From: Hymenobacter sp. YIM 151858-1
GTDB lineage: Bacteria; Bacteroidota; Bacteroidia; Cytophagales; Hymenobacteraceae
DNA: 64,000 nucleotides
NCBI RefSeq assembly: GCF_025979705.1
Contig: NZ_CP110136.1
Location: 1,798,001 to 1,862,000 of the forward strand
Direction: 5' to 3'
Numbering within the stretch: the first letter of the stretch is position 1; the number at the start of each line of letters is the position of its first letter. Made by a program: the position numbers and the translations under genes. Under the pieces are notes generated by a model that was given only the letters and a program-made list of their open reading frames with translations, searched no databases and was not told the origin of the DNA. Shown here in pieces: positions 1 to 64,000 of this stretch.

Positions 1-1
1 C

Positions 2-229
2 CGCGAGCTGCAGGCCCTGTGGCGCGCGCACCTTACGCCGCAGGATCAGCAGCGGCGCCGGCCCCACGTAACCATCCAGAACAAGGTAACGCCCGCCGCG
101 GCCCGCGCGCTGCACGAGCAGCTGAGCGCCGGCTTCGAGCCTTTTGAGGCCACAGGCACGGGCTTGCAGCTGTGGGCCTACCGCAACGGGCCCTGGGAGC
201 TGCTGCGCAGTTTCGCGTTTGGCGCCTAG
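2..229 (+). CDS. 2'-5' RNA ligase family (2H phosphoesterase) protein, C-terminal part
   Basis: The window opens inside this gene; 75 residues and the TAG stop are visible. The piece contains HVTIQNKV, the second HxT/S motif of the 2H phosphoesterase superfamily, followed by a short alpha/beta tail of the kind that ends these ~180-residue proteins. Family members hydrolyse or ligate 2',5' or cyclic phosphates on RNA or nucleotides. The first HxT motif lies outside the window, so the subfamily cannot be set. The stop codon TAG is part of a CCTAGG site. Confidence 0.7.
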   Translation, partial: RELQALWRAHLTPQDQQRRRPHVTIQNKVTPAAARALHEQLSAGFEPFEATGTGLQLWAYRNGPWELLRSFAFGA

Positions 230-304
230 GTTTGCGCGTGGTTGCGGCACCGGGCACCTCCGGGCTTTGTCGGGCAACCCCATCCCCCACCCTATCCGAT
301 GCTT

Positions 305-916
305 ATGAAAGCGCTGCTGCTTATTGATATTCAGAACGACTTTGTACCCGGCGGCGCTTTGGCCGTGCCCGCGGGCGACCAGGTTATTCCGCTGGCCAAC
401 GCGCTGCAACCGCACTTCGAGCTGGTGGTGGCCACCCAGGACTGGCACCCGCGCACGCACAAAAGCTTTGCGGCCAACCACCCGGGCAAAAACGAGTTCG
501 AAACCACCGAGCTGCACGGGCTGGAGCAAGTGCTGTGGCCGGTGCACTGCGTGCAGGGCACCGCGGGCGCCGAGCTACACCCCGCCCTCGATACGCAGCG
601 CATCGAGGCCATTTTCCGGAAGGGCACCAACCCCGAAATCGACAGCTACAGCGGCTTGTTCGACAACGGCCACCAGAAGGCCACGGGCCTAGCCGATTAC
701 CTGCGCGGCAAGGGCGTGCGGCAGGTGTACGTGGCCGGCCTGGCCGGCGACTACTGCGTGTATTTCACGGCCAAAGATGCCCTGCAGGAAGGCTTCGAGA
801 CGTACCTGATCGAGGACGCCGCCCGCCCGATTTCGGCCGAGGGCTACGAGCGTGCCAAAGCCGACATTGCGCGGCGCGGCGGGCGCATCGTGCACAGCAG
901 CACCCTGCTGGGCTAA
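305..916 (+). CDS. pncA: nicotinamidase
   Basis: This 203-residue cysteine hydrolase of the isochorismatase fold should deamidate nicotinamide to nicotinate for NAD salvage in the cytoplasm. The catalytic triad is visible as Asp8 (LLLIDIQNDF), Lys106 (FRKGTNPEID) and Cys151 (GDYCVYFTAKDAL). Asp46 and His48 in TQDWHPRTH fit the metal site. Length matches bacterial PncA. The start is ambiguous: ATG at 299 (MLMKALL) or ATG at 305 (MKALLLID). The second is chosen because homologues usually begin with a hydrophobic strand right after the Met. It is monocistronic, between the 2H gene and mscS. Confidence 0.93.
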   Translation: MKALLLIDIQNDFVPGGALAVPAGDQVIPLANALQPHFELVVATQDWHPRTHKSFAANHPGKNEFETTELHGLEQVLWPVHCVQGTAGAELHPALDTQRIEAIFRKGTNPEIDSYSGLFDNGHQKATGLADYLRGKGVRQVYVAGLAGDYCVYFTAKDALQEGFETYLIEDAARPISAEGYERAKADIARRGGRIVHSSTLLG

Positions 917-1069
917 GCCGGCGAGGCACCAAGGGCACAGCGAGCCGCCGCGCCCTGGCCGGAGTAGCGCACCGCCACCCTAGCTACGGCCACAACCTTT
1001 GCCGCAGCGGCGGGGTACAGCATGAGGCCTGCCGCTGGCCGGCAGTGGCCTGCCCATGCTGTTCCGTTT

Positions 1070-2176
1070 ATGTCCGACCTAGGCCTCAACCTCCCCTATC
1101 AGCTTGATATTGCCCTGCGCACCGCCGCCGTTGTGGTGGGCGGTTTGGCTGCCGGGCTGCTGCTGAAGTTTGCCATTTTCGCGGTGCTGCGTACCTACAG
1201 CCACCGCCCCGACGACCCGGTTTTGCTGCGCTCGGTGGTGCGGCGGCTGAAGCGCCCGAGCGGCTACTTTCTGCCCGTGCTGGTGCTGTCGTTTGTGTTG
1301 CCGCTGGCCCCGCTGGCGCCCAAGCCCTTCGAGGTGTTGCGGCGCATTGTCGAAACCTGTCTGATTACCTCGTTTGCGTGGTGCCTGGTGCGGCTCGTGC
1401 GGGTGGTGCAGGATGTGGTGCAGCACCACTACCGCCTCGACGAGGGCGACAACCTGCGGGTGCGCAAGCTGTTCACGCAGCTGCAGTTTGTGCGCAAGTT
1501 TGTGGTGTCGCTGATTGTGTTTCTGGCCGTGGCGTTGGTGCTGATGAGCTTTGCCACGGTGCGCAAAATCGGTACGGGCTTGCTTACCTCGGCGGGTATT
1601 GCCAGCGTAATCGTGGGCTTTGCGGCGCAGCGCTCCATCAGCAACTTGCTGGCCGGCTTTCAGATAGCCTTTACCCAACCCATCCGGCTCGACGACGTGC
1701 TGGTGGTGGAAGGCGAGTGGGGCCGTGTGGAAGAAATTACCTTCACCTACGTGGTGCTGCGCATCTGGGACGAACGCCGGCTGGTGCTGCCGCTCAACTA
1801 CTTCATCGAAAAACCCTTCCAGAACTGGACGCGCACCACCTCGCAGCTGCTCGGCACCGTGCACCTGCAAACCGACTACACCATTCCGATTGATGAGGTA
1901 CGCACGGCCCTGCAGCGTATTGTGGAGCAAAGCCAATATTGGGATAAGCGCGTGTGCGTGCTGCACGTCACCGACTCCAAAGACCGCACCCTGGAGCTGC
2001 GCGCCCTGGTAAGCGCCGCCAGCTCGGGCGACATTTGGGAGCTGCGCTGCGAAGTGCGCGAAAAGCTGCTCGGCTTTGTGCAGCAACACTATCCGCAGTG
2101 CCTGCCCAAAACCCGTACGCTGGTGGATGCGCCGGCAATTGAGCAAGGCAAGGCTGTCGGCATAGCTGATGCTTAG
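1070..2176 (+). CDS. MscS-family mechanosensitive ion channel
   Basis: A 368-residue small-conductance mechanosensitive channel of the inner membrane. There are several N-terminal hydrophobic segments, then the pore-lining helix rich in Gly/Ala (GLLTSAGIASVIVGFAAQ) and the conserved SISNLLAGFQIAFTQPIRLDD segment that leads into the beta domain. The C-terminal part (DYTIPIDEVRTAL) is the usual alpha/beta vestibule. The start is placed at the ATG of MSDLGLNLPYQ; an upstream in-frame ATG at 1022 would add a Pro/Arg-rich stretch that does not look coding. An AACCTTTG element lies about 70 bp upstream and may be the promoter. Confidence 0.9.
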   Translation: MSDLGLNLPYQLDIALRTAAVVVGGLAAGLLLKFAIFAVLRTYSHRPDDPVLLRSVVRRLKRPSGYFLPVLVLSFVLPLAPLAPKPFEVLRRIVETCLITSFAWCLVRLVRVVQDVVQHHYRLDEGDNLRVRKLFTQLQFVRKFVVSLIVFLAVALVLMSFATVRKIGTGLLTSAGIASVIVGFAAQRSISNLLAGFQIAFTQPIRLDDVLVVEGEWGRVEEITFTYVVLRIWDERRLVLPLNYFIEKPFQNWTRTTSQLLGTVHLQTDYTIPIDEVRTALQRIVEQSQYWDKRVCVLHVTDSKDRTLELRALVSAASSGDIWELRCEVREKLLGFVQQHYPQCLPKTRTLVDAPAIEQGKAVGIADA

Positions 2177-2191
2177 TCGGCGGCCCCGGCG

Positions 2192-3016
2192 TTACTTCAG
2201 CCAGTGGGTTGCGCTCAGGCCCAAACTGATTAATTGTACCCGCGTCGGGGTAAGCGGTTTCTCTTGATAACTGCCCCATTCTTGCACGTTGCGCGTATCC
2301 ACAATACTGCCTAGCGTGGAGCCCCACTGCAAGCTGAGTTCGTTTTGCGCGCTTAAACGATAGAACACGCCTGCATTGCTAACCCAACTAAGCGTCTTCA
2401 GGTAAGGCTCATTCACTGTTTCATACTGGCTGAAAATGACTACGCTGGAATTGTTATTAAGCCGGGCGTTTTTGTAGTGAATGCGCGTCTTACGGCGCAG
2501 CGTGAGGCGCGGCCCGGCGCCCAGCATAAAGCCCCAATGCTCGTTTAAATAGTAACGGGCCTGTACCGGTAGCTCCAGTACCATGGGTTGGTAGTGGTAG
2601 TCGGTAGGATTCAGTTGGCGGCGGCTCACCGCCCATCGCCGATCAATTACCGAGGCTCCAATAGGTATCACAAGTTGCTCCGTTCCCGAGGTAGGATCGT
2701 AAATCTCGCGCACAACGTAGGGCTGGTAGGCGCCCCGCAGCTCGGCACCAAATTGCCAGCGCTGTCGCCAGGCATAATCCACTATTAGAGAAATGCTTGC
2801 TCCTGCCCGGGCTTTGCCTTCATAGCGGTAATCACTGCTCAGCTCCGCGTATCGCCCTGTGGGTCTACCGTTCCTGTCAACGAGTTGCACCCTTGGCAGC
2901 ACTTGATTGGTGAGCGGCACATTAAGTAGGCCGCCAACTTGCACCCCTAGACGCCAGCTTTGGGCATGTACTGGCGCTGTAATTAATATGCAGATAGATA
3001 GTAGCAAATACTTCAT
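2192..3016 (-). CDS. outer membrane beta-barrel protein
   Basis: A 274-residue secreted protein: MKYLLLSICILITAPVHAQS is a clear signal peptide with AQ cleavage. The mature part alternates aromatic and polar residues (WRLGVQVGGLLNVP, WQFGAELRGAYQPYVVREIY, YYLNEHWGFMLGAGPRLTLR), as in the small porin-like outer membrane proteins of Bacteroidota (PorT/OmpW-like). It ends in LSLGLSATHWLK with a near-terminal aromatic residue. It is lower in GC than its neighbours. Its 3' end faces that of mscS with 15 bp between them. Function unknown. Confidence 0.78.
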   Translation of the reverse strand: MKYLLLSICILITAPVHAQSWRLGVQVGGLLNVPLTNQVLPRVQLVDRNGRPTGRYAELSSDYRYEGKARAGASISLIVDYAWRQRWQFGAELRGAYQPYVVREIYDPTSGTEQLVIPIGASVIDRRWAVSRRQLNPTDYHYQPMVLELPVQARYYLNEHWGFMLGAGPRLTLRRKTRIHYKNARLNNNSSVVIFSQYETVNEPYLKTLSWVSNAGVFYRLSAQNELSLQWGSTLGSIVDTRNVQEWGSYQEKPLTPTRVQLISLGLSATHWLK

Positions 3017-3351
3017 AGTGGGCGCAAGATATACTGTTAACCCTTCGGTCAAGCTGCCACCGCCCCGCTAATACGCCTGGATGCCTTAGGCAGAGGTTTT
3101 TCATTACGACCTGCTGAACCACCTGTTGGCTGCGGCCCGAAATCCGGTCGTTAGTTTTTTGAATGAATGCCTCATTTTCGGTGCTTAAGGCCAAGCGTCG
3201 CACTTCGGAGTTGTAAAGGTCGGCCTCCTGCTCGCCGTTCGCCATACCCTGGGTGTGGGGCGCTTCGGGGGCCTGCGGCACCAATCTTGTTCGTTTCGCA
3301 TTGCGTATCTTGTGGGTGCCAACCGGCTCGGCTTCCCTACCCCGCTGCCTT
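3017..3351. other. intergenic region between divergent envelope genes
   Basis: About 335 bp with no convincing gene. It should carry the promoters of both flanking divergent genes. A TATCTTGT sequence about 45 bp before the 3352 start resembles the Bacteroidota -7 element TAnnTTTG. No repeat or RNA gene was recognised. Confidence 0.5.
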
Positions 3352-3939
3352 ATGAAATTTCGCTTTTTCGTTGCCCTAGGTGCCCTGCTGCTTTCGGCCG
3401 GTGCAATAATGGCGCAAGATGTCCAAGAGGCACCTTCGCTGGGTTTGCGCACGCCGCTGGTGTCGTACAATCTGCAGGCCGGCGCCTCGTTTGCGGGCCG
3501 CTACGGCTCGGCTACTTACCTCAGCCCGCAGGCCAATTTTCAGGTGAGCAACCGCCTCACGCTGTTTGCGGGCGGCACGTTTATGCGCTTTATGCCGGGC
3601 GCGGCCCACTACCCCGCCACTACCGAGGGCGGCGCGCCGCGCGCCAGCCTGCGCAACGGCACCAACCGCTACCTGCTCTACGGCGGCGGCACCTACGCCC
3701 TCAGCCCCCGCCTGGCCCTAACCGGCAGCGCCTGGAAAGACCTGACGCCCGGCTTGCCCAACCTGGGCGCGGCTGTCAACCCCTACTCGGGCTTCGGCAA
3801 CCTAGGGCAGGGCGTAAACCTGCGCGCCGACTACAAACTCACCGAGAACATTTCGGTGTCGGGTGGGGTGCGCGTGGTGCAGGGCGCTTCGTCGGCGCCG
3901 GGGCTCAACCCCATGCTTTATTCGCCCGTGGGGTACTAG
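3352..3939 (+). CDS. secreted hypothetical protein, possible small beta-barrel
   Basis: A 195-residue protein with the signal peptide MKFRFFVALGALLLSAGAIMAQD. The mature protein is rich in Gly, Tyr and alternating strands (NLQAGASFAGRYGSATYLSP, NRLTLFAGGTFMRFMPG, NRYLLYGGGTYALSPRLAL, NISVSGGVRVVQGAS), which suggests a small outer membrane barrel or surface protein. No named family was recognised. The ALGA codons of the signal peptide contain a GCCCTAGGT motif. It is followed by a hairpin terminator. Confidence 0.7.
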   Translation: MKFRFFVALGALLLSAGAIMAQDVQEAPSLGLRTPLVSYNLQAGASFAGRYGSATYLSPQANFQVSNRLTLFAGGTFMRFMPGAAHYPATTEGGAPRASLRNGTNRYLLYGGGTYALSPRLALTGSAWKDLTPGLPNLGAAVNPYSGFGNLGQGVNLRADYKLTENISVSGGVRVVQGASSAPGLNPMLYSPVGY

Positions 3940-3971
3940 CCCCGCCCTCCTGATACTCAGCGCAAAAGCCA

Positions 3972-3997
3972 AGCCCGGAAATTCTCCGGGCTTTTTC
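3972..3997 (+). terminator. intrinsic terminator after the 3352 gene
   Basis: An 8-bp stem AGCCCGGA / TCCGGGCT with a 5-nt loop is followed by CTTTTTCTTTG, a typical rho-independent terminator just downstream of the secreted protein gene. Confidence 0.8.
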
Positions 3998-4011
3998 TTT
4001 GTTTGATGCTC

Positions 4012-4019
4012 TACATTTG
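4012..4019 (+). promoter_or_regulatory. probable -7 promoter element of mqo
   Basis: TACATTTG matches the Bacteroidota sigma-A -7 consensus TAnnTTTG and lies about 205 bp before the mqo start, just after the upstream terminator. The -33 element is weak (a T-rich run near 3992). Confidence 0.45.
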
Positions 4020-4223
4020 CGGCCCGAAAAGGTGCTGTTGGGGGCTGTGGGCGCATGCTACGGCCCGCGTGGCCGGTTGCTGCATTGGCTAAACGCGCGC
4101 TAAGCCACGGCGGCCGGCCCGGGTGGGCGGCCTTCTGGCGTGCAGCCCCGTACGAGTTTGCAGCCCCAACCAAATACCTTTTTGCGTGTTGCACGTATTC
4201 TGCAAGGCTTTCCCCAACGCCTC

Positions 4224-5747
4224 ATGACATCTATAGATAACTCCTCCGAACAATCCCTCGACGTAGTGCTCATTGGGGCCGGCATCATGAGTGCCACCCT
4301 GGGCATGATGCTCAAGGAGCTGCAGCCCGAGCTGAGCATTGCCGTGGTGGAACGCCTCGACGTGGCCGCGGCCGAAAGCTCCGACGCCTGGAACAACGCC
4401 GGCACTGGCCACTCGGCCTTTTGCGAGCTGAACTACACCCCCGAAAAGGCCGATGGCTCCATCGACACGAGCAAGGCCATCAAGATTGCCGACCAGTTCG
4501 AGCAGTCGAAGCAGTTTTGGGCTTTCCTGGCCGAGAAATACCAGGTAAAAGAGCTCAGCCGCTTCATCAACCACATTCCGCACCTCAGCTTTGTGTGGGG
4601 CGACGACAACGTGAACTTCCTGCGCAAGCGCCACGCGGCCCTCACCCAGTCGCCGCTTTTTAAGGGCATGAGCTACTCCGAAGACCGCGAGCAGCTGCTG
4701 AAGTGGATGCCGCTGGTGATGGAAGGCCGCGACCCCAACCAGAAGGTAGCCGCTACCTGCATGGATATGGGCACCGACGTAAACTTCGGTTCGCTCACGC
4801 GCGGCATGTTCCATTTGCTGCAGGAGAAGCCCAACGTGGCGTTTCACTTCAACAAAGAGGTAAGCAAAATCCGCCGCAAAGACGACGGCTCGTGGCGCAT
4901 CAAGGCCAAAGACCTCGCCACCGGCGACACCCTGAAGCTGCGCGCCCGCTTCGTATTCATTGGCGCGGGCGGTGGCTCGTTGCCGCTGCTTATCAGCTCG
5001 GGCATTCCGGAGGCGGCCGGCTTTGGCGGCTTCCCGGTAAGCGGCCAGTGGCTGAAGTGCGTAAACCCCGAGGTAATTGAGCGCCACCAGGCTAAGGTGT
5101 ACGGCAAGGCCGAGGTAGGCTCGCCGCCCATGTCGGTACCGCACCTGGATACGCGCATGATCAACGGCAAGCGCGAGCTGCTGTTTGGCCCCTACGCCGG
5201 CTTCACCACCAAGTTCCTGAAGAAAGGCTCGTTCCTGGATTTGCCGCTGAGCATTAAGCTCAGCAACATGCGCCCCATGATCATTGCCGGCCTCAAGAAC
5301 ATCCCGCTCACGCGCTACCTCATCGACCAGGTGCGCCAGTCGCCCGAAGACCGCTTTGCCTCGCTGAAGCAGTACCTGCCCGAAGCCCGCTTCGAGGATT
5401 GGGAGCTGGAAATTGCCGGCCAGCGCGTGCAGGTTATCAAGAAAGACAAGAAGGCGGGCGGCGTACTCGAGTTCGGCACCGAGGTAGTGGCCGCTTCCGA
5501 TGGCTCCATTGCCGCCCTGCTGGGTGCCTCGCCGGGCGCCTCCACGGCCGTAAGCATCATGGTGGGGCTGATTGAGCGCTGCTTCCCGGAGCAAGCCCGC
5601 ACGCCCGAGTGGCAGGCCAAGTTCAAGGAGATGATTCCGTCGTACGGCGTGTCGCTGCACGACAACCCCCAACTGGTGGAGGAAATCCGCGAGTATACGG
5701 GCCGCGTGCTGCACCTGATGGCCGCCGAGCCCACCGAGGCCCGGTAA
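4224..5747 (+). CDS. mqo: malate:quinone oxidoreductase
   Basis: A 507-residue membrane-associated FAD enzyme that oxidises malate to oxaloacetate and passes electrons to quinone in the TCA cycle. The N-terminal dinucleotide fold reads VVLIGAGIMSATLGMMLKEL. The family segments WNNAGTGHSAFCELNYTP and GLIERCFPEQ, plus the C-terminal GASPGASTAVSIM and PSYGVSLHDNP, are all present, and length is typical. The start is set at MTSIDNSSEQSLDVV; an upstream ATG at 4140 would add an unlikely leader. It is monocistronic and ends at a strong bidirectional terminator. Confidence 0.96.
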   Translation: MTSIDNSSEQSLDVVLIGAGIMSATLGMMLKELQPELSIAVVERLDVAAAESSDAWNNAGTGHSAFCELNYTPEKADGSIDTSKAIKIADQFEQSKQFWAFLAEKYQVKELSRFINHIPHLSFVWGDDNVNFLRKRHAALTQSPLFKGMSYSEDREQLLKWMPLVMEGRDPNQKVAATCMDMGTDVNFGSLTRGMFHLLQEKPNVAFHFNKEVSKIRRKDDGSWRIKAKDLATGDTLKLRARFVFIGAGGGSLPLLISSGIPEAAGFGGFPVSGQWLKCVNPEVIERHQAKVYGKAEVGSPPMSVPHLDTRMINGKRELLFGPYAGFTTKFLKKGSFLDLPLSIKLSNMRPMIIAGLKNIPLTRYLIDQVRQSPEDRFASLKQYLPEARFEDWELEIAGQRVQVIKKDKKAGGVLEFGTEVVAASDGSIAALLGASPGASTAVSIMVGLIERCFPEQARTPEWQAKFKEMIPSYGVSLHDNPQLVEEIREYTGRVLHLMAAEPTEAR

Positions 5748-5770
5748 GCCGCCTAGGTACAACCCCAACA

Positions 5771-5803
5771 AACAGGGCCGCCTACTAACGGGCGGCCCTG
5801 TTT
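5771..5803. terminator. bidirectional terminator between mqo and the BLUF gene
   Basis: AACAGGGCCGCC and GGCGGCCCTGTT form a 12-bp stem with an 8-9 nt loop. T-runs on both strands suit two converging transcripts. Confidence 0.85.
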
Positions 5804-5833
5804 TGCTATGGGCGGGATGCGGCACCTAGGCCG

Positions 5834-6262
5834 CTAGAGGCGGGGTTGCTCGTCTTCCACAAACGATTTAATCAGGCAAAGCAGCGGCTCATCAATCCTG
5901 GCGCGCGTGGGAGCCGGCAGCTGTTTTTGCCGCGCCTCCACCCCCGACATCACCTGCTGAAAGTCATGATCGGGCAGGTCCTGAAAACCCATCGTCCAGT
6001 CCGAAAACATGCGGTGCTCAATGGGGCCGTCGGCCAGCGTCAGCACGTTGGTGTGGCGCACATCCTGCCGGATGGTTTCGTAGAGCCCCTGCACTGCCGG
6101 CTCTTCCCCTTCCAGTATCTGCAGGATGTTGCCGTAGCTGTAGAGCAGCAGGCCCGTAATGCCCAGCCCGCGGTTTTTGCGGCGCGATTTTTCAAGCATC
6201 ACGTGCAGGGCTTCCGCCGACAGGGGCTGCACGGCGGTGCTTTGGTATACGATGTGGTGCAT
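5834..6262 (-). CDS. stand-alone BLUF-domain blue-light photoreceptor
   Basis: This 142-residue protein is essentially one BLUF domain, which binds FAD and reports blue light to partner proteins. The photocycle residues match AppA in identity and spacing: Tyr6 (IVYQS), Asn30 (RRKNRG), Gln48 (NILQILEGE), Trp89 and Met91 (FSDWTMGF). A ~35-residue C-terminal tail carries no output domain, so it must signal by protein contact, like the short PixD/YcgF-type sensors. It is transcribed alone toward mqo; no EAL, GGDEF or regulator partner adjoins it. Confidence 0.9.
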   Translation of the reverse strand: MHHIVYQSTAVQPLSAEALHVMLEKSRRKNRGLGITGLLLYSYGNILQILEGEEPAVQGLYETIRQDVRHTNVLTLADGPIEHRMFSDWTMGFQDLPDHDFQQVMSGVEARQKQLPAPTRARIDEPLLCLIKSFVEDEQPRL

Positions 6263-6427
6263 AGTCGTAACCTGTGCTGAAGGTGGCCGCCGCAGGCCCC
6301 GCAGCTACTTGCTACGCCCTGCCGCCGTTGCCCGCCGGGGCATGACACTTCAATTTGCCAATCCGCACACATTAAAGCAAATTAAGGCCAGCCTAAATAC
6401 CCGGCCGAGCCCCAGCCTGCGGTACGG

Positions 6428-7348
6428 CTACCGGCGGGGCAGGTATACCTCGGCCAACATGCAGCGGGCACTGCCGCCGCCAATGGTTTCGATGGTGGGA
6501 ATGGCCAGCGGCACCAGCTGGCAGTAGCGCTGCAGCAGCTCGCGCTGCGCCTGCGTAAGGGCCGCCTCCGCCTGCCCCGAAAGCACCAGCAAGGCCTTGC
6601 CGCTGTCCGACTCCAGCGCGAGCATGTTGCCGGCAAACTGCGCCACCTGCGCCTGGCTGATTTCGACCAGCTCGTGGCCGGTGCTGCGCAGGACTTCGGC
6701 TACGGCAGCGCGTTCGGCAGGGTCAGTAATACTTTCGAGGCACACCACGGCAAACTGCGGGCCCACGCACATCATCACGTTGGTGTGGTAAATAGCCTGG
6801 CCTTGCGCATCGTGGGCATGAAAAGCCACCGTGCGGTACCCCAGCATTGCGGCCACGTGGCCTAGCAACGCCGCATCGGTGCGGGGCGAGAGGCAGGCGT
6901 AGGCCACGCGGTTGCGGTGGTCGAACACGATGCTGCCCGTGCCCTCGAGGTACTGCCCCAGGTTTTCGTGGGCCGATAAGTCGATGACCTCGCGCACCTC
7001 GAACTGCCTGTTCAAGCCCGCCAGAATGTCCGGGCGGCGCTCGGTGCGGCGGTTGGGCGTGCACATGGGGTACAGCACGGCGCGGCCATCGGGGTGCAGC
7101 GTAAGCCAGTTGTTCGGGAACACGGCATCGGGCTTGGCGGGCTCGGCGGTATCGTCGAACACCAGCACCTCCACCCCGTGGGCGCGCAGCGTGGCCACGG
7201 CCGCCTCAAACTCGGCCTGGGCCTGCCGCTGCACTTGCTCGGGCCCCAGGTGGGTGCCGGCTTGCTGAAAAGAATTGGAAGCGGCGGTTTCGGCGTTGAA
7301 GCCAAACCGGGCCGGACGAACAACAAATACGGTACGGGCTGCCTGCAT
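6428..7348 (-). CDS. ctlX: CtlX-type amidinotransferase/deiminase superfamily hydrolase
   Basis: A 306-residue guanidino-group-modifying enzyme. The fold is seen in FVVRPARFGFN at the start, DAVFPNNWLTLHPDG (substrate-binding Asp and the NN signature), STGHELVEI, and the catalytic Cys near the C-terminus in GGGSARCMLAEVYLP. These fit the arginine deiminase-related group named CtlX (citrulline utilisation hydrolase) rather than classical ArcA, which is longer. The exact substrate (arginine, citrulline or a methylated form) is not set by sequence. The methyltransferase gene upstream ends 15 bp before this start, so they are probably co-transcribed. Confidence 0.8.
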   Translation of the reverse strand: MQAARTVFVVRPARFGFNAETAASNSFQQAGTHLGPEQVQRQAQAEFEAAVATLRAHGVEVLVFDDTAEPAKPDAVFPNNWLTLHPDGRAVLYPMCTPNRRTERRPDILAGLNRQFEVREVIDLSAHENLGQYLEGTGSIVFDHRNRVAYACLSPRTDAALLGHVAAMLGYRTVAFHAHDAQGQAIYHTNVMMCVGPQFAVVCLESITDPAERAAVAEVLRSTGHELVEISQAQVAQFAGNMLALESDSGKALLVLSGQAEAALTQAQRELLQRYCQLVPLAIPTIETIGGGSARCMLAEVYLPRR

Positions 7349-7363
7349 GCGCCCAAAGGTAGG

Positions 7364-8170
7364 CTACGGCCTGGTTGCCACCACCGCGTACACCAACGGC
7401 GCTTTATCACCCAGGGGCCCGATGTGGTAGCGGCCTTCGCCGGCGGGCACCGCGTGGGCAAAGCAGGCATAGGGCGAGTAGTCGTATTCCGAGAAGTGCG
7501 TGAGCCGCAGCCCTTGCCCCAGCAGGCTGCCGATTACCTCGCTCAGGCTGTGGTTCCAGGTAATGGCTTGGTGCTCGATGGGCGCTTCCGGATTGGCATA
7601 GGTGCCGGTTTCGGTTTCCTCGATGGCGCCGGTGTTGAAGTAGCTGTACTGCACGCGTTGGAAATCGTTGTCGAACATCCAGACCACCGGGTGAAACTCC
7701 ACCAGCACCAGCTGGCCGCCCGGCTTGAGGTAGCGCGCCACCACCTCGGCCCAACGCCCGAGGTCGGGCAGCCAGCCGAGTACGCCGTAGCTCGTAAACA
7801 CCACATCAAACGGCGGCTCGGCGGGCAGGTGCTGCGGCAGCGCGTACACATCGGCGCACACAAACTCGGCCGAGAGCCCTAGGTCCGTATTCAGCCGCCG
7901 GGCGGCGGCAATGGCTTCGTCGGATAAATCGACGCCGGTTACCTGCGCCCCCAGCCGCGCCAGCGACAACGAATCCTGCCCGAAATGGCATTGCAGGTGC
8001 AGCACGCGCTGGCCCGCCACGTCGCCCAGCAGCGCCAGCTCGATGCCGTTCAGCGACGATTTACCGGCCCGAAAACCCGCCACGTCGTAAAACGCCGAGG
8101 CCAGGTGGTGCTCGGTGCGGGCGTTCCAGAGGGCGCGGTTGAGCGCGAGGTAAGTATTGGCGTTTTCCAT
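7364..8170 (-). CDS. class I SAM-dependent methyltransferase
   Basis: A 268-residue methyltransferase. Motif I reads VLHLQCHFGQDSLSLA (a variant of DxGxGxG), motif II acidic GVDLSDEAI, and post-motif strands FDVVFTSYGVLGWL and YLKPGGQLVLVEFHPV are clear. Homologues of this type are widespread in Bacteroidota without a known substrate. It sits 15 bp upstream of ctlX on the same strand, suggesting a shared transcript. Confidence 0.85.
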   Translation of the reverse strand: MENANTYLALNRALWNARTEHHLASAFYDVAGFRAGKSSLNGIELALLGDVAGQRVLHLQCHFGQDSLSLARLGAQVTGVDLSDEAIAAARRLNTDLGLSAEFVCADVYALPQHLPAEPPFDVVFTSYGVLGWLPDLGRWAEVVARYLKPGGQLVLVEFHPVVWMFDNDFQRVQYSYFNTGAIEETETGTYANPEAPIEHQAITWNHSLSEVIGSLLGQGLRLTHFSEYDYSPYACFAHAVPAGEGRYHIGPLGDKAPLVYAVVATRP

Positions 8171-8616
8171 GGGTGGCAGTGGCAGGTGGGCGGCTTGGCC
8201 CCAGCCCGGCGCAGCAATATCGTCGGAAATCTATTTATCCACAGCTATCCACATGAAAATGTGGACAATACAGTTAGCTGCACCCAGCCCTGGTGCAGCA
8301 ACCGGGGCGGTTATCGGCTCGGTGCCCAGGCCCGGCTCAGCGCATGCAAATGATAACAAAGTGTTAACAGTCAGCAAGATGCATATAGCAAAGGATAGCC
8401 GTATCTTCTGAAAGTGCTGGAACGCAAGTGCCGCTCGTTGCCAGCCCGCCACCTGCAGGCAAGTCGGCGCTGCCACAAGGTTTTGATTATCAGGCCATGT
8501 ATTCCTCACGCAAGTACGAACGGGCCGTAAAGCGCAACGATTTTGTGCTCTACCTCATCATGAGCGCGGCTGCGGCCTGCGCCCTGCTCTATGCCATGTC
8601 GGTGCACACCTAGCAC
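8171..8616. other. intergenic region with one small candidate gene
   Basis: About 445 bp of mixed, somewhat AT-richer sequence. It holds the likely promoter of the 7364-8170 methyltransferase and the small candidate ORF at 8497-8613. No hairpin terminator or known repeat was seen. Confidence 0.4.
8497..8613 (+). CDS. small single-pass membrane protein candidate
   Basis: A 38-residue frame from MYSSRKYERAVKRND through one hydrophobic segment (FVLYLIMSAAAACALLYAM). A basic N-terminal part followed by a transmembrane helix is a common layout for small membrane proteins. An in-frame ATG at 8428 would extend it. No homologue is recognised, and the case rests only on composition and on lying in an otherwise empty gap. 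Confidence 0.35.
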   Translation: MYSSRKYERAVKRNDFVLYLIMSAAAACALLYAMSVHT

Positions 8617-9270
8617 CTAGGACTGGGGCGCGGCGCCGGCCCGGCCCACCACGGCAAACAACGGATCGGATAATGCGCGCGGGGCGGGGCTGCGGTCGAG
8701 CAGCTCGATGCCGTGCCAGTTGCCGGCGGCTTGCAGGTATTGCCCTACCAGCTGCAGGTGACCCTGGTCGCTGAGCTGGTGCCAGGCGGCAACGGCTTTG
8801 GTCGGGAAGCAGCGGTTGGAGAAGGTAATAACCAGCGGCGCGCCCGGTTGCAGCACGCGGCCCAGCTCCTGCATTACCGCCACGGGCTGCGTCAGGTAAT
8901 CAACCGATACGCAAATGGCCGCGCCCGCAAACTCGCCGTCGGCGAAGGGCAGTTGGGGCTGTTGGTTTAAATCCTGCACCACGTAGGCGTGCAGGCGGGG
9001 GTTGGCTTGCAGCTCGGCCTCGTTCATGCCCAGGCCCACCACGCGCCCGTACGGCACCTCGGGCGGCAGGTGGCTTACCCAGCTGCTCATCAGATCGAGC
9101 AAGGCGCTGCCGGGCGCAAAATACTCGCGGTACAGCTGCGTAACGGCCGCAATGGCCCCGTCGTCGATGTGCTTTACAAAGCGCGGCTGCCGGTAAAACT
9201 CGGCATCGGGCGCTTCGTCAATTCGCCGGAAGGCATTAGCGGAAAAAGGCTGGCTGGGGTTCGTGCTCAT
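8617..9270 (-). CDS. class I SAM-dependent methyltransferase-like protein
   Basis: A 217-residue protein starting MSTNPSQPFSANAFRRIDE. The Rossmann strands of a methyltransferase are present but divergent: SALLDLMSSWVSHLP in place of motif I, GRVVGLGMNEAEL, VQDLNQQPQLPFADGEF, then VLQPGAPLVITFSNRCFPTKAV. The motif SSWVSHLP recurs in a conserved uncharacterised bacterial group. Substrate unknown. The start at 9270 is chosen over an upstream in-frame codon because MSTNPS follows a short leader. Confidence 0.8.
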   Translation of the reverse strand: MSTNPSQPFSANAFRRIDEAPDAEFYRQPRFVKHIDDGAIAAVTQLYREYFAPGSALLDLMSSWVSHLPPEVPYGRVVGLGMNEAELQANPRLHAYVVQDLNQQPQLPFADGEFAGAAICVSVDYLTQPVAVMQELGRVLQPGAPLVITFSNRCFPTKAVAAWHQLSDQGHLQLVGQYLQAAGNWHGIELLDRSPAPRALSDPLFAVVGRAGAAPQS

Positions 9271-9584
9271 GGGCTGGGCGGCTGCTGTTGCAACAACGGC
9301 AACCAAGCCGCCAGGTTCGGCGCGGGGGCCCTGGCGCTGCGGGCCCGGCGTTGGGGCAGTGCCGGGGCCCTAGGTGATTTGCGGCGCGGGGGCCTCCGTA
9401 GTGCGCCGCAGCCACGCCGTAGTGTTACTGAATTTGCGCTGAAAAACACCTAAAAGCCGGTTTTTGCCCGTACCGCCAAGCACCCGGCCGCGTAGGCAAG
9501 CAGGCAGCGGCAGGTGGGCCAAACCACGTGCGGCTGCGCTTTTCGCCCGGTTTCCTACCCTTTCTTGCTCAGGCCCTGTTGCCA
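9271..9584. other. intergenic region between divergent genes
   Basis: About 314 bp between the methyltransferase-like gene and the GNAT gene. It holds one GCCCTAGGT site near 9370 but no recognised gene, repeat or RNA. Both flanking promoters should lie here. Confidence 0.4.
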
Positions 9585-10136
9585 ATGATCGAACTGCAGC
9601 CGTTCACCGAAGCCGACTTTCCGCAGCTGATTTCCTGGATTGACAACGAGCGGCTGCTCAAGGAATGGTCGGGCGCTTTGTTTTCCTTCCCGCTTACGCC
9701 CGAAAAACTGACTTGGTACATCGAGGGCGCCAACGACCCGCATAGCTCTGATGCATTTGTGTTCAAGGCCGTGGATACCCGCTCCGGGCAAGTGGTGGGG
9801 CACATTTCGCTGGGCAGCCTAAGCCCAAGCAACCAATCGGCCCGCATTACCCGCGTACTGGTGGGCAACACCGCCTCGCGGGGCCGCGGTTTTTGCGCCG
9901 CCATGATGAAAGCCACCCTGCAGTTTGGCTTCGAAACCTTGGGGCTGCACCGCATCAGCTTGGGCGTGTACAGCTTCAACGAAGCTGCTATTCGCTGTTA
10001 CCAGCGCTGCGGCCTCCACCGCGAGGGCACCCTGCGCGATGTGGTGCGCTACGGCAGCGAGTACTGGTCGTTGGTGGAGATGAGCATGCTGGCCCCGGAG
10101 TGGCAGAAACAAAAGGCCCCTGCCCCGGTGGCTTAA
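9585..10136 (+). CDS. GNAT family N-acetyltransferase
   Basis: A 183-residue acetyltransferase of the RimJ/RimL type: MIELQPFTEADFPQLISWI at the start, acetyl-CoA loop ITRVLVGNTASRGRGFCAAM (the R/QxxGxG/A signature), and the C-terminal pattern LHRISLGVYSFNEAAIRCYQ with GLHREG. Such enzymes acetylate amino groups of proteins or small molecules; the substrate is not predictable. The start at 9585 is preferred because the upstream extension is low in coding character. Confidence 0.88.
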   Translation: MIELQPFTEADFPQLISWIDNERLLKEWSGALFSFPLTPEKLTWYIEGANDPHSSDAFVFKAVDTRSGQVVGHISLGSLSPSNQSARITRVLVGNTASRGRGFCAAMMKATLQFGFETLGLHRISLGVYSFNEAAIRCYQRCGLHREGTLRDVVRYGSEYWSLVEMSMLAPEWQKQKAPAPVA

Positions 10137-10244
10137 GCAGCGGAAAGCGTGGCTAGGGCTGCGCCCCAGCGCATGGCCCTAGGTGGGTAAGTGCTGGCTT
10201 GCCCAAAGGGCAGGCCGGCAAGCAGGCTCTATTAGTTACCGGCG

Positions 10245-11084
10245 TTAAGGGTTGATCTGCAGGGCGTTTTTGCGCATCCAGCCGCGCGAGGTTACGCCCT
10301 GCCAGTTGGTAAACGTTACGTACACGGCCTCGCCCTGCTCCTCGCCCAGGCGCACCTTGTCGCCGCGCACGCAATGGGCCTTGCGGCGGTCGGTGAGGTC
10401 GGGCGAGTTGTAGAAATACGAACGCTCGGCCGCCACTACGGCCCGTCCCGCGCCGGTGGGTTGTTCGCGGGGCTGCCTGGGTTGCCTGGGCTGCTCGCTG
10501 GCAGCGGGCTCCAGCTCGTAGCTGTAGGGCTCCTCCGCCGCGGCGGGCGCAGGCGGCGGCGTGGGCTGCTGGCGTTGGGTGTTTCGGGGGGCGGCCGCTA
10601 CGGCGGGCTTGCGGGCCAGGCGCCCTAGGTCGTCGAGCTTCAGCCAGCCGGCAGCCGAGGCGCCGTTGGGCTGCTTGAAGCTGGTTTTTACGTAGCGGTT
10701 CACCTCGTCGTCGGCATACAGCACGTCGCCGCGCAGCAGGTAGCGGCCGTTGGGCTTCTCGGCCCGCGGCGCATCGAAGAAGTAGGCGCGCTCGGCCACC
10801 ACCCGGAACCAGTTGCCCGGCCCGGCCTGCTGGTCGTTGCGGGCGTAGTCGTCGTCGGCGGTGGTGGGGAGCGGGCGGGCCGGGGCTGCTTCGCGCTCGG
10901 TTGCGGCGGCCGGGGTGCCCTGCCCGGCCGTGCGTGGCTTATCGTCGGAGCAGGCACCGGCAAGCAGCAACACGCACAGGCCCGCGGCCAGCTGGTTGCG
11001 GCCCCGGGCCCTGGCAGGGCCGCCGCCCGGCTTGGCTTGCCGGGTGGCGGTTGCTGCTGCGTTGGTAGGAGGCGGATGTGGCAT
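10245..11084 (-). CDS. lipoprotein with two SH3-like domains
   Basis: A 279-residue predicted lipoprotein. An N-terminal basic stretch is followed by a hydrophobic segment ending in a lipobox, LAGAC with Cys45. After a Pro/Ala-rich linker come two homologous SH3b-like units: VVAERAYFFDAPRAEKPNG through GWLKLDDLGRL, and VVAAERSYFYNSPDL through RGWMRKNALQI. A Pro/Gln-rich linker separates them. Bacterial SH3 units often bind peptidoglycan or are scaffold modules; a cell-envelope role is inferred. ATGs at 11087 and 11084 are adjacent; the second is used. Confidence 0.75.
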   Translation of the reverse strand: MPHPPPTNAAATATRQAKPGGGPARARGRNQLAAGLCVLLLAGACSDDKPRTAGQGTPAAATEREAAPARPLPTTADDDYARNDQQAGPGNWFRVVAERAYFFDAPRAEKPNGRYLLRGDVLYADDEVNRYVKTSFKQPNGASAAGWLKLDDLGRLARKPAVAAAPRNTQRQQPTPPPAPAAAEEPYSYELEPAASEQPRQPRQPREQPTGAGRAVVAAERSYFYNSPDLTDRRKAHCVRGDKVRLGEEQGEAVYVTFTNWQGVTSRGWMRKNALQINP

Positions 11085-11212
11085 CATGGGTACGTATCGG
11101 AAGCCGGGACAAACCCGTGTTTCTGGTACGTACGCAAGCCGGCCGCTCCGAGTGGTGCCCGGGCACCGGAGGCGGCCCGGCACCTAGGGCTTGTGGTGCG
11201 GGGTTTTCGCGC

Positions 11213-11650
11213 TCAGCCCCTGGCCTGAGGTGCCGAAGCAGACCGCTTGCCGGCGGGGCTGCCGAGGGCAAGCCGCAGGCTAAACACGGCCAGCAGCAGG
11301 GTTATGGGCGTAAAAAAAGCCTTTTCGAAGCTATTGACGGACAGCAAATTGCCAACCGTGTTCAGCAAAAACAGGCCAACCATCAGCCACCACGCGCCCT
11401 GCACCACCCTTGGGTGTATGCCGAGTTTCAGCCAGCCAACCCGCTCGGCCACCACGGCCCACATCAGCAGGTTGATGGCAACGGAAACCGACTCGAGCAC
11501 CAGCAGCTGCTGCGGGTCTTTTTTGCCGCCGCCCCACACGATATCGGCCGGCACCAGCCCGGCCAGCACCAACCCATGAAATACCAGCGCCAGGCTGACG
11601 ATAAGCAGCATGCCGTAGGCCGCTACGCGTTCGGAGAGCAAGGTTTTCAA
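11213..11650 (-). CDS. hypothetical multi-pass membrane protein
   Basis: Four hydrophobic segments are visible (AYGMLLIVSLALVFHGLVLA; VAINLLMWAVVAE; GAWWLMVGLFLLNTVG; ITLLLAVFSLRLAL), with the conserved-looking loop VWGGGKKDPQQLLVLE. No named family is recognised; the pattern resembles small uncharacterised Bacteroidota inner membrane proteins. No good ATG exists: a TTG at 11650 gives MKTLLSERVAAYG, and a GTG at 11767 gives a longer 184-residue form. The TTG start is a judgement. Confidence 0.6.
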   Translation of the reverse strand: MKTLLSERVAAYGMLLIVSLALVFHGLVLAGLVPADIVWGGGKKDPQQLLVLESVSVAINLLMWAVVAERVGWLKLGIHPRVVQGAWWLMVGLFLLNTVGNLLSVNSFEKAFFTPITLLLAVFSLRLALGSPAGKRSASAPQARG

Positions 11651-11855
11651 GGCAGTGAGTTTGGGAATGAGGAGCGGCAGGCAGCCCGCTGCGAAGTAAG
11701 CAGCCCGTTGCCAATAAACCACCGCGCCGCGGCCAACTTGCGTAAGCGCTGAAGACCGGGCCGCCACCCGGCTCCTATGCTTATGGCCGGCCGGCGCAAC
11801 CTAGGGCGCGGTGCCTGGTTATACACCTCATCTTTTCATTACTCCGATCAACCCC

Positions 11856-12572
11856 ATGGAATCACTCACCGGGAAAGTAGCCCTCGTAACCGGCGCCGGC
11901 AAAGGCATTGGCCGGGCAGTAGCCGTAGCGCTGGCCAAAGAAGGCGCCCACGTGGGCCTGCTGGCCCGCACCGAAACCCAACTGCAGGAGGTGGCCCGCG
12001 AAATTGCCGCCCTGGGCGGAAAAGCCGCCGTGGTTGCGGCCGATGTAGCCGACCGCCTTGCCGTGGAAGCCGCCGTGGAGCAGGTACGCCAGCAGCTCGG
12101 GCCCATCGATATCCTCATCAACAACGCGGGCATCGGCACGTTTGCCAAGCTGCTCGACATGCCCGTGGAGGAATGGGAGCGGATTATTCAGGTGAACCTG
12201 CTGGGCACTTACTACACCACGCGCGCCGCGCTGCCCGATATGGTTGCGCGCCAGGCCGGCGACATCATCAACGTGGCCTCTACGGCGGGGCAGCGCGGCG
12301 CGGCCACCACCAGCGCCTACAGCGCCTCCAAGTTTGCGGTGCTGGGCTTCACCGAGTCGCTGATGCAGGAGGTGCGCAAGCAAAACATCCGCGTTTCGGC
12401 CCTCACGCCCAGCACCGTAGCCACCGAGCTGGCCATCAGCAACAACCTCACCGACGGCAACCCCGAGCGCGTGATGCAGCCCGACGACCTGGCCGAGTTC
12501 ATCATCGCGCAGCTCAAGCTCAACCGCCGCATCTTCATCAAAGAGGCCGGCATGTGGTCGACGAACCCCTAG
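11856..12572 (+). CDS. SDR-family oxidoreductase, 3-oxoacyl-ACP reductase-like
   Basis: A 238-residue short-chain dehydrogenase. The NADP-binding TGAGKGIG motif (residues 13-20), NNAG (89-92) and the catalytic Ser142-Tyr155-Lys159 set are all present. It resembles FabG-like 3-ketoacyl reductases, but a stand-alone copy outside a fatty-acid cluster may act on other ketones, so no gene symbol is given. The stop codon TAG lies inside a CCTAGG site. It converges on the cold-shock gene, with a strong hairpin between them. Confidence 0.9.
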
Positions 12573-12617
12573 GTGCCGCGGGCCGCAGCACCGCCGGCGG
12601 CAAGCGCCGGGCACAAC

Positions 12618-12650
12618 AAAAAAGGAGCCCCCGGTTGGGGGCTCCTTTTT
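12618..12650. terminator. bidirectional terminator between the SDR and cold-shock genes
   Basis: A perfect 12-bp stem AAAGGAGCCCCC / GGGGGCTCCTTT with a 4-nt loop. A and T runs on the two sides make it work for both converging transcripts. Confidence 0.92.
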
Positions 12651-12670
12651 ACTTCGGCAAGCGAGGGAGC

Positions 12671-12868
12671 TTACAGCTGAGCGCGACGCACCTTTACGGC
12701 GTTCAGGCCCTTGCGGCCTTGCTCTACCTCAAACTGTACCGTGTCGTTGTCGCGGATTTCGTCGATCAGACCGGTTACGTGGACGAAGATGTCCTGACCA
12801 GTGGCGGCGTCGTTGATGAAACCAAAGCCTTTGGTTTCATTGAAGAATTTTACGGTTCCTGTTGACAT
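12671..12868 (-). CDS. cold-shock domain protein (CspA family)
   Basis: A 65-residue single-domain nucleic acid-binding protein. The RNP1-like GFGFIND and RNP2-like DIFVHVTGL motifs and the opening TGTVKFFNETKG are classic. It should bind single-stranded RNA and melt structure. Length is typical for a minimal CSD protein. The gene is monocistronic with a long upstream gap consistent with a structured leader. Confidence 0.95.
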   Translation of the reverse strand: MSTGTVKFFNETKGFGFINDAATGQDIFVHVTGLIDEIRDNDTVQFEVEQGRKGLNAVKVRRAQL

Positions 12869-13346
12869 GATGCTTTAGGAAATGGATGAAAAGAAAGCAA
12901 CTGGCAACGGAACACTACTTGGATTCTGCAAGCGAATGATGGTAGGTGACACGAGGCAACTTGCCTTAAACACTGTAAACGTAAGCCTTTTATTTGGACT
13001 GGCTAGCGAAAACTATCCGTACCAAGGGTGGCAGCGTTGTACGGGGAGCTAACCAGCCCCTGCTTTCTTAAGTTCAAAACGCGCTTGATTAATGGAAAAC
13101 ATTGCCCCTGGCCCCCTGTAAACAAGGTTTCGGCGCCTGGCAGCTAACGGCCCGATGCACCGGCAATATTTTCCGCGGCCCGCAATAAATATGCGTACGC
13201 ACCTGCCGGGCTACGTGGCCAAGGTGCGCCCGGCGGGCAACTTTCGGAAGGGTTTGCGGTATTACGTCCACGTTCGGGCGCTGGCTGCGGGGCATTAGTT
13301 GCCGCCGAAGCCAGGCCCGCCGCTCCTCCTGCTACCTCCTCCTCTG
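12869..13346. other. intergenic region upstream of the cold-shock gene; possible long 5' leader
   Basis: About 480 bp with no convincing gene. On the minus strand a TACGTTTA sequence near 12980 resembles a -7 element and would give a leader of roughly 100 nt, in line with the long regulated leaders of many cold-shock genes. This is inferred from composition. The part next to the NmrA-like gene should hold that gene's promoter. Confidence 0.35.
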
Positions 13347-14276
13347 ATGGCTACTTCGGCTTCTTCTGCTCCCGATTCCGCATCACCTGTTGTTGTGCTG
13401 GCCGGCGCCACCGGCGCCCTAGGTCGGCGCATTGCCTACCACCTGCAGCAGCGCGGGGCCACGGTGCGCGCCCTGGTGCGCGAGGGCAGCGGTGCCAAAC
13501 CCGAAGCCGCGGAGCTGCGGCAGCTGGGCGCCGAGGTGCACGAGGTAAACTACGGCAGCGTGGCCCAAGTGGCCCGGGTGTGCGCCGGAGCCGGCTGCGT
13601 GGTGTCGGCCCTGTCGGGGTTGCGCGAGGTAATCGTGGACACGCAACGCCTCTTGTTGCTGGCCGCGGTGGAGGCCGGCGTGCCGCGCTTTATTCCTTCG
13701 GATTACTGCATCGATTACACCAAGCTACCCGCGGGCTCCAACCGCAACCTCGATCTGCGGCGCGAGTTCGGCCAGCGGCTCGATAAAGCGCCTATTCGGG
13801 CCACCTCCGTGCTCAACGGCATGTTCACGGATTTGCTTACCCGCCAGGCACCGGTAATCCTGTTCGGCCCGCGGCGGGTGCTGTACTGGGGCAACCCCGA
13901 CCAGCCCCTCGACTTCACCGCCCTCGACGACACCGCCGCCTACACCGCCGCGGCCGCCCTCGATGCCGCCGCCCCTAGGTACCTGCGCGTGGCCGGCGAG
14001 GTGGCCAGCATCCGGGGGCTGCAAGCGGCCGCCGCCGCCGCCACGGGCCACGAGTTTAAGCTGCTGCGCGCCGGTAGCCTGGGTGCCTTCGAGGTACTTA
14101 CCAAGCTTACGCGCGCCCTCACGCCCAACAACGGCGAGGTGTTTCCGGCGTGGCAGGGTATGCAATACCTGCACAACATGTTCAGCGGCCTGCCCAAGCT
14201 GGCGCCCCTGGATAACCAGCGCTACCCCGACATCCGGCCCGCCACGGTGCGCGAGGTGCTGGCCGCCCGCCAATAG
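13347..14276 (+). CDS. NmrA-like / isoflavone-reductase-like NAD(P)-binding protein
   Basis: A 309-residue atypical short-chain dehydrogenase. The N-terminal dinucleotide motif is VVLAGATGALGRRIAYHL, followed by VRALVREGSG (NADP-type basic pair) and the conserved PSDYCIDYTKL region typical of the isoflavone reductase/NmrA group. It may reduce small aromatic substrates or sense the NADP state; sequence alone cannot decide. The ATG at 13347 is used; an upstream ATG at 13299 adds a Pro/Leu-rich stretch of doubtful coding value. It ends 20 bp from the convergent gene's stop. Confidence 0.82.
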   Translation: MATSASSAPDSASPVVVLAGATGALGRRIAYHLQQRGATVRALVREGSGAKPEAAELRQLGAEVHEVNYGSVAQVARVCAGAGCVVSALSGLREVIVDTQRLLLLAAVEAGVPRFIPSDYCIDYTKLPAGSNRNLDLRREFGQRLDKAPIRATSVLNGMFTDLLTRQAPVILFGPRRVLYWGNPDQPLDFTALDDTAAYTAAAALDAAAPRYLRVAGEVASIRGLQAAAAAATGHEFKLLRAGSLGAFEVLTKLTRALTPNNGEVFPAWQGMQYLHNMFSGLPKLAPLDNQRYPDIRPATVREVLAARQ

Positions 14277-14296
14277 CTGCCGCCGCTGCCCGGCAC

Positions 14297-14770
14297 CTAG
14301 GGCAACAATTGCCAGCTGAAGCTTACCCCTTTGGCCGCGTCGGTGCGCATATCTGGGTAGGTTGGCTTGGCCGGTTCGGGCCGGGTGTAGGGCTGCCGCG
14401 AGCCGTCGGGCGCCACTACCGTGAGGTTGGCGTAGGGCACAAACACGTAAATCCGGTCGCTGGGCCTAGCCGCGCGCACCCAAGCCGATAGGTCGACATT
14501 GGGTTTGTAGGCCCGGATGGCCGGCAACACGGGGCGGCCGGCGCGCATCAGCGTCAGCTCGGCGTACTGGCATTGGTAGCGCAACTTGTCGGCACAAGCC
14601 GGGTCCGAGCTCAGTTGCAGCCTCACCGCCGGAGCCATGGCGGCGCCCGTAGCCGTTATGGTTTCGCCGTTGCGCACTACCGATACCACGGGTTTGGGGC
14701 ATTCGGACTGCGCTTGCGCTCCGGACACAGCGGCTAGCAACAGCAACGGGAGGAATAGCTTTGGCGGCAT
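14297..14770 (-). CDS. secreted hypothetical protein
   Basis: A 157-residue protein with the signal peptide MPPKLFLPLLLLAAVSGAQAQ. The mature part has two Cys pairs (SECPKP and DPACADKLRYQCQYAEL), then VDLSAWVRAARPSDRIYVFV. The layout recalls small periplasmic GldM-like beta domains, but that is a guess. No family is recognised. It is transcribed alone, converging with the NmrA-like gene. Confidence 0.65.
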   Translation of the reverse strand: MPPKLFLPLLLLAAVSGAQAQSECPKPVVSVVRNGETITATGAAMAPAVRLQLSSDPACADKLRYQCQYAELTLMRAGRPVLPAIRAYKPNVDLSAWVRAARPSDRIYVFVPYANLTVVAPDGSRQPYTRPEPAKPTYPDMRTDAAKGVSFSWQLLP

Positions 14771-15098
14771 CAGGTAACAAGGACTATTAGTAGAAATAAA
14801 GCATTTACGCCTGGCCCTTCAGCAACGGCGCAGCCTGACAACGCAACATAGCGGTTTCCGGTGCTTAAGCCCAACGGTAACGCGTGCCAGAGTGGCGGTG
14901 GACAACCGGAAGTTTGGTTGCAACCTTCGACCCAACCACAACTTTTTTCGTATTCACTTTGCATCACAAAGTTCTTTCTGTTACTTCGCATCAACAACGT
15001 TACTGCCGCCTAGGGCCTGCTGCCTTGCCCGCGTACCTGGGCTAAGCATTTGCCTGTCTGACGCTTCACTGCATTTCAACCGCCAACCCCCTACTCCC
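14771..15098. other. intergenic region between divergent genes
   Basis: About 328 bp that is AT-richer around 14930-15000. It should carry both divergent promoters. No repeat, RNA gene or ORF worth calling was seen. Confidence 0.4.
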
Positions 15099-15638
15099 AT
15101 GACCTTGCGCATCAAAAACATTGCTGGCACCGCGCTGGTAACTGCACTCCTTCTGCTGATTCCGTTTGGGGCCATGAAGCTCGGCACGGGCGTGAATTGG
15201 TCCGGGTTCGATTTCGCCCTCGTAGGCACCCTGATTTTCATTACCGGCCTCGTGGGCCAGCTGCTGGTTAGCCAACGGGGCACGCTCCTCTACCGCCTGG
15301 CCGGCGTGCTTGCCGTTGCCGCCGGATTTTGCTCGCTGTTCGTGAACCTGGCCGTGGGCATTATAGGGGGCGGCCCCAACGCGGCCAACCTGCTGTTTGC
15401 GGCGGTATTCGCCACGGCGTTCATCGGCTCGGCGCGGGCGCGCCTGCAGCCGCGCGGCATGGCCCACACCATGTTTGCGGCGGCGCTGGTGCAGTTCCTG
15501 GTGCCGGTAATTGCGCTGCTCATCTGGCGCTCCGAGCCGATGGACCTGCACGGCATGGCCGGCAACCTGCTGTTTGTGGCCATGTGGGCGGGCTCGGGCT
15601 GGCTCTACCGCGAGGCCAGCAAGCTGCGCACCGCCTAG
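15099..15638 (+). CDS. hypothetical multi-pass membrane protein
   Basis: A 179-residue protein with five likely transmembrane helices: IAGTALVTALLLLIPFGAM, FALVGTLIFITGLVGQLL, LAGVLAVAAGFCSLFVNLAV, LLFAAVFATAFIGSA and FAAALVQFLVPVIALLIW. A final hydrophobic segment, GNLLFVAMWAGSGWLY, follows. It resembles small uncharacterised membrane proteins of Bacteroidota. The start ATG follows the CCCACTACTCCC-like leader typical here, and the stop TAG lies in a CCTAGG site. Confidence 0.75.
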   Translation: MTLRIKNIAGTALVTALLLLIPFGAMKLGTGVNWSGFDFALVGTLIFITGLVGQLLVSQRGTLLYRLAGVLAVAAGFCSLFVNLAVGIIGGGPNAANLLFAAVFATAFIGSARARLQPRGMAHTMFAAALVQFLVPVIALLIWRSEPMDLHGMAGNLLFVAMWAGSGWLYREASKLRTA

Positions 15639-15721
15639 GTCAAATGCTACCTCTCTCGGTTCGGTGGCTCCCGCGTTGGGGCAGGCATTAAGCTTGGTAC
15701 CAGCGCAGGAGCTGCTCGCCT

Positions 15722-16348
15722 CTAGCGGCCCAACGCCCGTTGGTACGGTGCTGGTATGGGCAGACCTTGCAAGCGGTTCGTCATGGCAAACAGGATCAGC
15801 AGTGCCACTGCCACGCCTACGCCACCAATGCCCAGCGCTTGCCTACGCGCGTTTGCCTCGCCCCATAGCGCAACGCCTTTCTGATAGTGCAGGCTTGCTA
15901 CGTGCAGGAATATGGCCACCACGGCCAGAAAATAGTAAGGCACGAAAAACAAGCTGAACGGAAAGGTGTTGATGCCCGCCGCCGCGAAATACAGGTTGGT
16001 ATCGAGCCCTAGGTAAAGCCGCCCACCAAGCACAGCGGCAGTATGCACCAGCAGAAAAAAAGCCAGGTACAAGCCGGAGTAAACCTGAATGCGCTCCGCC
16101 CACCGCCGCTCCGGCTGCTTGCGGCTTCGCCAATACAGTGCCGCGCCCGTTACGATTTGCCCCGCAACAGCCAGCAGCAAGGCCGTTTCTACCACCGGGT
16201 TTCGGTAAAAGCTGCGGAGCATAGCCATGGTTTTGAGATGCGCCTCGGCACTCCCTAGCGCTACCAGGTGATTGGCCAGGTGAATAAAGACGAAAACGGC
16301 TAACAACAGGCCCGTCCAGTAATGATAAGTTTTGATAGGTAGCGGCAT
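15722..16348 (-). CDS. membrane protein with heme-b-like histidines
   Basis: A 208-residue protein with about five transmembrane helices. Histidines recur within the helices: YHYWTGLLLAVFVFIHLANH, LAFFLLVHTAAVLGG and FLHVASLHY. That pattern resembles the SdhC/FrdC or b561 type of di-heme cytochromes, so a membrane cytochrome b role is possible. No soluble dehydrogenase partner is adjacent. The start is set at MPLPIKTYHYW; an ATG four residues earlier is possible. Family assignment is tentative. Confidence 0.65.
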   Translation of the reverse strand: MPLPIKTYHYWTGLLLAVFVFIHLANHLVALGSAEAHLKTMAMLRSFYRNPVVETALLLAVAGQIVTGAALYWRSRKQPERRWAERIQVYSGLYLAFFLLVHTAAVLGGRLYLGLDTNLYFAAAGINTFPFSLFFVPYYFLAVVAIFLHVASLHYQKGVALWGEANARRQALGIGGVGVAVALLILFAMTNRLQGLPIPAPYQRALGR

Positions 16349-16496
16349 CAAACAGGGCAACTAGTACGCAGCAATATTAGCCCAATTAGATATAGTCCTG
16401 GCATTTGATATGGCAGCAGATTTCTCGCTTGCCTTATTGCCTGGGCTTGTGCGAGGTATTTAACCCTAGCTGCTTTCCCATTCTCCCTGTAACGAC

Positions 16497-16528
16497 CAAC
16501 GCCGCCCCAGTTACCTAGGGCGGCGTTT
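16497..16528 (-). terminator. hairpin downstream of the reductase gene
   Basis: AACGCCGCCC and GGGCGGCGTT form a 10-bp stem with a 10-nt loop containing a CCTAGG site. It lies just past the 3' end of the 16643-17368 gene but lacks a good T-run on that strand. Confidence 0.4.
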
Positions 16529-16642
16529 AAAGTTTTGCTGCTGAGGCGGAAGCGCGGTTGCCCCCTCCGCTTCATCATATCAGGCACAAGCCGCAAGCTC
16601 GCGCCTGTTGATAACGACGCTAGCGATAGGCAATTACGGCTG

Positions 16643-17368
16643 CTAAAGCCTGATGCCCTGCGAAGCTATTGCTTGTTCCTGCTTGGCATGGTTGGCCCTG
16701 AACTCTGCGTGCTGAGCCTCGGAGCGTTCCGTCCCTAGGTCATTCAGGTACTCGCGCAGCTTGTCGGCGGGCTTGTATTCGCCATAAGCCGGGGTGCCGG
16801 GCTGGTACCGCCACGAGGCGTGCAGGTTGCCCCCATCTACGGCATCGAAGCCCAGCTCCTCCACCAGGGCCATTACCTTTTGCTTGGCGGCGGCATCGTC
16901 GGAGGCTACGGGCAGGGCAATGCGCCCGGGGGCGCCGGCGGGCAGCCCCTTCGTTACGATGTGCTCGGCGTGGATATTATTGAACACCTTCACCACCGGG
17001 CGCCCTAGGTGCTGCTGCACCCACTCGCTTTCGGTGAGACTGCCGCTTTCCAGCTCCGGAATCTGGCCGTCGCGCAGCAGCGGGTAGTAATTGCACGTGT
17101 CGATAACGGGCACCTCGGCCGGCACACCCGCGAACAGGTCTTTGGGCAGGTCGGGTATGTTTTTCAGCGGAATCGTCACCACGATCAGGTCGGTGCCGCG
17201 CCGGGCCGCTTCCTCGGCCGTTACGGGTGTAGCACCGGTTTTCTGGGCCACGTCTTTCAGCGTCTCGGGGCCGCGGGAGTTGGCGATGTATACCTTATGA
17301 CCTAGGCCGGTAAGCCGCTCGCCCAGGGCGCTGCCGATGTGGCCTGCGCCGATGATTCCGATGTTCAT
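16643..17368 (-). CDS. NADPH-dependent F420 reductase-like NAD(P)-binding protein
   Basis: A 241-residue Rossmann protein: MNIGIIGAGHIGSALGERL is the nucleotide-binding start, then VYIANSRGPETL (typical of the NADP-dependent F420-reductase/dinucleotide-binding group), DLIVVTIPLKNIPDLP and VKVFNNIHAEHI. Bacteroidota lack F420, so the natural substrate is unknown; the group also acts as general NADPH-dependent oxidoreductases. The ATG at 17368 directly precedes the beta strand. Monocistronic. Confidence 0.8.
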   Translation of the reverse strand: MNIGIIGAGHIGSALGERLTGLGHKVYIANSRGPETLKDVAQKTGATPVTAEEAARRGTDLIVVTIPLKNIPDLPKDLFAGVPAEVPVIDTCNYYPLLRDGQIPELESGSLTESEWVQQHLGRPVVKVFNNIHAEHIVTKGLPAGAPGRIALPVASDDAAAKQKVMALVEELGFDAVDGGNLHASWRYQPGTPAYGEYKPADKLREYLNDLGTERSEAQHAEFRANHAKQEQAIASQGIRL

Positions 17369-17609
17369 GGTTGGGGTTGTTTGGTTCGCGCGCCGGCGAG
17401 GTGCCGGCACAAGTAGTTAAACAGCTACGGCAGCAGAATGCTTTTTATAGACAACCGGTTGCCCGGATTAGCTTGCTTATAACCAATGCTGGCATATGAC
17501 CATGCCTTGCTAGCTCATGTCGGCGTGCTATCCGTTGCTGTGCCACCTGAGATGCCCTAGTTGGCACAACTACTTAGGGAGTTGCACACGATTTATGTCA
17601 GGTAGATTC

Positions 17610-17927
17610 TTAGCTCAGAATTTCGAAATCAAGAGGGTTGGCTTCATTGTAAACAACGTTCACAACAGCTCCCTTCCTATACGCCGGAACAAGGGTTGCC
17701 ACGCCGTTTTTATCCTCCGCTTCTACAATCTTCCCTGTATTAGTTTCGAATCGAACGATGGGTCTAATGACCGATATACGACCTATATCCAACTTATTAC
17801 CAATGATTACTCCTTTGGTTCTCGCTCCAGCTTCACGCAATCTTCGAGAATGTTGTTCCCCTCGTACCACTGCCCAAATAAACAGAGCTAAGAAGGCAAT
17901 AATTGGTACTACTACTTGCCAATTCAT
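17610..17927 (-). CDS. small membrane-anchored DUF3592-like protein
   Basis: A 105-residue protein with one N-terminal transmembrane helix (VVVPIIAFLALFIWAVVRG) and a small beta domain (RTKGVIIGNKL..RPIVRFETNTGKIVEAED..YRKGAVVNVVYNEANPLDFEIL), the layout of DUF3592. Codon use and GC are clearly lower than in the neighbours, suggesting recent acquisition or relaxed selection. The true ATG is at 17927; a TTG lies four codons upstream. Confidence 0.68.
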   Translation of the reverse strand: MNWQVVVPIIAFLALFIWAVVRGEQHSRRLREAGARTKGVIIGNKLDIGRISVIRPIVRFETNTGKIVEAEDKNGVATLVPAYRKGAVVNVVYNEANPLDFEILS

Positions 17928-17998
17928 AAGATACCACAAGAAAGCAGGCGCAAACTTAGGGAGGTGTTTACGCCTGCTTTCGATTGTTTTGATCCAAT

Positions 17999-19771
17999 CT
18001 ACTCCCGCCCCGGAATCTTCACCCCGCGCTCCTCGGCTACCTGCTGGGCCAGCTCATAACCCGCATCGGCGTGGCGGAAGACGCCCATGCCGGGGTCGGT
18101 GGTGAGCACGCGGCGCAGGCGCTCGGCTTTTTCGGGGGTGCCGGTGGCCACGATGACCATGCCCGCGTGGGTGCTGTTGCCGATGCCCACGCCGCCGCCG
18201 TTGTGCAGACTCACCCAGTCGGCGCCGGAGGCGCAGTTGGCCAGGGCGTTGAGCAGGGGCCAGTCGGCTACGGCGTCGGAGCCGTCCTTCATGCCTTCGG
18301 TTTCGCGGTTGGGCGAGGCCACGGAGCCGCAGTCGAGGTGGTCGCGGCCGATGACGATGGGCGCTTTCACTTCGCCGCGGGCCACAAGTTCGTTGATGAC
18401 CAGTCCGAACTTCTCCCGCTCGCCGTAGCCCAGCCAGCACACGCGGGCGGGCAACCCGATGAAGGGCACCTTGGCCTGGGCCTTCTCAATCCAGCGGCGC
18501 AGCATCTGGTTGTCGGGGAAGGTTTCTAGCAGGGCACGGTCGATGCGCAGGATGTCCTGCGGATCGCCGCTGAGGGCGGCCCAGCGGAACGGGCCTTTGC
18601 CCTCGCAGAACAACGGCCGGATGTAGCCGGGCACAAACCCGGGGTACAGAAACTGGCCGTTTTCGTCGCGCACCTGCAGGCCGCCTTTTTCGGCCTGGCC
18701 GCGCAGGTTGTTGCCGTAGTCGAGGGCCACTGCCCCGCCGGCCTGCATATCAATAATGGCCTGGCAGTGCTTTACAATGGCTTGCAGGGCCTGGCGCTTG
18801 AACTCCTCGGGGTTTTGCTCGCGCAGCTGCAGCACCTCCGCAATGTCGCCTTCGGGGATGTAGTCCATCAGGTCGTGGGCCGAGGTTTGGTCGGTTACCA
18901 CCTCGGGACGCCAGCCGCGGCACACCAGCTCGGGCAGCACGGTGGCAGCGTTGCCCGTCAGGCCAATGCTCCAGCCCTGGCGCGCCTGCTTGTACTGCTC
19001 GCACAGCGCGAGGGCGTGCTCCAGGTCGCGGGCTTGCTCGTCCACGTAGCCTTCGCGCACCTTCTGCTTCACGCGGGCGTCGATGGGCTCGATAACCAAG
19101 CACACGCCGTCGTTCATGGTTACGGCCAGGGGCTGCGCGCCGCTCATGCCGCCCAGGCCGGCCGTTACGGTGACGGTGCCGGCCAGCGTGCCCGAGAAGT
19201 GCTTATCGGCCACGGCGGCAAAGGTTTCGTAGGTGCCCTGCAAGATGCCCTGGGTGGCAATGTAAATCCAGGAGCCGGCGGTCATCTGCCCGTACATCAT
19301 CAGGCCCTGGCGGTCGAGCTCGTCGAAGTACTCCTGGGTGCTCCAGGCGGGTACCAGGTTGCTGTTGGCAATGAGCACCCTAGGGGCGTGCGGCCAGGTG
19401 CGGATTACGCCCACCGCCTTGCCCGACTGCACCAGCATGGTTTCGTCGGGCGCGAGGTTTTTTAGGGTGCTGACGATGGTTTGGTACTCCTTCCAGTTGC
19501 GGGCGGCACGGCCGGCGCCGCCGTACACAATCAGCTCGTCGTACACCAGCGAAACGGCCGGGTCGAGGTTGTTTTCGAGCATGCGCAGGGCGGCTTCGGC
19601 TTCCCAGGTTTTGCAGCGCAGCGTGGTGCCGTGCTGGGCGCGCACGGTTTCAGTAGGCTTGTACTCGTAGTACATCGGCCGCTTGGCCGTGGGTTGCGGG
19701 GCGTTGGCGTCGTCGGCGGCGCTGGTGGCTTCGAGGTTGAGCTCGGGGGTTTCGAGAGCGGAGTTTGGCAT
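17999..19771 (-). CDS. hutU: urocanate hydratase
   Basis: A 590-residue enzyme of histidine breakdown that turns urocanate into imidazolone propionate with bound NAD. Family segments are clear: [44 protein letters not shown], the NAD/catalytic Cys region [11 protein letters not shown], and [20 protein letters not shown]. It is about 30 residues longer at the N-terminus than usual, with an Ala/Pro-rich lead-in before [13 protein letters not shown]; the ATG at 19771 is used, but a later start is possible. Other hut genes are absent here apart from a hutG-like gene at 26.9 kb. Confidence 0.95.
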
Positions 19772-20128
19772 GGCGGGTGGGCGAATGGCAGGCTTGGGGT
19801 GGAGCGGCAAGATAGGGTTTTGGCTGCTTGCCCAAACACCCGTTGCCTACGCCCCGCGCAGCCCTAGGTGGGTTTTGCCTGGCCAAGCGCAGGCAGCCAG
19901 CATCGGGAAAGCAGGCGCAGCTCTTTCCTGAAAGCAGACAAAACCGGCCGCAAGCTCGACATTAGTTAAGTGCTATTGCACCCGGCGTATTGTCGAGATT
20001 GTTCAACATTGTCGAAATTTTATTATAAAATTCAGGTTACCTCACTCCCAAATCAGTATAAAGCCCTTGCAGACCATCCGGTGGGCGGTTTGCGGCACTT
20101 CATATATTACCCTTTACAACCAATCACC
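19772..20128. other. intergenic region between hutU and the first Gly/Thr lipoprotein gene
   Basis: About 357 bp. The half near 20128 is AT-rich (around 19975-20050) and should hold the lipoprotein promoter. No repeat or RNA gene was recognised. Confidence 0.4.
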
Positions 20129-20590
20129 ATGAAAAAGGCACTTTTTTTAGCACTGGCGGCAGCTTCGTTCACTTTCGCCTCGTGTGGCGGCAATCAGGAA
20201 AGCGGCGCTGAAGGCGGCGGTACGGGCAGCGGCGCCGGCACCGAGGCCTCGGGTGGCGGCACCGGCTCGATGGATCAGTCGGGTGGCATGGGCAGCGACA
20301 CCAGCGGCATGGGCGGCTCGGGCACCGGCGACATGGGTACCGGCAGCGGCATGGGCACGGGCTCGACGGGCGGCGCCTCCACGGCTGGCGGCGCTACCAC
20401 GGGCGGCTCTACGGCTGGTGGCACCACCACGGCCAGCACCACCGGCGGCTCTACCATGGGCTCTACTACCGGCACTACGGCCGGGGGCTCCACTACGGGC
20501 GGCAGCACTGCCGGCGGCACCACGGCCGGCGGCTCAACCGCTGGCGGCGGCATGGGCACTACCGGCACCGGCGGCACCACGGGCCGCTAG
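20129..20590 (+). CDS. Gly/Ser/Thr-rich repetitive lipoprotein, copy 1
   Basis: A 153-residue predicted lipoprotein. The signal MKKALFLALAAASFTFASCG ends in a lipobox with Cys at position 19. The mature part is almost wholly low-complexity Gly/Ser/Thr/Ala, first GSG/GMG repeats with scattered Met and Asp, then TTGGSTAGG-type repeats. It is probably an unstructured surface or periplasmic linker protein. It is paralogous to the next gene: signal sequences and the following NQESGA stretch are nearly the same. Each copy has its own terminator. Confidence 0.8.
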   Translation: MKKALFLALAAASFTFASCGGNQESGAEGGGTGSGAGTEASGGGTGSMDQSGGMGSDTSGMGGSGTGDMGTGSGMGTGSTGGASTAGGATTGGSTAGGTTTASTTGGSTMGSTTGTTAGGSTTGGSTAGGTTAGGSTAGGGMGTTGTGGTTGR

Positions 20591-20615
20591 TGGCCCCTCC
20601 CCTGTTTCACTATCC

Positions 20616-20650
20616 AAAGCCTCCCGCGTTGCGGGGGGCTTTGTTGTTTT
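20616..20650 (+). terminator. terminator of lipoprotein copy 1
   Basis: AAAGCCTCCCGC pairs with GCGGGGGGCTTT (one G-T wobble) over a 3-nt loop and is followed by GTTGTTTT. Confidence 0.82.
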
Positions 20651-20902
20651 AGCCCCGCTCCCCAGGTCGTGCATCAGGGTTGACAGCCATGCAGGCATGT
20701 ATGTGTGAGGCAGCAACTTACGCAGCTATTGCAAGCGAGCAATGAAGCAGCCTTTGCCGCTATATAGCAGAAATATCATCCTTGGCTAAGTTCAAGCTTG
20801 GAAACTACTTGCGCTGTGCCTTTACTTGCGCCCCGCTTGCCCCTGATGTACCGGCGGGCCGAAAGTTTTCTTATCAATCTTCACCATTCACCTACCCCTA
20901 AC
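20651..20902. other. intergenic region between the paired lipoprotein genes
   Basis: About 250 bp, moderately AT-rich, with no ORF or repeat recognised. It should contain the promoter of copy 2, since copy 1 has its own terminator. Confidence 0.35.
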
Positions 20903-21220
20903 ATGAAAAAAGTACTGTTCCTGGCTCTGGCCGCCGCTTCGTTCGCCTTCGCTTCGTGCGGCAACCAGCAGGAATCCGGTGCCGGCGCTGAAGGTGCCAC
21001 CACCGAAACCACCGCTACCGACTCGACGACCGTAACCGACATGGGCGGCGGCGAAGCCGGTGCCACGGCCGATTCGGCCGGCACCGCTGGCGGCACCACT
21101 ACCGCTACCGGCACCGCCACCACCGGCACCACCGCTGCTGGCACCACGGCCGCTGGCGCCGTAACTACGGGCGGCGGCACGGGTGCAGCTGGCACCACCG
21201 GCACCACTACCGGCCAGTAA
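20903..21220 (+). CDS. Gly/Ala/Thr-rich repetitive lipoprotein, copy 2
   Basis: A 105-residue paralogue of the preceding gene. The signal MKKVLFLALAAASFAFASCG has its lipobox Cys at position 19, then NQQESGAGAEG. The mature part is Thr/Gly/Ala-rich (TETTATDSTTVTD, GGTTTATGTATTGTT) with a few acidic residues. There is no globular domain. The conserved signal and divergent low-complexity tail point to duplication followed by repeat expansion or contraction. Function unknown. Confidence 0.8.
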   Translation: MKKVLFLALAAASFAFASCGNQQESGAGAEGATTETTATDSTTVTDMGGGEAGATADSAGTAGGTTTATGTATTGTTAAGTTAAGAVTTGGGTGAAGTTGTTTGQ

Positions 21221-21244
21221 GCACCAGCTTACATGGTTAAGTTG

Positions 21245-21275
21245 AAGCCCTCCGCCACCGCGGAGGGCTTTTTTG
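21245..21275 (+). terminator. terminator of lipoprotein copy 2
   Basis: A perfect 11-bp stem AAGCCCTCCGC / GCGGAGGGCTT with a 4-nt loop, then a T-run. Confidence 0.9.
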
Positions 21276-21411
21276 TTGCCTAGGTGCAAGGGGGCCAAGC
21301 AGGTGTGGCAGCGGCTGCCCCTAGGTGCGGCGGACGAATAATCGGCAAGCAGCCCCTACTTAGCCGCGCCGGTTTGCGTACTGTCTGTATCATTCACCAA
21401 CCGATGCTGCA

Positions 21412-22431
21412 ATGAACAAGGTAGCCGCTGGCGTACACCAGCTCCAGATTCAACGTTTTGTGAACGTGTATTTTGTAGAAGTTGGCTTAGCCGGCGAATG
21501 GGTGCTGGTTGATACCGGGCTGCCCGGTTCGGCCAAGGCCATTATTGCGGCGGCCGACCAGCTGTTTTACCCCGGCACCCACCCGCAGGCCATTTTGCTC
21601 ACCCACGGCCACATGGACCACGCCGGCTCGGCGCGCGAGCTGGCCGAGCACTGGAAAGTGCCGGTGCTGGCGCACCCGCTCGAGCTGCCCTTCTTGCAAG
21701 GCCGCGCCGTGTACCCGCCCGCCGACCCCACCGTCGACAAAGGCGGCTCGCTGGCGTTTGTGGCGCGGTTTTTCCCGCCGCAGTCGTTTCAGCTGAGCGA
21801 CGTGGTGCAGGCCCTGCCCATGCAGGATAACAGCGTGCCCTACCTGCCGGAGTGGCGCTGGCTGCACGTGCCCGGCCACGCACCCGGGCAGGTGGCGTTG
21901 TTCCGCGAGTCGGACCGCACGTTGCTGGGCGCCGATGCCTTTGCCACGGCCAACCACGAGTCGGTGCCGGCGTTGCTGATGCAGGTGCCCAAAATAAGCG
22001 TGGCGGGCGCACCCTTCAACTACAACTGGCAGCAGGTGCAGCAATCGGTGCAGTTGCTGGCCTCGCTGCAACCGCAGGCGGTGGGCTGCGGGCACGGCCC
22101 CGTCATCAGTGGCCCCGAAGCCGCCGCGGGCTTGCTGGCCTTGGCCAACAACTTCCCGATGCCCTTGCACGGCCGCTACGTGGCGCAACCCGCCGTAGCC
22201 GACGCCGACGGTGTGCAGTACCTGCCGCCCGCCCCGGCCGACACGCTTCCGCAAAAGGCAGCCTTGGTAGGCGCGGGCGCTGCGCTGGCCCTAGGTGCGC
22301 TGGCTTTGCTTGGCCGCCGGCGCAAGGCCAAGAACCGCAAGCGGCGCGGCGGCAAACGCCCGATTGGCCTCACTACGCTTCCGCCCGAGCTCGATTCGAG
22401 CGCCTACGGGTATAAGGAGTACCGCCTATAG
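21412..22431 (+). CDS. metallo-beta-lactamase-fold hydrolase with C-terminal membrane helix
   Basis: A 339-residue protein. Residues ~1-245 are an MBL-fold hydrolase: THGHMDHAGSA (HxHxDH), HVPGHAPGQVALF, GADAF (metal Asp) and GCGHGPVISG (final His). The C-terminal ~60 residues add a Gly/Ala/Leu transmembrane segment (AALVGAGAALALGALALL) followed at once by a very basic run, RRRKAKNRKRRGGKR, and a polar tail. Most relatives lack this tail. It suggests anchoring to the membrane with the basic side in the cytoplasm, or interaction with nucleic acid or lipid. Substrate unknown. Confidence 0.82.
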   Translation: MNKVAAGVHQLQIQRFVNVYFVEVGLAGEWVLVDTGLPGSAKAIIAAADQLFYPGTHPQAILLTHGHMDHAGSARELAEHWKVPVLAHPLELPFLQGRAVYPPADPTVDKGGSLAFVARFFPPQSFQLSDVVQALPMQDNSVPYLPEWRWLHVPGHAPGQVALFRESDRTLLGADAFATANHESVPALLMQVPKISVAGAPFNYNWQQVQQSVQLLASLQPQAVGCGHGPVISGPEAAAGLLALANNFPMPLHGRYVAQPAVADADGVQYLPPAPADTLPQKAALVGAGAALALGALALLGRRRKAKNRKRRGGKRPIGLTTLPPELDSSAYGYKEYRL

Positions 22432-22441
22432 CGGCTCACGG

Positions 22442-22600
22442 TGTAGCGCGGAAATCCGTTGGCTACGCCGACCTTCGGTTCCACGACGCGCCAATGGCGC
22501 GTATCCGGTACCGCGCCGAAAGGTATCGTATCAATACATACGCGCCTTCAGCGCGTCGCGGAACCGTAGGTCGGCGTAGCCAACGGATTTCCGCGCTACA
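22442..22600. repeat. palindromic element, TGTAGCGCGGA family, copy 1
   Basis: A 159-bp inverted repeat with 63-bp arms (22442-22504 and 22538-22600) that match with a few mismatches. The ends are TGTAGCGCGGAAATCCGTTG and its complement. The arms contain the module TTGGCTACGCCGACCTTCGG. The central part ACCGCGCCGAAAGGT is the inverse of the core seen in the copies at 38.6 and 50.3 kb. It encodes no protein and lies between convergent genes. Confidence 0.85.
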
Positions 22601-22666
22601 ATACTAACAAAGGCCGGGGCTGCGCTGCAGCCCCAGCCTTACTTGTTTAAGCGAGCAGAAAGTTGG

Positions 22667-23500
22667 CTATTTGCCGGCGCGGCTCACGGTTACGCCGCCG
22701 TTGGTGGTTATGGCCTTTACGGGAGCACCGCCCTTACCTAGGGCCACCGATACCTCGCGGCCAATGGTGCCTTGCACTTTGGTGGGGAAATCGGTGCTGA
22801 TGGGGCCGCGCTGGGTGCTGGTGAATAACTGCGCCGAGTAGTCGGCGGGTACCTGCCACGAAATGCCGCCGTTGGTGGTGGCCACATCGAGGCCGGCTCC
22901 CTCCCACTTGCTGCCGGTGAGGTTGATGTTCAGGCCGCCGTTTTGGGTGCGGCCTTTCAGGTCGCCGCCGCTGCCGGTAATGCTTACGCCGCCGTTGTGG
23001 GCCTCGAAGCTCACCGGACCTTGCACGTTTTCGAGGCTGATGCCGCCGTTGTGGGTGGTAAGGGCCAGCGCCTGCTTACGCGGTACGAAGATTTCGTAGC
23101 TCACGGCATAGCCGCCGTTGCTCATGGCGTAGCCCGAGTTGCTGCCGCTGCCATCGGGGCCGGCGCCGCGCAGGGTGTTGCCCTCGGTGCTGATTTTTAC
23201 TTGCTGGGCGGTGGTTTTGGCGGTGGCCTCGTCGCGGCCCCAGGCTTGCACTTTGGCCCGCACCCGAATTTCGCTGCCGTCGTAGCCTTTCACCGAGATG
23301 CCGCCGTTGCGCAGGCCATCAACCGTCAGCTTTTCGCCCTTGGTGGCGGGCAGGGTAAAGTCGCGGGTTTCGCAGTAGCGCTTTTGCTCCGAGTTGCCCC
23401 ACTTGCCCTCCTGGCAGGTAGAGGTAAAGGCCGGCACCGTTTGGGCGTGGGCAACCACGGCGGCGGAGCTGAGCAGCAGGGCAGCTAGTACGTGTTTCAT
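22667..23500 (-). CDS. DUF4097-type putative adhesin, secreted
   Basis: A 277-residue protein with the signal peptide MKHVLAALLLSSAAVVAHAQ. The mature region is a beta-helix-like array in which NGG recurs about every 20-25 residues (RNGGISVKG, SNGGYAVSY, HNGGISLEN, HNGGVSITG, QNGGLNINL, TNGGISWQV, TNGGVTVS), the hallmark of DUF4097 proteins. The N-terminal CQEGKWGNSEQKRYCETRDF may hold a disulphide. Such genes often neighbour sensor systems; here a LytTR regulator gene ends ~100 bp upstream on the same strand. Confidence 0.82.
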   Translation of the reverse strand: MKHVLAALLLSSAAVVAHAQTVPAFTSTCQEGKWGNSEQKRYCETRDFTLPATKGEKLTVDGLRNGGISVKGYDGSEIRVRAKVQAWGRDEATAKTTAQQVKISTEGNTLRGAGPDGSGSNSGYAMSNGGYAVSYEIFVPRKQALALTTHNGGISLENVQGPVSFEAHNGGVSITGSGGDLKGRTQNGGLNINLTGSKWEGAGLDVATTNGGISWQVPADYSAQLFTSTQRGPISTDFPTKVQGTIGREVSVALGKGGAPVKAITTNGGVTVSRAGK

Positions 23501-23601
23501 AGCTTCAGAAAGGCAATTTGGTTGAGATGTGCAGCTCACTGACGAAAGCCAAATAGCAAAGGCTGCAGATACAACGAAATTTTTCGTACTTCTTGTATTA
23601 G

Positions 23602-24369
23602 CTACCCAAGCAAGGGCCGCAAAGCATCAGCATACGAGCGACTTACGCGCACTACCTTTCCGCCCTCGAGCGTGGCATAGTAGCCCCCGCTGCCGTCGCG
23701 CTCCAGCTCTGCTACGGCGTTTAGGGCCACTAGCACCGAGCGGTGAATGCGCAGAAAACGCTGCGGATCAAGCCGGTTCTGCAGGGCCGTAATGCCTAGG
23801 TTGCTGAGGTGCTGGCCGGTGGTGGTATGCAGGGTAGCGTAGTCGCCGGCAGCCTCAACCCACCGAATAGTTTCGACGGGCACGGCCACCAGCCGTGCCC
23901 CTTGCGGCACAAACAACCTAGGCGGAAAAGCGGCCGGTGCGGCAGGCGCCGGCATGGTGGTGCGCGCATCCTCGAGGCGCTGCAACAGGCGTTGCAGGTT
24001 GGCATCGGGGGCATCGGCGGCGGTGTGCTGCAGCACGCGCTCCACGGCCCGCCGAAACCGGGTGCGGTCGTAGGGCTTCAGCAGGTAGTCGAGGGCGCCG
24101 GCCTCGAAGGCACCTAGGGCGTACTGATCGTAGGCGGTGGAGAAAACTACCCGCGGCACCTGCTCGAGCCGCCCGAGCACCTCGAAGCCGTTGAGGCCGG
24201 GCATCTGAATATCCAAAAACACCAGCTCGGGCTGCAGCTGGGCAATGCTTTCCACGGCGGCAAGCCCATCGGCGCACTCGCCCACGATGCGCACCTGCGG
24301 AAAATCGGCCAGGTACTGGCGCACGATGGTGCGGGCGGGCGCTTCGTCGTCGATGATGAGCGTGGTCAT
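23602..24369 (-). CDS. LytTR-family response regulator
   Basis: A 255-residue two-domain regulator. The receiver has DDEAP at the acidic pocket, phospho-acceptor Asp53 (LVFLDIQMPG), Thr in FSTAYD and Lys in LLKPYD. The C-terminal LytTR DNA-binding domain runs from PRLFVPQGARLVAVPVETI through RIHRSVLVALNAV and VVRVSRSYADAL. The gene starts 21 bp after the stop of the LytS-type kinase and is the last gene of a tlpA-like/kinase/regulator operon. Confidence 0.93.
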   Translation of the reverse strand: MTTLIIDDEAPARTIVRQYLADFPQVRIVGECADGLAAVESIAQLQPELVFLDIQMPGLNGFEVLGRLEQVPRVVFSTAYDQYALGAFEAGALDYLLKPYDRTRFRRAVERVLQHTAADAPDANLQRLLQRLEDARTTMPAPAAPAAFPPRLFVPQGARLVAVPVETIRWVEAAGDYATLHTTTGQHLSNLGITALQNRLDPQRFLRIHRSVLVALNAVAELERDGSGGYYATLEGGKVVRVSRSYADALRPLLG

Positions 24370-24390
24370 GCAAGCAGTGAGTTTGGCAGG

Positions 24391-25554
24391 CTAGATCGGC
24401 AGCACAAACGACACCACCAAGCCGTGCGGCTGGTTGCCCTCGATGTGCAGGCCGGGGCTACCTAGGGCCAGTAGGCGCTGGTGGGTGGTGCGCAGCCCCA
24501 CGCCTTGCGCCGAGCTGAGCAGCGTTGCCGCCGTGCAACCGGCGGGCAGGCCCACGCCGGTGTCGGCCACCGTGACTTTGAGCTGATTGCTGCCTAGGTA
24601 CTGGGCGGCCACGTGCACCGCACCACCCTGCAAGGCCGGGGCCAGGCCGTGGCGCACGGCATTTTCTACCAACGGTTGCACGAGCATGGGCGGCACGGGC
24701 ACCGCGAGCAGGCTTTCATCTACCTCAAAACTTACCCGCAGCCGATTGCCAAAACGGGCTTGCTCCAGCTCGAGGTAGCTCTGCAAAAACTGCAGCTCAT
24801 CGCCCAGGGGCAGTTGCTCGTGCCGCGAGGCATCGAGGGCAAAGCGGAAGGTGTGGGCCAGGCGCACAATCAGCTCGCGGGTACCTTCCAGCTCGGGCGG
24901 CACCGAGGCGCTGATGGAGTTGAGCGTGTTGAAAAGGAAGTGCGGATTGATTTGGGCCTTGAGCGCGGCCATCTGGCTGGCGTGGGCCTGCGCCTGCAGC
25001 TGTTGGTTAAGCAAGTTGTGGTGGCGCAGCTGCTGAATGAAGCGGTGCACGTGCAGCACGCCAAACTGCACCCCGTAAAACAGCGCCGGAATGTATACAT
25101 CCCACACGCGCCCGTTGCCGCTCATGGTAGCTTCGCCCAACCAGTTCAGCAGCCCGTAGTAGCTCACAAACCACGTTCCTACCCACAGCGGCCACACCAC
25201 TGCGTGCGCCAGCAGCTTAAGCGGCCAAGAGGCGCGCTCGAGGGGCGTCCGGAAAAACAGCCACCACACGGGCAGCGTCCAGAGGGCTTTGAGCGGGTAG
25301 TCGAACAACAGCACCCGGCGCAGGTAATTGGCAAAGGCATCGGGCTGCACCTCCTGCGCGGTGTAGGCGATGGTGCCGGCATACAACACCGCAAACCCTA
25401 CGTAAAAGCCTGCCATGGCCAGCAGTCCGCGCCACGTAAGGCGAGCGGGCTGCTCGGGCGTAAGCGGCAGTGCGCCCGGGTGCGCGGCGGCCGTTGCGGG
25501 TGGTGCCCAGGCCGGGGGTGCGGGGGCAGGCGGGGTAAGCAAATCCACTTCCAT
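24391..25554 (-). CDS. LytS-type sensor histidine kinase
   Basis: A 387-residue membrane kinase. After a Pro/Ala-rich N-terminus come about four transmembrane helices (residues ~43-65, 85-101, 114-134, 155-168). The His_kinase domain follows with phospho-acceptor His205 in QINPHFLFNTLNSISA, N-box LVENAVRHGLAP and G-box DTGVGLP. No periplasmic sensor domain is evident, so the signal is probably sensed in the membrane. It is the partner of the LytTR regulator just downstream. Confidence 0.92.
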   Translation of the reverse strand: MEVDLLTPPAPAPPAWAPPATAAAHPGALPLTPEQPARLTWRGLLAMAGFYVGFAVLYAGTIAYTAQEVQPDAFANYLRRVLLFDYPLKALWTLPVWWLFFRTPLERASWPLKLLAHAVVWPLWVGTWFVSYYGLLNWLGEATMSGNGRVWDVYIPALFYGVQFGVLHVHRFIQQLRHHNLLNQQLQAQAHASQMAALKAQINPHFLFNTLNSISASVPPELEGTRELIVRLAHTFRFALDASRHEQLPLGDELQFLQSYLELEQARFGNRLRVSFEVDESLLAVPVPPMLVQPLVENAVRHGLAPALQGGAVHVAAQYLGSNQLKVTVADTGVGLPAGCTAATLLSSAQGVGLRTTHQRLLALGSPGLHIEGNQPHGLVVSFVLPI

Positions 25555-25586
25555 GAGGGGGCAGCGGTTGGCGGTGTTGGCGTAAG

Positions 25587-26735
25587 TTACGGAAACAGCT
25601 TCGCCAGCTTTTCTTCCAGCTGTTTGCCGCGCAAGTCTTTGCCTACTATGCGCCCTTCGGGGTCGAGCAGCACCGTAAGCGGAATGGCGCGGGCATCATA
25701 CGCCTCGGCGCTGGGGCTGCTGAAGCCTTGCAGGTCGGATACCTGAATCCAGGGCAGCTGATCGGCGTCAACGGCCTTCAGCCACTTCTCGCGCGAGTCG
25801 TCGAGCGACACGGCGTAAACTTCAAACCCTCGCGGCTGGTACTGCCGATACAGCTTTACCATGGCAGGGTTCTCTTGGCGGCAGGGCTTGCACCAGGAGG
25901 CCCAAAAATCGATGAGCACATAGCGGCCGCGCAGCGAGGATAAGGCAACAGGCTGCCCATTGGGCCCGGGCAAGCTGAGCTCCGGGGCGGGCTTGCCAAC
26001 GGCCGTAGCTTGCCGGGCCCGCTGCCGACCTAGGAGCACCTGCGTGTAGCGCGAGTTGGGCAGCGCCGCGGCAAAGTGGTTGGTAAGCGAATCGAGCAGG
26101 GCCTCTTCGCGCGAATACCCGCTTAGGTCGACGGTGGCGTAGGCGGCCACAAAGGAGGTTGGGTGTTGCGTTATCAGCTGCTTCGTTCCCACGATTCGCT
26201 CGCTCCAGGCATCGTTCCAGGGGCCGGAGCGCTGCTCGCCTTGTTTGATGAGTTCCTGCGTACGTTGCCGGTGCCCCCGCATTACCTCCTGAAAACGCTG
26301 CAACACCTGCGCATCGGCAGTGCCGCTTTGCTGCGAAGTGCTGGTCAGTTGGTTGACATCGGCAGTCAGCAACACCCGGGCGGTATTATCGAGGGCAACG
26401 GGCACGGGTTCGGCTTTGGGACCAACCAGCAGCGTGTACACAGCTGGCTCGGCTACTTGCCCGCGCAAAGCAAAACGCCCGGCAGCGTCGGTGCTGGTCG
26501 AGTCGAGGCGGCGCCACGCCGGATCGGTACCGTCGGCCAACACAATGCGCGTGCCTTCGGTGGCATTGCTAAGCTGCCCTTGCACCTCGAACTGGGTAGG
26601 GCCGCTGCTGACGCTTGCCGTTGGCGCTGCTTGGCGCTGGCAAGCGCCTGCACCTAGGGCAATTACCAGAAGTACCGCGGGAACAAGTAGCAGGTACCGA
26701 AACCAAATGGGCAGGGTTAAGCGGGCAGAAAGCAT
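25587..26735 (-). CDS. TlpA-like thioredoxin-fold lipoprotein with N-terminal DUF4369-like domain
   Basis: A 382-residue periplasmic or outer-surface lipoprotein with a lipobox near GAGACQ. The N-terminal half (FEVQGQLSNATEGTRIVLADG, RFALRGQVAEPAVYTLLVG) resembles the DUF4369 beta domain often fused to thioredoxin in Bacteroidota. The C-terminal half is a TlpA/ResA fold with the redox motif FWASWCKPCRQENP. A role in periplasmic disulphide reduction is inferred. It lies 32 bp upstream of the LytS-type kinase and is probably in the same operon. Confidence 0.88.
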   Translation of the reverse strand: MLSARLTLPIWFRYLLLVPAVLLVIALGAGACQRQAAPTASVSSGPTQFEVQGQLSNATEGTRIVLADGTDPAWRRLDSTSTDAAGRFALRGQVAEPAVYTLLVGPKAEPVPVALDNTARVLLTADVNQLTSTSQQSGTADAQVLQRFQEVMRGHRQRTQELIKQGEQRSGPWNDAWSERIVGTKQLITQHPTSFVAAYATVDLSGYSREEALLDSLTNHFAAALPNSRYTQVLLGRQRARQATAVGKPAPELSLPGPNGQPVALSSLRGRYVLIDFWASWCKPCRQENPAMVKLYRQYQPRGFEVYAVSLDDSREKWLKAVDADQLPWIQVSDLQGFSSPSAEAYDARAIPLTVLLDPEGRIVGKDLRGKQLEEKLAKLFP

Positions 26736-26866
26736 GGCCGTTGCAGGGTGGGTTCGGCGCTAACCTACCCAAGGCGTTTGCGGCCGCCCAATGCTTATCG
26801 GCGAGTGGCAGCCACGGCCGGCGAATGGTGTGCAGCGGCGCTCGGGCGCGCAGCACCACCGGCGCC

Positions 26867-27775
26867 CTAGGTCCTCGAAGCGAGGCCCGTGAGGTAGGCC
26901 GTGACGAGGGTTGCCGCCAGCCGCGCCGTCTGGAAGTCGCGGTCGAACACGGGATTGAATTCTACCACCTCAAACAAGCGCACCTCGGCGTGGCGGCCGG
27001 CTTCAAAGGCGGCTTCCACGGCTTGCCTCGGCGTGAGGCCATCGGCGCTGGGGGCGCTTACGGCCGGGGCAAACGCCTGGGCCACGGCATCGGTATCGAA
27101 GCTTACAAAGGCCGCACCCGCGGCAGCCGCGCGGCGTACAGCTCGCTCCATGTACAAGGCCATGCCATCTTTCTGCACGTGCGCCAAGGGCACAATGGTA
27201 GCCTGCTGCTGGTGCAGAAACTCGATGTCTTCGTACGTATTGAGGTTGGAGTGCAGGCCGATTTCGGTGAAGCGCGGGCCCGCCACAAACCCTTCGCGCA
27301 GCAACTTGCCGAAGGGCGTACCGCTGCCTAGGTCGGCGCGGTCTTTCACATCGGCGTGGGCATCCACGTTCACTCCGCCCAGGGCCTGGCTACCGGCGGC
27401 ATCGTAGAGGCCCCGTACGGTGCTGTAAGTGCCATCGTGCGAGCCGCCGAGCACCACCACGCGCGGGTACTGGCGCAGCAGCTCGGCCACCCGCTCCCGG
27501 ATGCGCCGGTGGTGCGCGGCGTGGTCGTACGGCTGGGAGCCCGCAATGTCGCCGGCATCGGCAATGCGCAGGCCGTCGAGGCGCACGTTGTGCTCGAGGT
27601 TGTAGGTTTTGTGGTAGCGCCGCAGCTCGCGCCGGATGGCCGCCGGCGCGCCCACGGCCCCGGCCCTGCCGCCCTCGAGCACGGTGCCGTGGTCGAGGGG
27701 CAGGCCCACTAGGCACACGTCGGCTTCGGGCAGCTCGGCGGCGGGGCGAATCAGTTCGCGCAGAAACGTGGGCAT
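26867..27775 (-). CDS. hutG: formimidoylglutamase / arginase-family hydrolase
   Basis: A 302-residue ureohydrolase. The binuclear Mn site is intact: GGSHD (first His), VDAHADVKD (Asp-x-His-x-Asp) and SFDTDAV (Asp-x-Asp). The Bacteroidota hutG group (formimidoylglutamate to glutamate plus formamide) shares this pattern, and hutU lies 7 kb away. However, the loop SFDTDAVAQAFAPAVSAPS differs from arginases, so agmatinase or proclavaminate-type activity cannot be excluded. Its start codon lies inside a perfect 25-bp inverted repeat shared with the divergent gene's leader. Confidence 0.82.
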   Translation of the reverse strand: MPTFLRELIRPAAELPEADVCLVGLPLDHGTVLEGGRAGAVGAPAAIRRELRRYHKTYNLEHNVRLDGLRIADAGDIAGSQPYDHAAHHRRIRERVAELLRQYPRVVVLGGSHDGTYSTVRGLYDAAGSQALGGVNVDAHADVKDRADLGSGTPFGKLLREGFVAGPRFTEIGLHSNLNTYEDIEFLHQQQATIVPLAHVQKDGMALYMERAVRRAAAAGAAFVSFDTDAVAQAFAPAVSAPSADGLTPRQAVEAAFEAGRHAEVRLFEVVEFNPVFDRDFQTARLAATLVTAYLTGLASRT

Positions 27776-27917
27776 GGCGTTCGGTTGTCAGTTGTCAGTG
27801 GTGAGTTGTGAGGCTTCGTTGAACGTGCAGGATTGATGAGGTGCACATTGCCCCGCTGAAAGCTAACAGCTATCAGCCAATAGCTAACAGCCGACAACTG
27901 ACAACCGAACGCCATGC
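27772..27917. repeat. perfect 25-bp inverted repeat spanning the divergent hutG leader
   Basis: The arms at 27772-27796 and 27893-27917 are exact complements (GCATGGCGTTCGGTTGTCAG plus TTGTC on the left). The interior carries TGTCAGTGGTGAGTTGTG and AGCTAACAGCTATCAGCC-type repeats. One arm includes the hutG start codon; the other ends 14 bp before the divergent gene at 27931. Confidence 0.85.
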
Positions 27918-27930
27918 TTACCTTCGTTGC

Positions 27931-28422
27931 ATGGCCTTTTCATTTATCCGAACCACTACTGCTTTGCTCGGCTGCCTGGCGGGTACGCCGTTGGTAGCCG
28001 CCGCGCAGCAGCCCGGCGCCAAGCCCGCCACGCCGCCTACTTCGGTGGGCATGGCGCAGTTGCCGAGCTCGTTTTTTGGCACGTACACCTACCGCTCCTA
28101 CACGGTGCACTCGTCGGGCGAGGAGCCGGTGCAGGCCAATGGCGTGGGCGGCACCCTCAAGCTTTTTCCCACGGGCCTGTTCGAAAAGCGCATGCAGCTT
28201 ACCGGCCCCAACGGCCCGGTTACCTTCAGCCAGCGCGGGCGCTTTACCGTGCGCGGCACCGACATCAGCTTTGCCTACCTCGACGCGCAGCAAACGCCCA
28301 AAGCCGACAACGGCACGTTTCGCTACGACGCCAAAAAGCAAACCCTGGAGCTTACCATCAAGGGCTTTCCGGAGGGCAGCAAGGCGGTGTACGTGCTGCA
28401 GGCCGCCGGCCCTCTGCGCTAG
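27931..28422 (+). CDS. secreted hypothetical protein
   Basis: A 163-residue protein with the signal MAFSFIRTTTALLGCLAGTPLVAAAQQ. The mature part is beta-rich (SSFFGTYTYRSYTVHSSGEE, GGTLKLFPTGLFEKRMQL, SQRGRFTVRGTDISFAYLD, TLELTIKGFPEGSKAVYVL), resembling small lipocalin-like proteins of unknown role. The start is set at the ATG next to the end of the inverted repeat. It diverges from hutG. Confidence 0.65.
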   Translation: MAFSFIRTTTALLGCLAGTPLVAAAQQPGAKPATPPTSVGMAQLPSSFFGTYTYRSYTVHSSGEEPVQANGVGGTLKLFPTGLFEKRMQLTGPNGPVTFSQRGRFTVRGTDISFAYLDAQQTPKADNGTFRYDAKKQTLELTIKGFPEGSKAVYVLQAAGPLR

Positions 28423-28473
28423 GCACCCTCCCCTGCCCATGTCCCCGGCCCCGCCCGGCACCTAGGGCTGGGG

Positions 28474-28504
28474 TTGCCCTGGGCTCGGCTTTCGGCTAAC
28501 TTGC
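28474..28504 (+). promoter_or_regulatory. probable promoter of yebC
   Basis: TTG at 28474 and TAACTTGC at 28497-28504 are 20 bp apart, matching the Bacteroidota -33/-7 spacing. A hairpin (GGCAGCGGG / CCCGCTGCC, 28514-28541) with a CCTAGG in its loop follows at once, so it would sit at the 5' end of the mRNA. Confidence 0.5.
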
Positions 28505-28581
28505 AGCCCCTTTGGCAGCGGGTACCTAGGCGCCCGCTGCCGAAGCCTTCACTCTTAAGCACTTAGCACAACACTCATACT

Positions 28582-29316
28582 ATGGGACGCGCGTTTGAAT
28601 TCCGCAAAGGCCGCAAAATGAAGCGCTGGGACCGGATGTCGAAAGACTTTACCCGCATCGGGCGCGAAATCGTGATTGCCGTGAAGGAAGGCGGCGCCAA
28701 CCCCGATACCAACTCCCGCCTGCGCACGGCCATGCAGAACGCCAAAGGCGTGAACATGCCCAAAGACCGCGTGGAAGCCGCCATCAAGCGCGCCAGCTCG
28801 AAGGAAGAAGGCAACTACCAGGAGGTGGTGTACGAGGGCTACGCGCCGCACGGCGTGGCCATTGTGGTTGAAACCGCTACCGACAACCCCACCCGCACCG
28901 TGGCCAACGTACGCATGTACTTCAACCGCGGCAACGGCGCCTTGGGCACCGCCGGCTCTTCCGATTTCACCTTCACCCGCAAGGGCGTGTTTAAGCTGGC
29001 CGCCGAGGGCCTCGACCGCGACGAGCTGGAGCTGGAGCTAATCGACTTCGGCGCCGACGACATCTACGAAGACTCGGAGGAAGACGAGCACGGCAACGTA
29101 AAGCACTTCATCGTGGTGGAAACCGCGTTCAGCGACTTCGGCCAGATGCAAAAAGCCCTGGAGCAGCGCAACCTGAACGTCATCAGCGCTCAGCTGCAAC
29201 GCATTCCGAATACCACCGTGCACCTGGAAGGCGAACAGCTGGAAGAGGTGATGAACCTGATCGAGAAGTTCGAGGACGACGACGACGTGCAGGCCGTGTA
29301 CCACACGCTGGGCTAG
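28582..29316 (+). CDS. YebC/PmpR-family protein
   Basis: A 244-residue member of the YebC/TACO1 family, starting MGRAFEFRKGRKMKRW, with NTNSRLR-like NPDTNSRLRTAMQNAKGVNMPKD and the GYAPHGVAIVVETATDNPTRT core. Members are known as transcriptional regulators (PmpR) and, more recently, as translation factors at polyproline stalls. The acidic C-terminal segment (EDDDDVQAVYHTLG) is typical. Monocistronic with its own terminator. Confidence 0.96.
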   Translation: MGRAFEFRKGRKMKRWDRMSKDFTRIGREIVIAVKEGGANPDTNSRLRTAMQNAKGVNMPKDRVEAAIKRASSKEEGNYQEVVYEGYAPHGVAIVVETATDNPTRTVANVRMYFNRGNGALGTAGSSDFTFTRKGVFKLAAEGLDRDELELELIDFGADDIYEDSEEDEHGNVKHFIVVETAFSDFGQMQKALEQRNLNVISAQLQRIPNTTVHLEGEQLEEVMNLIEKFEDDDDVQAVYHTLG

Positions 29317-29371
29317 ACCCTGAAGTGGAACTGGTAGCCACGCTGCTACCGATTGTACTGGCTTACGCTGG

Positions 29372-29408
29372 CAGCGGGCCGCCCACCTTGGGCGGCCCGC
29401 TGTGGTTT
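29372..29408 (+). terminator. terminator of yebC
   Basis: A 13-bp stem CAGCGGGCCGCCC / GGGCGGCCCGCTG with a 5-nt loop, followed by TGGTTTTATTG. Confidence 0.88.
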
Positions 29409-29461
29409 TATTGCTGCCGGGTGGCTTACTTGAGGCCCACAACTACGCCTTCCCCCTTCCC

Positions 29462-30526
29462 ATGCATCTGAAAACTACCCTCTGGGCGGCCCTGCTGGCC
29501 CTAGGTACGTTGGCCTGCCAACAGCAAACCACCGACACCGCAGCGGACACCACAGCTGCTGCGCCGGCCACTTACTTTGCCGGCGACACCACGCGCATCA
29601 AAGACGGCGGCGTGCAAATGGTGTCCATCAACACGGCCAAGGGCAAGTTCAACGTCTGGACGAAGCGCTTCGGCAACAACCCGCGCATTAAGTTGCTGCT
29701 GCTCAACGGCGGCCCCGGCGCCACGCACGAGTACTTCGAGTGCATGGAGAGCTTCTTGCCGCAAGAGGGCATCGAGTTCATTTACTACGACCAGCTGGGC
29801 TGCGGCAACTCCGACAACCCCAAGGACACCGCCATGTGGAGCTTGCCGCGCTACGTGGAGGAAGTGGAGCAGGTGCGCCAGGCCCTGAATCTGAACAAAG
29901 ACAACTTTTACCTGCTGGGCCACAGCTGGGGCGGCATTCTGGCCGCCGAATACGCCCTCAAGTACCAGCAGAACCTGAAGGGCCTCATCATCTCGAACAT
30001 GATGATGGACGTGCCCGCCTACGGCCGCTACGCCGACGAGGTGCTGGCCCCGCAGCTGAAACCGGAGGTGCTAAAGGAAATCCGGGCCATCGAGGCCAAA
30101 AAGGACTTCCAGAACCCGCGCTACATGGAGCTGCTGTTGCCCAACTTCTACACCGAGCACATCCTGCGCCTGCCGCTCGACCGGTGGCCCGAGCCCGTGA
30201 ACCGCTCCTTCGCCAAAATGAACCAGTCGTTGTACGTGACGATGCAAGGGCCCAGCGAGTTTGGCGTGGCCGGCAAACTGGTAAACTGGAACCGCGTGCC
30301 CGATTTGCCCAAGCTCGCGGTGCCGGTGCTCAGCATCGGCGGCAAGCACGACACCATGGACCCCGAGCACATGCGCATGGTGGCCCGGAAGGTGCAAAAC
30401 GGCACAGCCCTCATTTGCCCCAACGGCTCGCACATGAGCTTCTACGACGACCAGCAGACGTACATGACCGGCCTGATCAAGTTCCTGAAGGGCGTCGATC
30501 AGGGCCAGAAGAAAGTGCAGCTGTAA
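29462..30526 (+). CDS. proline iminopeptidase-like alpha/beta hydrolase, lipoprotein
   Basis: A 354-residue protein. The N-terminal signal MHLKTTLWAALLALGTLACQ ends in a lipobox, so it is probably lipid-anchored in the periplasm or at the surface. The hydrolase core has the oxyanion motif LLNGGPGATHEYF, nucleophile elbow GHSWGGILA, catalytic Asp in GGKHDTMDPEH and His in NGSHMSFYDD. The HGGPG signature is characteristic of the proline iminopeptidase S33 family. It likely removes N-terminal residues from imported peptides. 45 bp separate it from the next gene. Confidence 0.9.
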   Translation: MHLKTTLWAALLALGTLACQQQTTDTAADTTAAAPATYFAGDTTRIKDGGVQMVSINTAKGKFNVWTKRFGNNPRIKLLLLNGGPGATHEYFECMESFLPQEGIEFIYYDQLGCGNSDNPKDTAMWSLPRYVEEVEQVRQALNLNKDNFYLLGHSWGGILAAEYALKYQQNLKGLIISNMMMDVPAYGRYADEVLAPQLKPEVLKEIRAIEAKKDFQNPRYMELLLPNFYTEHILRLPLDRWPEPVNRSFAKMNQSLYVTMQGPSEFGVAGKLVNWNRVPDLPKLAVPVLSIGGKHDTMDPEHMRMVARKVQNGTALICPNGSHMSFYDDQQTYMTGLIKFLKGVDQGQKKVQL

Positions 30527-30571
30527 CGCCTTCTATTTCAGTTAACTCATACCTAACCACACCCTTTACCC

Positions 30572-30997
30572 GTGATTACCAACACCGTTCCGCTTGCTTC
30601 TTCCACCACCACCGCGGCCGCGCCGGCGCTGTATTCGGCCAAGGCCATTCGGGTATTTTCGGCGCTGTTTAGCGCAGTAGCCGGTGGCCTGATGATGGCC
30701 CATAACTTCCGGCAGGTGGGCCGCCCCGATGCCGCGCGCAAAGCCTTGTGGGGCAGCCTGGCCTACACGGCTTTGGTGCTGCTGCTTGCCACCTTGCTGC
30801 CCGAAAACTTCCCCGACGGCGGCAGCATTGGCATAGTTACCGGCCTATCGGGCGGCATGGCCCTCACCAATTACTTCCGGCGCCTGGTGCCCGATGCGGC
30901 CAACTACCCCAGCAAAAGCGTGCTCAAGCCGCTGCTCATCTGCTTGCTGATTTTTATCCCGATTCTGTTGCTGGTGGTGCTGCCGGCACTACGCTAA
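30572..30997 (+). CDS. hypothetical membrane protein
   Basis: A 141-residue protein with three or four hydrophobic segments (VFSALFSAVAGGLMMAHNF, LAYTALVLLLATLLP, GIVTGLSGGMALTNYF, LLICLLIFIPILLLVVLP). The NFRQVGRPDAARKALW loop is conserved-looking. It starts with GTG in a leader 45 bp after the peptidase and may be cotranscribed. No family recognised. Confidence 0.68.
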   Translation: MITNTVPLASSTTTAAAPALYSAKAIRVFSALFSAVAGGLMMAHNFRQVGRPDAARKALWGSLAYTALVLLLATLLPENFPDGGSIGIVTGLSGGMALTNYFRRLVPDAANYPSKSVLKPLLICLLIFIPILLLVVLPALR

Positions 30998-31062
30998 CCT
31001 ACCATACCTAGGGCATGGCCCACGACACCGGGCCGTGCCCTGGGTGCTTCTACCCCATTCTT

Positions 31063-31419
31063 ATGTATAGGAACGCTTTACGACGAGCACCCGCATTTCT
31101 GCTGGGAGCTACCCTGCTACTGGGCTGCAAAAAAGAAGAAGTGGCGCCGCAAACCGGCAACCTAGTGATAAGATTCAACAACAGCTCGCTGATTAGCGGC
31201 ACCACCTGCTACCTATTCACGGAGCAACTGTGGGCTGCGCCGTACGCTGCCAGTGCCTTGCGCGAAGCCAAGGTGCCGGCCGCGGGCAGCACCGCCAACC
31301 CCGGCACCGTAAAAATCGGCTTCAACGATCTGAACGCGGGCAATTACGTGTTTGTGGTGGGCAGCAACCGGTGGGCGGTGCAGGTAACGGCGGGCAAAAC
31401 CAACGAGGTATCCAAATAG
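31063..31419 (+). CDS. small lipoprotein, hypothetical
   Basis: A 118-residue protein: MYRNALRRAPAFLLGATLLL followed by GCKKEE is a lipoprotein signal with Cys at position 22. The mature part is a small beta domain (TGNLVIRFNNSSLISGTTC, KIGFNDLNAGNYVFVVGSN, WAVQVTAGKTNEV) of unknown function. It lies just before rluF, separated by rluF's promoter and leader hairpin. Confidence 0.65.
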   Translation: MYRNALRRAPAFLLGATLLLGCKKEEVAPQTGNLVIRFNNSSLISGTTCYLFTEQLWAAPYAASALREAKVPAAGSTANPGTVKIGFNDLNAGNYVFVVGSNRWAVQVTAGKTNEVSK

Positions 31420-31438
31420 CCGCCGCGCCGGCTTCGCG

Positions 31439-31480
31439 TATCTTTGCGGCCTGCCGGTGCTTCGGCGGGCCGTTTTTTTT
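31439..31480 (+). promoter_or_regulatory. rluF promoter -7 element and leader hairpin
   Basis: TATCTTTG (31439-31446) fits TAnnTTTG. It is followed without a gap by GGCCTGCCG and CGGCGGGCC (31448-31456 and 31463-31471, one wobble) and a run of eight T. The structure looks like a terminator sitting in the leader, 20 bp before the rluF ATG. It could end the upstream transcript, attenuate rluF or protect its 5' end. Confidence 0.5.
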
Positions 31481-31500
31481 GCCTCAACCCCTTAGCTGCT

Positions 31501-32511
31501 ATGGCTACTCGTCTTAACAAATACATTAGCGAAAGCGGCGTTTGCTCGCGCCGCGAAGCCGACCGCTACATCGAAATGGGGCAGGTAACCATCAACGGCA
31601 AGCGCGCCAACATCGGCGACCAGGTAAACCGCACCGACCGCGTGATGGTGAACGGCAACCTCATTGAGCCGCGCGCCGAGGAAGACGCCATTTACATTGC
31701 GTTCAACAAGCCGCCGGGCATTACCAGCACCACCGAGCGCAGCGTGAAGGACAACATCATCCGCTACATCAAGCACTCGGAGCGCATCTTCCCCATCGGC
31801 CGCCTCGACAAAGACTCGCAGGGCCTGATTCTGCTGACCTCCAACGGCGACATCGTCAACAAAATCCTGCGCGCCGGCAACGAGCACGAAAAGGAGTACA
31901 TCGTGATGGTAGACAAGCCCATTACGGAGCAGTTTCTGGAGGGCATGCGCAAGGGCGTGCCCATGCTGGGTACCGTGACCCGCGAGTGCGAAGTGCGCCG
32001 CGAAACCGATTACATTTTCCGCATCATCCTGGTGCAGGGCCTCAACCGCCAGATTCGCCGCATGTGCGAGTTTTTCGGCTACAAAGTGGTGCAGCTGGAG
32101 CGCTGGCGCGTGATGAACGTAACGCTGAAAGGCCTGGGCGTGGGCGACTGGCGCGAGCTGACCGAAAAGGAACTGGCCGGCATTTTCGAGGCCATTGAGC
32201 ACTCCAGCGGTACCGCACCTAAGCGCCGCTCGCGGGCCAAAACCCCGCAGCAAATAGCCAGCGAAGAATGGCTGAGTGAAGCTCCTCGCAAAGCGGCTGC
32301 TCCAACCGGCACGGGTAAGCCGGGCTCACGCAAACCCGGAGCATTGCCTACTTACGGCAAAGATGCCCAGGCTAAGGGCCGCCACCGGCCTGGCAGCACC
32401 AAGCCCAAGCCTGGCACCGACGGCCCCCGCAAGACTACCAAGCCGGCCACCGGTGGCAAAAGCGGTGGCCGCGGCAGCAAGCCCGGCGGCCGCCACAGCG
32501 GCAGCCGGTAG
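31501..32511 (+). CDS. rluF: 23S rRNA pseudouridine synthase RluF-like, with long basic tail
   Basis: A 336-residue protein. Residues 1-60 form an S4 RNA-binding domain ([20 protein letters not shown]), followed by the RsuA-type catalytic domain with [17 protein letters not shown] (catalytic Asp in GRLD) and [14 protein letters not shown]. The RluF/RluB group modifies 23S rRNA (U2604 in E. coli for RluF). The last ~90 residues are a Lys/Arg/Gly/Pro/Thr-rich disordered tail not found in E. coli RluF but common in Bacteroidota copies. The start is set at [12 protein letters not shown]. Confidence 0.9.
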
Positions 32512-32690
32512 CGCGGCGCCTAGGTCTGCTACGTGTGCCGGCGGCAGGGCAGCACCCGGCATGGTGCTGGCTGCAGCCCCAGTCGGTACACGCCAGGGCC
32601 GGCTCCGCCTCCGAGCCAGCAAGCCTTTGGGCCGACCTGACTAGTAGCCCCAGCAGCCCGGTTGTCGGCGGGCTACGCGGCAAAACTGCA
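32512..32690. other. intergenic region between rluF and the bioB promoter
   Basis: About 180 bp of GC-rich sequence with no recognised gene or clear terminator. It holds one CCTAGG site near 32520. Confidence 0.4.
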
Positions 32691-32760
32691 TTGAAAACCG
32701 GCTTCGCGTGTAACTTGCGGCCCACCGCAGCTCCGGCAGCTGCGGTGGGCCGTTTGATTT
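32691..32760 (+). promoter_or_regulatory. biotin operon promoter and leader hairpin
   Basis: TTG at 32691 and TAACTTGC at 32711-32718 are 17 bp apart and fit a Bacteroidota promoter. A 15-bp perfect stem follows at once (32718-32732 and 32738-32752, 5-nt loop) and then TTTGATTT. The leader therefore begins with a terminator-like hairpin 60 bp before the bioB ATG, which could attenuate the operon. No BirA or BioQ operator was recognised. Confidence 0.55.
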
Positions 32761-32811
32761 GCCCCTTACGGCCCTCCTCCGATTGCCCACAACCCCTTCC
32801 CACCGACTCAT

Positions 32812-33819
32812 ATGCTCCGCACCGACTGGACGCTCGACGAAGTAAAAGCCATTTACTACCAACCCGTACTGGAACTGGTGGCGCAAGCCAGCGCGGTACA
32901 TAGCCAGCATCAGGCCACCGGCGAAGTGCAGGTGTGCACCCTGCTGAGCGTGAAAACCGGCGGCTGCCCCGAAGACTGCGCCTACTGCCCGCAGGCTGCC
33001 CGCTACCACACCGGAGTGCAAGCCCACAAGCTGCTGCCCGACGCCGAGGTACTAGCCGCTGCCCAGCGCGCCAAAGAATCGGGCTCGACGCGCTTCTGCA
33101 TGGGCGCCGCCTGGCGCGAAGTGCGCGACAACCGCGACTTCGACCGCGTGCTGAACATGGTTTCGCAGGTAAACGACCTAGGGCTGGAAGTGTGCGCCAC
33201 CCTGGGCATGGTAAACGACTATCAGGCTGAAAAGCTGAAGCAAGCCGGCCTGTACGCCTACAACCACAACCTCGACACGAGCGAAGAAAACTACTCCAAC
33301 ATCATCACCACGCGCACCTACGACGACCGCCTGAACACGCTCGAAAACGTGCGCAAGGCCGGTCTGTCGGTTTGCTCGGGCGGCATCATCGGCCTGGGCG
33401 AAACCGACGAAGACCGCGTGAAGATGCTGCACACCCTGGCCACGCTGCCGGCCCACCCCGAGTCGGTGCCGGTGAATGCGCTGGTGCCGGTGAAAGGCAC
33501 GCCGCTGGCCGAGCAACCCCGCGTGAGCGTGTGGGAAATGCTGCGCATGATCGGCACGGCCCGCATTCTGATGCCGAACACCATGGTACGCCTCTCGGCT
33601 GGCCGCCAGGAAATGCCCGTAACGGAGCAGGCCCTGTGCTTCCTGGCCGGTGCCAACTCTATCTTCTCGGGCGAGAAGCTGCTAACCACGCCCAACCCCG
33701 ACTTCGACGCCGATAAGGAGATGTTCGCCCTCCTGGGTCTGAAGCCGCGCCAGTCGTTCAAGAACCACGTACCCGAAGGCGCTACCGTGCTGGCCAAAGC
33801 TGCCACGGTAGAAGCTTAA
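32812..33819 (+). CDS. bioB: biotin synthase
   Basis: A 335-residue radical SAM enzyme that inserts sulphur into dethiobiotin, the last step of biotin synthesis. The radical SAM cluster is Cys52-x3-Cys56-x2-Cys59 in [15 protein letters not shown]. Further family motifs are [25 protein letters not shown] and [10 protein letters not shown]. Length is typical. It is the first gene of the operon, followed after 200 bp (containing an inverted repeat) by bioF. Confidence 0.98.
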
Positions 33820-33848
33820 TCAAAAGCATTTAAGCTTAGAGCTACAAG

Positions 33849-33979
33849 CTAGTTCCCCTCCTCAGATGAGGAGGGGTTAGGGGTGGTTGAAAATCTAGAG
33901 TTAAGAACTACATCTATAGGTTGTTCAAACGCCAGAGTCAACCACCCCTAGCCCCTCCTCATCTGAGGAGGGGAACTAG
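33849..33979. repeat. nested inverted repeat within the biotin operon
   Basis: Two 40-bp arms (33849-33888 and 33940-33979) match at 39 of 40 positions. Each arm itself holds a hairpin CCCCTCCTCA-GA-TGAGGAGGGG. The ~50-bp centre is AT-rich. It sits between bioB and bioF and encodes nothing. The CCCCTC/GAGGGG hairpin resembles those at 38.8 and 50.1-50.5 kb. Confidence 0.88.
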
Positions 33980-34020
33980 CCTTAGCTTCTGGCCAGTAGC
34001 TTTCTCACCAACGCGTATCC

Positions 34021-35172
34021 ATGGCCTCTCCTCTCCTTTCGCGGCTTGCGCAGCAGCTGCAGCAGCGCGAGGCCGAAGGCACCCGCCGCCGCTTGACCTT
34101 GCCCGCGCAAGGCTTGGTTGATTTTGCCTCCAACGATTACCTAGGGCTGGCTCGCTCGCCGCAGCTTGCTGCGGCGGTGCGGCAAGCTGCTACCCACGCC
34201 ACCAACATCGGCAGCACCGGTGCCCGCTTGCTCACGGGCAACTCGGCCGATGCCGAAGCCCTGGAAGCGCGCATTGCCGCCTTTCACGGCACCGAGGCAG
34301 CCCTGCTTTTCAACTCGGGATACACCGCCAACCTGGGGTTTTTCTCGGCGGTGCCGCGCCGCGGCGACGTGATTCTGTACGACGAAGCTTCGCACGCCTC
34401 CGTCAAGGAAGGCATCCGTAGCTCTTTTGCCACGGCCTACAGCTTCCGGCACAACGACCTAGGTGATTTGCGCCGCCGCTTACGTCAGCAGCCAGGCACC
34501 GGCGTGGTATTCGTGGCGGTTGAGGCCGTGTACTCGATGGGCGGCGATGCTGCTCCGCTAACTGGCCTAGCCGCAGCCTGCACCGAATTTGATGCGCAGC
34601 TGGTGGTTGATGAAGCCCACAGCGTAGGCGTACACGGCCCCAACGGCGAAGGGTTGGTAACCGAGTTGGGGCTGGATGACAAGGTACTGGCCCGAGTAGT
34701 CACCTTCGGCAAAGCGCTGGGCAGCCAAGGCGCCGCCGTAATTGGCCCGGCCGTGCTGCGCGACTACCTCCTGAACTTCAGCCGGCCTTTCATCTACACC
34801 ACCTCACTGCCGCCGCTCACGCTGGCGGGCCTGGCTGCCGCCTACGAGCATTTGCCGCACCTGGGCGCCGAGCGTCAGCAGTTGTTCGCGCTATCGGCCT
34901 ACCTGCGGCAACGCTTAGCCGCAGTGCCGGGCGTGCAGGTACCGGCCGAAAGCCAGGTGATTCACCCCATCCGGCTGCCCGATGCCACCCCGGCGCAGGT
35001 GCGCGCCCTGGCCCTGGCCGTGCAGCAGGCGGGCTTTGATGTGCGGGCTATTGTGCCGCCTACGGTGCCTGCCGGCCAACAATGCCTGCGCGCCATTGTT
35101 CATGCCTACAATACCACTGCCGAAATAGATGCCTTCGCCGACGCCCTCCGCGCCGCTCTCGCCGCTGCCTAG
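34021..35172 (+). CDS. bioF: 8-amino-7-oxononanoate synthase
   Basis: A 383-residue PLP enzyme that condenses pimeloyl-thioester with alanine. Family features: NDYLGLARSP, GSTGARLLTGN, DEASHASVKEGIR, VVDEAHSVGVHGPNG and the PLP lysine 231 in VTFGKALGSQGA. Length is typical. Its last 44 bp overlap the start of bioD, implying coupled translation. Confidence 0.96.
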   Translation: MASPLLSRLAQQLQQREAEGTRRRLTLPAQGLVDFASNDYLGLARSPQLAAAVRQAATHATNIGSTGARLLTGNSADAEALEARIAAFHGTEAALLFNSGYTANLGFFSAVPRRGDVILYDEASHASVKEGIRSSFATAYSFRHNDLGDLRRRLRQQPGTGVVFVAVEAVYSMGGDAAPLTGLAAACTEFDAQLVVDEAHSVGVHGPNGEGLVTELGLDDKVLARVVTFGKALGSQGAAVIGPAVLRDYLLNFSRPFIYTTSLPPLTLAGLAAAYEHLPHLGAERQQLFALSAYLRQRLAAVPGVQVPAESQVIHPIRLPDATPAQVRALALAVQQAGFDVRAIVPPTVPAGQQCLRAIVHAYNTTAEIDAFADALRAALAAA

Positions 35173-35800
35173 CACCCCTGTTGCTCCCCAACGCTTGTTT
35201 GTTACCGGCATCGGTACCGATGTAGGCAAAACCGTTGCCGCCGCCGTACTGGTGCAAGCCCTAGGTGCCGATTACTGGAAGCCCGTGCAAGCCGGTGCCC
35301 TCGATTTCACCGACTCCGATACCGTGCGCAGCCTTGTGAGCAATCCGGCTTCGCACTTCCACCCCGAGCGGCACCGCCTGCAAATGCCCGCCTCGCCGCA
35401 CCGCGCCGCTGCCGCCGAGGGCATCACCATTCAGCTCGACGATTTTCAGCTGCCTGCTACCAGCAACCATTTGGTGGTAGAGGGCGCCGGCGGCCTGCTC
35501 GTGCCCCTGGCCCCGGGCCTGCTCGTCGCCGATTTGGTGAAGCACCTAGGGCTGGAGGTGGTGGTGGTGAGCCGGCACTACCTGGGCAGCATCAACCACA
35601 CGCTGCTTACGCTGGAGGTGCTGCGCCAACGCGGTATTCCGTTGCGCGGCCTCGTGTTCAACGGCGACAGTCAGCTCGATGCACCTTCCGAAGAAGCCAT
35701 TCTGCACCACACGCCCGCACCGGTGCTTTTCCGCCTGCAGCAAGAGGCGCAGCTCGACGCCGCCGCCGTGGCGCGCTACGCCCAGCAAGTGCAGCTGTAG
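35129..35800 (+). CDS. bioD: dethiobiotin synthetase
   Basis: A 223-residue ATP-dependent carboxylase that closes the ureido ring. The P-loop is VTGIGTDVGKT, the substrate region YWKPVQAGALD, and VVEGAGGLLVPLAPG is the second signature. The ATG at 35129 lies inside the end of bioF; the N-terminal ~18 residues (Ser/Pro-rich) are an overprinted extension, so a shorter start with a non-ATG codon is possible. Confidence 0.94.
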   Translation: MPSPTPSAPLSPLPSTPVAPQRLFVTGIGTDVGKTVAAAVLVQALGADYWKPVQAGALDFTDSDTVRSLVSNPASHFHPERHRLQMPASPHRAAAAEGITIQLDDFQLPATSNHLVVEGAGGLLVPLAPGLLVADLVKHLGLEVVVVSRHYLGSINHTLLTLEVLRQRGIPLRGLVFNGDSQLDAPSEEAILHHTPAPVLFRLQQEAQLDAAAVARYAQQVQL

Positions 35801-35807
35801 CGCGAAG

Positions 35808-35923
35808 TAGCGCGGACTAGTCCGCGTCCCCGGATACATTTCTCCATCGTTCTTGCGATTAGAAGTTACTATCTGAGGACGCGGACTACAACCGAAGGTC
35901 GGCGTAGCCAAAGTCCGCGCTAC
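35808..35923. repeat. palindromic element, GTAGCGCGGA family, copy 2 (variant)
   Basis: A 116-bp element bounded by GTAGCGCGGACT and AGTCCGCGCTAC. An inner pair AGTCCGCGTCC / GGACGCGGACT follows. The right arm alone contains the module AACCGAAGGTCGGCGTAGCC found in copy 1, so the arms differ by that ~22-bp insertion. It lies between bioD and bioA inside the operon. Confidence 0.75.
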
Positions 35924-35979
35924 ACGCAGTTCCACCGGTTTCCGCGCCATCTTTGCAGCTTCATCACCTGCCCATTTCC

Positions 35980-37308
35980 ATGTCATTAGCCCAACGCGAC
36001 GCCGCTGTACTCTGGCATCCGTACACCCAAATGCAAACCGCGCCGCTGCCCATTCCGGTGGTGCGCGGCGAAGGTGCCTGGCTGATTGCCGAAGACGGCA
36101 CGCGGTACCTCGACGCGGTTGCCTCGTGGTGGGTGAACCTGCACGGCCACGCGCACCCGTACATTGCCCGGCGTGTTAGCGAGCAGTTGGCTACCCTGGA
36201 GCACGTGATGTTTGCCGGCTTCACGCACCCGGCTGCCGTGGAGCTGGCCGAGGGGCTGCTGCAGATTTTGCCCAGCACCCAAAGCCGGGTTTTTTACTCC
36301 GATAACGGCGCGACAGCCGTGGAAGTAGCCATCAAAATGGCTTTGCAGTACTTCCACAACACGGGCCAGCCGGAGCGCCGCACCATCATTGCCTTCCGCG
36401 ACTCCTACCACGGCGACACCTTTGGCGCCATGAGCGTGAGTGCGCGCTCGGCCTTCACGGCCCCGTTTGCCCCGCTGCTGTTCAACGTGGAGTTTATCGA
36501 CGTGCCCGTGCGCGGCCGCGAAGCCGAGGTAATGGCCCAAATGGCCTCCATCGCCCAGCGCCACGACGTAGCTGCGTTCATCTTCGAGCCGCTGGTGCTC
36601 GGCACGGCCGGCATGGTGATGTACGAGCCCGAAGCCCTCGACGCGCTGCTGAGCATTTGCCGCCGCCACGACATCTTCATCATCGCCGATGAAGTAATGA
36701 CCGGCTTTGGCCGCACCGGCCGGCTGTTCGCCTCCGACCACCTGCGCGAGCAGCCCGATATCATGTGCTTGTCGAAGGGCCTGACGGGCGGCACCATGGC
36801 CCTAGGTGTAACTACCTGCTCGGCCGCTATCTACGAAGCCTTCCTGAGCAGCGACCGAACGAAGACGTTCTTCCACGGGCACTCCTACACGGCCAACCCG
36901 GTAGCCTGCACCGCTGGCCTGGCCAGTCTCGATTTGCTGCTGGCGCCCGAGTCGTTTGCCGACCGCGAGCGGATTGCCGCCGCCCACGCGCAGTTTGCCA
37001 AGGCGCTGCACGGCTTGCCCGGCATACGGCAGGTGCGGCAGCTCGGCACCATTCTGGCCGTGGAGTATGCCCCCGACGAAGCCACTTCGTACTTCAGCCG
37101 CCTGCGCGACGAGTTTTACGCCTTGGCCATTTCGCGCGGCGTGCTGCTCCGTCCGCTCGGCAACATCGTGTATGTGCTGCCGCCCTACTGCATCAGCAAC
37201 GACGAGCTGCGCCTGGTGTACGATACCCTGCTGGCCATGCGCGAGTTGGTACTGCGCGCCGCTACCGAAACCACGCCTGCCTCCGTTCCCGAATTTCCGC
37301 ATGACTGA
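35980..37308 (+). CDS. bioA: adenosylmethionine-8-amino-7-oxononanoate aminotransferase
   Basis: A 442-residue class III aminotransferase that makes diaminopelargonate. LWHPYTQMQ near the start is diagnostic of BioA, as is ASWWVNLHGHAHP. The PLP lysine is K266 (CLSKGLTGGT), preceded by IIADEVMTGFGRTG with Asp237. The start at 35980 follows the palindromic element. It overlaps the next gene by 8 bp (ATGACTGA). Confidence 0.97.
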   Translation: MSLAQRDAAVLWHPYTQMQTAPLPIPVVRGEGAWLIAEDGTRYLDAVASWWVNLHGHAHPYIARRVSEQLATLEHVMFAGFTHPAAVELAEGLLQILPSTQSRVFYSDNGATAVEVAIKMALQYFHNTGQPERRTIIAFRDSYHGDTFGAMSVSARSAFTAPFAPLLFNVEFIDVPVRGREAEVMAQMASIAQRHDVAAFIFEPLVLGTAGMVMYEPEALDALLSICRRHDIFIIADEVMTGFGRTGRLFASDHLREQPDIMCLSKGLTGGTMALGVTTCSAAIYEAFLSSDRTKTFFHGHSYTANPVACTAGLASLDLLLAPESFADRERIAAAHAQFAKALHGLPGIRQVRQLGTILAVEYAPDEATSYFSRLRDEFYALAISRGVLLRPLGNIVYVLPPYCISNDELRLVYDTLLAMRELVLRAATETTPASVPEFPHD

Positions 37309-38542
37309 TTTCGCCCGTGCTGCCATCATAATCCGTGGCCGCGGCAGCGTTTCGGCCCTGGGTACGGCAGCGGGTGCGCCCTACTCGGCAGGCTCCCCGT
37401 TTTCAGCCCGTGCCCTAGGTGCGCAGCCAGTACCCGTGGGCAGCATACCCGCGGCCGAGGAGGAGTTGCTTCAGGCCCTGCGCCGGCAGCAACCCGCTTT
37501 CCGTCAGCTCGACCGCACCGTTCTGCTCGGGTTGTTGGCCGCCCGCGCTGCCCGCACGCAAGCCGGCTGGATTTCGGCTGATGCATTATCAGGCAACTCA
37601 ACCACCGATCAGCACGCCGCTCAACTCACGGTAAGCATTGGCTCGTCGCGCGGCGCTACGGGCCGATTCGAAGAGTTTCACAACAGCTACCTAACCGAGG
37701 GCAGCGTGCCCGCCGCGGCCTCGCCCCTCACTACCTTGGGCAACGTTGCCAGCTGGGTTGCTTTTGATGCCGGCAGCCAGGGCGCCGCGCTCAGCCACTC
37801 CAGCACCTGCAGCAGCGCGTTTCAGGCCCTTGGCAACGCGGTGGCCTGGCTGCGGGCAGGCATGGCGCAGCACTTTTTGGCCGGCGGCACCGAGGCCCCG
37901 CTCACCAATTTCACGCTGGCCCAAATGCAGGCCCTAGGTATCTACTCGCCCTTCGGGGCCGAGGAGTGGCCCTGCCGCCCCGGCGCCGGCACCCCCAACA
38001 CCTTCGTGCTGGGCGAAGGCGCCGCCGTTTTCGCCCTCGAACGCCTCAGCCCCGAAGCCCTGCAGGCCGAACGCGCGCAACGCCCCAACGCGCCGCTGCT
38101 TGTGCTCGAAGGCGTAGGTTTTGGTTTCGAGGCCATACCCAGCAAAACCGGCCTTTCGCCCGATGGGCAGCATTTTCAGCGGGCCATGCGCGGGGCCCTG
38201 CAGCAAGCCAACTGCCAGCCCAACGAGGTAGATGCCCTGGTGCTGCATAGCCCTGGCACCGCCGCCGGCGACGCGGCCGAGCGCCGGGCCGTGCAGGCCA
38301 TATTCGGCGAGCAGTTGCCGGCGTGCACCTCCAACAAATGGCTGGTGGGCCATACCCTGGGTGCATCCGCTGCGCTTAGCCTCCACTTCGCCTGCGAGCT
38401 GCTGCTGGGCGCTGCGCCTGCTGCATTGCCCTTCGCCTCGTGGCTGAATGAGCATCCCGCGCACAAACCGCTGCGCCGCATCATGGTAAACGCGGCCGGT
38501 TTCGGCGGCAACGCCGCCAGCGCCATCGTTTCGCTCGCCTAA
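37301..38542 (+). CDS. beta-ketoacyl synthase in the biotin operon
   Basis: A 413-residue thiolase-fold ketosynthase with the complete KAS I/II triad: Cys170 (SSTCSSAFQAL), His316 (LHSPGTAAGDAAE) and His351 (WLVGHTLGASAA). Other features are GGTEAPL and VLGEGAAVFALE. It lacks an ACP, and it is not the housekeeping FabF by context. Because it overlaps bioA by 8 bp it must be cotranscribed and coupled, which implies a role in making the pimeloyl precursor that BioF needs. No BioC, BioH, BioG or BioW gene is in the window. Role inferred from context. Confidence 0.88.
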   Translation: MTDFARAAIIIRGRGSVSALGTAAGAPYSAGSPFSARALGAQPVPVGSIPAAEEELLQALRRQQPAFRQLDRTVLLGLLAARAARTQAGWISADALSGNSTTDQHAAQLTVSIGSSRGATGRFEEFHNSYLTEGSVPAAASPLTTLGNVASWVAFDAGSQGAALSHSSTCSSAFQALGNAVAWLRAGMAQHFLAGGTEAPLTNFTLAQMQALGIYSPFGAEEWPCRPGAGTPNTFVLGEGAAVFALERLSPEALQAERAQRPNAPLLVLEGVGFGFEAIPSKTGLSPDGQHFQRAMRGALQQANCQPNEVDALVLHSPGTAAGDAAERRAVQAIFGEQLPACTSNKWLVGHTLGASAALSLHFACELLLGAAPAALPFASWLNEHPAHKPLRRIMVNAAGFGGNAASAIVSLA

Positions 38543-38631
38543 TCCGCCTGCAGCCCTAGGTGCCCGCGTCGTTCGGCAACCCCCACACCTCAGGTGCCAG
38601 CCGGCCTTTCGAGGCTCTCCATCTAGGGCAC

Positions 38632-38755
38632 GTAGCGCGGAAATCCGTTCCGCGACGCGCCAACAGCGCGTAGGTGGCTCTGCACAACAGCACCTTTCGG
38701 CGCAGTGCCGGATACGCGCCTTCGGGGCGCTTCGCGGAACGGATTTCCGCGCTAC
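38632..38755. repeat. palindromic element, GTAGCGCGGA family, copy 3
   Basis: A 124-bp inverted repeat with ~41-bp arms starting GTAGCGCGGAAATCCGTTCC and ending in its complement. The centre TGCACAACAGCACCTTTCGG is the same 20 bp as in copy 4 at 50.3 kb. It lies just beyond the biotin operon. Confidence 0.88.
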
Positions 38756-38811
38756 ACTGGGAGCGGCGGCGAAGGCGCGAGCCGCAGCCGCCGCTCCCAG
38801 TGTAGCGCGGA
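38746..38811. repeat. secondary palindrome joined to copy 3
   Basis: Perfect 25-bp arms (38746-38770 and 38787-38811) with a 16-nt loop: TCCGCGCTACACTGGGAGCG plus GCGGC and its complement. It reuses the right end of copy 3 as its own left end and ends in another GTAGCGCGGA, so two palindromes share one terminus. Confidence 0.88.
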
Positions 38812-38868
38812 ATCGTTGCTGACGTCTGGCTCCCCCTCTCCCTTTGGAGAGGGGGCCGGGGGGCGAGG
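38812..38868. repeat. single copy of the CCCCCTCTCC hairpin repeat
   Basis: Sequence beginning ATCGTTGCTGACGTCTGGCT then a hairpin CCCCCTCTCC-n-GGAGAGGGGG and a GCCGGGG tail. The same unit occurs twice, in opposite orientation, at 50119-50200 and 50429-50501. Here it directly abuts the secondary palindrome. Confidence 0.75.
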
Positions 38869-38958
38869 TTCCGCAAGCCCCCCTATTTCCGCCCTCCACA
38901 GCACAAATCTTCCGCCGCTGGCGTAAGTTAGGCTCCCCATTTCTCCTATCGCTCCGCC

Positions 38959-40317
38959 ATGAAATTCCCGCTGCTGGCTTCCGCCGCGTTCCTGTTCCCG
39001 CTGGCCCTGTTTGCGCAAGCCCCCGCCACCCCGCCCACCGACGCCGAAATCCAGAAAATGGTAGCCGAAATTTCGGCCGACCGCCTCAAGGACGACGTGT
39101 ACAAAATGGTGTCGTTTGGCACGCGCCACACCCTCTCCGATACCAAAAGCAAAAAGCGCGGTATCGGTGCTGCGCGGCGTTGGGTCGAGGATGAATTCAA
39201 GAAGTACAGCAAGGCCAGCGGCGGCCGCCTGAAGGTGGAGCAAGACACCTTTACGGTGAAGCCCGACGGCCGCCGCGTCGACGTGAAAACCCTGATGGCC
39301 AACGTAATGGCCACCCTGCCCGGCACCGACCCCAACGACAACCGCGTGTTTATCGTGAGCGGCCACCTCGACTCGCGCGTAACCGACGTGATGAACCGCA
39401 CCGCCGATGCCCCCGGCGCCAACGACGATGCTTCGGGCGTAGCCGTGGTGATGGAAATGGCCCGCGTGATGAGCAGCCGTAAATTCCCGTGCACGCTCGT
39501 TTTCGTGGCTGTGCAGGGCGAAGAGCAGAGCCTGGTTGGCTCGGGCTACTTGGCCCGCAAAGCCAAGGCCAACAACTGGAACATCGTGGGCATGCTCAAC
39601 AACGACATTGTGGGTAACTCGCACGGCCACGACCCCGACTTGCACCAGCCCAACCTGGTGCGTGTGTTCAGCGAAGGCGTGCCCGCCAACGAAACGCCCG
39701 AACAGGCCCAGCTGCGCCGCCAGCTTTCCTCCGAAAACGACTCGCCCTCGCGCCAGCTGGCCCGCTACGCCAAGCAAGCCGGCGAGCAGTACGTAGCCGG
39801 CCACACCGTAGCACTGGAGTACCGCCCCGACCGCTTCCTGCGTGGCGGCGACCACACGCCCTTTAACCAGCAAGGTTACGCCGCGGTGCGCTTCTCCGAG
39901 ATGAACGAGGACTTCACGCACCAGCACCAAGACCTGCGGACTGAGAACGGCCGCCAGTACGGCGACCTACCCGAGTTTGTGGATTATGAGTACCTGCGCA
40001 AAAACACCGGCGTAAACCTGGCCACCATGGCTAGCCTGGCCCTGGCTCCTGCCGCCCCGCAAAACGTAGGCGTACTCACGGCCAACCTCACCAACCGCAC
40101 CGAGCTAAAGTGGGATGCCCCCGCTACCGGCCGCAAGCCTGCCGGCTACATGGTGCTGATGCGCGAAACCTCCTCGCCCGTGTGGCAGCAGCGCTTCCCC
40201 GTGCAAGGCACCACCGCCGACCTGCCCCACAGCAAGGATAACTTCATCTTCGGCGTTGCGTCGGTGGATGAGCAAGGTCACGAAAGCCTGCCGGTAATTC
40301 CGAAGCCAGTGCGGTAA
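38959..40317 (+). CDS. secreted M28-family metallopeptidase
   Basis: A 452-residue exported zinc peptidase with the signal MKFPLLASAAFLFPLALFAQ. The M28 metal site is seen in SGHLDSRV (His136), PGANDDASG (Asp156/157) and GEEQSLVGS (catalytic Glu188, metal Glu189), with a later His in QHQDLRTENG. The last ~85 residues (APAAPQNVGVLTANLTNRTE onward) are a fibronectin III-like domain. It likely trims peptides outside the cell. It lacks the CCTAGG motif found in most neighbouring genes. Confidence 0.93.
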   Translation: MKFPLLASAAFLFPLALFAQAPATPPTDAEIQKMVAEISADRLKDDVYKMVSFGTRHTLSDTKSKKRGIGAARRWVEDEFKKYSKASGGRLKVEQDTFTVKPDGRRVDVKTLMANVMATLPGTDPNDNRVFIVSGHLDSRVTDVMNRTADAPGANDDASGVAVVMEMARVMSSRKFPCTLVFVAVQGEEQSLVGSGYLARKAKANNWNIVGMLNNDIVGNSHGHDPDLHQPNLVRVFSEGVPANETPEQAQLRRQLSSENDSPSRQLARYAKQAGEQYVAGHTVALEYRPDRFLRGGDHTPFNQQGYAAVRFSEMNEDFTHQHQDLRTENGRQYGDLPEFVDYEYLRKNTGVNLATMASLALAPAAPQNVGVLTANLTNRTELKWDAPATGRKPAGYMVLMRETSSPVWQQRFPVQGTTADLPHSKDNFIFGVASVDEQGHESLPVIPKPVR

Positions 40318-40334
40318 TACGTTTCTACCTTTTG

Positions 40335-40375
40335 AAACTAAAGGACTTCAGAATTCTGAAGTCCTTTAGTTTTTC
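40335..40375. terminator. perfect 38-bp palindrome, bidirectional terminator
   Basis: 40335-40372 is a perfect palindrome centred on GAATTC (AAACTAAAGGACTTCAG in each direction) flanked by A and T runs. It lies between the M28 gene and the convergent AT-rich gene. Confidence 0.9.
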
Positions 40376-40462
40376 CATTTGCAATTGCTAACTCGACATG
40401 AGCTCTCTCACAACAGCGTTTGTCAACTTACCTTATTGAAATGCTGAAGTAGCTACAAAGAT

Positions 40463-40996
40463 TTATTTGAGACAATCGTATTGACTAATCCTTACCCTAA
40501 ACAAAACGATATCTTTAGCAGATACATTATCAGGAGTATGTATGAGATATGATGTACTATCGTATGTATCTTTAGAAATTAGATACAAATATTTTCTGCC
40601 ATCCGTATTTAGAATAAGCTTCTTTGTAGTTTTTTCATCAGGGCTGTACCTACCCCTGACTTCTTCTTTGAGAAGTAGTTGAGCAAAGAACTGTGAAGGC
40701 ATTTGAACATCTACCCCATCAATTGAAACAAACCTATTCGACGATTTTATAGATTTAACAGCAGAAAAAAAGCGCCTCTCTAAACTAAATTCTAGAACAC
40801 TTTCGAAAGATTTGTGCACAAATAGAAGCACTACAAAACTTATAACACTTACCCAAAATATCTTTGAATGAAAGACATATTCTCTATTGTCTTCATTTCT
40901 TGCTGCAGCCAAGCAAGCCATGACAACAAAAAATGTTATAACCATTATTAATGCAACTACCCCATCCACATATTGATAATAAAATTGCATAACCAT
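40463..40996 (-). CDS. AT-rich hypothetical membrane protein
   Basis: A 177-residue protein with two N-terminal transmembrane helices (VALIMVITFFVVMACLAA and FWVSVISFVVLLFV) and a soluble C-terminal part with alternating Lys and hydrophobics (KKLILNTDGRKYLYLISKD). No family recognised. The gene is strongly AT-rich and uses AT-ending codons, unlike almost everything else here, which suggests recent transfer. It converges with the M28 gene. Confidence 0.62.
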   Translation of the reverse strand: MVMQFYYQYVDGVVALIMVITFFVVMACLAAARNEDNREYVFHSKIFWVSVISFVVLLFVHKSFESVLEFSLERRFFSAVKSIKSSNRFVSIDGVDVQMPSQFFAQLLLKEEVRGRYSPDEKTTKKLILNTDGRKYLYLISKDTYDSTSYLIHTPDNVSAKDIVLFRVRISQYDCLK

Positions 40997-41069
40997 GTTA
41001 TTTCCAGTAATAAACTACCAAATTATAAATACCAATTTTGAGTGATAATATTGATCCTTACGGTAGTGG

Positions 41070-41543
41070 TTATTTCTTCTTCAACTCTTCTTCCGTGCAG
41101 AACCTATAGACATAGAACTCCTCAGAAGCACCGGATACCGTAAGTATTATACGTGTGCCGTCTACTGCCTTCTTCTTATTCATGCTGTTGCCGTTGGCAT
41201 CCAGAGCGCACGAGAATGATGGGCCTTTAGCATTGCGTTCTTCTGATAGCCAAGCTTTTAGGTCAAAGGCATTGAAGTCCTTAACAGAACGGAAAGCCTT
41301 CCCTCCCCAACACATTGATCCAGTAGCAATAAACACCGAGACACGAGCTGAATCGGTAAGAGCTGGTGGCAAAGTGATTGTCTTGAAGGTGGCTAGCGGT
41401 ACACATTGTTTCATGTCCAGAGGCTTGCCATTTACCAGCAACGGGCGCGGCTGCGGTTTCGCTTGGCCATACGCAGGCAACTCAATAACTAAGGCCAAGG
41501 CAGTAACGCCTACGAAAAGTTGAAATACTCGGTGCCAGCCCAT
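41070..41543 (-). CDS. secreted hypothetical protein
   Basis: A 157-residue protein with the signal MGWHRVFQLFVGVTALALVIELPAYGQA (cleavage near YGQA). Three Cys (MKQCVPL, SMCWGG, SFSCAL) plus one near the C-terminus (YRFCTEEE) could form two disulphides. No family recognised. It is also below the local GC level and lies directly upstream of the AT-rich membrane gene on the same strand; together they form a low-GC island of ~1.3 kb. Confidence 0.6.
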   Translation of the reverse strand: MGWHRVFQLFVGVTALALVIELPAYGQAKPQPRPLLVNGKPLDMKQCVPLATFKTITLPPALTDSARVSVFIATGSMCWGGKAFRSVKDFNAFDLKAWLSEERNAKGPSFSCALDANGNSMNKKKAVDGTRIILTVSGASEEFYVYRFCTEEELKKK

Positions 41544-41779
41544 ATTGAAGAGGCGATGAATAAGGGGATATGCAGCTAGTTTACCGGGCCAGCATAAGGC
41601 GCAAAAATAACTCCTTTAGCACCGCTTATGGTAGTTGATTGCCCTGACTCGAGAAGTACAAACTCACTTAAGCTTTAACTGATCATCCAAGGCCTCCCCC
41701 GCTGGCCTCAAGTTCCCGATATATTTTCGTCGGCGTACGAAAGCAGTGTCGAAAGATAGCCTTGTTACCTTGCGGCACT

Positions 41780-43891
41780 ATGATCCGTGCTGCCCTCGCC
41801 ATTGCTGCCGCGCTGCTTGCCTCCGGGCCTGCGCTAGCGCAAACTGTTCACTCTCCTACTAATAAGCTCGCGCTCGACTTTCGCCTGAGCCCCGAAGGCG
41901 AGCCGCTGTACCAGCTCAGCTTTGGGCCGAAGCAAGTGCTGAAAACCAGCCGCCTAGGTGTGTTGCTGCAGGGGCAGCCCGGGTTCGACAAAGGCCTAAC
42001 GGTAATCAAAGTCGATTCGGCGCAGGCCGATGAAACTTGGGCCCCGGTGTGGGGCGAGGTAAAGCAGATACGCAACCGCTACAAAGAGCTGCTGGTAACG
42101 CTGCAGCAGCCCGGTGCCGAGAAGCGCCAGATGCAGGTGCGTTTCCGGTTGTTTGATGACGGCTTGGGCTTCCGGTACGAGTGGCCGCAACAGCCCAACC
42201 TGCAGTACTTCGTGGTGCAGCAAGAGCGCACCGAGTTCAACCTGCCCGCCAACCACAAAGCCTTCTGGATACCTGGCGACTACGACTCGAACGAGTACGC
42301 CTACCAGACTACCCGCGTGAGCGAGGTGAACACGCTGCCCATCACGCCCATTCAGCTGAAAGCCTCGCCCACCACGGTGCAAACGCCTTTGATGCTGAAA
42401 TCGGACGAGGGGCTGTACGTGAACATCCACGAAGCAGCTTTGGTGAACTACCCGGCCATGATGCTGAACGTAGACCCCAAAACCTACACCCTAGGTGCGC
42501 AGTTGGTGCCTTCGGCCACGGGGGCGGCGGCCTACCTGCAAACGCCCGAGCACACGCCTTGGCGCACCATTGTGGTGAGCAACAAAGCCGCTGATGTACT
42601 GGCTTCGAAACTTATCCTGAACCTGAACGAGCCTACCAAGCTGCAGGATGTAAGCTGGATTAAGCCGCAGAAATTCGTGGGCGTGTGGTGGGAAATGCAC
42701 GTCAACAAAGCTTCCTGGAACTACTCCGACACGGGCAACCTGAAGCTGGCCACCACCGATTGGAACGCGTTGAAGCCCAATGGCCGGCACGGCGCCAACA
42801 CCGCCAACGTAAAGCGCTACATCGACTTCGCGGCCAAGCACGGAATTGAGGGTGTGCTGGTGGAAGGCTGGAACGTAGGCTGGGAAGACTGGGCCGGCAA
42901 CTGGAAGGAGGAGGTATTCGATTTCGTGACGCCTTACCCCGATTTTGACGTGCAGGAGCTGCAGCGCTACGCCACGGGCAAGGGGGTGAAGCTGATTATG
43001 CACCACGAAACTTCGGGCTCGGTAACCAACTACGAGCGTCGCCAGGACGAAGCCCTGCGCTTCATGAAAGACCACGGCTACGACGCCGTAAAAACCGGCT
43101 ACGTGGGCCGCATCATCCCGCGCGGCGAGCACCACGACGGCCAGTGGATGGTGAACCACTACAACCGCACCGCCGAGCGCATGGCCCAGCGCCGCATTAT
43201 GGTGGACATGCACGAATCGGTGCGGCCCACCGGCCTGCACCGCACCTACCCCAACTGGCTGGCCAACGAGGCCGCGCGCGGCAACGAGTTCAACGCCTGG
43301 AGCGAGGGCAACCCGCCCGAGCACGAAACCATTCTGCCCTTCACGCGCCTGATGGGCGGCCCCATGGACTACACGCCCGGCATCTTTCAGATTAAGCTGG
43401 AAAGCTGGAACCCCGAGCGCAACAAAGGCCGCCAGGTACACACCACCCTCGCTAAGCAGTTGGCCCTGTACGTAACCATGTACTCGCCGCTGCAAATGGC
43501 CGCCGACCTGCCCGAAGCCTACGAGCAGCGCCTCGATGCCTTTCAGTTCATCAAGGATGTGTCCGTGGATTGGGACGATACCCGCGTGCTGCAAGCCGAG
43601 CCCGGCGACTACCTCACCATCGCGCGCCAGGCCAAGGGCCGCAACGAGTGGTTCCTAGGCGCCATTACCGACGAGCAAGCCCGTAATCAGCAAGTTAAGC
43701 TCGATTTCCTTTCGCCCAATACCACCTACGAGGCCACCATTTACGCCGATGGCAAAGGCGCCCATTGGGAGAAGAACCCGATGGTGTACCAAATCCGGAA
43801 GCTGAAAGTGAACAGCAAATCGGTGCTGAAGCTGCAGTTGGCCGCTGGCGGCGGCGCGGCCGTGAGCATCAAGCCTCTGGCCACGAAGTAG
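41780..43891 (+). CDS. glycoside hydrolase family 97, alpha-glucosidase-like
   Basis: A 703-residue secreted enzyme (signal MIRAALAIAAALLASGPALAQ) with the three GH97 parts: N-terminal beta-sandwich, central (beta/alpha)8 barrel and C-terminal beta domain. Barrel motifs are EGWNVGWEDW, MHHETSGSVTNYERR, VDMHESVRPTG and RGNEFNAWSEGN. The glutamates in HHETSG, HESVRPTG and RGNEF fit the inverting (SusB-like) subgroup rather than the retaining one. It probably cleaves alpha-glucans. No susCD genes are adjacent. The TACCTTGC sequence 12 bp before the ATG suggests an almost leaderless mRNA. Confidence 0.94.
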   Translation: MIRAALAIAAALLASGPALAQTVHSPTNKLALDFRLSPEGEPLYQLSFGPKQVLKTSRLGVLLQGQPGFDKGLTVIKVDSAQADETWAPVWGEVKQIRNRYKELLVTLQQPGAEKRQMQVRFRLFDDGLGFRYEWPQQPNLQYFVVQQERTEFNLPANHKAFWIPGDYDSNEYAYQTTRVSEVNTLPITPIQLKASPTTVQTPLMLKSDEGLYVNIHEAALVNYPAMMLNVDPKTYTLGAQLVPSATGAAAYLQTPEHTPWRTIVVSNKAADVLASKLILNLNEPTKLQDVSWIKPQKFVGVWWEMHVNKASWNYSDTGNLKLATTDWNALKPNGRHGANTANVKRYIDFAAKHGIEGVLVEGWNVGWEDWAGNWKEEVFDFVTPYPDFDVQELQRYATGKGVKLIMHHETSGSVTNYERRQDEALRFMKDHGYDAVKTGYVGRIIPRGEHHDGQWMVNHYNRTAERMAQRRIMVDMHESVRPTGLHRTYPNWLANEAARGNEFNAWSEGNPPEHETILPFTRLMGGPMDYTPGIFQIKLESWNPERNKGRQVHTTLAKQLALYVTMYSPLQMAADLPEAYEQRLDAFQFIKDVSVDWDDTRVLQAEPGDYLTIARQAKGRNEWFLGAITDEQARNQQVKLDFLSPNTTYEATIYADGKGAHWEKNPMVYQIRKLKVNSKSVLKLQLAAGGGAAVSIKPLATK

Positions 43892-43943
43892 CCCCCGGCA
43901 GCTGCGCCACTCACCGGGAGCCTAACCCATAACTTACCCATAC

Positions 43944-44009
43944 CCAAGGAGCCGGCCTACGGCCCCCAACGCCTATACCGGCGTTGGGGGCCGTAGGCCG
44001 GCTCCTTGG
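43944..44009. terminator. perfect 30-bp stem palindrome between GH97 and hmp
   Basis: Arms 43944-43973 and 43980-44009 are exact complements (CCAAGGAGCCGGCCTACGGC onward) with a 6-nt loop TATACC. It lies between convergent genes but lacks T-runs on either side. The stem is far longer than a usual terminator. Confidence 0.7.
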
Positions 44010-44033
44010 TGGCAGAGCAAAAACAACCTAGGG

Positions 44034-45242
44034 CTACACGCTCAGCGTAGCCGGCCCGAACTCCTCGAAGTGAATGGCCTCGCGCGGCACGCCCAGCGCG
44101 GCCAGGTCCTGCACCTGCTTGCGAATAAAGGGTGCCGGGCCGCACACGTAATAGTCGGCATTTGGCATCAGGGTGCCGCCGTTCAGCTTGGTCAGGTCCA
44201 CGATGCCGGTGTAATGGCCCTCCTGCCCTTCGAGGCCCGGAGCCGGCGCGTCGTAAAACACGTGCTGCTGCACCTGCTCGTGGCGGGCGGCCAGTTGGGC
44301 CACCGGCTCGCGGAAGGCGTGCACCTGCGGGTTGCGGCTGCCGTGCACCCACACCACCTCGCGCTTGCTGCCCGTATTCACCAGGTAGTCGAGCATGCTG
44401 AGCAGGGGCGTTTGGCCCACGCCACCACTTACCAGCACCACCGGCGTCGATTTGCTGATGTCCAGGGTGAAGTCGCCGGCGGGTGCGGCCAGCTCCACCA
44501 AACCGCCCTCGGCCACGAAATCGTGGAGGCGGTTGCTGATCATGCCGTCGGGGTGCTGGCTACCGGCTTCCTTCTTCACCGATATGCGGTAGTACTCGCC
44601 GTTGGGGGCGCTGGACAGGCTGTATTGGCGCGGCTGAAACAAATTCAGCTCGGGCAGAAACAGGCGCAGGCTCACGTATTGGCCGGGCAGGTAGTCGGCT
44701 ACTTTGCCGCCGTCGGTTGGGTAGAGGTAAAACGAGGTAATCTCCGCCGATTCGGCCACTTTGCGCTTTACGCTGAAGGGGCGCCAGCCCGTCCAGCCGC
44801 CTTGCTGATTGGCGGCGTGTTGGTACAGGTTGCTTTCCACGCCGCTCATCAGGCGAGCCAGCTCGCCGTAGGCCGTGGCCCAGGCTTCGAGCAGCGCGGG
44901 CGTGGCGGCCTCGCCCAGCACCTCCCCGATGGAGGCAATCAGGTGCCGGCCCACAATGGCGTAGTGCTCGGGCCGGATATCCAGGCTCACGTGCTTGTGG
45001 CCGATTTTGGTTACGGCGGGCACCAGCACCGAGGGGTCGTCGATGTTTTCGGCGTAGGCCAGCACAGCCAGGGCCAGGGCCATTTGCTGCTTGCCGTTTT
45101 GCTGGTTGCCCATGTTGAAGACGTTCTTCAGCTCGGGGTTGTGCTCGAACATGCGGCGGTAGAAGTGCGTGGTAAGGGCCACGCCGTGTTCGCGGAGGGT
45201 GCTTACGGTGGCCGTAACGAGAACTTTCTGGTCGGGGGTCAT
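44034..45242 (-). CDS. hmp: flavohemoglobin, nitric oxide dioxygenase
   Basis: A 402-residue protein that converts NO to nitrate using NADPH/O2. The globin domain (residues 1-140) has proximal His84 in GHKHVSLDI. The FAD domain carries RQYSLSSAPNG, and the NAD domain GGVGQTPLLSML with C-terminal YVCGPAPFIR and FEEFGP. The start at MTPDQKVLVTATV is preferred over an upstream frame. It is preceded by a CGGA-N8-TCCG operator and lies 52 bp downstream of the nsrR-like gene. Confidence 0.96.
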   Translation of the reverse strand: MTPDQKVLVTATVSTLREHGVALTTHFYRRMFEHNPELKNVFNMGNQQNGKQQMALALAVLAYAENIDDPSVLVPAVTKIGHKHVSLDIRPEHYAIVGRHLIASIGEVLGEAATPALLEAWATAYGELARLMSGVESNLYQHAANQQGGWTGWRPFSVKRKVAESAEITSFYLYPTDGGKVADYLPGQYVSLRLFLPELNLFQPRQYSLSSAPNGEYYRISVKKEAGSQHPDGMISNRLHDFVAEGGLVELAAPAGDFTLDISKSTPVVLVSGGVGQTPLLSMLDYLVNTGSKREVVWVHGSRNPQVHAFREPVAQLAARHEQVQQHVFYDAPAPGLEGQEGHYTGIVDLTKLNGGTLMPNADYYVCGPAPFIRKQVQDLAALGVPREAIHFEEFGPATLSV

Positions 45243-45256
45243 GTAAAAAATAGTAT

Positions 45257-45278
45257 TACCGGATAAAAATGTCCGGTA
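45257..45278. promoter_or_regulatory. probable NsrR operator upstream of hmp
   Basis: TACCGGA-TAAAAATG-TCCGGTA is a perfect 7-bp inverted repeat with an 8-bp spacer, located 15 bp before the hmp start. Its core CGGA-N8-TCCG recurs before the regulator gene. Predicted to bind the Rrf2-type regulator encoded next door. Confidence 0.7.
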
Positions 45279-45294
45279 TTCAAACAAAAAAAGG

Positions 45295-45738
45295 TCAGCT
45301 GTACTGTTTCAAAAAGCCCAGGCCATCGTGCACCTTATCGGCCAGCTCGCCGATGGTGTGGGTGCTAAGCAGCTCGTTCAGCTGGTCGCGGATGGGCAAA
45401 AACTGGTAGTGCATGGGGCAAGGCTGCCGGGCCGAGCACTGCGGCAGGCCCAGGGCGCAGCCGTGCAGCATGGCGCCCCCATCGATGGCTACCACCACCT
45501 GGCGGAGCGTGACGGTGCGCAGCTGCTCGGGCGTAAGCTCGAAGCCGCCGGAAGGACCTTTTACGGAGGTTACCAACTGAGCGCGCACCAACTGCTGGAG
45601 CACCTTGGCGGTAAAGGCCTCGGGCGAGCCGATGGCGGTGGCAATGTCTTTCAGGCCCACGCGGCCGCCGGCACCGGCCGACTGCTGCCCCACGTAAATC
45701 GCGGCCCGAATTCCATACTCACATGCCTTTGAAAACAT
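45295..45738 (-). CDS. nsrR: Rrf2-family transcriptional regulator, NsrR-like
   Basis: A 147-residue winged-helix regulator starting MFSKACEYGIRAAIYV. The three cysteines typical of an Fe-S cluster (HGCALGLPQCSARQPCPMHY) match the NsrR/IscR/RsrR arrangement. Adjacency to hmp and a shared operator make nitric oxide sensing by cluster loss the most likely role. The ATG at 45738 is chosen over 45744 because the promoter's -7 element ends at 45752, which would make the upstream ATG leaderless. Confidence 0.88.
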   Translation of the reverse strand: MFSKACEYGIRAAIYVGQQSAGAGGRVGLKDIATAIGSPEAFTAKVLQQLVRAQLVTSVKGPSGGFELTPEQLRTVTLRQVVVAIDGGAMLHGCALGLPQCSARQPCPMHYQFLPIRDQLNELLSTHTIGELADKVHDGLGFLKQYS

Positions 45739-45751
45739 TGCCATCGTGCCA

Positions 45752-45791
45752 CAAAAGTACAACCAACCGGCATAACGGACAAATTTATCCG
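45752..45791 (-). promoter_or_regulatory. nsrR promoter with overlapping operator
   Basis: Read on the minus strand: TTTG (45783-45780), 20 bp, then TACTTTTG (45759-45752), a full match to the Bacteroidota -33/-7 pattern. A CGGA-N8-TCCG palindrome at 45776-45791 covers the -33 element, so the regulator probably represses its own gene. Confidence 0.72.
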
Positions 45792-45890
45792 ATATACAGC
45801 CCGGGTATTTACTGCCCTACCCAACATAAGCCAGCGCCGGCGCAGCAGTGAGCATGATGCCGGCGGTACGGCCCTAGGTCAGTTTTTCGA

Positions 45891-45959
45891 AGAAGCCGCA
45901 GAGGGTTGCGCAGAAGACGCCAAAGCTCAGCGTCCTCTGCGCAACCCTCTGCGGCTTCT
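45891..45959. repeat. 30-bp inverted repeat, GCAGAGG/CCTCTGC type
   Basis: Arms 45891-45920 and 45930-45959 match at 29 of 30 positions (AGAAGCCGCAGAGGGTTGCG and complement) with a 9-nt loop. The following CTGCGGGCTAA is shared with the repeat at 55137-55196. It lies between the nsrR promoter and the end of the DUF2911 gene. Confidence 0.82.
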
Positions 45960-45976
45960 GCGGGCTAAAATCAATT

Positions 45977-46840
45977 CTACTTGCTCCGCTTCACCTCCTT
46001 GAGCAGCTGCTCGTTCAGGCGGGTGTACTCGTCGCGGCTGTGCTCGTTTTTTTCCTGCTTCACGAGGGCCAGCGACTGGCGCACGGCTTCGGCGGCTTCG
46101 GCGTTGCGGTTGGCTTTCTGCAGCATTTTGCCCTTCCAGTAGTAGGCGTAGTAGCTGGGCTGCTGCTTAATGGATTCGTCGAGCCAGGCAATGGCTTGGT
46201 TGAGGTCTTTGCCGGTGCTGTAGTAATACTGCGCGGCGGCGAAGTACGGCTTCTTGTCCGTCTTCATGGCCTCCTGAATTTGGGCCATGATGCGGGCGTC
46301 GGCATCGGCCTCGATGGGCACGCTCACGCGCACTTTGTCCCAGCGCAGGTACAAATCGGCGGCGGCGGGCTGCAGGTTTTCCAGCGTAATGGCAAACGAC
46401 TCGGCCGAGGTGTTGGAGGTGCGCGGCTTGGCTTTCACGCGTACGAGGTCGAGCTCGGGGCGGTAGTCGTAGGCACCCCACTGCGAGGTGTCCTTGTTCA
46501 GGATGATAGTCCACTCCTTGGGGTCGGGAATGGTGAACAGGGCGTAGGTACCGGCCGGCACCACCTGCCCACCAAACTTCACCTCCTCGCCAAACTTGAT
46601 GCGGGTAGACGAGTTGGCCCCCGTGCGCCACACCTGGCCGTAGGGCTCCAGCTTCCCGAAGATGTCGCGGCCGCGCTTGGAAGGGCGCCCGTACACCAGC
46701 TCGATATAGGAAGTCGAGAAATCCTGCCGCATGCGCACGGTAGGGCTCATTACGGGCAGGCGCAGTTGTTGGGCCTGCAGCGGCAGCGAAGCAAGGCCGC
46801 ACAGGCCGCCGGCCAAAAGAAGCGTACGAAAACGTTTCAT
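45977..46840 (-). CDS. DUF2911 protein with C-terminal TPR-like helices
   Basis: A 287-residue secreted protein (signal MKRFRTLLLAGGLCGLASLPLQAQ). Residues ~30-165 form the DUF2911 domain: LPVMSPTVRMRQDFSTSYIEL, YGRPSKRGRDIFG, WRTGANSSTRIKF, VPAGTYALFTIP and WTIILNKDTSQWGAYDY. The C-terminal ~100 residues are helical with a TPR-like look (YFAAAQYYYSTGKDLNQAIAWLDESI, YYWKGKMLQKANRNAEAAEAV). The role of DUF2911 is unknown. Monocistronic. Confidence 0.9.
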   Translation of the reverse strand: MKRFRTLLLAGGLCGLASLPLQAQQLRLPVMSPTVRMRQDFSTSYIELVYGRPSKRGRDIFGKLEPYGQVWRTGANSSTRIKFGEEVKFGGQVVPAGTYALFTIPDPKEWTIILNKDTSQWGAYDYRPELDLVRVKAKPRTSNTSAESFAITLENLQPAAADLYLRWDKVRVSVPIEADADARIMAQIQEAMKTDKKPYFAAAQYYYSTGKDLNQAIAWLDESIKQQPSYYAYYWKGKMLQKANRNAEAAEAVRQSLALVKQEKNEHSRDEYTRLNEQLLKEVKRSK

Positions 46841-47386
46841 GCGTAGGATTGGTGGGAAATCGGGACCGGTAGCAAGGTTTGGGTACTGTCCGGAAAGGCA
46901 AAGAAACACAGGCGCGCCAATTCCATAACGAACCAACCCGTGTTGCTCACCTCGTAGGGCTGGCCTGCCAGCCGGAGGCCAACTTACGGCTGCCCGCAAT
47001 AACCTTGCCTGCGTGCCATTCATTTGCCTTGAGCATGGGTAGGCAGTGCATTGCACGGTTCGCAACAAATTGGGCTTTTGCCGGCACATTCAGCCCCAAA
47101 ATGCGGCTATGGGTAATTGCCACGGCACTTTTTTGCGGCCGGCGCTGGTATTTCTCCAAATCTGTCCGTACTTGCGCCGCAATCAGCCCTACCCCCTAGG
47201 TCAGGCTTTTTCAGATCAGACATGGCAGCTTCGGCACCGCGCTTTTTCCTGGCTACTGCTCCGGCCCACCTGGGCTTTTCGGCGCTGGTGGCAGGGGTGT
47301 GCAAAAAGGGCAAGTGCGCTAAACGGGTAAAACATACCCGCAGCTGACCGCGTCGCCCCACCTTGCTTGTACTGCACAAACTAGTT
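46841..47386. other. long intergenic region before lysC
   Basis: About 545 bp with no convincing gene. A short frame at 47222-47347 (MAASAPRFFLATAPAHLG.., 41 residues, basic C-terminus) was considered and not called. The DUF2911 promoter and the lysC promoter should lie here. No known lysine riboswitch or T-box could be recognised. Confidence 0.4.
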
Positions 47387-47415
47387 AGCGCCGGTCCTCC
47401 AACCGGCGCTTTTTT
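47387..47415 (+). terminator. terminator-like hairpin in the lysC leader
   Basis: A perfect 9-bp stem AGCGCCGGT / ACCGGCGCT with a 6-nt loop and a T5 run, 68 bp before the lysC start, with no gene directly upstream on this strand. It may be an attenuator of lysC or a leader-capping hairpin. Confidence 0.55.
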
Positions 47416-47482
47416 CTTGCGTTTCACCTAGCAACCGCTGCTTAAGTGGTTGATTCCTTGTCACTCCACTTTCTCTACTCAT

Positions 47483-48841
47483 ATGAAAGTTCTCAAGTTC
47501 GGCGGCACGTCCGTCGGGTCGGCCGAGCGGATGCGTGCCGTGGCCGAGCTTATCAAGGCTCAGGAGCCCCGCATTGTGGTGCTCTCGGCCATGTCGGGCA
47601 CCACTAACGCGCTGGTAGCCATTGCCAAGCTGCTGTTCGAAGGCGAAATCACGGCGGCCACCTCGCAAACCGAGATTCTGCGCCAGCACTACCACATGGT
47701 AGCCCGGGAGCTGCTGCCCGATGCCGCCGTGGCCCAGGAAGCCACCAAGCTGCTCGATGACTCGTTCAAAACCATTTTCAACCTCACGCGCACGCCGCTG
47801 TCGGCCTCGGGCGAAAAGGTGATTCTGGCCCAGGGCGAGCTGCTGAGCACCCAGCTGTTCCATTTGTACCTCACGCGCGTGCTGGGCGAGCAGGCGGTGC
47901 TGCTGCCGGCGCTGGAGTTTATGCGCATCGATCAGGACGAGGAGCCCAACGCAGCTTACATCCGCGAGCATCTGGCCACGCAACTCGCCGCGCACCCGGG
48001 CCAGCGCCTGTTCATCACGCAGGGCTACATCTGCCGCAACGCCGAGGGCTTCATCGACAACCTGAAGCGCGGCGGCTCCGATTACTCGGCCTCGCTGATT
48101 GGGGCGGCCGCCAATGCCGAAGAAATCCAGATTTGGACCGACATCGATGGCCTGCACAACAACGACCCGCGCGTGGTGGAAGGCACCTACCCCATCCGCG
48201 AGTTGTCGTTTGATGAAGCGGCCGAGCTGGCGTACTTCGGGGCTAAAATTCTGCACCCCAGTTCGGTACTGCCTGCCCGTGAGCACGGCATTCCGGTGCG
48301 CCTGCTGAACACCATGCAGCCCGACGCGCCCGGCACGCTGATTTCCTCCAAAACCGGCTCGGAGGCCATTAAGGCGGTAGCGGCGAAGGATGGCCTCACG
48401 GCAATCCGCATCAAGAGCAGCCGCATGCTGCTGGCCTTCGGCTTCCTGCGCAGCATTTTCGATGTGTTCGAGCGGTACCGTACGCCCATCGATATGGTAA
48501 CTACCTCGGAAGTGGCCGTGTCGCTCACCATCGACGACTCGAGCAACCTGCCCGCCATTTTGGAGGAGCTGCGCCGCTTTGGCACCGTTGAAATCGACAC
48601 AGACCTGACTATTATCTGCCTGGTAGGCAACCTGGTGCAGGAGCAGCACGGCGCCGCGGGCCAGGTGTTCGATACGTTGCGCGATGTACCGCTGCGCATG
48701 ATCAGCTACGGCGGTTCGCCCAACAACATCAGCATCCTCATCAACACCACCGATAAGGCCCGCGCCCTGCGTGCCCTGAACGAAGGCCTGTTCCGGCGCG
48801 AGCAGGCCTTGGCCGCGGCGGCTTCGGCCCAAGGGAACTAG
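47483..48841 (+). CDS. lysC: aspartate kinase
   Basis: A 452-residue monofunctional aspartokinase, first step of the aspartate family pathway. MKVLKFGGTSVGSAERM is the kinase start, with ITQGYICRN, GGSDYSASLIGAA and IWTDIDGLHNNDPR. The C-terminal ~150 residues hold two ACT domains (residues ~310-450) for feedback control. The start follows a leader with a hairpin. lysA follows 126 bp downstream, probably in the same transcript, so lysine or diaminopimelate production is the main role. Confidence 0.95.
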   Translation: MKVLKFGGTSVGSAERMRAVAELIKAQEPRIVVLSAMSGTTNALVAIAKLLFEGEITAATSQTEILRQHYHMVARELLPDAAVAQEATKLLDDSFKTIFNLTRTPLSASGEKVILAQGELLSTQLFHLYLTRVLGEQAVLLPALEFMRIDQDEEPNAAYIREHLATQLAAHPGQRLFITQGYICRNAEGFIDNLKRGGSDYSASLIGAAANAEEIQIWTDIDGLHNNDPRVVEGTYPIRELSFDEAAELAYFGAKILHPSSVLPAREHGIPVRLLNTMQPDAPGTLISSKTGSEAIKAVAAKDGLTAIRIKSSRMLLAFGFLRSIFDVFERYRTPIDMVTTSEVAVSLTIDDSSNLPAILEELRRFGTVEIDTDLTIICLVGNLVQEQHGAAGQVFDTLRDVPLRMISYGGSPNNISILINTTDKARALRALNEGLFRREQALAAAASAQGN

Positions 48842-48967
48842 ACCCAACTGCTTGGGGGTCTCTGCCATTTGATTTACACTTCGCTTTCAACCACTTACCT
48901 GCTTGCTGCCTGGCAGCGCGGCCGCTCCGCCACCTAGGGGGCGGCTGCGGGTAAGCCTTCTGATACC

Positions 48968-50110
48968 ATGTCTCTTCAACTTCCGTCGGACTTAGCCACC
49001 CGGCCCACGCCCTTTTACCTCTACGACCTGGGCCTGCTGCGCCAAACCTTGCTGGCCGCCCAGCGCGCCGCTGAGTCGCGCAACATTCAGGTTCACTACG
49101 CGCTCAAGGCCAACACCAACGACCCCGTGCTGCAGCTTATGCGGGAGCACGGCTTTGGGGCCGACTGCGTGAGCGGCAACGAGGTGCAGCGCGCCCTCGA
49201 GGCCGGCTTTGCGCCCGACCACGTGGTGTTTGCCGGCGTGGGCAAATCGGATGCGGAAATCAACCGCGCGCTGGCTGCCGACATTTGGTGCTTCAACGTG
49301 GAATCGGGGCCCGAGCTGGAGGTGCTGAACGAGCTGGCCGGCGCCATGGGCAAAACCGCCCGCGTGGCGCTGCGCCTCAACCCCAACGTGGATGCCCGCA
49401 CGCACCACTACATCACCACGGGCCTGAAAGCCAACAAGTTTGGCATCGGCATGGCCGAGCTGCCGGGCGTGGTAGATATGCTGGCCAGCTTGCCGCACGT
49501 GGAGCTGGTGGGCCTGCACGTGCACATCGGCTCGCAGATTACCGACATCTCGGTGTTCGAAACGCTGTGCCACCGCGTGAATGAGCTGCAGCAGTGGTTT
49601 GAGCACCGCGGCATTGTGCTGCCCCACCTGAACGTGGGCGGCGGCCTAGGGGTAAACTACGAGCAACCCGACGAGCAGCTGATTCCGGATTTCGAGGCGT
49701 ACTTCGGCACCATCGACCAGTACCTGCGCCGCCGCCCCGAGCAGCAGGTGCACGTGGAGCTGGGCCGCGCCCTGGTGGCGCAGTGCGGCACGTTGGTAAG
49801 CCGCGTGCTCTACGTGAAGGAAAGCCAGCAAACCCGCTTTGCTATTCTGGATGCGGGCATGACGGAGCTAATCCGCCCCGCGCTGTACCAGAGCTACCAC
49901 CGCATCGAGAACCTCACGAGCCAGGGCCCCGAGGAGCTTTACGACGTGGTAGGCCCCATTTGTGAATCGTCCGATTCGTTTGGGCGCCGCATTGCCCTGC
50001 CCGAAACCCGCCGCGGCGACGTGGTGGTGCTGCGCACGGCCGGCGCCTACGGCGAGGTAATGGCCTCGAACTACAACCTGCGCGACAAAGCGCCGGCAGT
50101 GTACGTGTAG
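48968..50110 (+). CDS. lysA: diaminopimelate decarboxylase
   Basis: A 380-residue PLP enzyme that makes lysine from meso-diaminopimelate. Key features: YALKANTNDPVLQ (PLP lysine region), GADCVSGNEV, GLHVHIGSQITD, LNVGGGLGVNY, ELGRALVAQCG, PICESSDSFGRR and the C-terminal GAYGEVMASNYN. It is a compact form without extra domains. It lies downstream of lysC with a CCTAGG site between them and is followed by a terminator and a cluster of repeats. Confidence 0.95.
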   Translation: MSLQLPSDLATRPTPFYLYDLGLLRQTLLAAQRAAESRNIQVHYALKANTNDPVLQLMREHGFGADCVSGNEVQRALEAGFAPDHVVFAGVGKSDAEINRALAADIWCFNVESGPELEVLNELAGAMGKTARVALRLNPNVDARTHHYITTGLKANKFGIGMAELPGVVDMLASLPHVELVGLHVHIGSQITDISVFETLCHRVNELQQWFEHRGIVLPHLNVGGGLGVNYEQPDEQLIPDFEAYFGTIDQYLRRRPEQQVHVELGRALVAQCGTLVSRVLYVKESQQTRFAILDAGMTELIRPALYQSYHRIENLTSQGPEELYDVVGPICESSDSFGRRIALPETRRGDVVVLRTAGAYGEVMASNYNLRDKAPAVYV

Positions 50111-50118
50111 CCATTCGG

Positions 50119-50501
50119 GCCTCACTCCCCCGGCCCCCTCTCCCATAGAGAGGGGGAGCCACGGCGGCGCGGACATCAGCAACCTCAGCAACGATTGCGG
50201 GGCCGCCGAACCTAAGTTCGGCGGCCCCGCTGCATTTCCGGCACCTAGGGATTGTAGCGCGGAAATCCGTTGGCTGCGCCGACCTTCGGTTCCGCGACGC
50301 GCTGCCGGCGCGTATGCGGTTGTGCACAACAGCACCTTTCGGCGCGGTGCCGGTTACGCGCTGTTGGCGCGTCGCGGAACGGATTTCCGCGCTACATAGG
50401 GGCGGCGGCGGAGGCGTGAGCCGCAGTCGCCGCAATCGTTGCTGACGTCCGCGCCGCCGTAGCTCCCCCTCTCCTCCGGAGAGGGGGCCGGGGGGTGAGG
50501 C
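50119..50501. repeat. composite of nested palindromic repeats
   Basis: Two inverted units of the CCCCCTCTCC hairpin repeat (50119-50200 and 50429-50501; shared GCCTCAC, GGCCCCCTCTCC, GGCGGCGCGGAC and CAGCAACGATTGCGG) enclose a strong hairpin (50197-50230) and a 144-bp element of the TGTAGCGCGGA family (50253-50396, copy 4). The copy 4 left arm has the long form with GCGCCGACCTTCGG; the right arm has the short form. The core TGCACAACAGCACCTTTCGG is identical to copy 3. No ORF. Confidence 0.85.
50197..50230 (+). terminator. strong hairpin after lysA
   Basis: A perfect 15-bp stem GCGGGGCCGCCGAAC / GTTCGGCGGCCCCGC with loop CTAA. It is placed to end the lysC-lysA transcript, though the T-run is weak. 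Confidence 0.5.
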
Positions 50502-50531
50502 AACAAGGCCCAGAAATGAGGCAGGTAGCCC

Positions 50532-52193
50532 TCAATAATAAATCGTCCAAGGTCCCACGTGCTCCTGCTTGCTGAGGCCTTTTACCAGATACTGCCGCTC
50601 CGCAGGCAACTCTTTTTTGGCCAGCACCACGGGGCGTTGGCGCAGCCAGGCACCTAGGGCTACGGTGTCGGCGGCGTCCTGCAGGTTGATGAGGTAGCGG
50701 CGCCACTGCTCATCGCGCTCGAACTGGGTTTCGCGCTGCAGGCTGTGGTTGCCGTCGTAAAGCGAAACGGGCAGTTTGTGCTGCTCGAAGGCCAACGAGG
50801 GCAACAGCTCGTTGTAGACCAGCACGGGGCGCTGCGTAAGCTTCAGCTGCTTGAGGCGCTCGGCTACCGGGCGGCTGCCGTTGGCCTGCGCCTCTACCTG
50901 ACCTAGGAACGCCTTGGCCGAAACCAGCAGGCCCATCGTGAACACTACCGTGAGCACCAGCAGCTTGGGCGCGATGCGCACTTCATCCCAAAACAAGTGC
51001 GTGAGCAGCAGCACCACCACGCTGGCCGCCGGCCACATGGCCGTAATCGGACTGATGGTCAGGCCGAAGCCAGGTCCGAAGATGGGCAGCAAGCACATGG
51101 CCCCCAGCAGCAAGCCAAACAGCGACATAAAGCCCACATACCACCGAAACAGCACGGCATCGGTACGGCGGCCGAGCAGCTCCACCGTCAGCAGCGCCAC
51201 CCCCGGGAAGATGGGCAGCACGTAGAGCAGCAGCTTGGATTTGGAAAGCGAGAAGAACACCAGCGGCACCAGCACCCACCACAGCAGCACCTGCCGCCAG
51301 CGGGCACCCAGGCCGCGCCAACCGTTGCGCACCACTTCGGCAATCAGCACCACTGACCACGGCAAACTGCCGAGGGGCGCCAGCACCACGTAAAACCACC
51401 ACGGCTTGGCTCGGTTGAACGTGGCCGCGTTGGCAAAGCGCTGCACCGTGTGCTCGAAGAGGAAGTAGCGCAAGAACTTGGGGTCGTCGAGCCAGAGCAG
51501 CAGGTACCAGCTCAGGCCCGCCAGCATAAACAGCGCAAAGGCCAGCAAATGGTGCGCGCTCCAGGGGCGGCGCGGCGCCTCGCGGCTGGTGTGCAGGCTG
51601 ATAACGGCCATCAGCGGCAGCACCACCGCCACCGGGCCCTTCGTCAGAAAACCCACTCCCAACGCTATCCAGCCTAGGTACAGCCATGCCGCCGCCGGCT
51701 TGCCAGCGGGCGTGTAGTGGTAGCGCACGAAGGCATAAGCCGATAGCAGCTCCAGGGTGGCCAGGTAGGCATCGGTGGTAACGTTGAGCGCCGAAATAAG
51801 CACCACCGGCAACGTGCCGTACACCACGGCCGCAGCTATGGCGCGGCGCCGGTCGCCGGCAAACAGCAGCAAACCCAGGCCGTACATCAGCACCACCTGC
51901 ACCAGCACGGCCAGTACCGGCAGCACCCGCACGGCCCCCGCCGAGCTGCCAAACAAACCCAGCCCGGCCGCCGTGAGCCAGTAGGTAACGGGCGGCTTAT
52001 GAAAATGCTGTATACCCAGCAGGCGCGGGTGCAGCCAATCCTGCCCCACCAGCATTTCGCGGCCAATTTCGGCGTAGCGGGCCTCGCTGCTTTCGAGCAC
52101 GCCCCAAGCGTTGAGGTTGACGAAGAACGCCGCACCTAGGGCCAGGAGCAGCAACCACAACCACCAACGCGACGACATGGGTAAAGACGGCAT
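50532..52193 (-). CDS. ArnT-like / GT39-type glycosyltransferase, multi-pass membrane
   Basis: A 553-residue integral membrane transferase with about 11-12 helices. The N-terminal loop WGVLESSEARYAEIGREML holds the acidic residue motif of the GT-C fold (usually DE/SE-AR), then FHKPPVTYWL. A soluble C-terminal domain follows (residues ~420-553). Such enzymes transfer sugars from lipid carriers to lipid A or proteins. Acceptor unknown. The start at 52193 is the first ATG; ATG 52178 is an alternative. Confidence 0.88.
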   Translation of the reverse strand: MPSLPMSSRWWLWLLLLALGAAFFVNLNAWGVLESSEARYAEIGREMLVGQDWLHPRLLGIQHFHKPPVTYWLTAAGLGLFGSSAGAVRVLPVLAVLVQVVLMYGLGLLLFAGDRRRAIAAAVVYGTLPVVLISALNVTTDAYLATLELLSAYAFVRYHYTPAGKPAAAWLYLGWIALGVGFLTKGPVAVVLPLMAVISLHTSREAPRRPWSAHHLLAFALFMLAGLSWYLLLWLDDPKFLRYFLFEHTVQRFANAATFNRAKPWWFYVVLAPLGSLPWSVVLIAEVVRNGWRGLGARWRQVLLWWVLVPLVFFSLSKSKLLLYVLPIFPGVALLTVELLGRRTDAVLFRWYVGFMSLFGLLLGAMCLLPIFGPGFGLTISPITAMWPAASVVVLLLTHLFWDEVRIAPKLLVLTVVFTMGLLVSAKAFLGQVEAQANGSRPVAERLKQLKLTQRPVLVYNELLPSLAFEQHKLPVSLYDGNHSLQRETQFERDEQWRRYLINLQDAADTVALGAWLRQRPVVLAKKELPAERQYLVKGLSKQEHVGPWTIYY

Positions 52194-52256
52194 AAGCAAG
52201 CGAAACGAGATACGCCGGTAAAAGTAGCGCCTGCTTTGCGCTCGGGCAGTACCGCA

Positions 52257-52469
52257 CTAGGCCGGGGGCAAGCCGCCGGCCCCGGAACCGGGCTTGCCGG
52301 CCCCGCCGAGGGCGCTTTTTCGGGGCTTGAAGCTGATGACCATAAGGCCCGCCCCCAAAATGGCGAACAGGCGCATGCTGGGCACGCACACGCCCAGCAC
52401 CACCCACAGCAACCCGGCGTAAAACAAGGGGCGCAGCTTCGCGTCGCCCAGCAACCGCTTGTAGTTCAT
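52257..52469 (-). CDS. small membrane protein
   Basis: A 70-residue protein, MNYKRLLGDAKLRPLFYAGL, with two hydrophobic segments (LFYAGLLWVVLGVCVPSM and LFAILGAGLMVISF) and a Gly/Pro/Lys-rich tail. It lies directly upstream of the GT39 gene on the same strand, 63 bp apart. Probably a real small membrane protein of unknown role. No family recognised. Confidence 0.55.
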   Translation of the reverse strand: MNYKRLLGDAKLRPLFYAGLLWVVLGVCVPSMRLFAILGAGLMVISFKPRKSALGGAGKPGSGAGGLPPA

Positions 52470-52590
52470 CGGGGCAAGATACGGGGCGCGCCGCATACCC
52501 GCGCGGCGGCCTGCGGTTGGCGGGGCCAGCTAAACCTTTGCCGCCGACCCTAGTTAGCCTAAGTACTCTGGCTCGCAACTCTTTCGGCTT

Positions 52591-54081
52591 ATGCGCATTC
52601 TGCTTACCGGCGCCAACGGCTACATTGGCCAACGCCTGCTGCCGCTGCTGGTAGAAGCCGGCCACGCGGTAACCTGCCTCGTGCGCGACCCGCGCCGCTT
52701 TGTGCTGCCCGCCCCCTTGCACGACCGCGTGCAGATAGTGCAAGCTGACCTGCGCCAACCCGACACCCTGCGCCACCTGCCCCAGGACTTCGACGCGGCG
52801 TATTACCTGGTGCACTCGATGAGCACCAACGGCCGCGACTTTTACCGCGCCGAGCAGCAGTCGGCCAGCAACTTTGTGCAGTACCTCAACGGCACCCGCA
52901 TTCGGCAGGTGATTTACCTCTCGGGCATCGTCAACGATACCAAACTCTCTACCCACCTCCGCTCGCGCCTGGGCGTGGAGCGCGAGCTGAAGAAGGCCTC
53001 CCACGCGCAAGCCACGGTACTGCGCGCCAGCATCATCATCGGCTCGGGTTCGGCATCGTTCGAAATCATCCGCGATTTGGTGGAAAAGCTCCCCGTGATG
53101 GTAGGCCCTAGGTGGCTGAACTCGCGCTGCCAGCCCATTGGCGTGCGCGACGTGATGCACTACCTCACCGCCGTGCTCGACAATCCCGCTTGCCTGGGCA
53201 AAACCTTCGATATCGGCGGGCCCGATGTGCTTACCTACAAGCAAATGCTGCAGGGCTTTGCGCGGCTGCGCGGCTTTCACCGGCCTATTCTTACAGTGCC
53301 GGTGCTCACGCCGCGGTTGTCGTCGTGGTGGTTGTTTTTGGTTACGCGCACCTCGTTTTCGCTGGCGCAAAGCCTGGTCGATTCGCTGAAAAACGACACC
53401 GTGGCCGACTTGCGCCGGAGCATTCGTAAAGCCGTGCCGCACCAGTGCATGAGCTACACCGAAGCCCTGGAGCTGGCTTTCCAGCGCATCGAGCAGAACG
53501 AAGTCATCAGCAGCTGGAAGGATGCCGCCAGCAGCGGCGTGGCCGATAAGAACTACATGGACTACGTGCAGATACCGCAGCACGGCATGTTCTTCGACCG
53601 CCAGGTAATGCACTTTGCCCGCCCGCCCGAGGAGGTGCTCGACAACGTTTGGCGCATTGGCGGCAAGCGCGGCTGGTACAAGGTAGATTGGCTGTGGCGG
53701 GTGCGCGGCCTGCTCGATAAGCTGGTGGGCGGCGTAGGGTTGCGCCGTGGCCGCCGCTCAGCCTCCTCGCTCCGCCCCGGCGACCCGCTCGATTTCTGGC
53801 GCGTGCTGGTAGCCGACCGCACCAGCCGCCGCCTGCTGCTCTACGCCGAAATGAAGCTGCCCGGCGAAGCCTGGCTGCAGTTTCGCATCCTCGATAACCC
53901 CGATGGTACGCACACGCTCGAGCAACTGGCCGCCTTTCGGCCGCGCGGCTTGGCGGGGCGCCTGTACTGGTACTCGCTGGTGCCCTTCCACTTCGTCATC
54001 TTCAAGGGCATGATCGAGAACATTGTACAGTACGGCAGCGCCCGCAGTCCGCAATCGGCTGCGGCGGCCTCGGCCACCTAG
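52591..54081 (+). CDS. SDR-family NAD(P)-binding protein with C-terminal DUF2867 domain
   Basis: A 496-residue two-domain protein. Residues 1-~300: extended SDR/NmrA-like fold with ILLTGANGYIGQRLLPLL and VTCLVRDPRRF, and HSMSTNGRDFYRAEQQSASNF as in the YwnB/NDUFA9-like group. Residues ~340-490: DUF2867 domain (FDRQVMHFARPPEEVLDNVW, RLLLYAEMKLPGEAWLQF, YWYSLVPFHFVIFKGM). This fusion is known in many bacteria; function unknown. A TAAACCTTTG near 52531 could be its promoter. Confidence 0.9.
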   Translation: MRILLTGANGYIGQRLLPLLVEAGHAVTCLVRDPRRFVLPAPLHDRVQIVQADLRQPDTLRHLPQDFDAAYYLVHSMSTNGRDFYRAEQQSASNFVQYLNGTRIRQVIYLSGIVNDTKLSTHLRSRLGVERELKKASHAQATVLRASIIIGSGSASFEIIRDLVEKLPVMVGPRWLNSRCQPIGVRDVMHYLTAVLDNPACLGKTFDIGGPDVLTYKQMLQGFARLRGFHRPILTVPVLTPRLSSWWLFLVTRTSFSLAQSLVDSLKNDTVADLRRSIRKAVPHQCMSYTEALELAFQRIEQNEVISSWKDAASSGVADKNYMDYVQIPQHGMFFDRQVMHFARPPEEVLDNVWRIGGKRGWYKVDWLWRVRGLLDKLVGGVGLRRGRRSASSLRPGDPLDFWRVLVADRTSRRLLLYAEMKLPGEAWLQFRILDNPDGTHTLEQLAAFRPRGLAGRLYWYSLVPFHFVIFKGMIENIVQYGSARSPQSAAAASAT

Positions 54082-54108
54082 GGTGCACGCGCTGCGGCCG
54101 AGCTGCGT

Positions 54109-54861
54109 ATGTTTACCCCCGTGAAACTCGTGTTCCTTGCTTCAGCCCTAGGTTGCCTTGCTGCCGCTGCGCCGGTGCAGGCCCAAACCCCTACCCCGCC
54201 CGGCCGCCAGGTAATCAATAGCTGGTTGGTGGGTACCGAGGCGCTGCTCGGCAAGCAGCCCAACCTGGCCGTTGGCAACCCCGGCTACTGGGCCGCCGGG
54301 CTGCACGTAGCGCACCGCAACCTGTGGCAGGAGTCCGATGCCGACTACAGCACCACCTTCACGGTGGGTTTGCGCGGTGGTTTCGGCAGGCTTACCGGCG
54401 ACTTTCGCTACCCCGTGCTCAGCAACACGCGCCTGTGGGGCCTCAACCCCTACGCCGCCGCCGATGGCCGCTACTTTGGTGGCTCGTTTGGGGTTTGGGT
54501 GGGCAAGCTGGGCTACTACCGCGAGCTGCAGGCCGTGCGCTTTGTGCCGCAGCTGCGCGTGCGCGGCGGCCGCCTCGATAACTGGCACGGCCAACTCGAC
54601 TACGCGCACGACCTCACCGGCCTGGGCAACCCCTCGGCCCGCCTAGGTGCCGGCCGCGGCTTTGGCACCGAGGGGCAGTTCCGGTTGCTGCTGGGCGTGG
54701 CCTTCCCTACGTCGTCGTTCGACAACGAGGCCGCGCAACTCTTCGGGCAGGCGCACTTGACTTTGGGCGATGCCTGGAGCATCAGTGCCTACTACCAGCC
54801 ACCTTTCCGCACGGGCCAATCGCCCACGCAGGGCACCTTGCAGCTCGCCCGCAGCTTATGA
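54109..54861 (+). CDS. outer membrane beta-barrel-like protein
   Basis: A 250-residue exported protein with the signal MFTPVKLVFLASALGCLAAAAPVQAQ. The mature part has many amphipathic strands with aromatic borders (YWAAGLHVAHRNLWQESDAD, YFGGSFGVWVGKLGYYREL, FVPQLRVRGGRLDNWHGQLD, QFRLLLGVAFPTSSFDNEAA), typical of a small porin-like barrel. It ends in LARSL. Function unknown. Possible GTG start four codons later. Confidence 0.72.
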   Translation: MFTPVKLVFLASALGCLAAAAPVQAQTPTPPGRQVINSWLVGTEALLGKQPNLAVGNPGYWAAGLHVAHRNLWQESDADYSTTFTVGLRGGFGRLTGDFRYPVLSNTRLWGLNPYAAADGRYFGGSFGVWVGKLGYYRELQAVRFVPQLRVRGGRLDNWHGQLDYAHDLTGLGNPSARLGAGRGFGTEGQFRLLLGVAFPTSSFDNEAAQLFGQAHLTLGDAWSISAYYQPPFRTGQSPTQGTLQLARSL

Positions 54862-54872
54862 CCTAGGGCCAC

Positions 54873-55097
54873 CTAAAGCCGGCGCACCAGCCACATAATC
54901 GCACTCAGCACCAAACTAAGCAGCAGCATCGATACGATGGGTGCGTAGAAGCGGAAGTTGGGCCGCTCGATGCGGATGTCGCCGGGCAGGCGCCCGAACC
55001 AGCTGAACAGGCTGCCGCCACCTAGCCAGATGATGGCGCCGAGCACCACCACGCCGAGGCCAATAATAACGAGCAGTTTACCGAGTTGCGGAGGCAT
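54873..55097 (-). CDS. DUF2905 family small membrane protein
   Basis: A 74-residue protein starting MPPQLGKLLVIIGLGVVVLG, with WLGGGSLFSWFGRLPGDIRI (the conserved GRLPGDI motif) and a second C-terminal transmembrane helix (APIVSMLLLSLVLSAIMWL). This matches DUF2905, a two-helix membrane protein family of unknown function. Convergent with the preceding barrel gene, 11 bp apart. Confidence 0.9.
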   Translation of the reverse strand: MPPQLGKLLVIIGLGVVVLGAIIWLGGGSLFSWFGRLPGDIRIERPNFRFYAPIVSMLLLSLVLSAIMWLVRRL

Positions 55098-55136
55098 AGT
55101 GCATGTGGGTTTCCCGCGGAGGGGGCAGCGGTTTTA

Positions 55137-55196
55137 CGCAGAAGTAGCAGAGTTCAGCGCCCTCTGCGCCGAACTTCTGCGTCCTCTGCGGGCTAA
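55137..55196. repeat. CTCTGCG-type imperfect inverted repeat
   Basis: CGCAGAAG-TAGCAGAG pairs with CTCTGCGCCGAACTTCTGCG, followed by TCCTCTGCGGGCTAA, which also ends the repeat at 45891-45970. It lies between topB and the DUF2905 gene. Confidence 0.6.
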
Positions 55197-55202
55197 CGGC
55201 AC

Positions 55203-57752
55203 CTAGCCCTTCTTCTCGAACACAAACTTCACCTCGCCCTCGGCCGTCACTTCCAGGGCAGCCTCGAACTTGGCGCCGGTACGCTGCGAGGTAAAGCCCC
55301 GGATTACATCCGATTTGCCGCGGCGCAGCAGCTTGGCCACTTGCGCATCGGTAAGCTGGCGGCCGCAGAGCTCGAGCGGCACCCGAAACTGGCAGTCTTC
55401 GCGGAAGCGCGAGCAGCCCCAGGCCGTTTTGCCCTTGAGCATGGTACCCAGGCGGCACACCGGGCAGGGTATCTGCTGCGGCTTGTCGTCGGCGGCGGGC
55501 TTGCTTTCGGCGGCGCGTTGCAGCTCGGGCTGGTGCTTGGCGTTCAGGCCAATGGCCGCGTCGAACTTCTGCCCTAGGTCGTCGATGAAGCCTTTGATGA
55601 CGGGAGTGCGGCCTTTGCTCAGCAACGCCTGCACTTGCTTGTCGGTGAACTTCTTGCCCTCGAACACCAGCGGCAACCGGAACTGGCACCCCTCGCGGAA
55701 GCGCGAGCAACCGAAGGCCGTTTTGCCCTTCAGCACGTGGCCCTGGCCGCAAGCCGGACAACCACCTAGGGCACCATCGGGGCCGGGCGTGGCGGGGGCC
55801 GCCGACTTGGCGGGCGCGGGTTTGCTGCCGCCGTTTTTAGCGGCCGAAGCAGCGGCTTCGGTGGCCGTGGGCGGCGGGGCCACCATGCGGGCGCGGTCTT
55901 GCTTTACCTCCTGCACCATCTCCTGCACCAAGCCTTTCAGCTCGGCCAGAAACTGATCGGGCTCGAGGTTGCCGCCTTCAATCTGGCGCAGCTTCCGCTC
56001 CCACTGGCCCGTCAGCTCCGCCGATTTCAGCGTGGGGTTCCGAATCAGGCCAATCAGCTCCACCCCCGTTGGCGTGGGCACAATGCGCTTTTTCTCGCGC
56101 TGGATGTAGCCGCGCTTAAACAGTGTTTCGATGATGGCGGCACGGGTAGAAGGGCGGCCGATGCCGTTTTCCTTCATGGCCTGGCGCAGCTCCTCGTCCT
56201 CCACGTTGCGGCCGGCGGTTTCCATGCCGCGCAGCAGCATGGCCTCGGTGTACTCGCGCGGCGGCTGGGTTACTTTCTGATCGAGGCGCGGCTTGTGCGG
56301 GCCCGATTCGCCCTTCGTGAACGAGGGCAGCACGGTGTTCACCACGTCGTCGTCGCCCTCGCCGGCTTTGGCCGTGCTAGGTGCCTGCTGCTGCGTGGGG
56401 TCGCCGTACACAATGCGCCAGCCGGGGTTGAGGATCTGCCGGCCGCGCACCCGGAACGGGTGCCCCGCCGCCTCGGCCGTTACGGTGGTGTTCGAGACTT
56501 CGCAATCCGGATAGAACGCAGCCAGAAAACGGCGCACAATGATATCGTACACGTTGTGCTCGGCCTGGCTGAGGCCGCCGGGCGCGTTGCCCGTCGGGAT
56601 GATGGCGTGGTGGTCGGTAACCTTGTTGTTGTTGAAGACCTTGGAGGACTTCCGAATCTTGTCGGCCAGCAGCGGCTGCACCAAGGTGCGGTACGGCCCG
56701 CTGATGCCCTGCAGAATGCCGGGAATTTTGGCGTACTGGTCGTCGGGCAAGAAGGTGGTATCCACGCGCGGGTAGCTGACTACCTTCTTCTCGTAGAGGC
56801 TCTGCACGGTTTTGAGCGTGTCCTCGGCCGAGAGACCCAGCTGGTTGTTGCACTGCACCTGCAGCGAGGTAAGGTCGAACAAGGCAGGCGGCGACTCCAG
56901 CGCCTTCTTAATTTCGACGCCGGTAACCGTCAGGGGCGCATCCTTTACGGCGGCCATGGCGGCATCGGCTTCCTCCTGGCTTACGAAGTAGCCGCGCGCT
57001 TTCAGGCGGGCCTTTTCGTCGGGCTCGTCGTCGTCGGCTTTGCCTTTTTTGGGCGGCGCCACGTGGCTGAACAAGGTGCCGCGGTACTCGGTGCGCAGTA
57101 CCCAATAAGGCTCGGGCTTAAAGTTGCGAATCTCGTGGTAGCGGTCGACGAGCAGGGCCAGCGTGGGCGTTTGCACGCGGCCCAGGCTCAGCACCTGCCC
57201 ACGGCCCGAGGCGTACTTCAGGGTAAACAGGCGGGTGGCGTTCAGGCCGAGCAGCCAGTCGCCGATGGCGCGGCTCTTGCCGGCCATGTACAGACGATCG
57301 AACTCCTTCCCCTCGCGCAGGTTGGCAAAGCCCTGCCGAATGGCTTCCTCGGTGAGCGACGAAATCCAGAGGCGCTTGAAGGGCTTGCGGTACTTGGCCT
57401 CGGTAAGCACCCAGCGCTGAATCACCTCCCCCTCCTGGCCCGCGTCGCCGCAGTTGATTACCTCCTCGGCACTGTTCAGCAAGTTTCGGATAACCGCGAA
57501 CTGCTTGCGCACGCCGTCGTCCTGCATCAGCTTAATGCCAAACTGCTCGGGCATCATGGGCAGGTCGTGAATGCTCCAGCGCTTCCACTCGGGGCGGTAA
57601 TCCTCGGGCTCCTTCAGGGTGCAGAAGTGCCCGAACGTCCAGGTGACTTGGTAACCGTTGCCCTCGTAGTAGCCGTCCATGCGCCGGTTGGCACCTAGCA
57701 CGTTGGCTATTTCGCGGGCTACGCTGGGTTTTTCGGCAATGCAGACTTTCAC
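55203..57752 (-). CDS. topB: DNA topoisomerase III with two C-terminal zinc-ribbon-like repeats
   Basis: An 849-residue type IA topoisomerase that relaxes or decatenates DNA. The start is GTG (VKVCIAEKPSVAREI); no ATG is available. Toprim region: NCGDAGQEGEVI. Catalytic Tyr in VVSYPRVDTTFLP; ENGIGRPSTRAAIIETL is the second family motif. The C-terminus holds two topoisomerase zinc-ribbon units (CPACGQGHVLKGKTAFGCSRF and CPVCRLGTMLKGKTAWGCSRF), each with four Cys-like positions, and the repeat VIRGFTSQRTGAKFEAAL. Longer than E. coli TopB (~650) because of this tail. Confidence 0.95.
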   Translation of the reverse strand: MKVCIAEKPSVAREIANVLGANRRMDGYYEGNGYQVTWTFGHFCTLKEPEDYRPEWKRWSIHDLPMMPEQFGIKLMQDDGVRKQFAVIRNLLNSAEEVINCGDAGQEGEVIQRWVLTEAKYRKPFKRLWISSLTEEAIRQGFANLREGKEFDRLYMAGKSRAIGDWLLGLNATRLFTLKYASGRGQVLSLGRVQTPTLALLVDRYHEIRNFKPEPYWVLRTEYRGTLFSHVAPPKKGKADDDEPDEKARLKARGYFVSQEEADAAMAAVKDAPLTVTGVEIKKALESPPALFDLTSLQVQCNNQLGLSAEDTLKTVQSLYEKKVVSYPRVDTTFLPDDQYAKIPGILQGISGPYRTLVQPLLADKIRKSSKVFNNNKVTDHHAIIPTGNAPGGLSQAEHNVYDIIVRRFLAAFYPDCEVSNTTVTAEAAGHPFRVRGRQILNPGWRIVYGDPTQQQAPSTAKAGEGDDDVVNTVLPSFTKGESGPHKPRLDQKVTQPPREYTEAMLLRGMETAGRNVEDEELRQAMKENGIGRPSTRAAIIETLFKRGYIQREKKRIVPTPTGVELIGLIRNPTLKSAELTGQWERKLRQIEGGNLEPDQFLAELKGLVQEMVQEVKQDRARMVAPPPTATEAAASAAKNGGSKPAPAKSAAPATPGPDGALGGCPACGQGHVLKGKTAFGCSRFREGCQFRLPLVFEGKKFTDKQVQALLSKGRTPVIKGFIDDLGQKFDAAIGLNAKHQPELQRAAESKPAADDKPQQIPCPVCRLGTMLKGKTAWGCSRFREDCQFRVPLELCGRQLTDAQVAKLLRRGKSDVIRGFTSQRTGAKFEAALEVTAEGEVKFVFEKKG

Positions 57753-57883
57753 TATCGCAGGTTCTCGCTGATTCGGTAAGCTGCCGCTGCGCGGCGGGCG
57801 GCAGCGACATAGCAATCAACAAAGATACGCCGAGAAAAAGTCGTTTGGGGCGGGCCAACCAGGCCCCGGAACTGCCCGAAACG

Positions 57884-57917
57884 CAAAAACCTCCGGGCTA
57901 AGGGCCCGGAGGTTTTG
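57884..57917 (-). terminator. terminator of the carbonic anhydrase gene
   Basis: AAAACCTCCGGGC / GCCCGGAGGTTTT, a 13-bp stem with a 5-nt loop, lies between the carbonic anhydrase stop and topB and works on the minus strand. Confidence 0.85.
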
Positions 57918-57966
57918 CATGGGGGTCGGCGAGCTATCAGCCGCACCCAAAAGACGAAGCCGAAAC

Positions 57967-58725
57967 CTAGGCGGTTTGCTTGGCTCCGTTTTGTTCGGCG
58001 GCCGGCGTGGCCTCTTGTTTCTTGCCTTTGCCGGCGCCGTGCTGCTGCTGCAGTTGCTGCTGCAACTCAGCCTGCACTGCCGAATCGAGCGCGGCGTTGG
58101 GTTTCGAAATGGTGCTGTAGATGTGGCTGAACTCGTCCATGTCGCGGGTGTCCACTTCCAGGTCGTGCAGAATGCCCTCGCTGATGTCGTACACCAGGCC
58201 GTGCAGCTGCGGCGGGTTGGGCTTGGTGCGGGCGTTCTGGATGATGTTGGTTTTGGCCAGGTTGCGCACCTGCTCAATCACGTTGAGCTCCACGAGGCGG
58301 CGCAGGCGCTGGTCCTCGTCCTGAATGCGCAGCAGCTCCGTTTCGTGCAAGCGAATTACGTCGCGGATGTTGGTGAGCCAGCTGTCGATGAGGCCGTGCT
58401 GCTTGTTGGAGGCGGCCGCAGCCACGCCGCCGCAACCGTAGTGGCCTACCACCAGAATCACCTCTACCTTAAGCACTTCCACCGCGTACTGCAGCACCGA
58501 CAGCATGTTCATGTCGGTGGTTACAACCATGTTGGCAATGTTGCGGTGCGTGAACATTTCGCCCGGCTTGGTGCCGGTGATGGCCGAGCCCGGCACCCGC
58601 GAATCGGAGCAGCCGATGAACAGGTAGCGCGGCTTTTGGCCCTGCGAAAGTTTTTGGAAGTATTCCGGGTCTTCGGCCAGGCGGGCCTCCACCCAGCGGC
58701 GGTTGCCATCAAGAATGTGTTGCAT
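57967..58725 (-). CDS. beta-class carbonic anhydrase
   Basis: A 252-residue zinc enzyme interconverting CO2 and bicarbonate. Zinc ligands: Cys39 (IGCSDSRVPG) with Asp41-Arg43 dyad, His95 and Cys98 (VVGHYGCGGV). The last ~35 residues are a Gln/Lys/Ala-rich tail. It lies 66 bp downstream of the SulP transporter gene on the same strand, a pairing seen in bicarbonate uptake systems. Confidence 0.95.
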   Translation of the reverse strand: MQHILDGNRRWVEARLAEDPEYFQKLSQGQKPRYLFIGCSDSRVPGSAITGTKPGEMFTHRNIANMVVTTDMNMLSVLQYAVEVLKVEVILVVGHYGCGGVAAAASNKQHGLIDSWLTNIRDVIRLHETELLRIQDEDQRLRRLVELNVIEQVRNLAKTNIIQNARTKPNPPQLHGLVYDISEGILHDLEVDTRDMDEFSHIYSTISKPNAALDSAVQAELQQQLQQQHGAGKGKKQEATPAAEQNGAKQTA

Positions 58726-58791
58726 AAACGGGAATGAGAAACTGAGTTAGTGGGTGGTAACGCGGAAATAACCGTGGGTGTTTGCCCTAGG

Positions 58792-60414
58792 TTAGTGGCC
58801 CAAAACATGCACCTGCGGGATGTCGCGCAGGACCAGCTCGATGCCGCGGTCTTTGGCACTCTGCCGGAAGTTTTCGATGGCCTCGAGCACGTCGTAGTCG
58901 ATGGAAACCGAGTCGGAGCCGTCCAGAATCACGCGCGTGCCGGGCTTAAAGTTGTCGAGCGTGGTGGTGATGGCCGCTTTGTTCAGGAATGATACGTGCT
59001 CGGCCAGCTTGAGGTGCACGGTGCCGGGCTGGTGGTCGGGCTCGTAGTGGAAGAAGTAAGCCGATTCGGCGTTGGCTTTCAGGATGAAGAAGGCGGCCAC
59101 GGCCAGGCCCACGCCCACGCCCTTCAGCAGGTCGGTGAACAGGATGACGCCCACCGTTATTACGAAAGGCAGGAACTGCGCCCAACCTAGCTTCCACTGC
59201 GTGAGGTACAGGCCGGGCTTCGTGAGTTTGTAGCCCACCATCAGCAGCACGGCGGCCAGCGCCGAGAGCGGAATCAGGTTCAGCGCGTCTTCGAGGAACA
59301 GCACCGCCAGCAGCAGCAGCGTGCCGTGGAAGAAGGCCGAGATGCGCGTGGCGCCGCCGGCGTTGATGTTGGCCGACGAGCGCACGATTACGGCCGTGAG
59401 CGGCAAACCGCCCAGCAAGCCCGAAATGATGTTGCCCGTGCCCTGCGCCACCAGCTCGCGGTTGGTGGGCGTGTTGCGCTTCAGCGGATCGAGCTTATCC
59501 ACGGCCTCCACGCTCAGCAGCGACTCGAGCGAGGCAACGATGCCAATGGTAAGGGCCAGCAGGTAGATGTTGCCGTTCAGCAGCACGCTCCAATCGGGGA
59601 AGCGCAGGGAGCCCAGCACATCGTTGATGGAGCTGATAACGGGCAGTTTAACCAGGTGCGTGGTCTTCACCTGCCACTCGGGGCGCAGGCTACCTAGGGC
59701 CAGGTTGATGAGAATGGAGCACACCACCACGATGAGCGCCCCCGGCACCAGGCCCAGCACCTTGCTGCGCTTGATGAAGGGCCGCTCCCAGAGCAGCAGC
59801 ACCGTTAGCGAGAACAGGCCGATGAGCAAAGCGCCCGGCTGCAGTTCGCCCAGAGCCCGTCCAATCGACGAGAACGTGTTCATGCCATCGGGCTGGAAGA
59901 AGTTGAGGTCTTCGAAAAAGTCCTCGTCGCCGCCCAAAAAGTGCGGAATCTGCTTCAGGATGAGGATGAGGCCGATGGCAGCCAGCATACCCCGAATAAC
60001 CGAGGTAGGAAAATACATGCCGATGACGCCGGCTTTCAGCGAACCTAGGGCAATTTGGAGCACCCCAGCCAGCACCACCGCTACCAGAAAGGCCTCGTAG
60101 CTGCCGGCTTGCTGAATGCCTGCCAGCACGATGGTGGTGAGGCCGGCGGCCGGGCCGCTTACGCTAAGGGCCGAGCCGCTAACCCAGCTTACCACTACCC
60201 CACCCACAATACCGGCTATCAGGCCGGCGAGCAACGGGGCTCCGGAGGCAAGCGAAATGCCCAGGCACAAGGGCAATGCCACCAGAAATACGACCAGACC
60301 GGCCGGCAAATCTTTAGCCAGTGTATTCTTATACGACGGCGTGGGGCCTGCCGGCGGAGCCGTAGCGGGCGGAATGGCCGGCATGGGCGGGGTTGATACT
60401 GTTGTGGTATCCAT
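58792..60414 (-). CDS. SulP-family anion transporter with STAS domain
   Basis: A 540-residue membrane transporter: DLPAGLVVFLVALPLCLGIS is the SulP start, then ~12 helices including SGPAAGLTTIVLAGI and SVEAVDKLDPLKRNTPTNRELVAQG. The C-terminal STAS domain begins near residue 440 (LDGSDSVSIDYDVLEAI, the nucleotide-like STAS loop) . The neighbouring carbonic anhydrase favours bicarbonate as the substrate (BicA-like) over sulphate. An N-terminal Pro/Thr-rich stretch precedes the first helix. The start is set at MDTTTVSTPP. Confidence 0.93.
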   Translation of the reverse strand: MDTTTVSTPPMPAIPPATAPPAGPTPSYKNTLAKDLPAGLVVFLVALPLCLGISLASGAPLLAGLIAGIVGGVVVSWVSGSALSVSGPAAGLTTIVLAGIQQAGSYEAFLVAVVLAGVLQIALGSLKAGVIGMYFPTSVIRGMLAAIGLILILKQIPHFLGGDEDFFEDLNFFQPDGMNTFSSIGRALGELQPGALLIGLFSLTVLLLWERPFIKRSKVLGLVPGALIVVVCSILINLALGSLRPEWQVKTTHLVKLPVISSINDVLGSLRFPDWSVLLNGNIYLLALTIGIVASLESLLSVEAVDKLDPLKRNTPTNRELVAQGTGNIISGLLGGLPLTAVIVRSSANINAGGATRISAFFHGTLLLLAVLFLEDALNLIPLSALAAVLLMVGYKLTKPGLYLTQWKLGWAQFLPFVITVGVILFTDLLKGVGVGLAVAAFFILKANAESAYFFHYEPDHQPGTVHLKLAEHVSFLNKAAITTTLDNFKPGTRVILDGSDSVSIDYDVLEAIENFRQSAKDRGIELVLRDIPQVHVLGH

Positions 60415-60568
60415 GGGGGAAGGCGAAATAAATAGCAACCGGATAAGCCGCCGCCGCAACACCGCGCGCACGACTTCCATTTGCTGCAATTTCCCCTGCC
60501 CGTGTTAAGACGGAGTTAAACCCGAATTAAAGCCCGGTTAAATAGTTAAAGAATAATTAAAGCCGGGC

Positions 60569-61954
60569 TTACAACAGCCGCGGCAGCTCCAGCACCACCT
60601 TTGTGCCCTCGCCCAGCTGGCTTTCTACCTGAATACTACCGCCGTGCAGTGCCATGATTTGGTGGGTAAGCGGCAGGCCAATGCCGTGGCCGGGTACGCC
60701 GCGGGCGTTGTCGGCCCGGAAGAAGGGCACGAACACCTGCTGCCGGTCGGCTTCGTGCATGCCCACGCCCCAGTCCTGCACCTCCAGGCGCACCTTGCGG
60801 GCCGAGGCACTGAGGGTAGCCAGCACCGGCCGCGGGGCGCCGCGCGAAAACTTGCAGGCGTTTTCGAGCACGTTGAGCGCGGCCGAAAGCAGCAGCGCCT
60901 CGTTGCCGTTTACCACGGGCTCAATGTCGGCGGGCAGCTGAAAATCGAGGTCGATGCGGCAGGTTTGGTGCCGGCGCTGCACCTCTTCGTGGGCTTGCAG
61001 CAGCAGCTCATCGAGGCGCAACGGAGCCAGGGGCACCTGCGAGGGGTCGTCGGAGGCGCGGGCAATCTGCAGCAGCCCGTTGGCGAGGTCCTTAAGCAGG
61101 CGGGCGGCATCGAGGGTGTTGCGTAATACCTGCTGGTACTCCTCGGCGGTGCGTGGTTGCAGCAGGGCTACCTCCAGCTCTCCGATGAGCACCGTAAGCG
61201 GCGTGCGCAGCTCATGCGACGCATCGCGCACGAAGGTGCGCTGCCCCACAAACGCGGTTTGCAGCCGGTCGAGCAAGCTGTTGAACGTGCGCGCCAGCTG
61301 CGACACCTCGTCCTGCCCGTCGGCGCCCGAGAGGCGGCGGTACATATCGGAGGCGGTAATGCTGCTCATCTCCTGCACGGCCAGGCGCATGGGCCGCAGC
61401 GCCTGCCCCGCAAACACCCAGCCGCCAATGCCCGTCACCACTAGCGAAATCAGGAAGCCCGTGATAAGTACCGTGCGCAAGGTGCCCAGCTTTTGCTCGC
61501 TATCGGCATCCTTCGACCAGGCCACAATTAAAAAGCGGCCGCGCCCGGGCACCACAAAGTACATGCCCACGGTGTAGCGCCAGTCGGGCAGTTTCTGCAC
61601 CATGGGCTTGCCGGTTTGCCCGAGCCAGCCGTCGGGCAGGGCGCGGCTGGTGGTTTCGCCCTCCCGAAACATCAACCGCCCGCCTAGGTCGTAAATGCGC
61701 ACCTCCTCGTCGGGGAGGGTGCGGTAGAACTGGCGCAGGTAGCGGCTGTAGTGGGCGCGGCTGCGCGCGTCGTTTTTAGGCTGGCTGCCGTCGAAGTACA
61801 CGTGCGCCACCACCAGCGCGCGGTTGCGCAAACTCTCCTCGAACGACTGGCTGCGCGAGAGGGACGTGAAAAGGTAAATCAGCGCCGAAAACAGCAGCAA
61901 GGTGCAGGCCACAATGGCCGCAAACTGCAGCGCCAGGCGCAGGCGGATAGACAT
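60569..61954 (-). CDS. sensor histidine kinase, HAMP-containing
   Basis: A 461-residue kinase. TM1 (residues ~10-31), periplasmic sensor (~32-160), TM2 (~162-183), HAMP (~183-235), then the phospho-acceptor His247 in DASHELRTPLTVL. N-box NVLENACKFS, G1 DWGVGMHEAD, G2 GHGIGLPLT are all intact. It is the partner of the OmpR-type regulator just upstream. The 186-bp gap between them contains a repeat with TTTGGGAGTT units. Confidence 0.94.
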   Translation of the reverse strand: MSIRLRLALQFAAIVACTLLLFSALIYLFTSLSRSQSFEESLRNRALVVAHVYFDGSQPKNDARSRAHYSRYLRQFYRTLPDEEVRIYDLGGRLMFREGETTSRALPDGWLGQTGKPMVQKLPDWRYTVGMYFVVPGRGRFLIVAWSKDADSEQKLGTLRTVLITGFLISLVVTGIGGWVFAGQALRPMRLAVQEMSSITASDMYRRLSGADGQDEVSQLARTFNSLLDRLQTAFVGQRTFVRDASHELRTPLTVLIGELEVALLQPRTAEEYQQVLRNTLDAARLLKDLANGLLQIARASDDPSQVPLAPLRLDELLLQAHEEVQRRHQTCRIDLDFQLPADIEPVVNGNEALLLSAALNVLENACKFSRGAPRPVLATLSASARKVRLEVQDWGVGMHEADRQQVFVPFFRADNARGVPGHGIGLPLTHQIMALHGGSIQVESQLGEGTKVVLELPRLL

Positions 61955-61967
61955 GGGGCAGTTATAG

Positions 61968-62117
61968 GAGTTTGGGAGTTGGGGAGTTTAAGAGTTTGGG
62001 AGTTGGAAAGGTCAGGGTTGAGAGGTGCTTTAGGTAAAACGTAGGCCGGGCACCTAGGGCCCGTAGGCGCAATGGCCTCAGGCCACCAACCTCGCCAATT
62101 CACCAACTCCCAAACTC
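61968..62117. repeat. GAGTTTGGGAGTTGG repeats between the regulator and kinase genes
   Basis: Direct copies at 61968-61982 and 61992-62006 and an inverted copy at 62103-62117, exact over 15 bp. They lie inside a two-component operon, where the gap is unusually long. The centre holds a CCTAGG site. Confidence 0.75.
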
Positions 62118-62140
62118 AAAACTCTTAATTCACCAACTCT

Positions 62141-62821
62141 TTAACTTTCGTTGACTTTGGCCACGTAGCCCATGCCCACGAGCGTGTGTATGAGCTTGGG
62201 CGTAAACTCCTTGTCGATTTTTTTGCGCAGGAAGTTGATGTACACGTCGATGACGTTGGAGCCGGTATCGAAGCTGGTTTCCCACACGTGCTCCAGAATA
62301 TCAACCCGCGACACTACCCGGCCCTGGTTGCGCAGCAGGTAGTGCAGCAAGGCAAACTCGCGGGCCGTTAGCTGAATGGTTTGCCCGGCGCGCGTTACCT
62401 GCTTGCTCATGGGGTCGAGGGCGAGGTCGGCGAGGCGCAGCACGGGCTGGCTGGGAGCCTCCTGCCGGCGCCGCGACAACGCCCGGATGCGCGCCAGCAG
62501 CTCCTGAAAAGCAAAGGGCTTCACGAGGTAATCGTCGGCCCCGGCATCGAGCCCCCGAATCTTATCATCGGTTTCACCTAGGGCCGTGAGCATGAGAATG
62601 GGCACCGCCGTGTTGTGGGCCCGCACCTGCCGGCACACCTCCAGCCCGCTTAGCCCGGGCAGCAGTTGGTCGAGAATGATCAGATCGTATGACGTTGTGA
62701 GGGCCTGCCGCAGCCCCAACAGGCCGTCGGCCGCAATATCAACCAGGTGCGTTTGCTCGCTAAGCCCCTTTTGCAGGAACGCCGCCACTTTCGGCTCGTC
62801 TTCAACCAACAGAATCTTCAT
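62141..62821 (-). CDS. OmpR/PhoB-family response regulator
   Basis: A 226-residue regulator. The receiver has VEDEP acidic residues, phospho-acceptor Asp51 (LIILDQLLPG), Thr-Ala (LTALGETDD) and Lys (LVKPFAF). The winged-helix effector domain ends with RVDILEHVWETSFDTGSNVIDVYINFLRKKI, typical of the QseB/CopR-like group. It precedes the kinase gene on the minus strand. Its promoter lies in the AT-rich region shared with the divergent polysaccharide export gene. Confidence 0.96.
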   Translation of the reverse strand: MKILLVEDEPKVAAFLQKGLSEQTHLVDIAADGLLGLRQALTTSYDLIILDQLLPGLSGLEVCRQVRAHNTAVPILMLTALGETDDKIRGLDAGADDYLVKPFAFQELLARIRALSRRRQEAPSQPVLRLADLALDPMSKQVTRAGQTIQLTAREFALLHYLLRNQGRVVSRVDILEHVWETSFDTGSNVIDVYINFLRKKIDKEFTPKLIHTLVGMGYVAKVNES

Positions 62822-63119
62822 AGGCAGATAAAATACTTGTCCGAAGGTAGCCGGTTACGGCTTTCCTACAGCATATAGCAACCCGGCTTAAAATGTTTGG
62901 TCGAATTATTGCAGCAAAACTTATTACAAATTATTATCAGAATAATTTAAGATTAACTTGACTAATAAATTTACGTCCTATACGTTTATGGAAAAATTCT
63001 ATAGGCAACGCTCTCCCACTGCTTCTTTCGTCCAGATGTACGTTTCGACCTAGGGCTGCGCCACCAGCTTTTGGTTTGCTGCGTATACGCCGGCACCGAA
63101 GCGTAACTCCTCCACCACC
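62822..63119. other. AT-rich divergent promoter region
   Basis: About 298 bp, the most AT-rich stretch near this end (62870-62990). TACGTTTA at 62981-62988 with TTG near 62958 resembles a weak -33/-7 promoter for the rightward export gene. A GACCTAGGGC motif lies near 63048. The regulator promoter should face left. Confidence 0.45.
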
Positions 63120-63899
63120 ATGCTCCTACTACTGCACCGCGTGCGGCTGTGCCTTTTCGTGCTGCCGTTTTTGTTTGCTGCCTGCGTTCCGCAGCGCAAC
63201 CTGCCGTATTTCCAAGGCAAGTACAACACCAGCACGGCGGTGCTGGCGGCCAACACGCCCCAACCCTACCGCATACAGCCCAACGACGTGCTATCGGTGC
63301 GGGTGCAGAGCGTACAGCCCGCGCTCAACGAGATTTTTAACGTGACGGATGCGCGTGCGGTGTTTCAGGGCGACCCGGGCAACATGTTTCTGGCCGGCTA
63401 CAACGTCGACGCCACCGGCCACATCAACCTACCAACCGTGGGCAAAGTGAAGGTGCAGGGACTCACCATCGAGGAAACGCAGGCCCAGATTCAGCGCGGG
63501 GTGGCCAACTACGTTCGCGATGCCAACGTGCTGGTAAAGCTGCTGTCGTTTAAAATCACGGTGCTGGGCGAAGTAAGAAACCCTGGGCGCCATTTTGTGT
63601 ATAACGGCCAAGCGACGGTGCTGGAGGCCCTGGGGCTGGCCGGCGACCTGACCGAGTTTGGCAACCGCCGAAACATCAAGCTGATCCGGACCACGCCCAA
63701 AGGCAACGAGGTGCTGTTGCTCGACCTCACCGACCCGAAGCTGCTGTCCTCGCCCAACTTCTTTTTGTTGCCCAACGATGCGCTGTACGTGGAGCCCCTG
63801 GCTGCTCGTACCAACCGCGCCAACGTGGCCAACCTAGCCTTGGTATTTTCGGGCATCTCGGCCTTGGCCCTGATTCTCAATTATATAAACGCCAACTAG
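63120..63899 (+). CDS. polysaccharide export lipoprotein, Wza-like
   Basis: A 259-residue outer membrane export lipoprotein. The signal ends in a lipobox LFAACVPQ with Cys at position 22. The polysaccharide export (PES) domain follows with YRIQPNDVLSVRVQSV, then two SLBB-like segments (AGYNVDATGHINLPTVGKVK and VLGEVRNPGRHFVYNGQATV). A C-terminal transmembrane helix (VANLALVFSGISALALILNYI) is present, as in other Bacteroidota members. It is probably the first gene of an exopolysaccharide cluster, with the chain-length/kinase gene starting 64 bp downstream. Confidence 0.93.
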   Translation: MLLLLHRVRLCLFVLPFLFAACVPQRNLPYFQGKYNTSTAVLAANTPQPYRIQPNDVLSVRVQSVQPALNEIFNVTDARAVFQGDPGNMFLAGYNVDATGHINLPTVGKVKVQGLTIEETQAQIQRGVANYVRDANVLVKLLSFKITVLGEVRNPGRHFVYNGQATVLEALGLAGDLTEFGNRRNIKLIRTTPKGNEVLLLDLTDPKLLSSPNFFLLPNDALYVEPLAARTNRANVANLALVFSGISALALILNYINAN

Positions 63900-63963
63900 G
63901 TTTGCTGGTACCGGCGCCCGCACCGGCTTGCTCCCATACGTACAAACACCTAGCCCAACCGGC

Positions 63964-64000
63964 ATGGAATCACGCGCTACCACCTCCGACGATTTAGATT
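63964..64000 (+). CDS. start of the next gene, probably Wzc/tyrosine-kinase-like
   Basis: Only the first 12 codons (MESRATTSDDLD) fall in the window. Position right after a Wza-like gene, plus the acidic N-terminus, makes a polysaccharide co-polymerase or tyrosine autokinase the likely product. This is a context-only call. Confidence 0.4.
   Translation, partial: MESRATTSDDLD

What the first reader, a model, noticed from the sequence alone, without database searches (positions are those of the whole stretch)
1..64000. A highly iterated motif: CCTAGG, mostly as GCCCTAGGT / ACCTAGGGC
By hand I count about 80 CCTAGG sites, of which about 45 extend to the 9-mer GCCCTAGGT on one strand or the other, spread through genes and gaps at roughly one per 0.8 kb. 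A random 62% GC sequence would give about 20 CCTAGG and about one 9-mer. CTAG is normally avoided in bacteria, so the excess is doubly odd. Many sites extend to GCACCTAGGGC. This resembles HIP1 of cyanobacteria, but with a different, asymmetric motif. Possible causes: a methylase or repair bias acting on CCTAGG (the reverse of Vsr), or selection for a binding site of a chromosome-organising protein.
Basis: partly seen in the sequence, partly recalled or inferred. Interest (0 to 1): 0.82.

Follow-up and report, generated by a model that had tools for sequence, protein, structure and literature searches.

The report
Genome-wide DNA word with species dialects
Some bacteria of the Hymenobacter and Pontibacter kind carry a short one-way DNA word repeated thousands of times along their chromosomes, a different word in each lineage, which looks like a label for recognising their own DNA, although the machine known to read such labels was not found in the Hymenobacter genomes tested.

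Summary
The window holds 81 CCTAGG and 46 GCCCTAGGT; shuffles give 14 and 0.6. The genome holds 1,989 copies of the 9-mer, its reversed control none. The unit is asymmetric, BCCTAGGT (B = C, G or T), with a weaker partner GGCA(G/C)C exactly 30 bases from its start. It lies in genes (mostly as CTA-GGN) and three times as densely between them, shows no strand bias, and is nearly absent from samples of two plasmids and a prophage-like stretch. In the family it is on/off: 5 of 204 genomes carry 1,550-1,989 copies, 4 carry 125-308, 195 carry 43 or fewer. Relatives carry other words: CCCTAGGG, A(C/G)CTAGGT and, from smaller samples, TAGGCCAC and GGGGTAG; in a genus I take for Pontibacter AAGTATAA (23 of 50 genomes) or AGGTATAG (12 of 50), never both. 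This behaves like DNA-uptake-sequence dialects, but the type IV pilus/type II secretion ATPase family was found in 0 of 20 genomes, so it is not filed as a member. A methylase or repair bias is not supported. Ten literature searches listed no paper describing it.

The parts
1..64000 (.). 46 copies of GCCCTAGGT/ACCTAGGGC, first base on + at: 3373, 3800, 7876, 9367, 10176, 10622, 11182, 11799, 13416, 14295, 16006, 16513, 17002, 19861, 22288, 22736, 24112, 24460, 26652, 26864, 28460, 29498, 31006, 33176, 34139, 35258, 35544, 36799, 37412, 37931, 38553, 44026, 45871, 50652, 52134, 53105, 54145, 54861, 55571, 55764, 58784, 59692, 60043, 62052, 62576, 63048
   Evidence: 0 of 100 shuffles reach 46
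1..64000 (.). 81 CCTAGG cores in all; BCCTAGGT 40 on + and 36 on -; of these 76, 43 wholly in predicted genes, 24 wholly between them, 9 across an edge (own gene calls)
1051..1084 (-). bipartite site: BCCTAGGT-N22-GGCA
   Evidence: 8 such sites, shuffles mean 0.03
7877..7910 (+). bipartite site
11156..11189 (-). bipartite site
16007..16040 (+). bipartite site
19862..19895 (+). bipartite site
28434..28467 (-). bipartite site
32518..32551 (+). bipartite site
47194..47227 (+). bipartite site

Best explanation
Each affected lineage has a sequence-specific reader that recognises one short asymmetric word on double-stranded DNA; in this genome it also contacts a second element about three helical turns downstream. 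Fragments with the word are taken in and recombined more often, so the word accumulates by molecular drive wherever genes tolerate it. Shown here: thousands of copies, asymmetry, largely synonymous placement, excess between genes, lack of strand bias, near-absence from sampled plasmids and a prophage-like stretch, spaced second element, lineage dialects, presence of the inner-membrane channel family ComEC. Inferred: that there is one reader per dialect, that it acts in DNA uptake, and the drive itself. The type IV pilus route of Neisseria and Haemophilus appears to be absent from the Hymenobacter-type genomes, so uptake would have to use another outer-membrane machine, as suggested for Riemerella in the same phylum.
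For: Copies: 1,989 per genome, reversed control 0. Asymmetry: CCCTAGGT 334, CCCTAGGG 5, ACCTAGGT 11 in 464 kb. Codon test: leucine is CTA in 283 of 612 cases between a codon ending in C and a GGN codon, against 26 of 514, 120 of 4606 and 255 of 8069 in the other three contexts; in four non-carriers 7 of 238. Of 231 codons changed between coding sites and non-carriers, 177 are synonymous. Density 0.82/kb in genes and 2.43/kb between them. No strand bias: chi2 21.7 on 21 df, about 144 expected for a 75:25 bias. Plasmid samples (40 kb of each) 0.15 and 0.03 CCTAGG/kb, chromosome 1.20/kb; prophage-like stretch 1 BCCTAGGT in 20 kb. Partner GGCA at +30 in 55 of 513 sites against 5.1 per offset, between genes and in genes. 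Dialects; on a TopB tree the words cluster by lineage (12 changes, shuffled mean 24.5, 0 of 200 as low). Mismatch load falls gradually: 0, 1, 2, 3 mismatches at 18.3, 1.03, 0.76, 0.81 times base composition, against 0.32, 0.33, 0.58, 0.77 in non-carriers, the kind of decline published for uptake sequences, though also for HIP1 and Chi (PMC1939737, section 10 read). ComEC family in 26 of 26 genomes. In the same phylum Riemerella is transformable, with 4 of 8 essential proteins unlike known machinery (PMC8459023, abstract and sections 19-20), and R. columbina DNA competes better than foreign DNA (PMC7965970, passages and section 16).
Against: The type IV pilus/type II secretion ATPase family PF00437 was found in 0 of 20 genomes, while the control found it in 13 of 14 well-known genomes (Pontibacter not tested). 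The Riemerella transformation family DUF5689 does not track the word: no match in carriers G000, G072, G044, G154 and G188, matches over the cut-off in non-carriers G087, G019, G140, G001 and G016. ComEC is also present in non-carriers. The Riemerella paper itself found only A/T-rich frequent k-mers there, no clear uptake word. Even spacing holds in this genome, G088 and G030 but not in G072, is mixed in G104 and fails in Pontibacter. The +30 element was not seen in the G030/G123/G036 group or in Pontibacter, and is weak in G088/G104. Excess conservation of sites is modest. No transformation experiment on these species appeared in my searches. No receptor was identified.
Confidence: 0.4

Rival explanations
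1. The word is the binding site of an abundant chromosome-organising or segregation protein (a nucleoid protein or SMC/topoisomerase loader) that reads a core and a second element on the same face of the helix; density is selected for chromosome folding.
For: Sites are chromosomal and nearly absent from samples of two plasmids. They are more evenly spaced than random in this genome (variance/mean of BCCTAGGT 0.63 at 4 kb and 0.72 at 10 kb; control words 0.94-1.63, other CTAG 3.1-3.6), in G088 and in G030. The second element is at a fixed 30-base offset and 6 of 7 pairs of sites 33 bases apart face each other. Between genes the density is lowest between divergent genes, so it is not a promoter operator.
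Against: Patchy gain among close relatives, and complete change of the word between sister lineages, is unusual for a core chromosome protein. G072 and Pontibacter are not evenly spaced. Selection on thousands of weakly useful sites is demanding; drive is not (inference).
Confidence: 0.25
2. A HIP1-like word maintained by a solitary DNA methyltransferase that reads its core.
For: CTAG is shared by the three main Hymenobacter words. In cyanobacteria HIP words go with methyltransferases for an internal palindrome (PMC4390886, passages seen).
Against: N6/N4 methylase family PF01555 is absent from 5 of 9 carriers and C5 family PF00145 from 7 of 9; G004, G104, G036 and G123 lack both. In this genome both palindromes are rare, and AAGTATAA is not a palindrome. 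Other methylase families were not tested.
Confidence: 0.1
3. A Chi-like word that stops a RecBCD/AddAB-type nuclease and marks self DNA during break repair or against phage.
For: Asymmetric, over-represented, lineage-specific, nearly missing from a prophage-like stretch and plasmid samples. GCCTAGGG in G072 shows some strand excess (chi2 22.5 on 10 df; 33 expected for a 75:25 bias).
Against: No orientation bias in this genome, Pontibacter or G088; strong excess between genes; spaced second element.
Confidence: 0.1
4. A mutational or repair bias (the reverse of Vsr) creates the word.
For: Mutation could act genome-wide; CTA and GGT are synonymous options.
Against: In 102 aligned non-carrier 8-mers, 8 differ by one base, 34 by two, 35 by three, 25 by four to six, with several kinds of change such as CTC or CTG to CTA plus GGC to GGT. 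The pattern reaches bases up to 35 positions away. Plasmids of the same genome nearly lack the word.
Confidence: 0.03

Closest known systems
DNA uptake sequence (DUS) dialects of Neisseriaceae (PMC3630211: abstract and outline seen)
   Same: Thousands of copies of a short word, one dialect per lineage, dialects consistent with phylogeny; asymmetry and excess between genes (recalled for DUS).
   Different: No type IV pilus/type II secretion ATPase found in the 20 Hymenobacter-type genomes tested; ComP receptor not sought; no uptake assay.
Uptake signal sequence (USS) of Pasteurellaceae
   Same: A 9-base asymmetric core (PMC1939737 passage) plus weaker positions spaced by helical turns downstream (recalled); here GGCA(G/C)C at +30.
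   Different: Sequence, phylum and machinery differ.
HIP1 of cyanobacteria (PMC4390886: passages seen)
   Same: Highly iterated short word with lineage-specific derivatives.
   Different: HIP words are palindromes with a matching methyltransferase; here the word is asymmetric and neither of two main methylase families is shared by the carriers.
Chi sites
   Same: Asymmetric, over-represented, lineage-specific.
   Different: Chi follows the direction of replication (recalled); no such bias here.

Membership tests
DUS/USS (DNA uptake sequence) | Short word in hundreds to thousands of copies, far above expectation | tested here: met
DUS/USS (DNA uptake sequence) | Asymmetric word without strand bias | tested here: met
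   (this genome, Pontibacter, G088; G072 inconclusive)
DUS/USS (DNA uptake sequence) | Dialects that follow lineage | tested here: met
   the GGGTAGG class clusters poorly (4 changes for 5 rows)
DUS/USS (DNA uptake sequence) | Depleted in mobile elements | tested here: met
   40-kb samples of two plasmids and one prophage-like stretch, this genome only
DUS/USS (DNA uptake sequence) | Type IV pilus uptake machine | tested here: not met
   PF00437 in 0 of 20 genomes; Pontibacter not tested
DUS/USS (DNA uptake sequence) | Inner-membrane channel ComEC | tested here: met
   PF03772 in 26 of 26, carriers and non-carriers alike
DUS/USS (DNA uptake sequence) | DNA with the word is taken up preferentially | not testable with these tools
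   needs an uptake or transformation assay
HIP1 | Palindromic word | tested here: not met
   palindromes CCCTAGGG 5 and ACCTAGGT 11 against CCCTAGGT 334; AAGTATAA. (G072 and G030 do favour palindromes.)
HIP1 | Methyltransferase for an internal palindrome in the carriers | tested here: not met
   PF01555 and PF00145 both absent from 4 of 9 carriers; other methylase families not tested
Chi | Orientation bias along the chromosome | tested here: not met

The most novel reading that the evidence does not exclude
The family of this genome has a pilus-independent self-DNA recognition system whose reader changes specificity between sister lineages, leaving at least seven word classes (five seen in whole-genome counts of the word or its core, TAGGCCAC and GGGTAGG only in samples of 20-40 kb per species), with the BCCTAGGT class needing at least two origins on the TopB tree. 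This would be the first uptake-type word system outside Neisseriaceae and Pasteurellaceae that I know of (recalled) and would point to an unknown DNA receptor.
Probability: 0.35. Interest if true: 0.92.

Novelty: new variant of a known kind. Interest (0 to 1): 0.82.

Why it matters
Thousands of identical words are hard to accumulate without a strong drive or selection, so an active recognition system probably exists, or existed until recently, in these bacteria. If it is chromosome organisation, it is a new one with fast-changing specificity. Either way the words help to tell native chromosome from recently arrived DNA, and may help make these genera transformable in the laboratory.

Tried and rejected
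Methylase as common driver: families PF01555 and PF00145 searched in 20 genomes, not shared by carriers. Type IV pilus: PF00437 in 0 of 20. Riemerella-type family DUF5689: 14 of 27 genomes, no relation to the word. Chi/KOPS-like orientation: none in this genome. Promoter operator: density lowest between divergent genes in this genome, G072, G030, G088 and Pontibacter. Hairpin reading of the +30 element: GGCA at +30 in 15.9% of 164 sites with GC after the core, 5.1% of 98 with G not C, 9.6% of 250 without G, so only partly tied to the bases it would pair with. Codon bias as the cause of AAGTATAA: AAGTACAA, AAATATAA and AAATACAA are 12, 11 and 8 against 227, and all six frames occur. Older site remnants in non-carriers of the same genus: none visible; 1 of 102 aligned non-carrier 8-mers is itself BCCTAGGT (in G007). 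Words that were strong in one species only or in one frame (ASUV-10 TTGGGTGT, M29 GTGTAGGT, glacieicola GAGTGAGT) were not counted. Near-miss words judged against an order-3 Markov model show no clear excess; judged against non-carriers they do; I give both. Literature: ten searches; no listed title or abstract describes these words in Hymenobacter or Pontibacter; three of the searches matched far more papers than were listed (665, 268 and 79), and only open papers are held.

Limits: gene calls are from my own open-frame and codon-model scripts, not an annotation. The dispersion test left out L008. Site conservation rests on alignable sites only, 56 (G004) and 44 (G005) of 76: the pattern is kept in 33 and 34, the exact 8-mer in 29 and 27, while 39% and 44% of all 8-mers are identical, and some control words are kept as often (GCCTGCGC 11 of 16 and 7 of 12). 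The de novo scan used 72 of the 80 named loci. The tree is one protein (TopB), 85 rows, quick method; 25 of 85 rows meet the word rule; two rows with identical TopB (L172, G087) got different labels, so the GGGTAGG class is the least certain. One search drew only part of the family, so carriers G005, G088, G104, G036 and G123 are not in it.
Full report
WHAT IS THERE. The window contains 81 CCTAGG and 46 GCCCTAGGT; 100 dinucleotide-preserving shuffles give means of 14.4 and 0.55 and never reach these values. The palindromes CCCTAGGG and ACCTAGGT occur once each beside 55 CCCTAGGT. In the whole genome (4.62 Mb, 3 contigs) the 9-mer occurs 987 + 1002 times and the reversed control 0 + 0 times. 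In 464 kb (window plus 20 stretches of 20 kb) CCCTAGGT occurs 334 times (11.7 expected, order-3 Markov), GCCTAGGT 145, TCCTAGGT 35, ACCTAGGT 11, CCCTAGGG 5. The word is therefore (G)BCCTAGGT(GC), B being C, G or T, read in one direction.

A SECOND ELEMENT. Counting from the first base of BCCTAGGT, GGCA begins at +30 in 55 of 513 sites, against 5.1 per offset on average, and GGCA(G/C)C in 33 of 514 against 1.6. Of 7 pairs of CCTAGG 33 bases apart, 6 face each other. GGCA at +30 is found between genes (28 of 159 sites, 1.5 expected), antisense to genes (14 of 121, 1.2 expected), across gene edges (9 of 71, 0.75 expected) and weakly in sense (4 of 161, 1.55 expected), so it acts at the DNA level. 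It recurs in the sister carriers G004 and G005 taken together (19 of 254, mean 2.2); their sites are partly orthologous. Two other Hymenobacter dialects show weaker fixed-offset signals, at +33/+34 in G088 and G104 and at +22 to +24 in G072; in sites between genes the G072 signal stands out and the G088/G104 one does not. The G030 group and Pontibacter show none that I trust. A core plus a contact two or three helical turns away suggests one protein or complex reading double-stranded DNA (inference).

PLACEMENT. Density is 0.82/kb in genes and 2.43/kb between them; of 288 sites wholly in genes, 258 fall in the two frames that read CTA-GGN, Leu-Gly. Leucine between a codon ending in C and a glycine codon is CTA in 283 of 612 cases, against 375 of 12,675 in contexts without GG after it; in four non-carriers it is 7 of 238 and 160 of 6,764. 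Between genes the density is lowest between divergent genes. There is no strand bias: chi2 21.7 on 21 df over 21 stretches, where a 75:25 bias would give about 144. Samples of 40 kb from each of the two other contigs, which carry conjugation genes (TraG on both, TraM and a coupling protein on C3) and which I take for plasmids, have 6 and 1 CCTAGG. The 20-kb stretch L008 (endolysin, DarB-like antirestriction protein, phage-type exonuclease) has one BCCTAGGT. Sites are more evenly spaced than chance here (variance/mean 0.63 at 4 kb and 0.72 at 10 kb; control words 0.94-1.63) and in G088 (0.53, 0.70) and G030 (0.89, 0.41), mixed in G104 (0.90, 1.70), and not so in G072 (1.38, 1.38) or Pontibacter (1.31 at 2 kb).

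ORIGIN OF SITES. Against five species of the same genus code without the word, 28 of 76 window sites could be aligned without gaps in at least one; the 102 aligned 8-mers differ by one base in 8, two in 34, three in 35 and four to six in 25 cases, one of them being itself BCCTAGGT, and 177 of 231 changed codons are synonymous. The pattern is kept in 33 of 56 alignable sites in G004 and 34 of 44 in G005, and the exact 8-mer in 29 and 27, where 39% and 44% of all 8-mers are identical: a modest excess, so sites also turn over. Against base composition, words at 0, 1, 2 and 3 mismatches from CCCTAGGT stand at 18.3, 1.03, 0.76 and 0.81 here and at 0.32, 0.33, 0.58 and 0.77 in four non-carriers. A gradual decline is published for uptake sequences, and for HIP1 and Chi as well (PMC1939737, section 10 read), so it does not decide between them.

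HOW WIDE IT IS. Over 204 genomes of the family, GCCCTAGGT has 1,550-1,989 copies in 5 (G000, G004, G005, G088, G104), 125-308 in 4 (G030, G036, G072, G123) and 0-43 in 195. In 390 genomes drawn from the order CCTAGG exceeds 5,000 only in G000, G004, G072 and G030; the next highest is 1,349. Three of the four intermediate genomes clearly have other dialects: G072 CCCTAGGG/GCCTAGGG with no ACCTAGGT in 200 kb, G030 and G123 ACCTAGGT and AGCTAGGT; G036 looks like the last two in 40 kb. G088 and G104 mix CCCTAGGT with CCCTAGGG (105 and 44, 72 and 20).

OTHER WORDS. Named loci around one gene showed that relatives carry unrelated words of similar density. In eight Pontibacter loci AAGTATAA occurs 227 times in 179 kb (23 expected), in all six frames and between genes (0.80 per kb in genes, 3.43 between), while AAGTACAA, AAATATAA and AAATACAA occur 12, 11 and 8 times. 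Whole-genome counts in the 50 genomes of genus code g6 give AAGTATAA at 1,045-3,584 per strand in 23 and AGGTATAG at 1,397-2,713 per strand in 12; none has both, and 15 have neither at that level, some of these being intermediate. H. fodinae has TAGGCCAC (20 in 22.5 kb, 1.5 expected), and G044 has GGGGGTAG (35 in 40 kb, 2.6 expected); these two rest on small samples. Single 20- to 40-kb samples of G010, G016, G140, G087 and G019 showed no word. On a TopB tree of 85 rows, 25 rows meet the word rule; the words need 12 changes against a shuffled mean of 24.5, and the BCCTAGGT class needs at least two origins.

MECHANISM. The features shown fit a recognition word of the DUS/USS type. Against membership stands PF00437, found in 0 of 20 genomes. 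ComEC is present in 26 of 26. Riemerella, in the same phylum, is naturally transformable with 4 of 8 essential proteins unlike known machinery (PMC8459023, abstract and sections 19-20), and R. columbina DNA competes better than foreign DNA, though only A/T-rich k-mers were found frequent there (PMC7965970, passages and section 16). The Riemerella family DUF5689 does not track the word. I therefore say that it works like an uptake word (0.4), do not file it as one, and keep a chromosome-organising protein as the main rival (0.25). Methylase, Chi-like and mutational readings are less likely for the reasons given in the rivals.

VERDICT. Real, genome-wide and more general than reported: a set of lineage-specific iterated words, of which BCCTAGGT is one. 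None of the papers listed by ten searches of open papers describes it in its title or abstract. The reader protein is the open question.

Noticed in passing
L005:11226-11361 (G000:C1 about 451,226): Tandem array of a heptamer (TAAGCCC; 19 overlapping hits at 7-base steps), telomere-like in look; isolated hits in L018 and L019.
   Followed up: partly
window 38832, 38846, 50134, 50465, 50478: GGAGAGGGGG/CCCCCTCTCC occurs here, partly in close pairs, and in four other stretches (L006, L007, L013, L016), perhaps a small dispersed repeat.
   Followed up: no
L008 (G000:C1:1100001-1120000): Prophage-like stretch with endolysin, phage-type exonuclease, DarB-like antirestriction protein and a pectate-lyase-like protein, almost free of the word.
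   Followed up: partly
G154:C1:1944098-1946633: AGGTATAG repeats at steps of about 66 bases, at least 39 listed copies on one strand, in a genome of the AAGTATAA dialect.
   Followed up: no
L199 and L223: Two records both titled Hymenobacter sp. BT559 differ: 0 and 37 CCTAGG in 20.0 and 22.5 kb; perhaps different species under one strain name.
   Followed up: no
L205; L188 and L190; L204: Possible further words: GCTAGCC in Hymenobacter sp. CA2-7, GGGGCCCC in H. nivis and H. caeli, CAACCCC in H. armeniacus.
   Followed up: no
L031-L034 (G104:C1, 102 kb contig): This contig of a carrier has 0.59 CCTAGG/kb against 1.63 on samples of two other contigs, perhaps a plasmid partly adapted to the host word.
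   Followed up: no
G001, G002, G003, G006, G007 stretches: Word-free sister species share weaker words (CATTGCC 159 against 43, CACGCTCA 61 against 12, CTCGCGCA 53 against 12 in 360 kb), perhaps an old or weak dialect.
   Followed up: no
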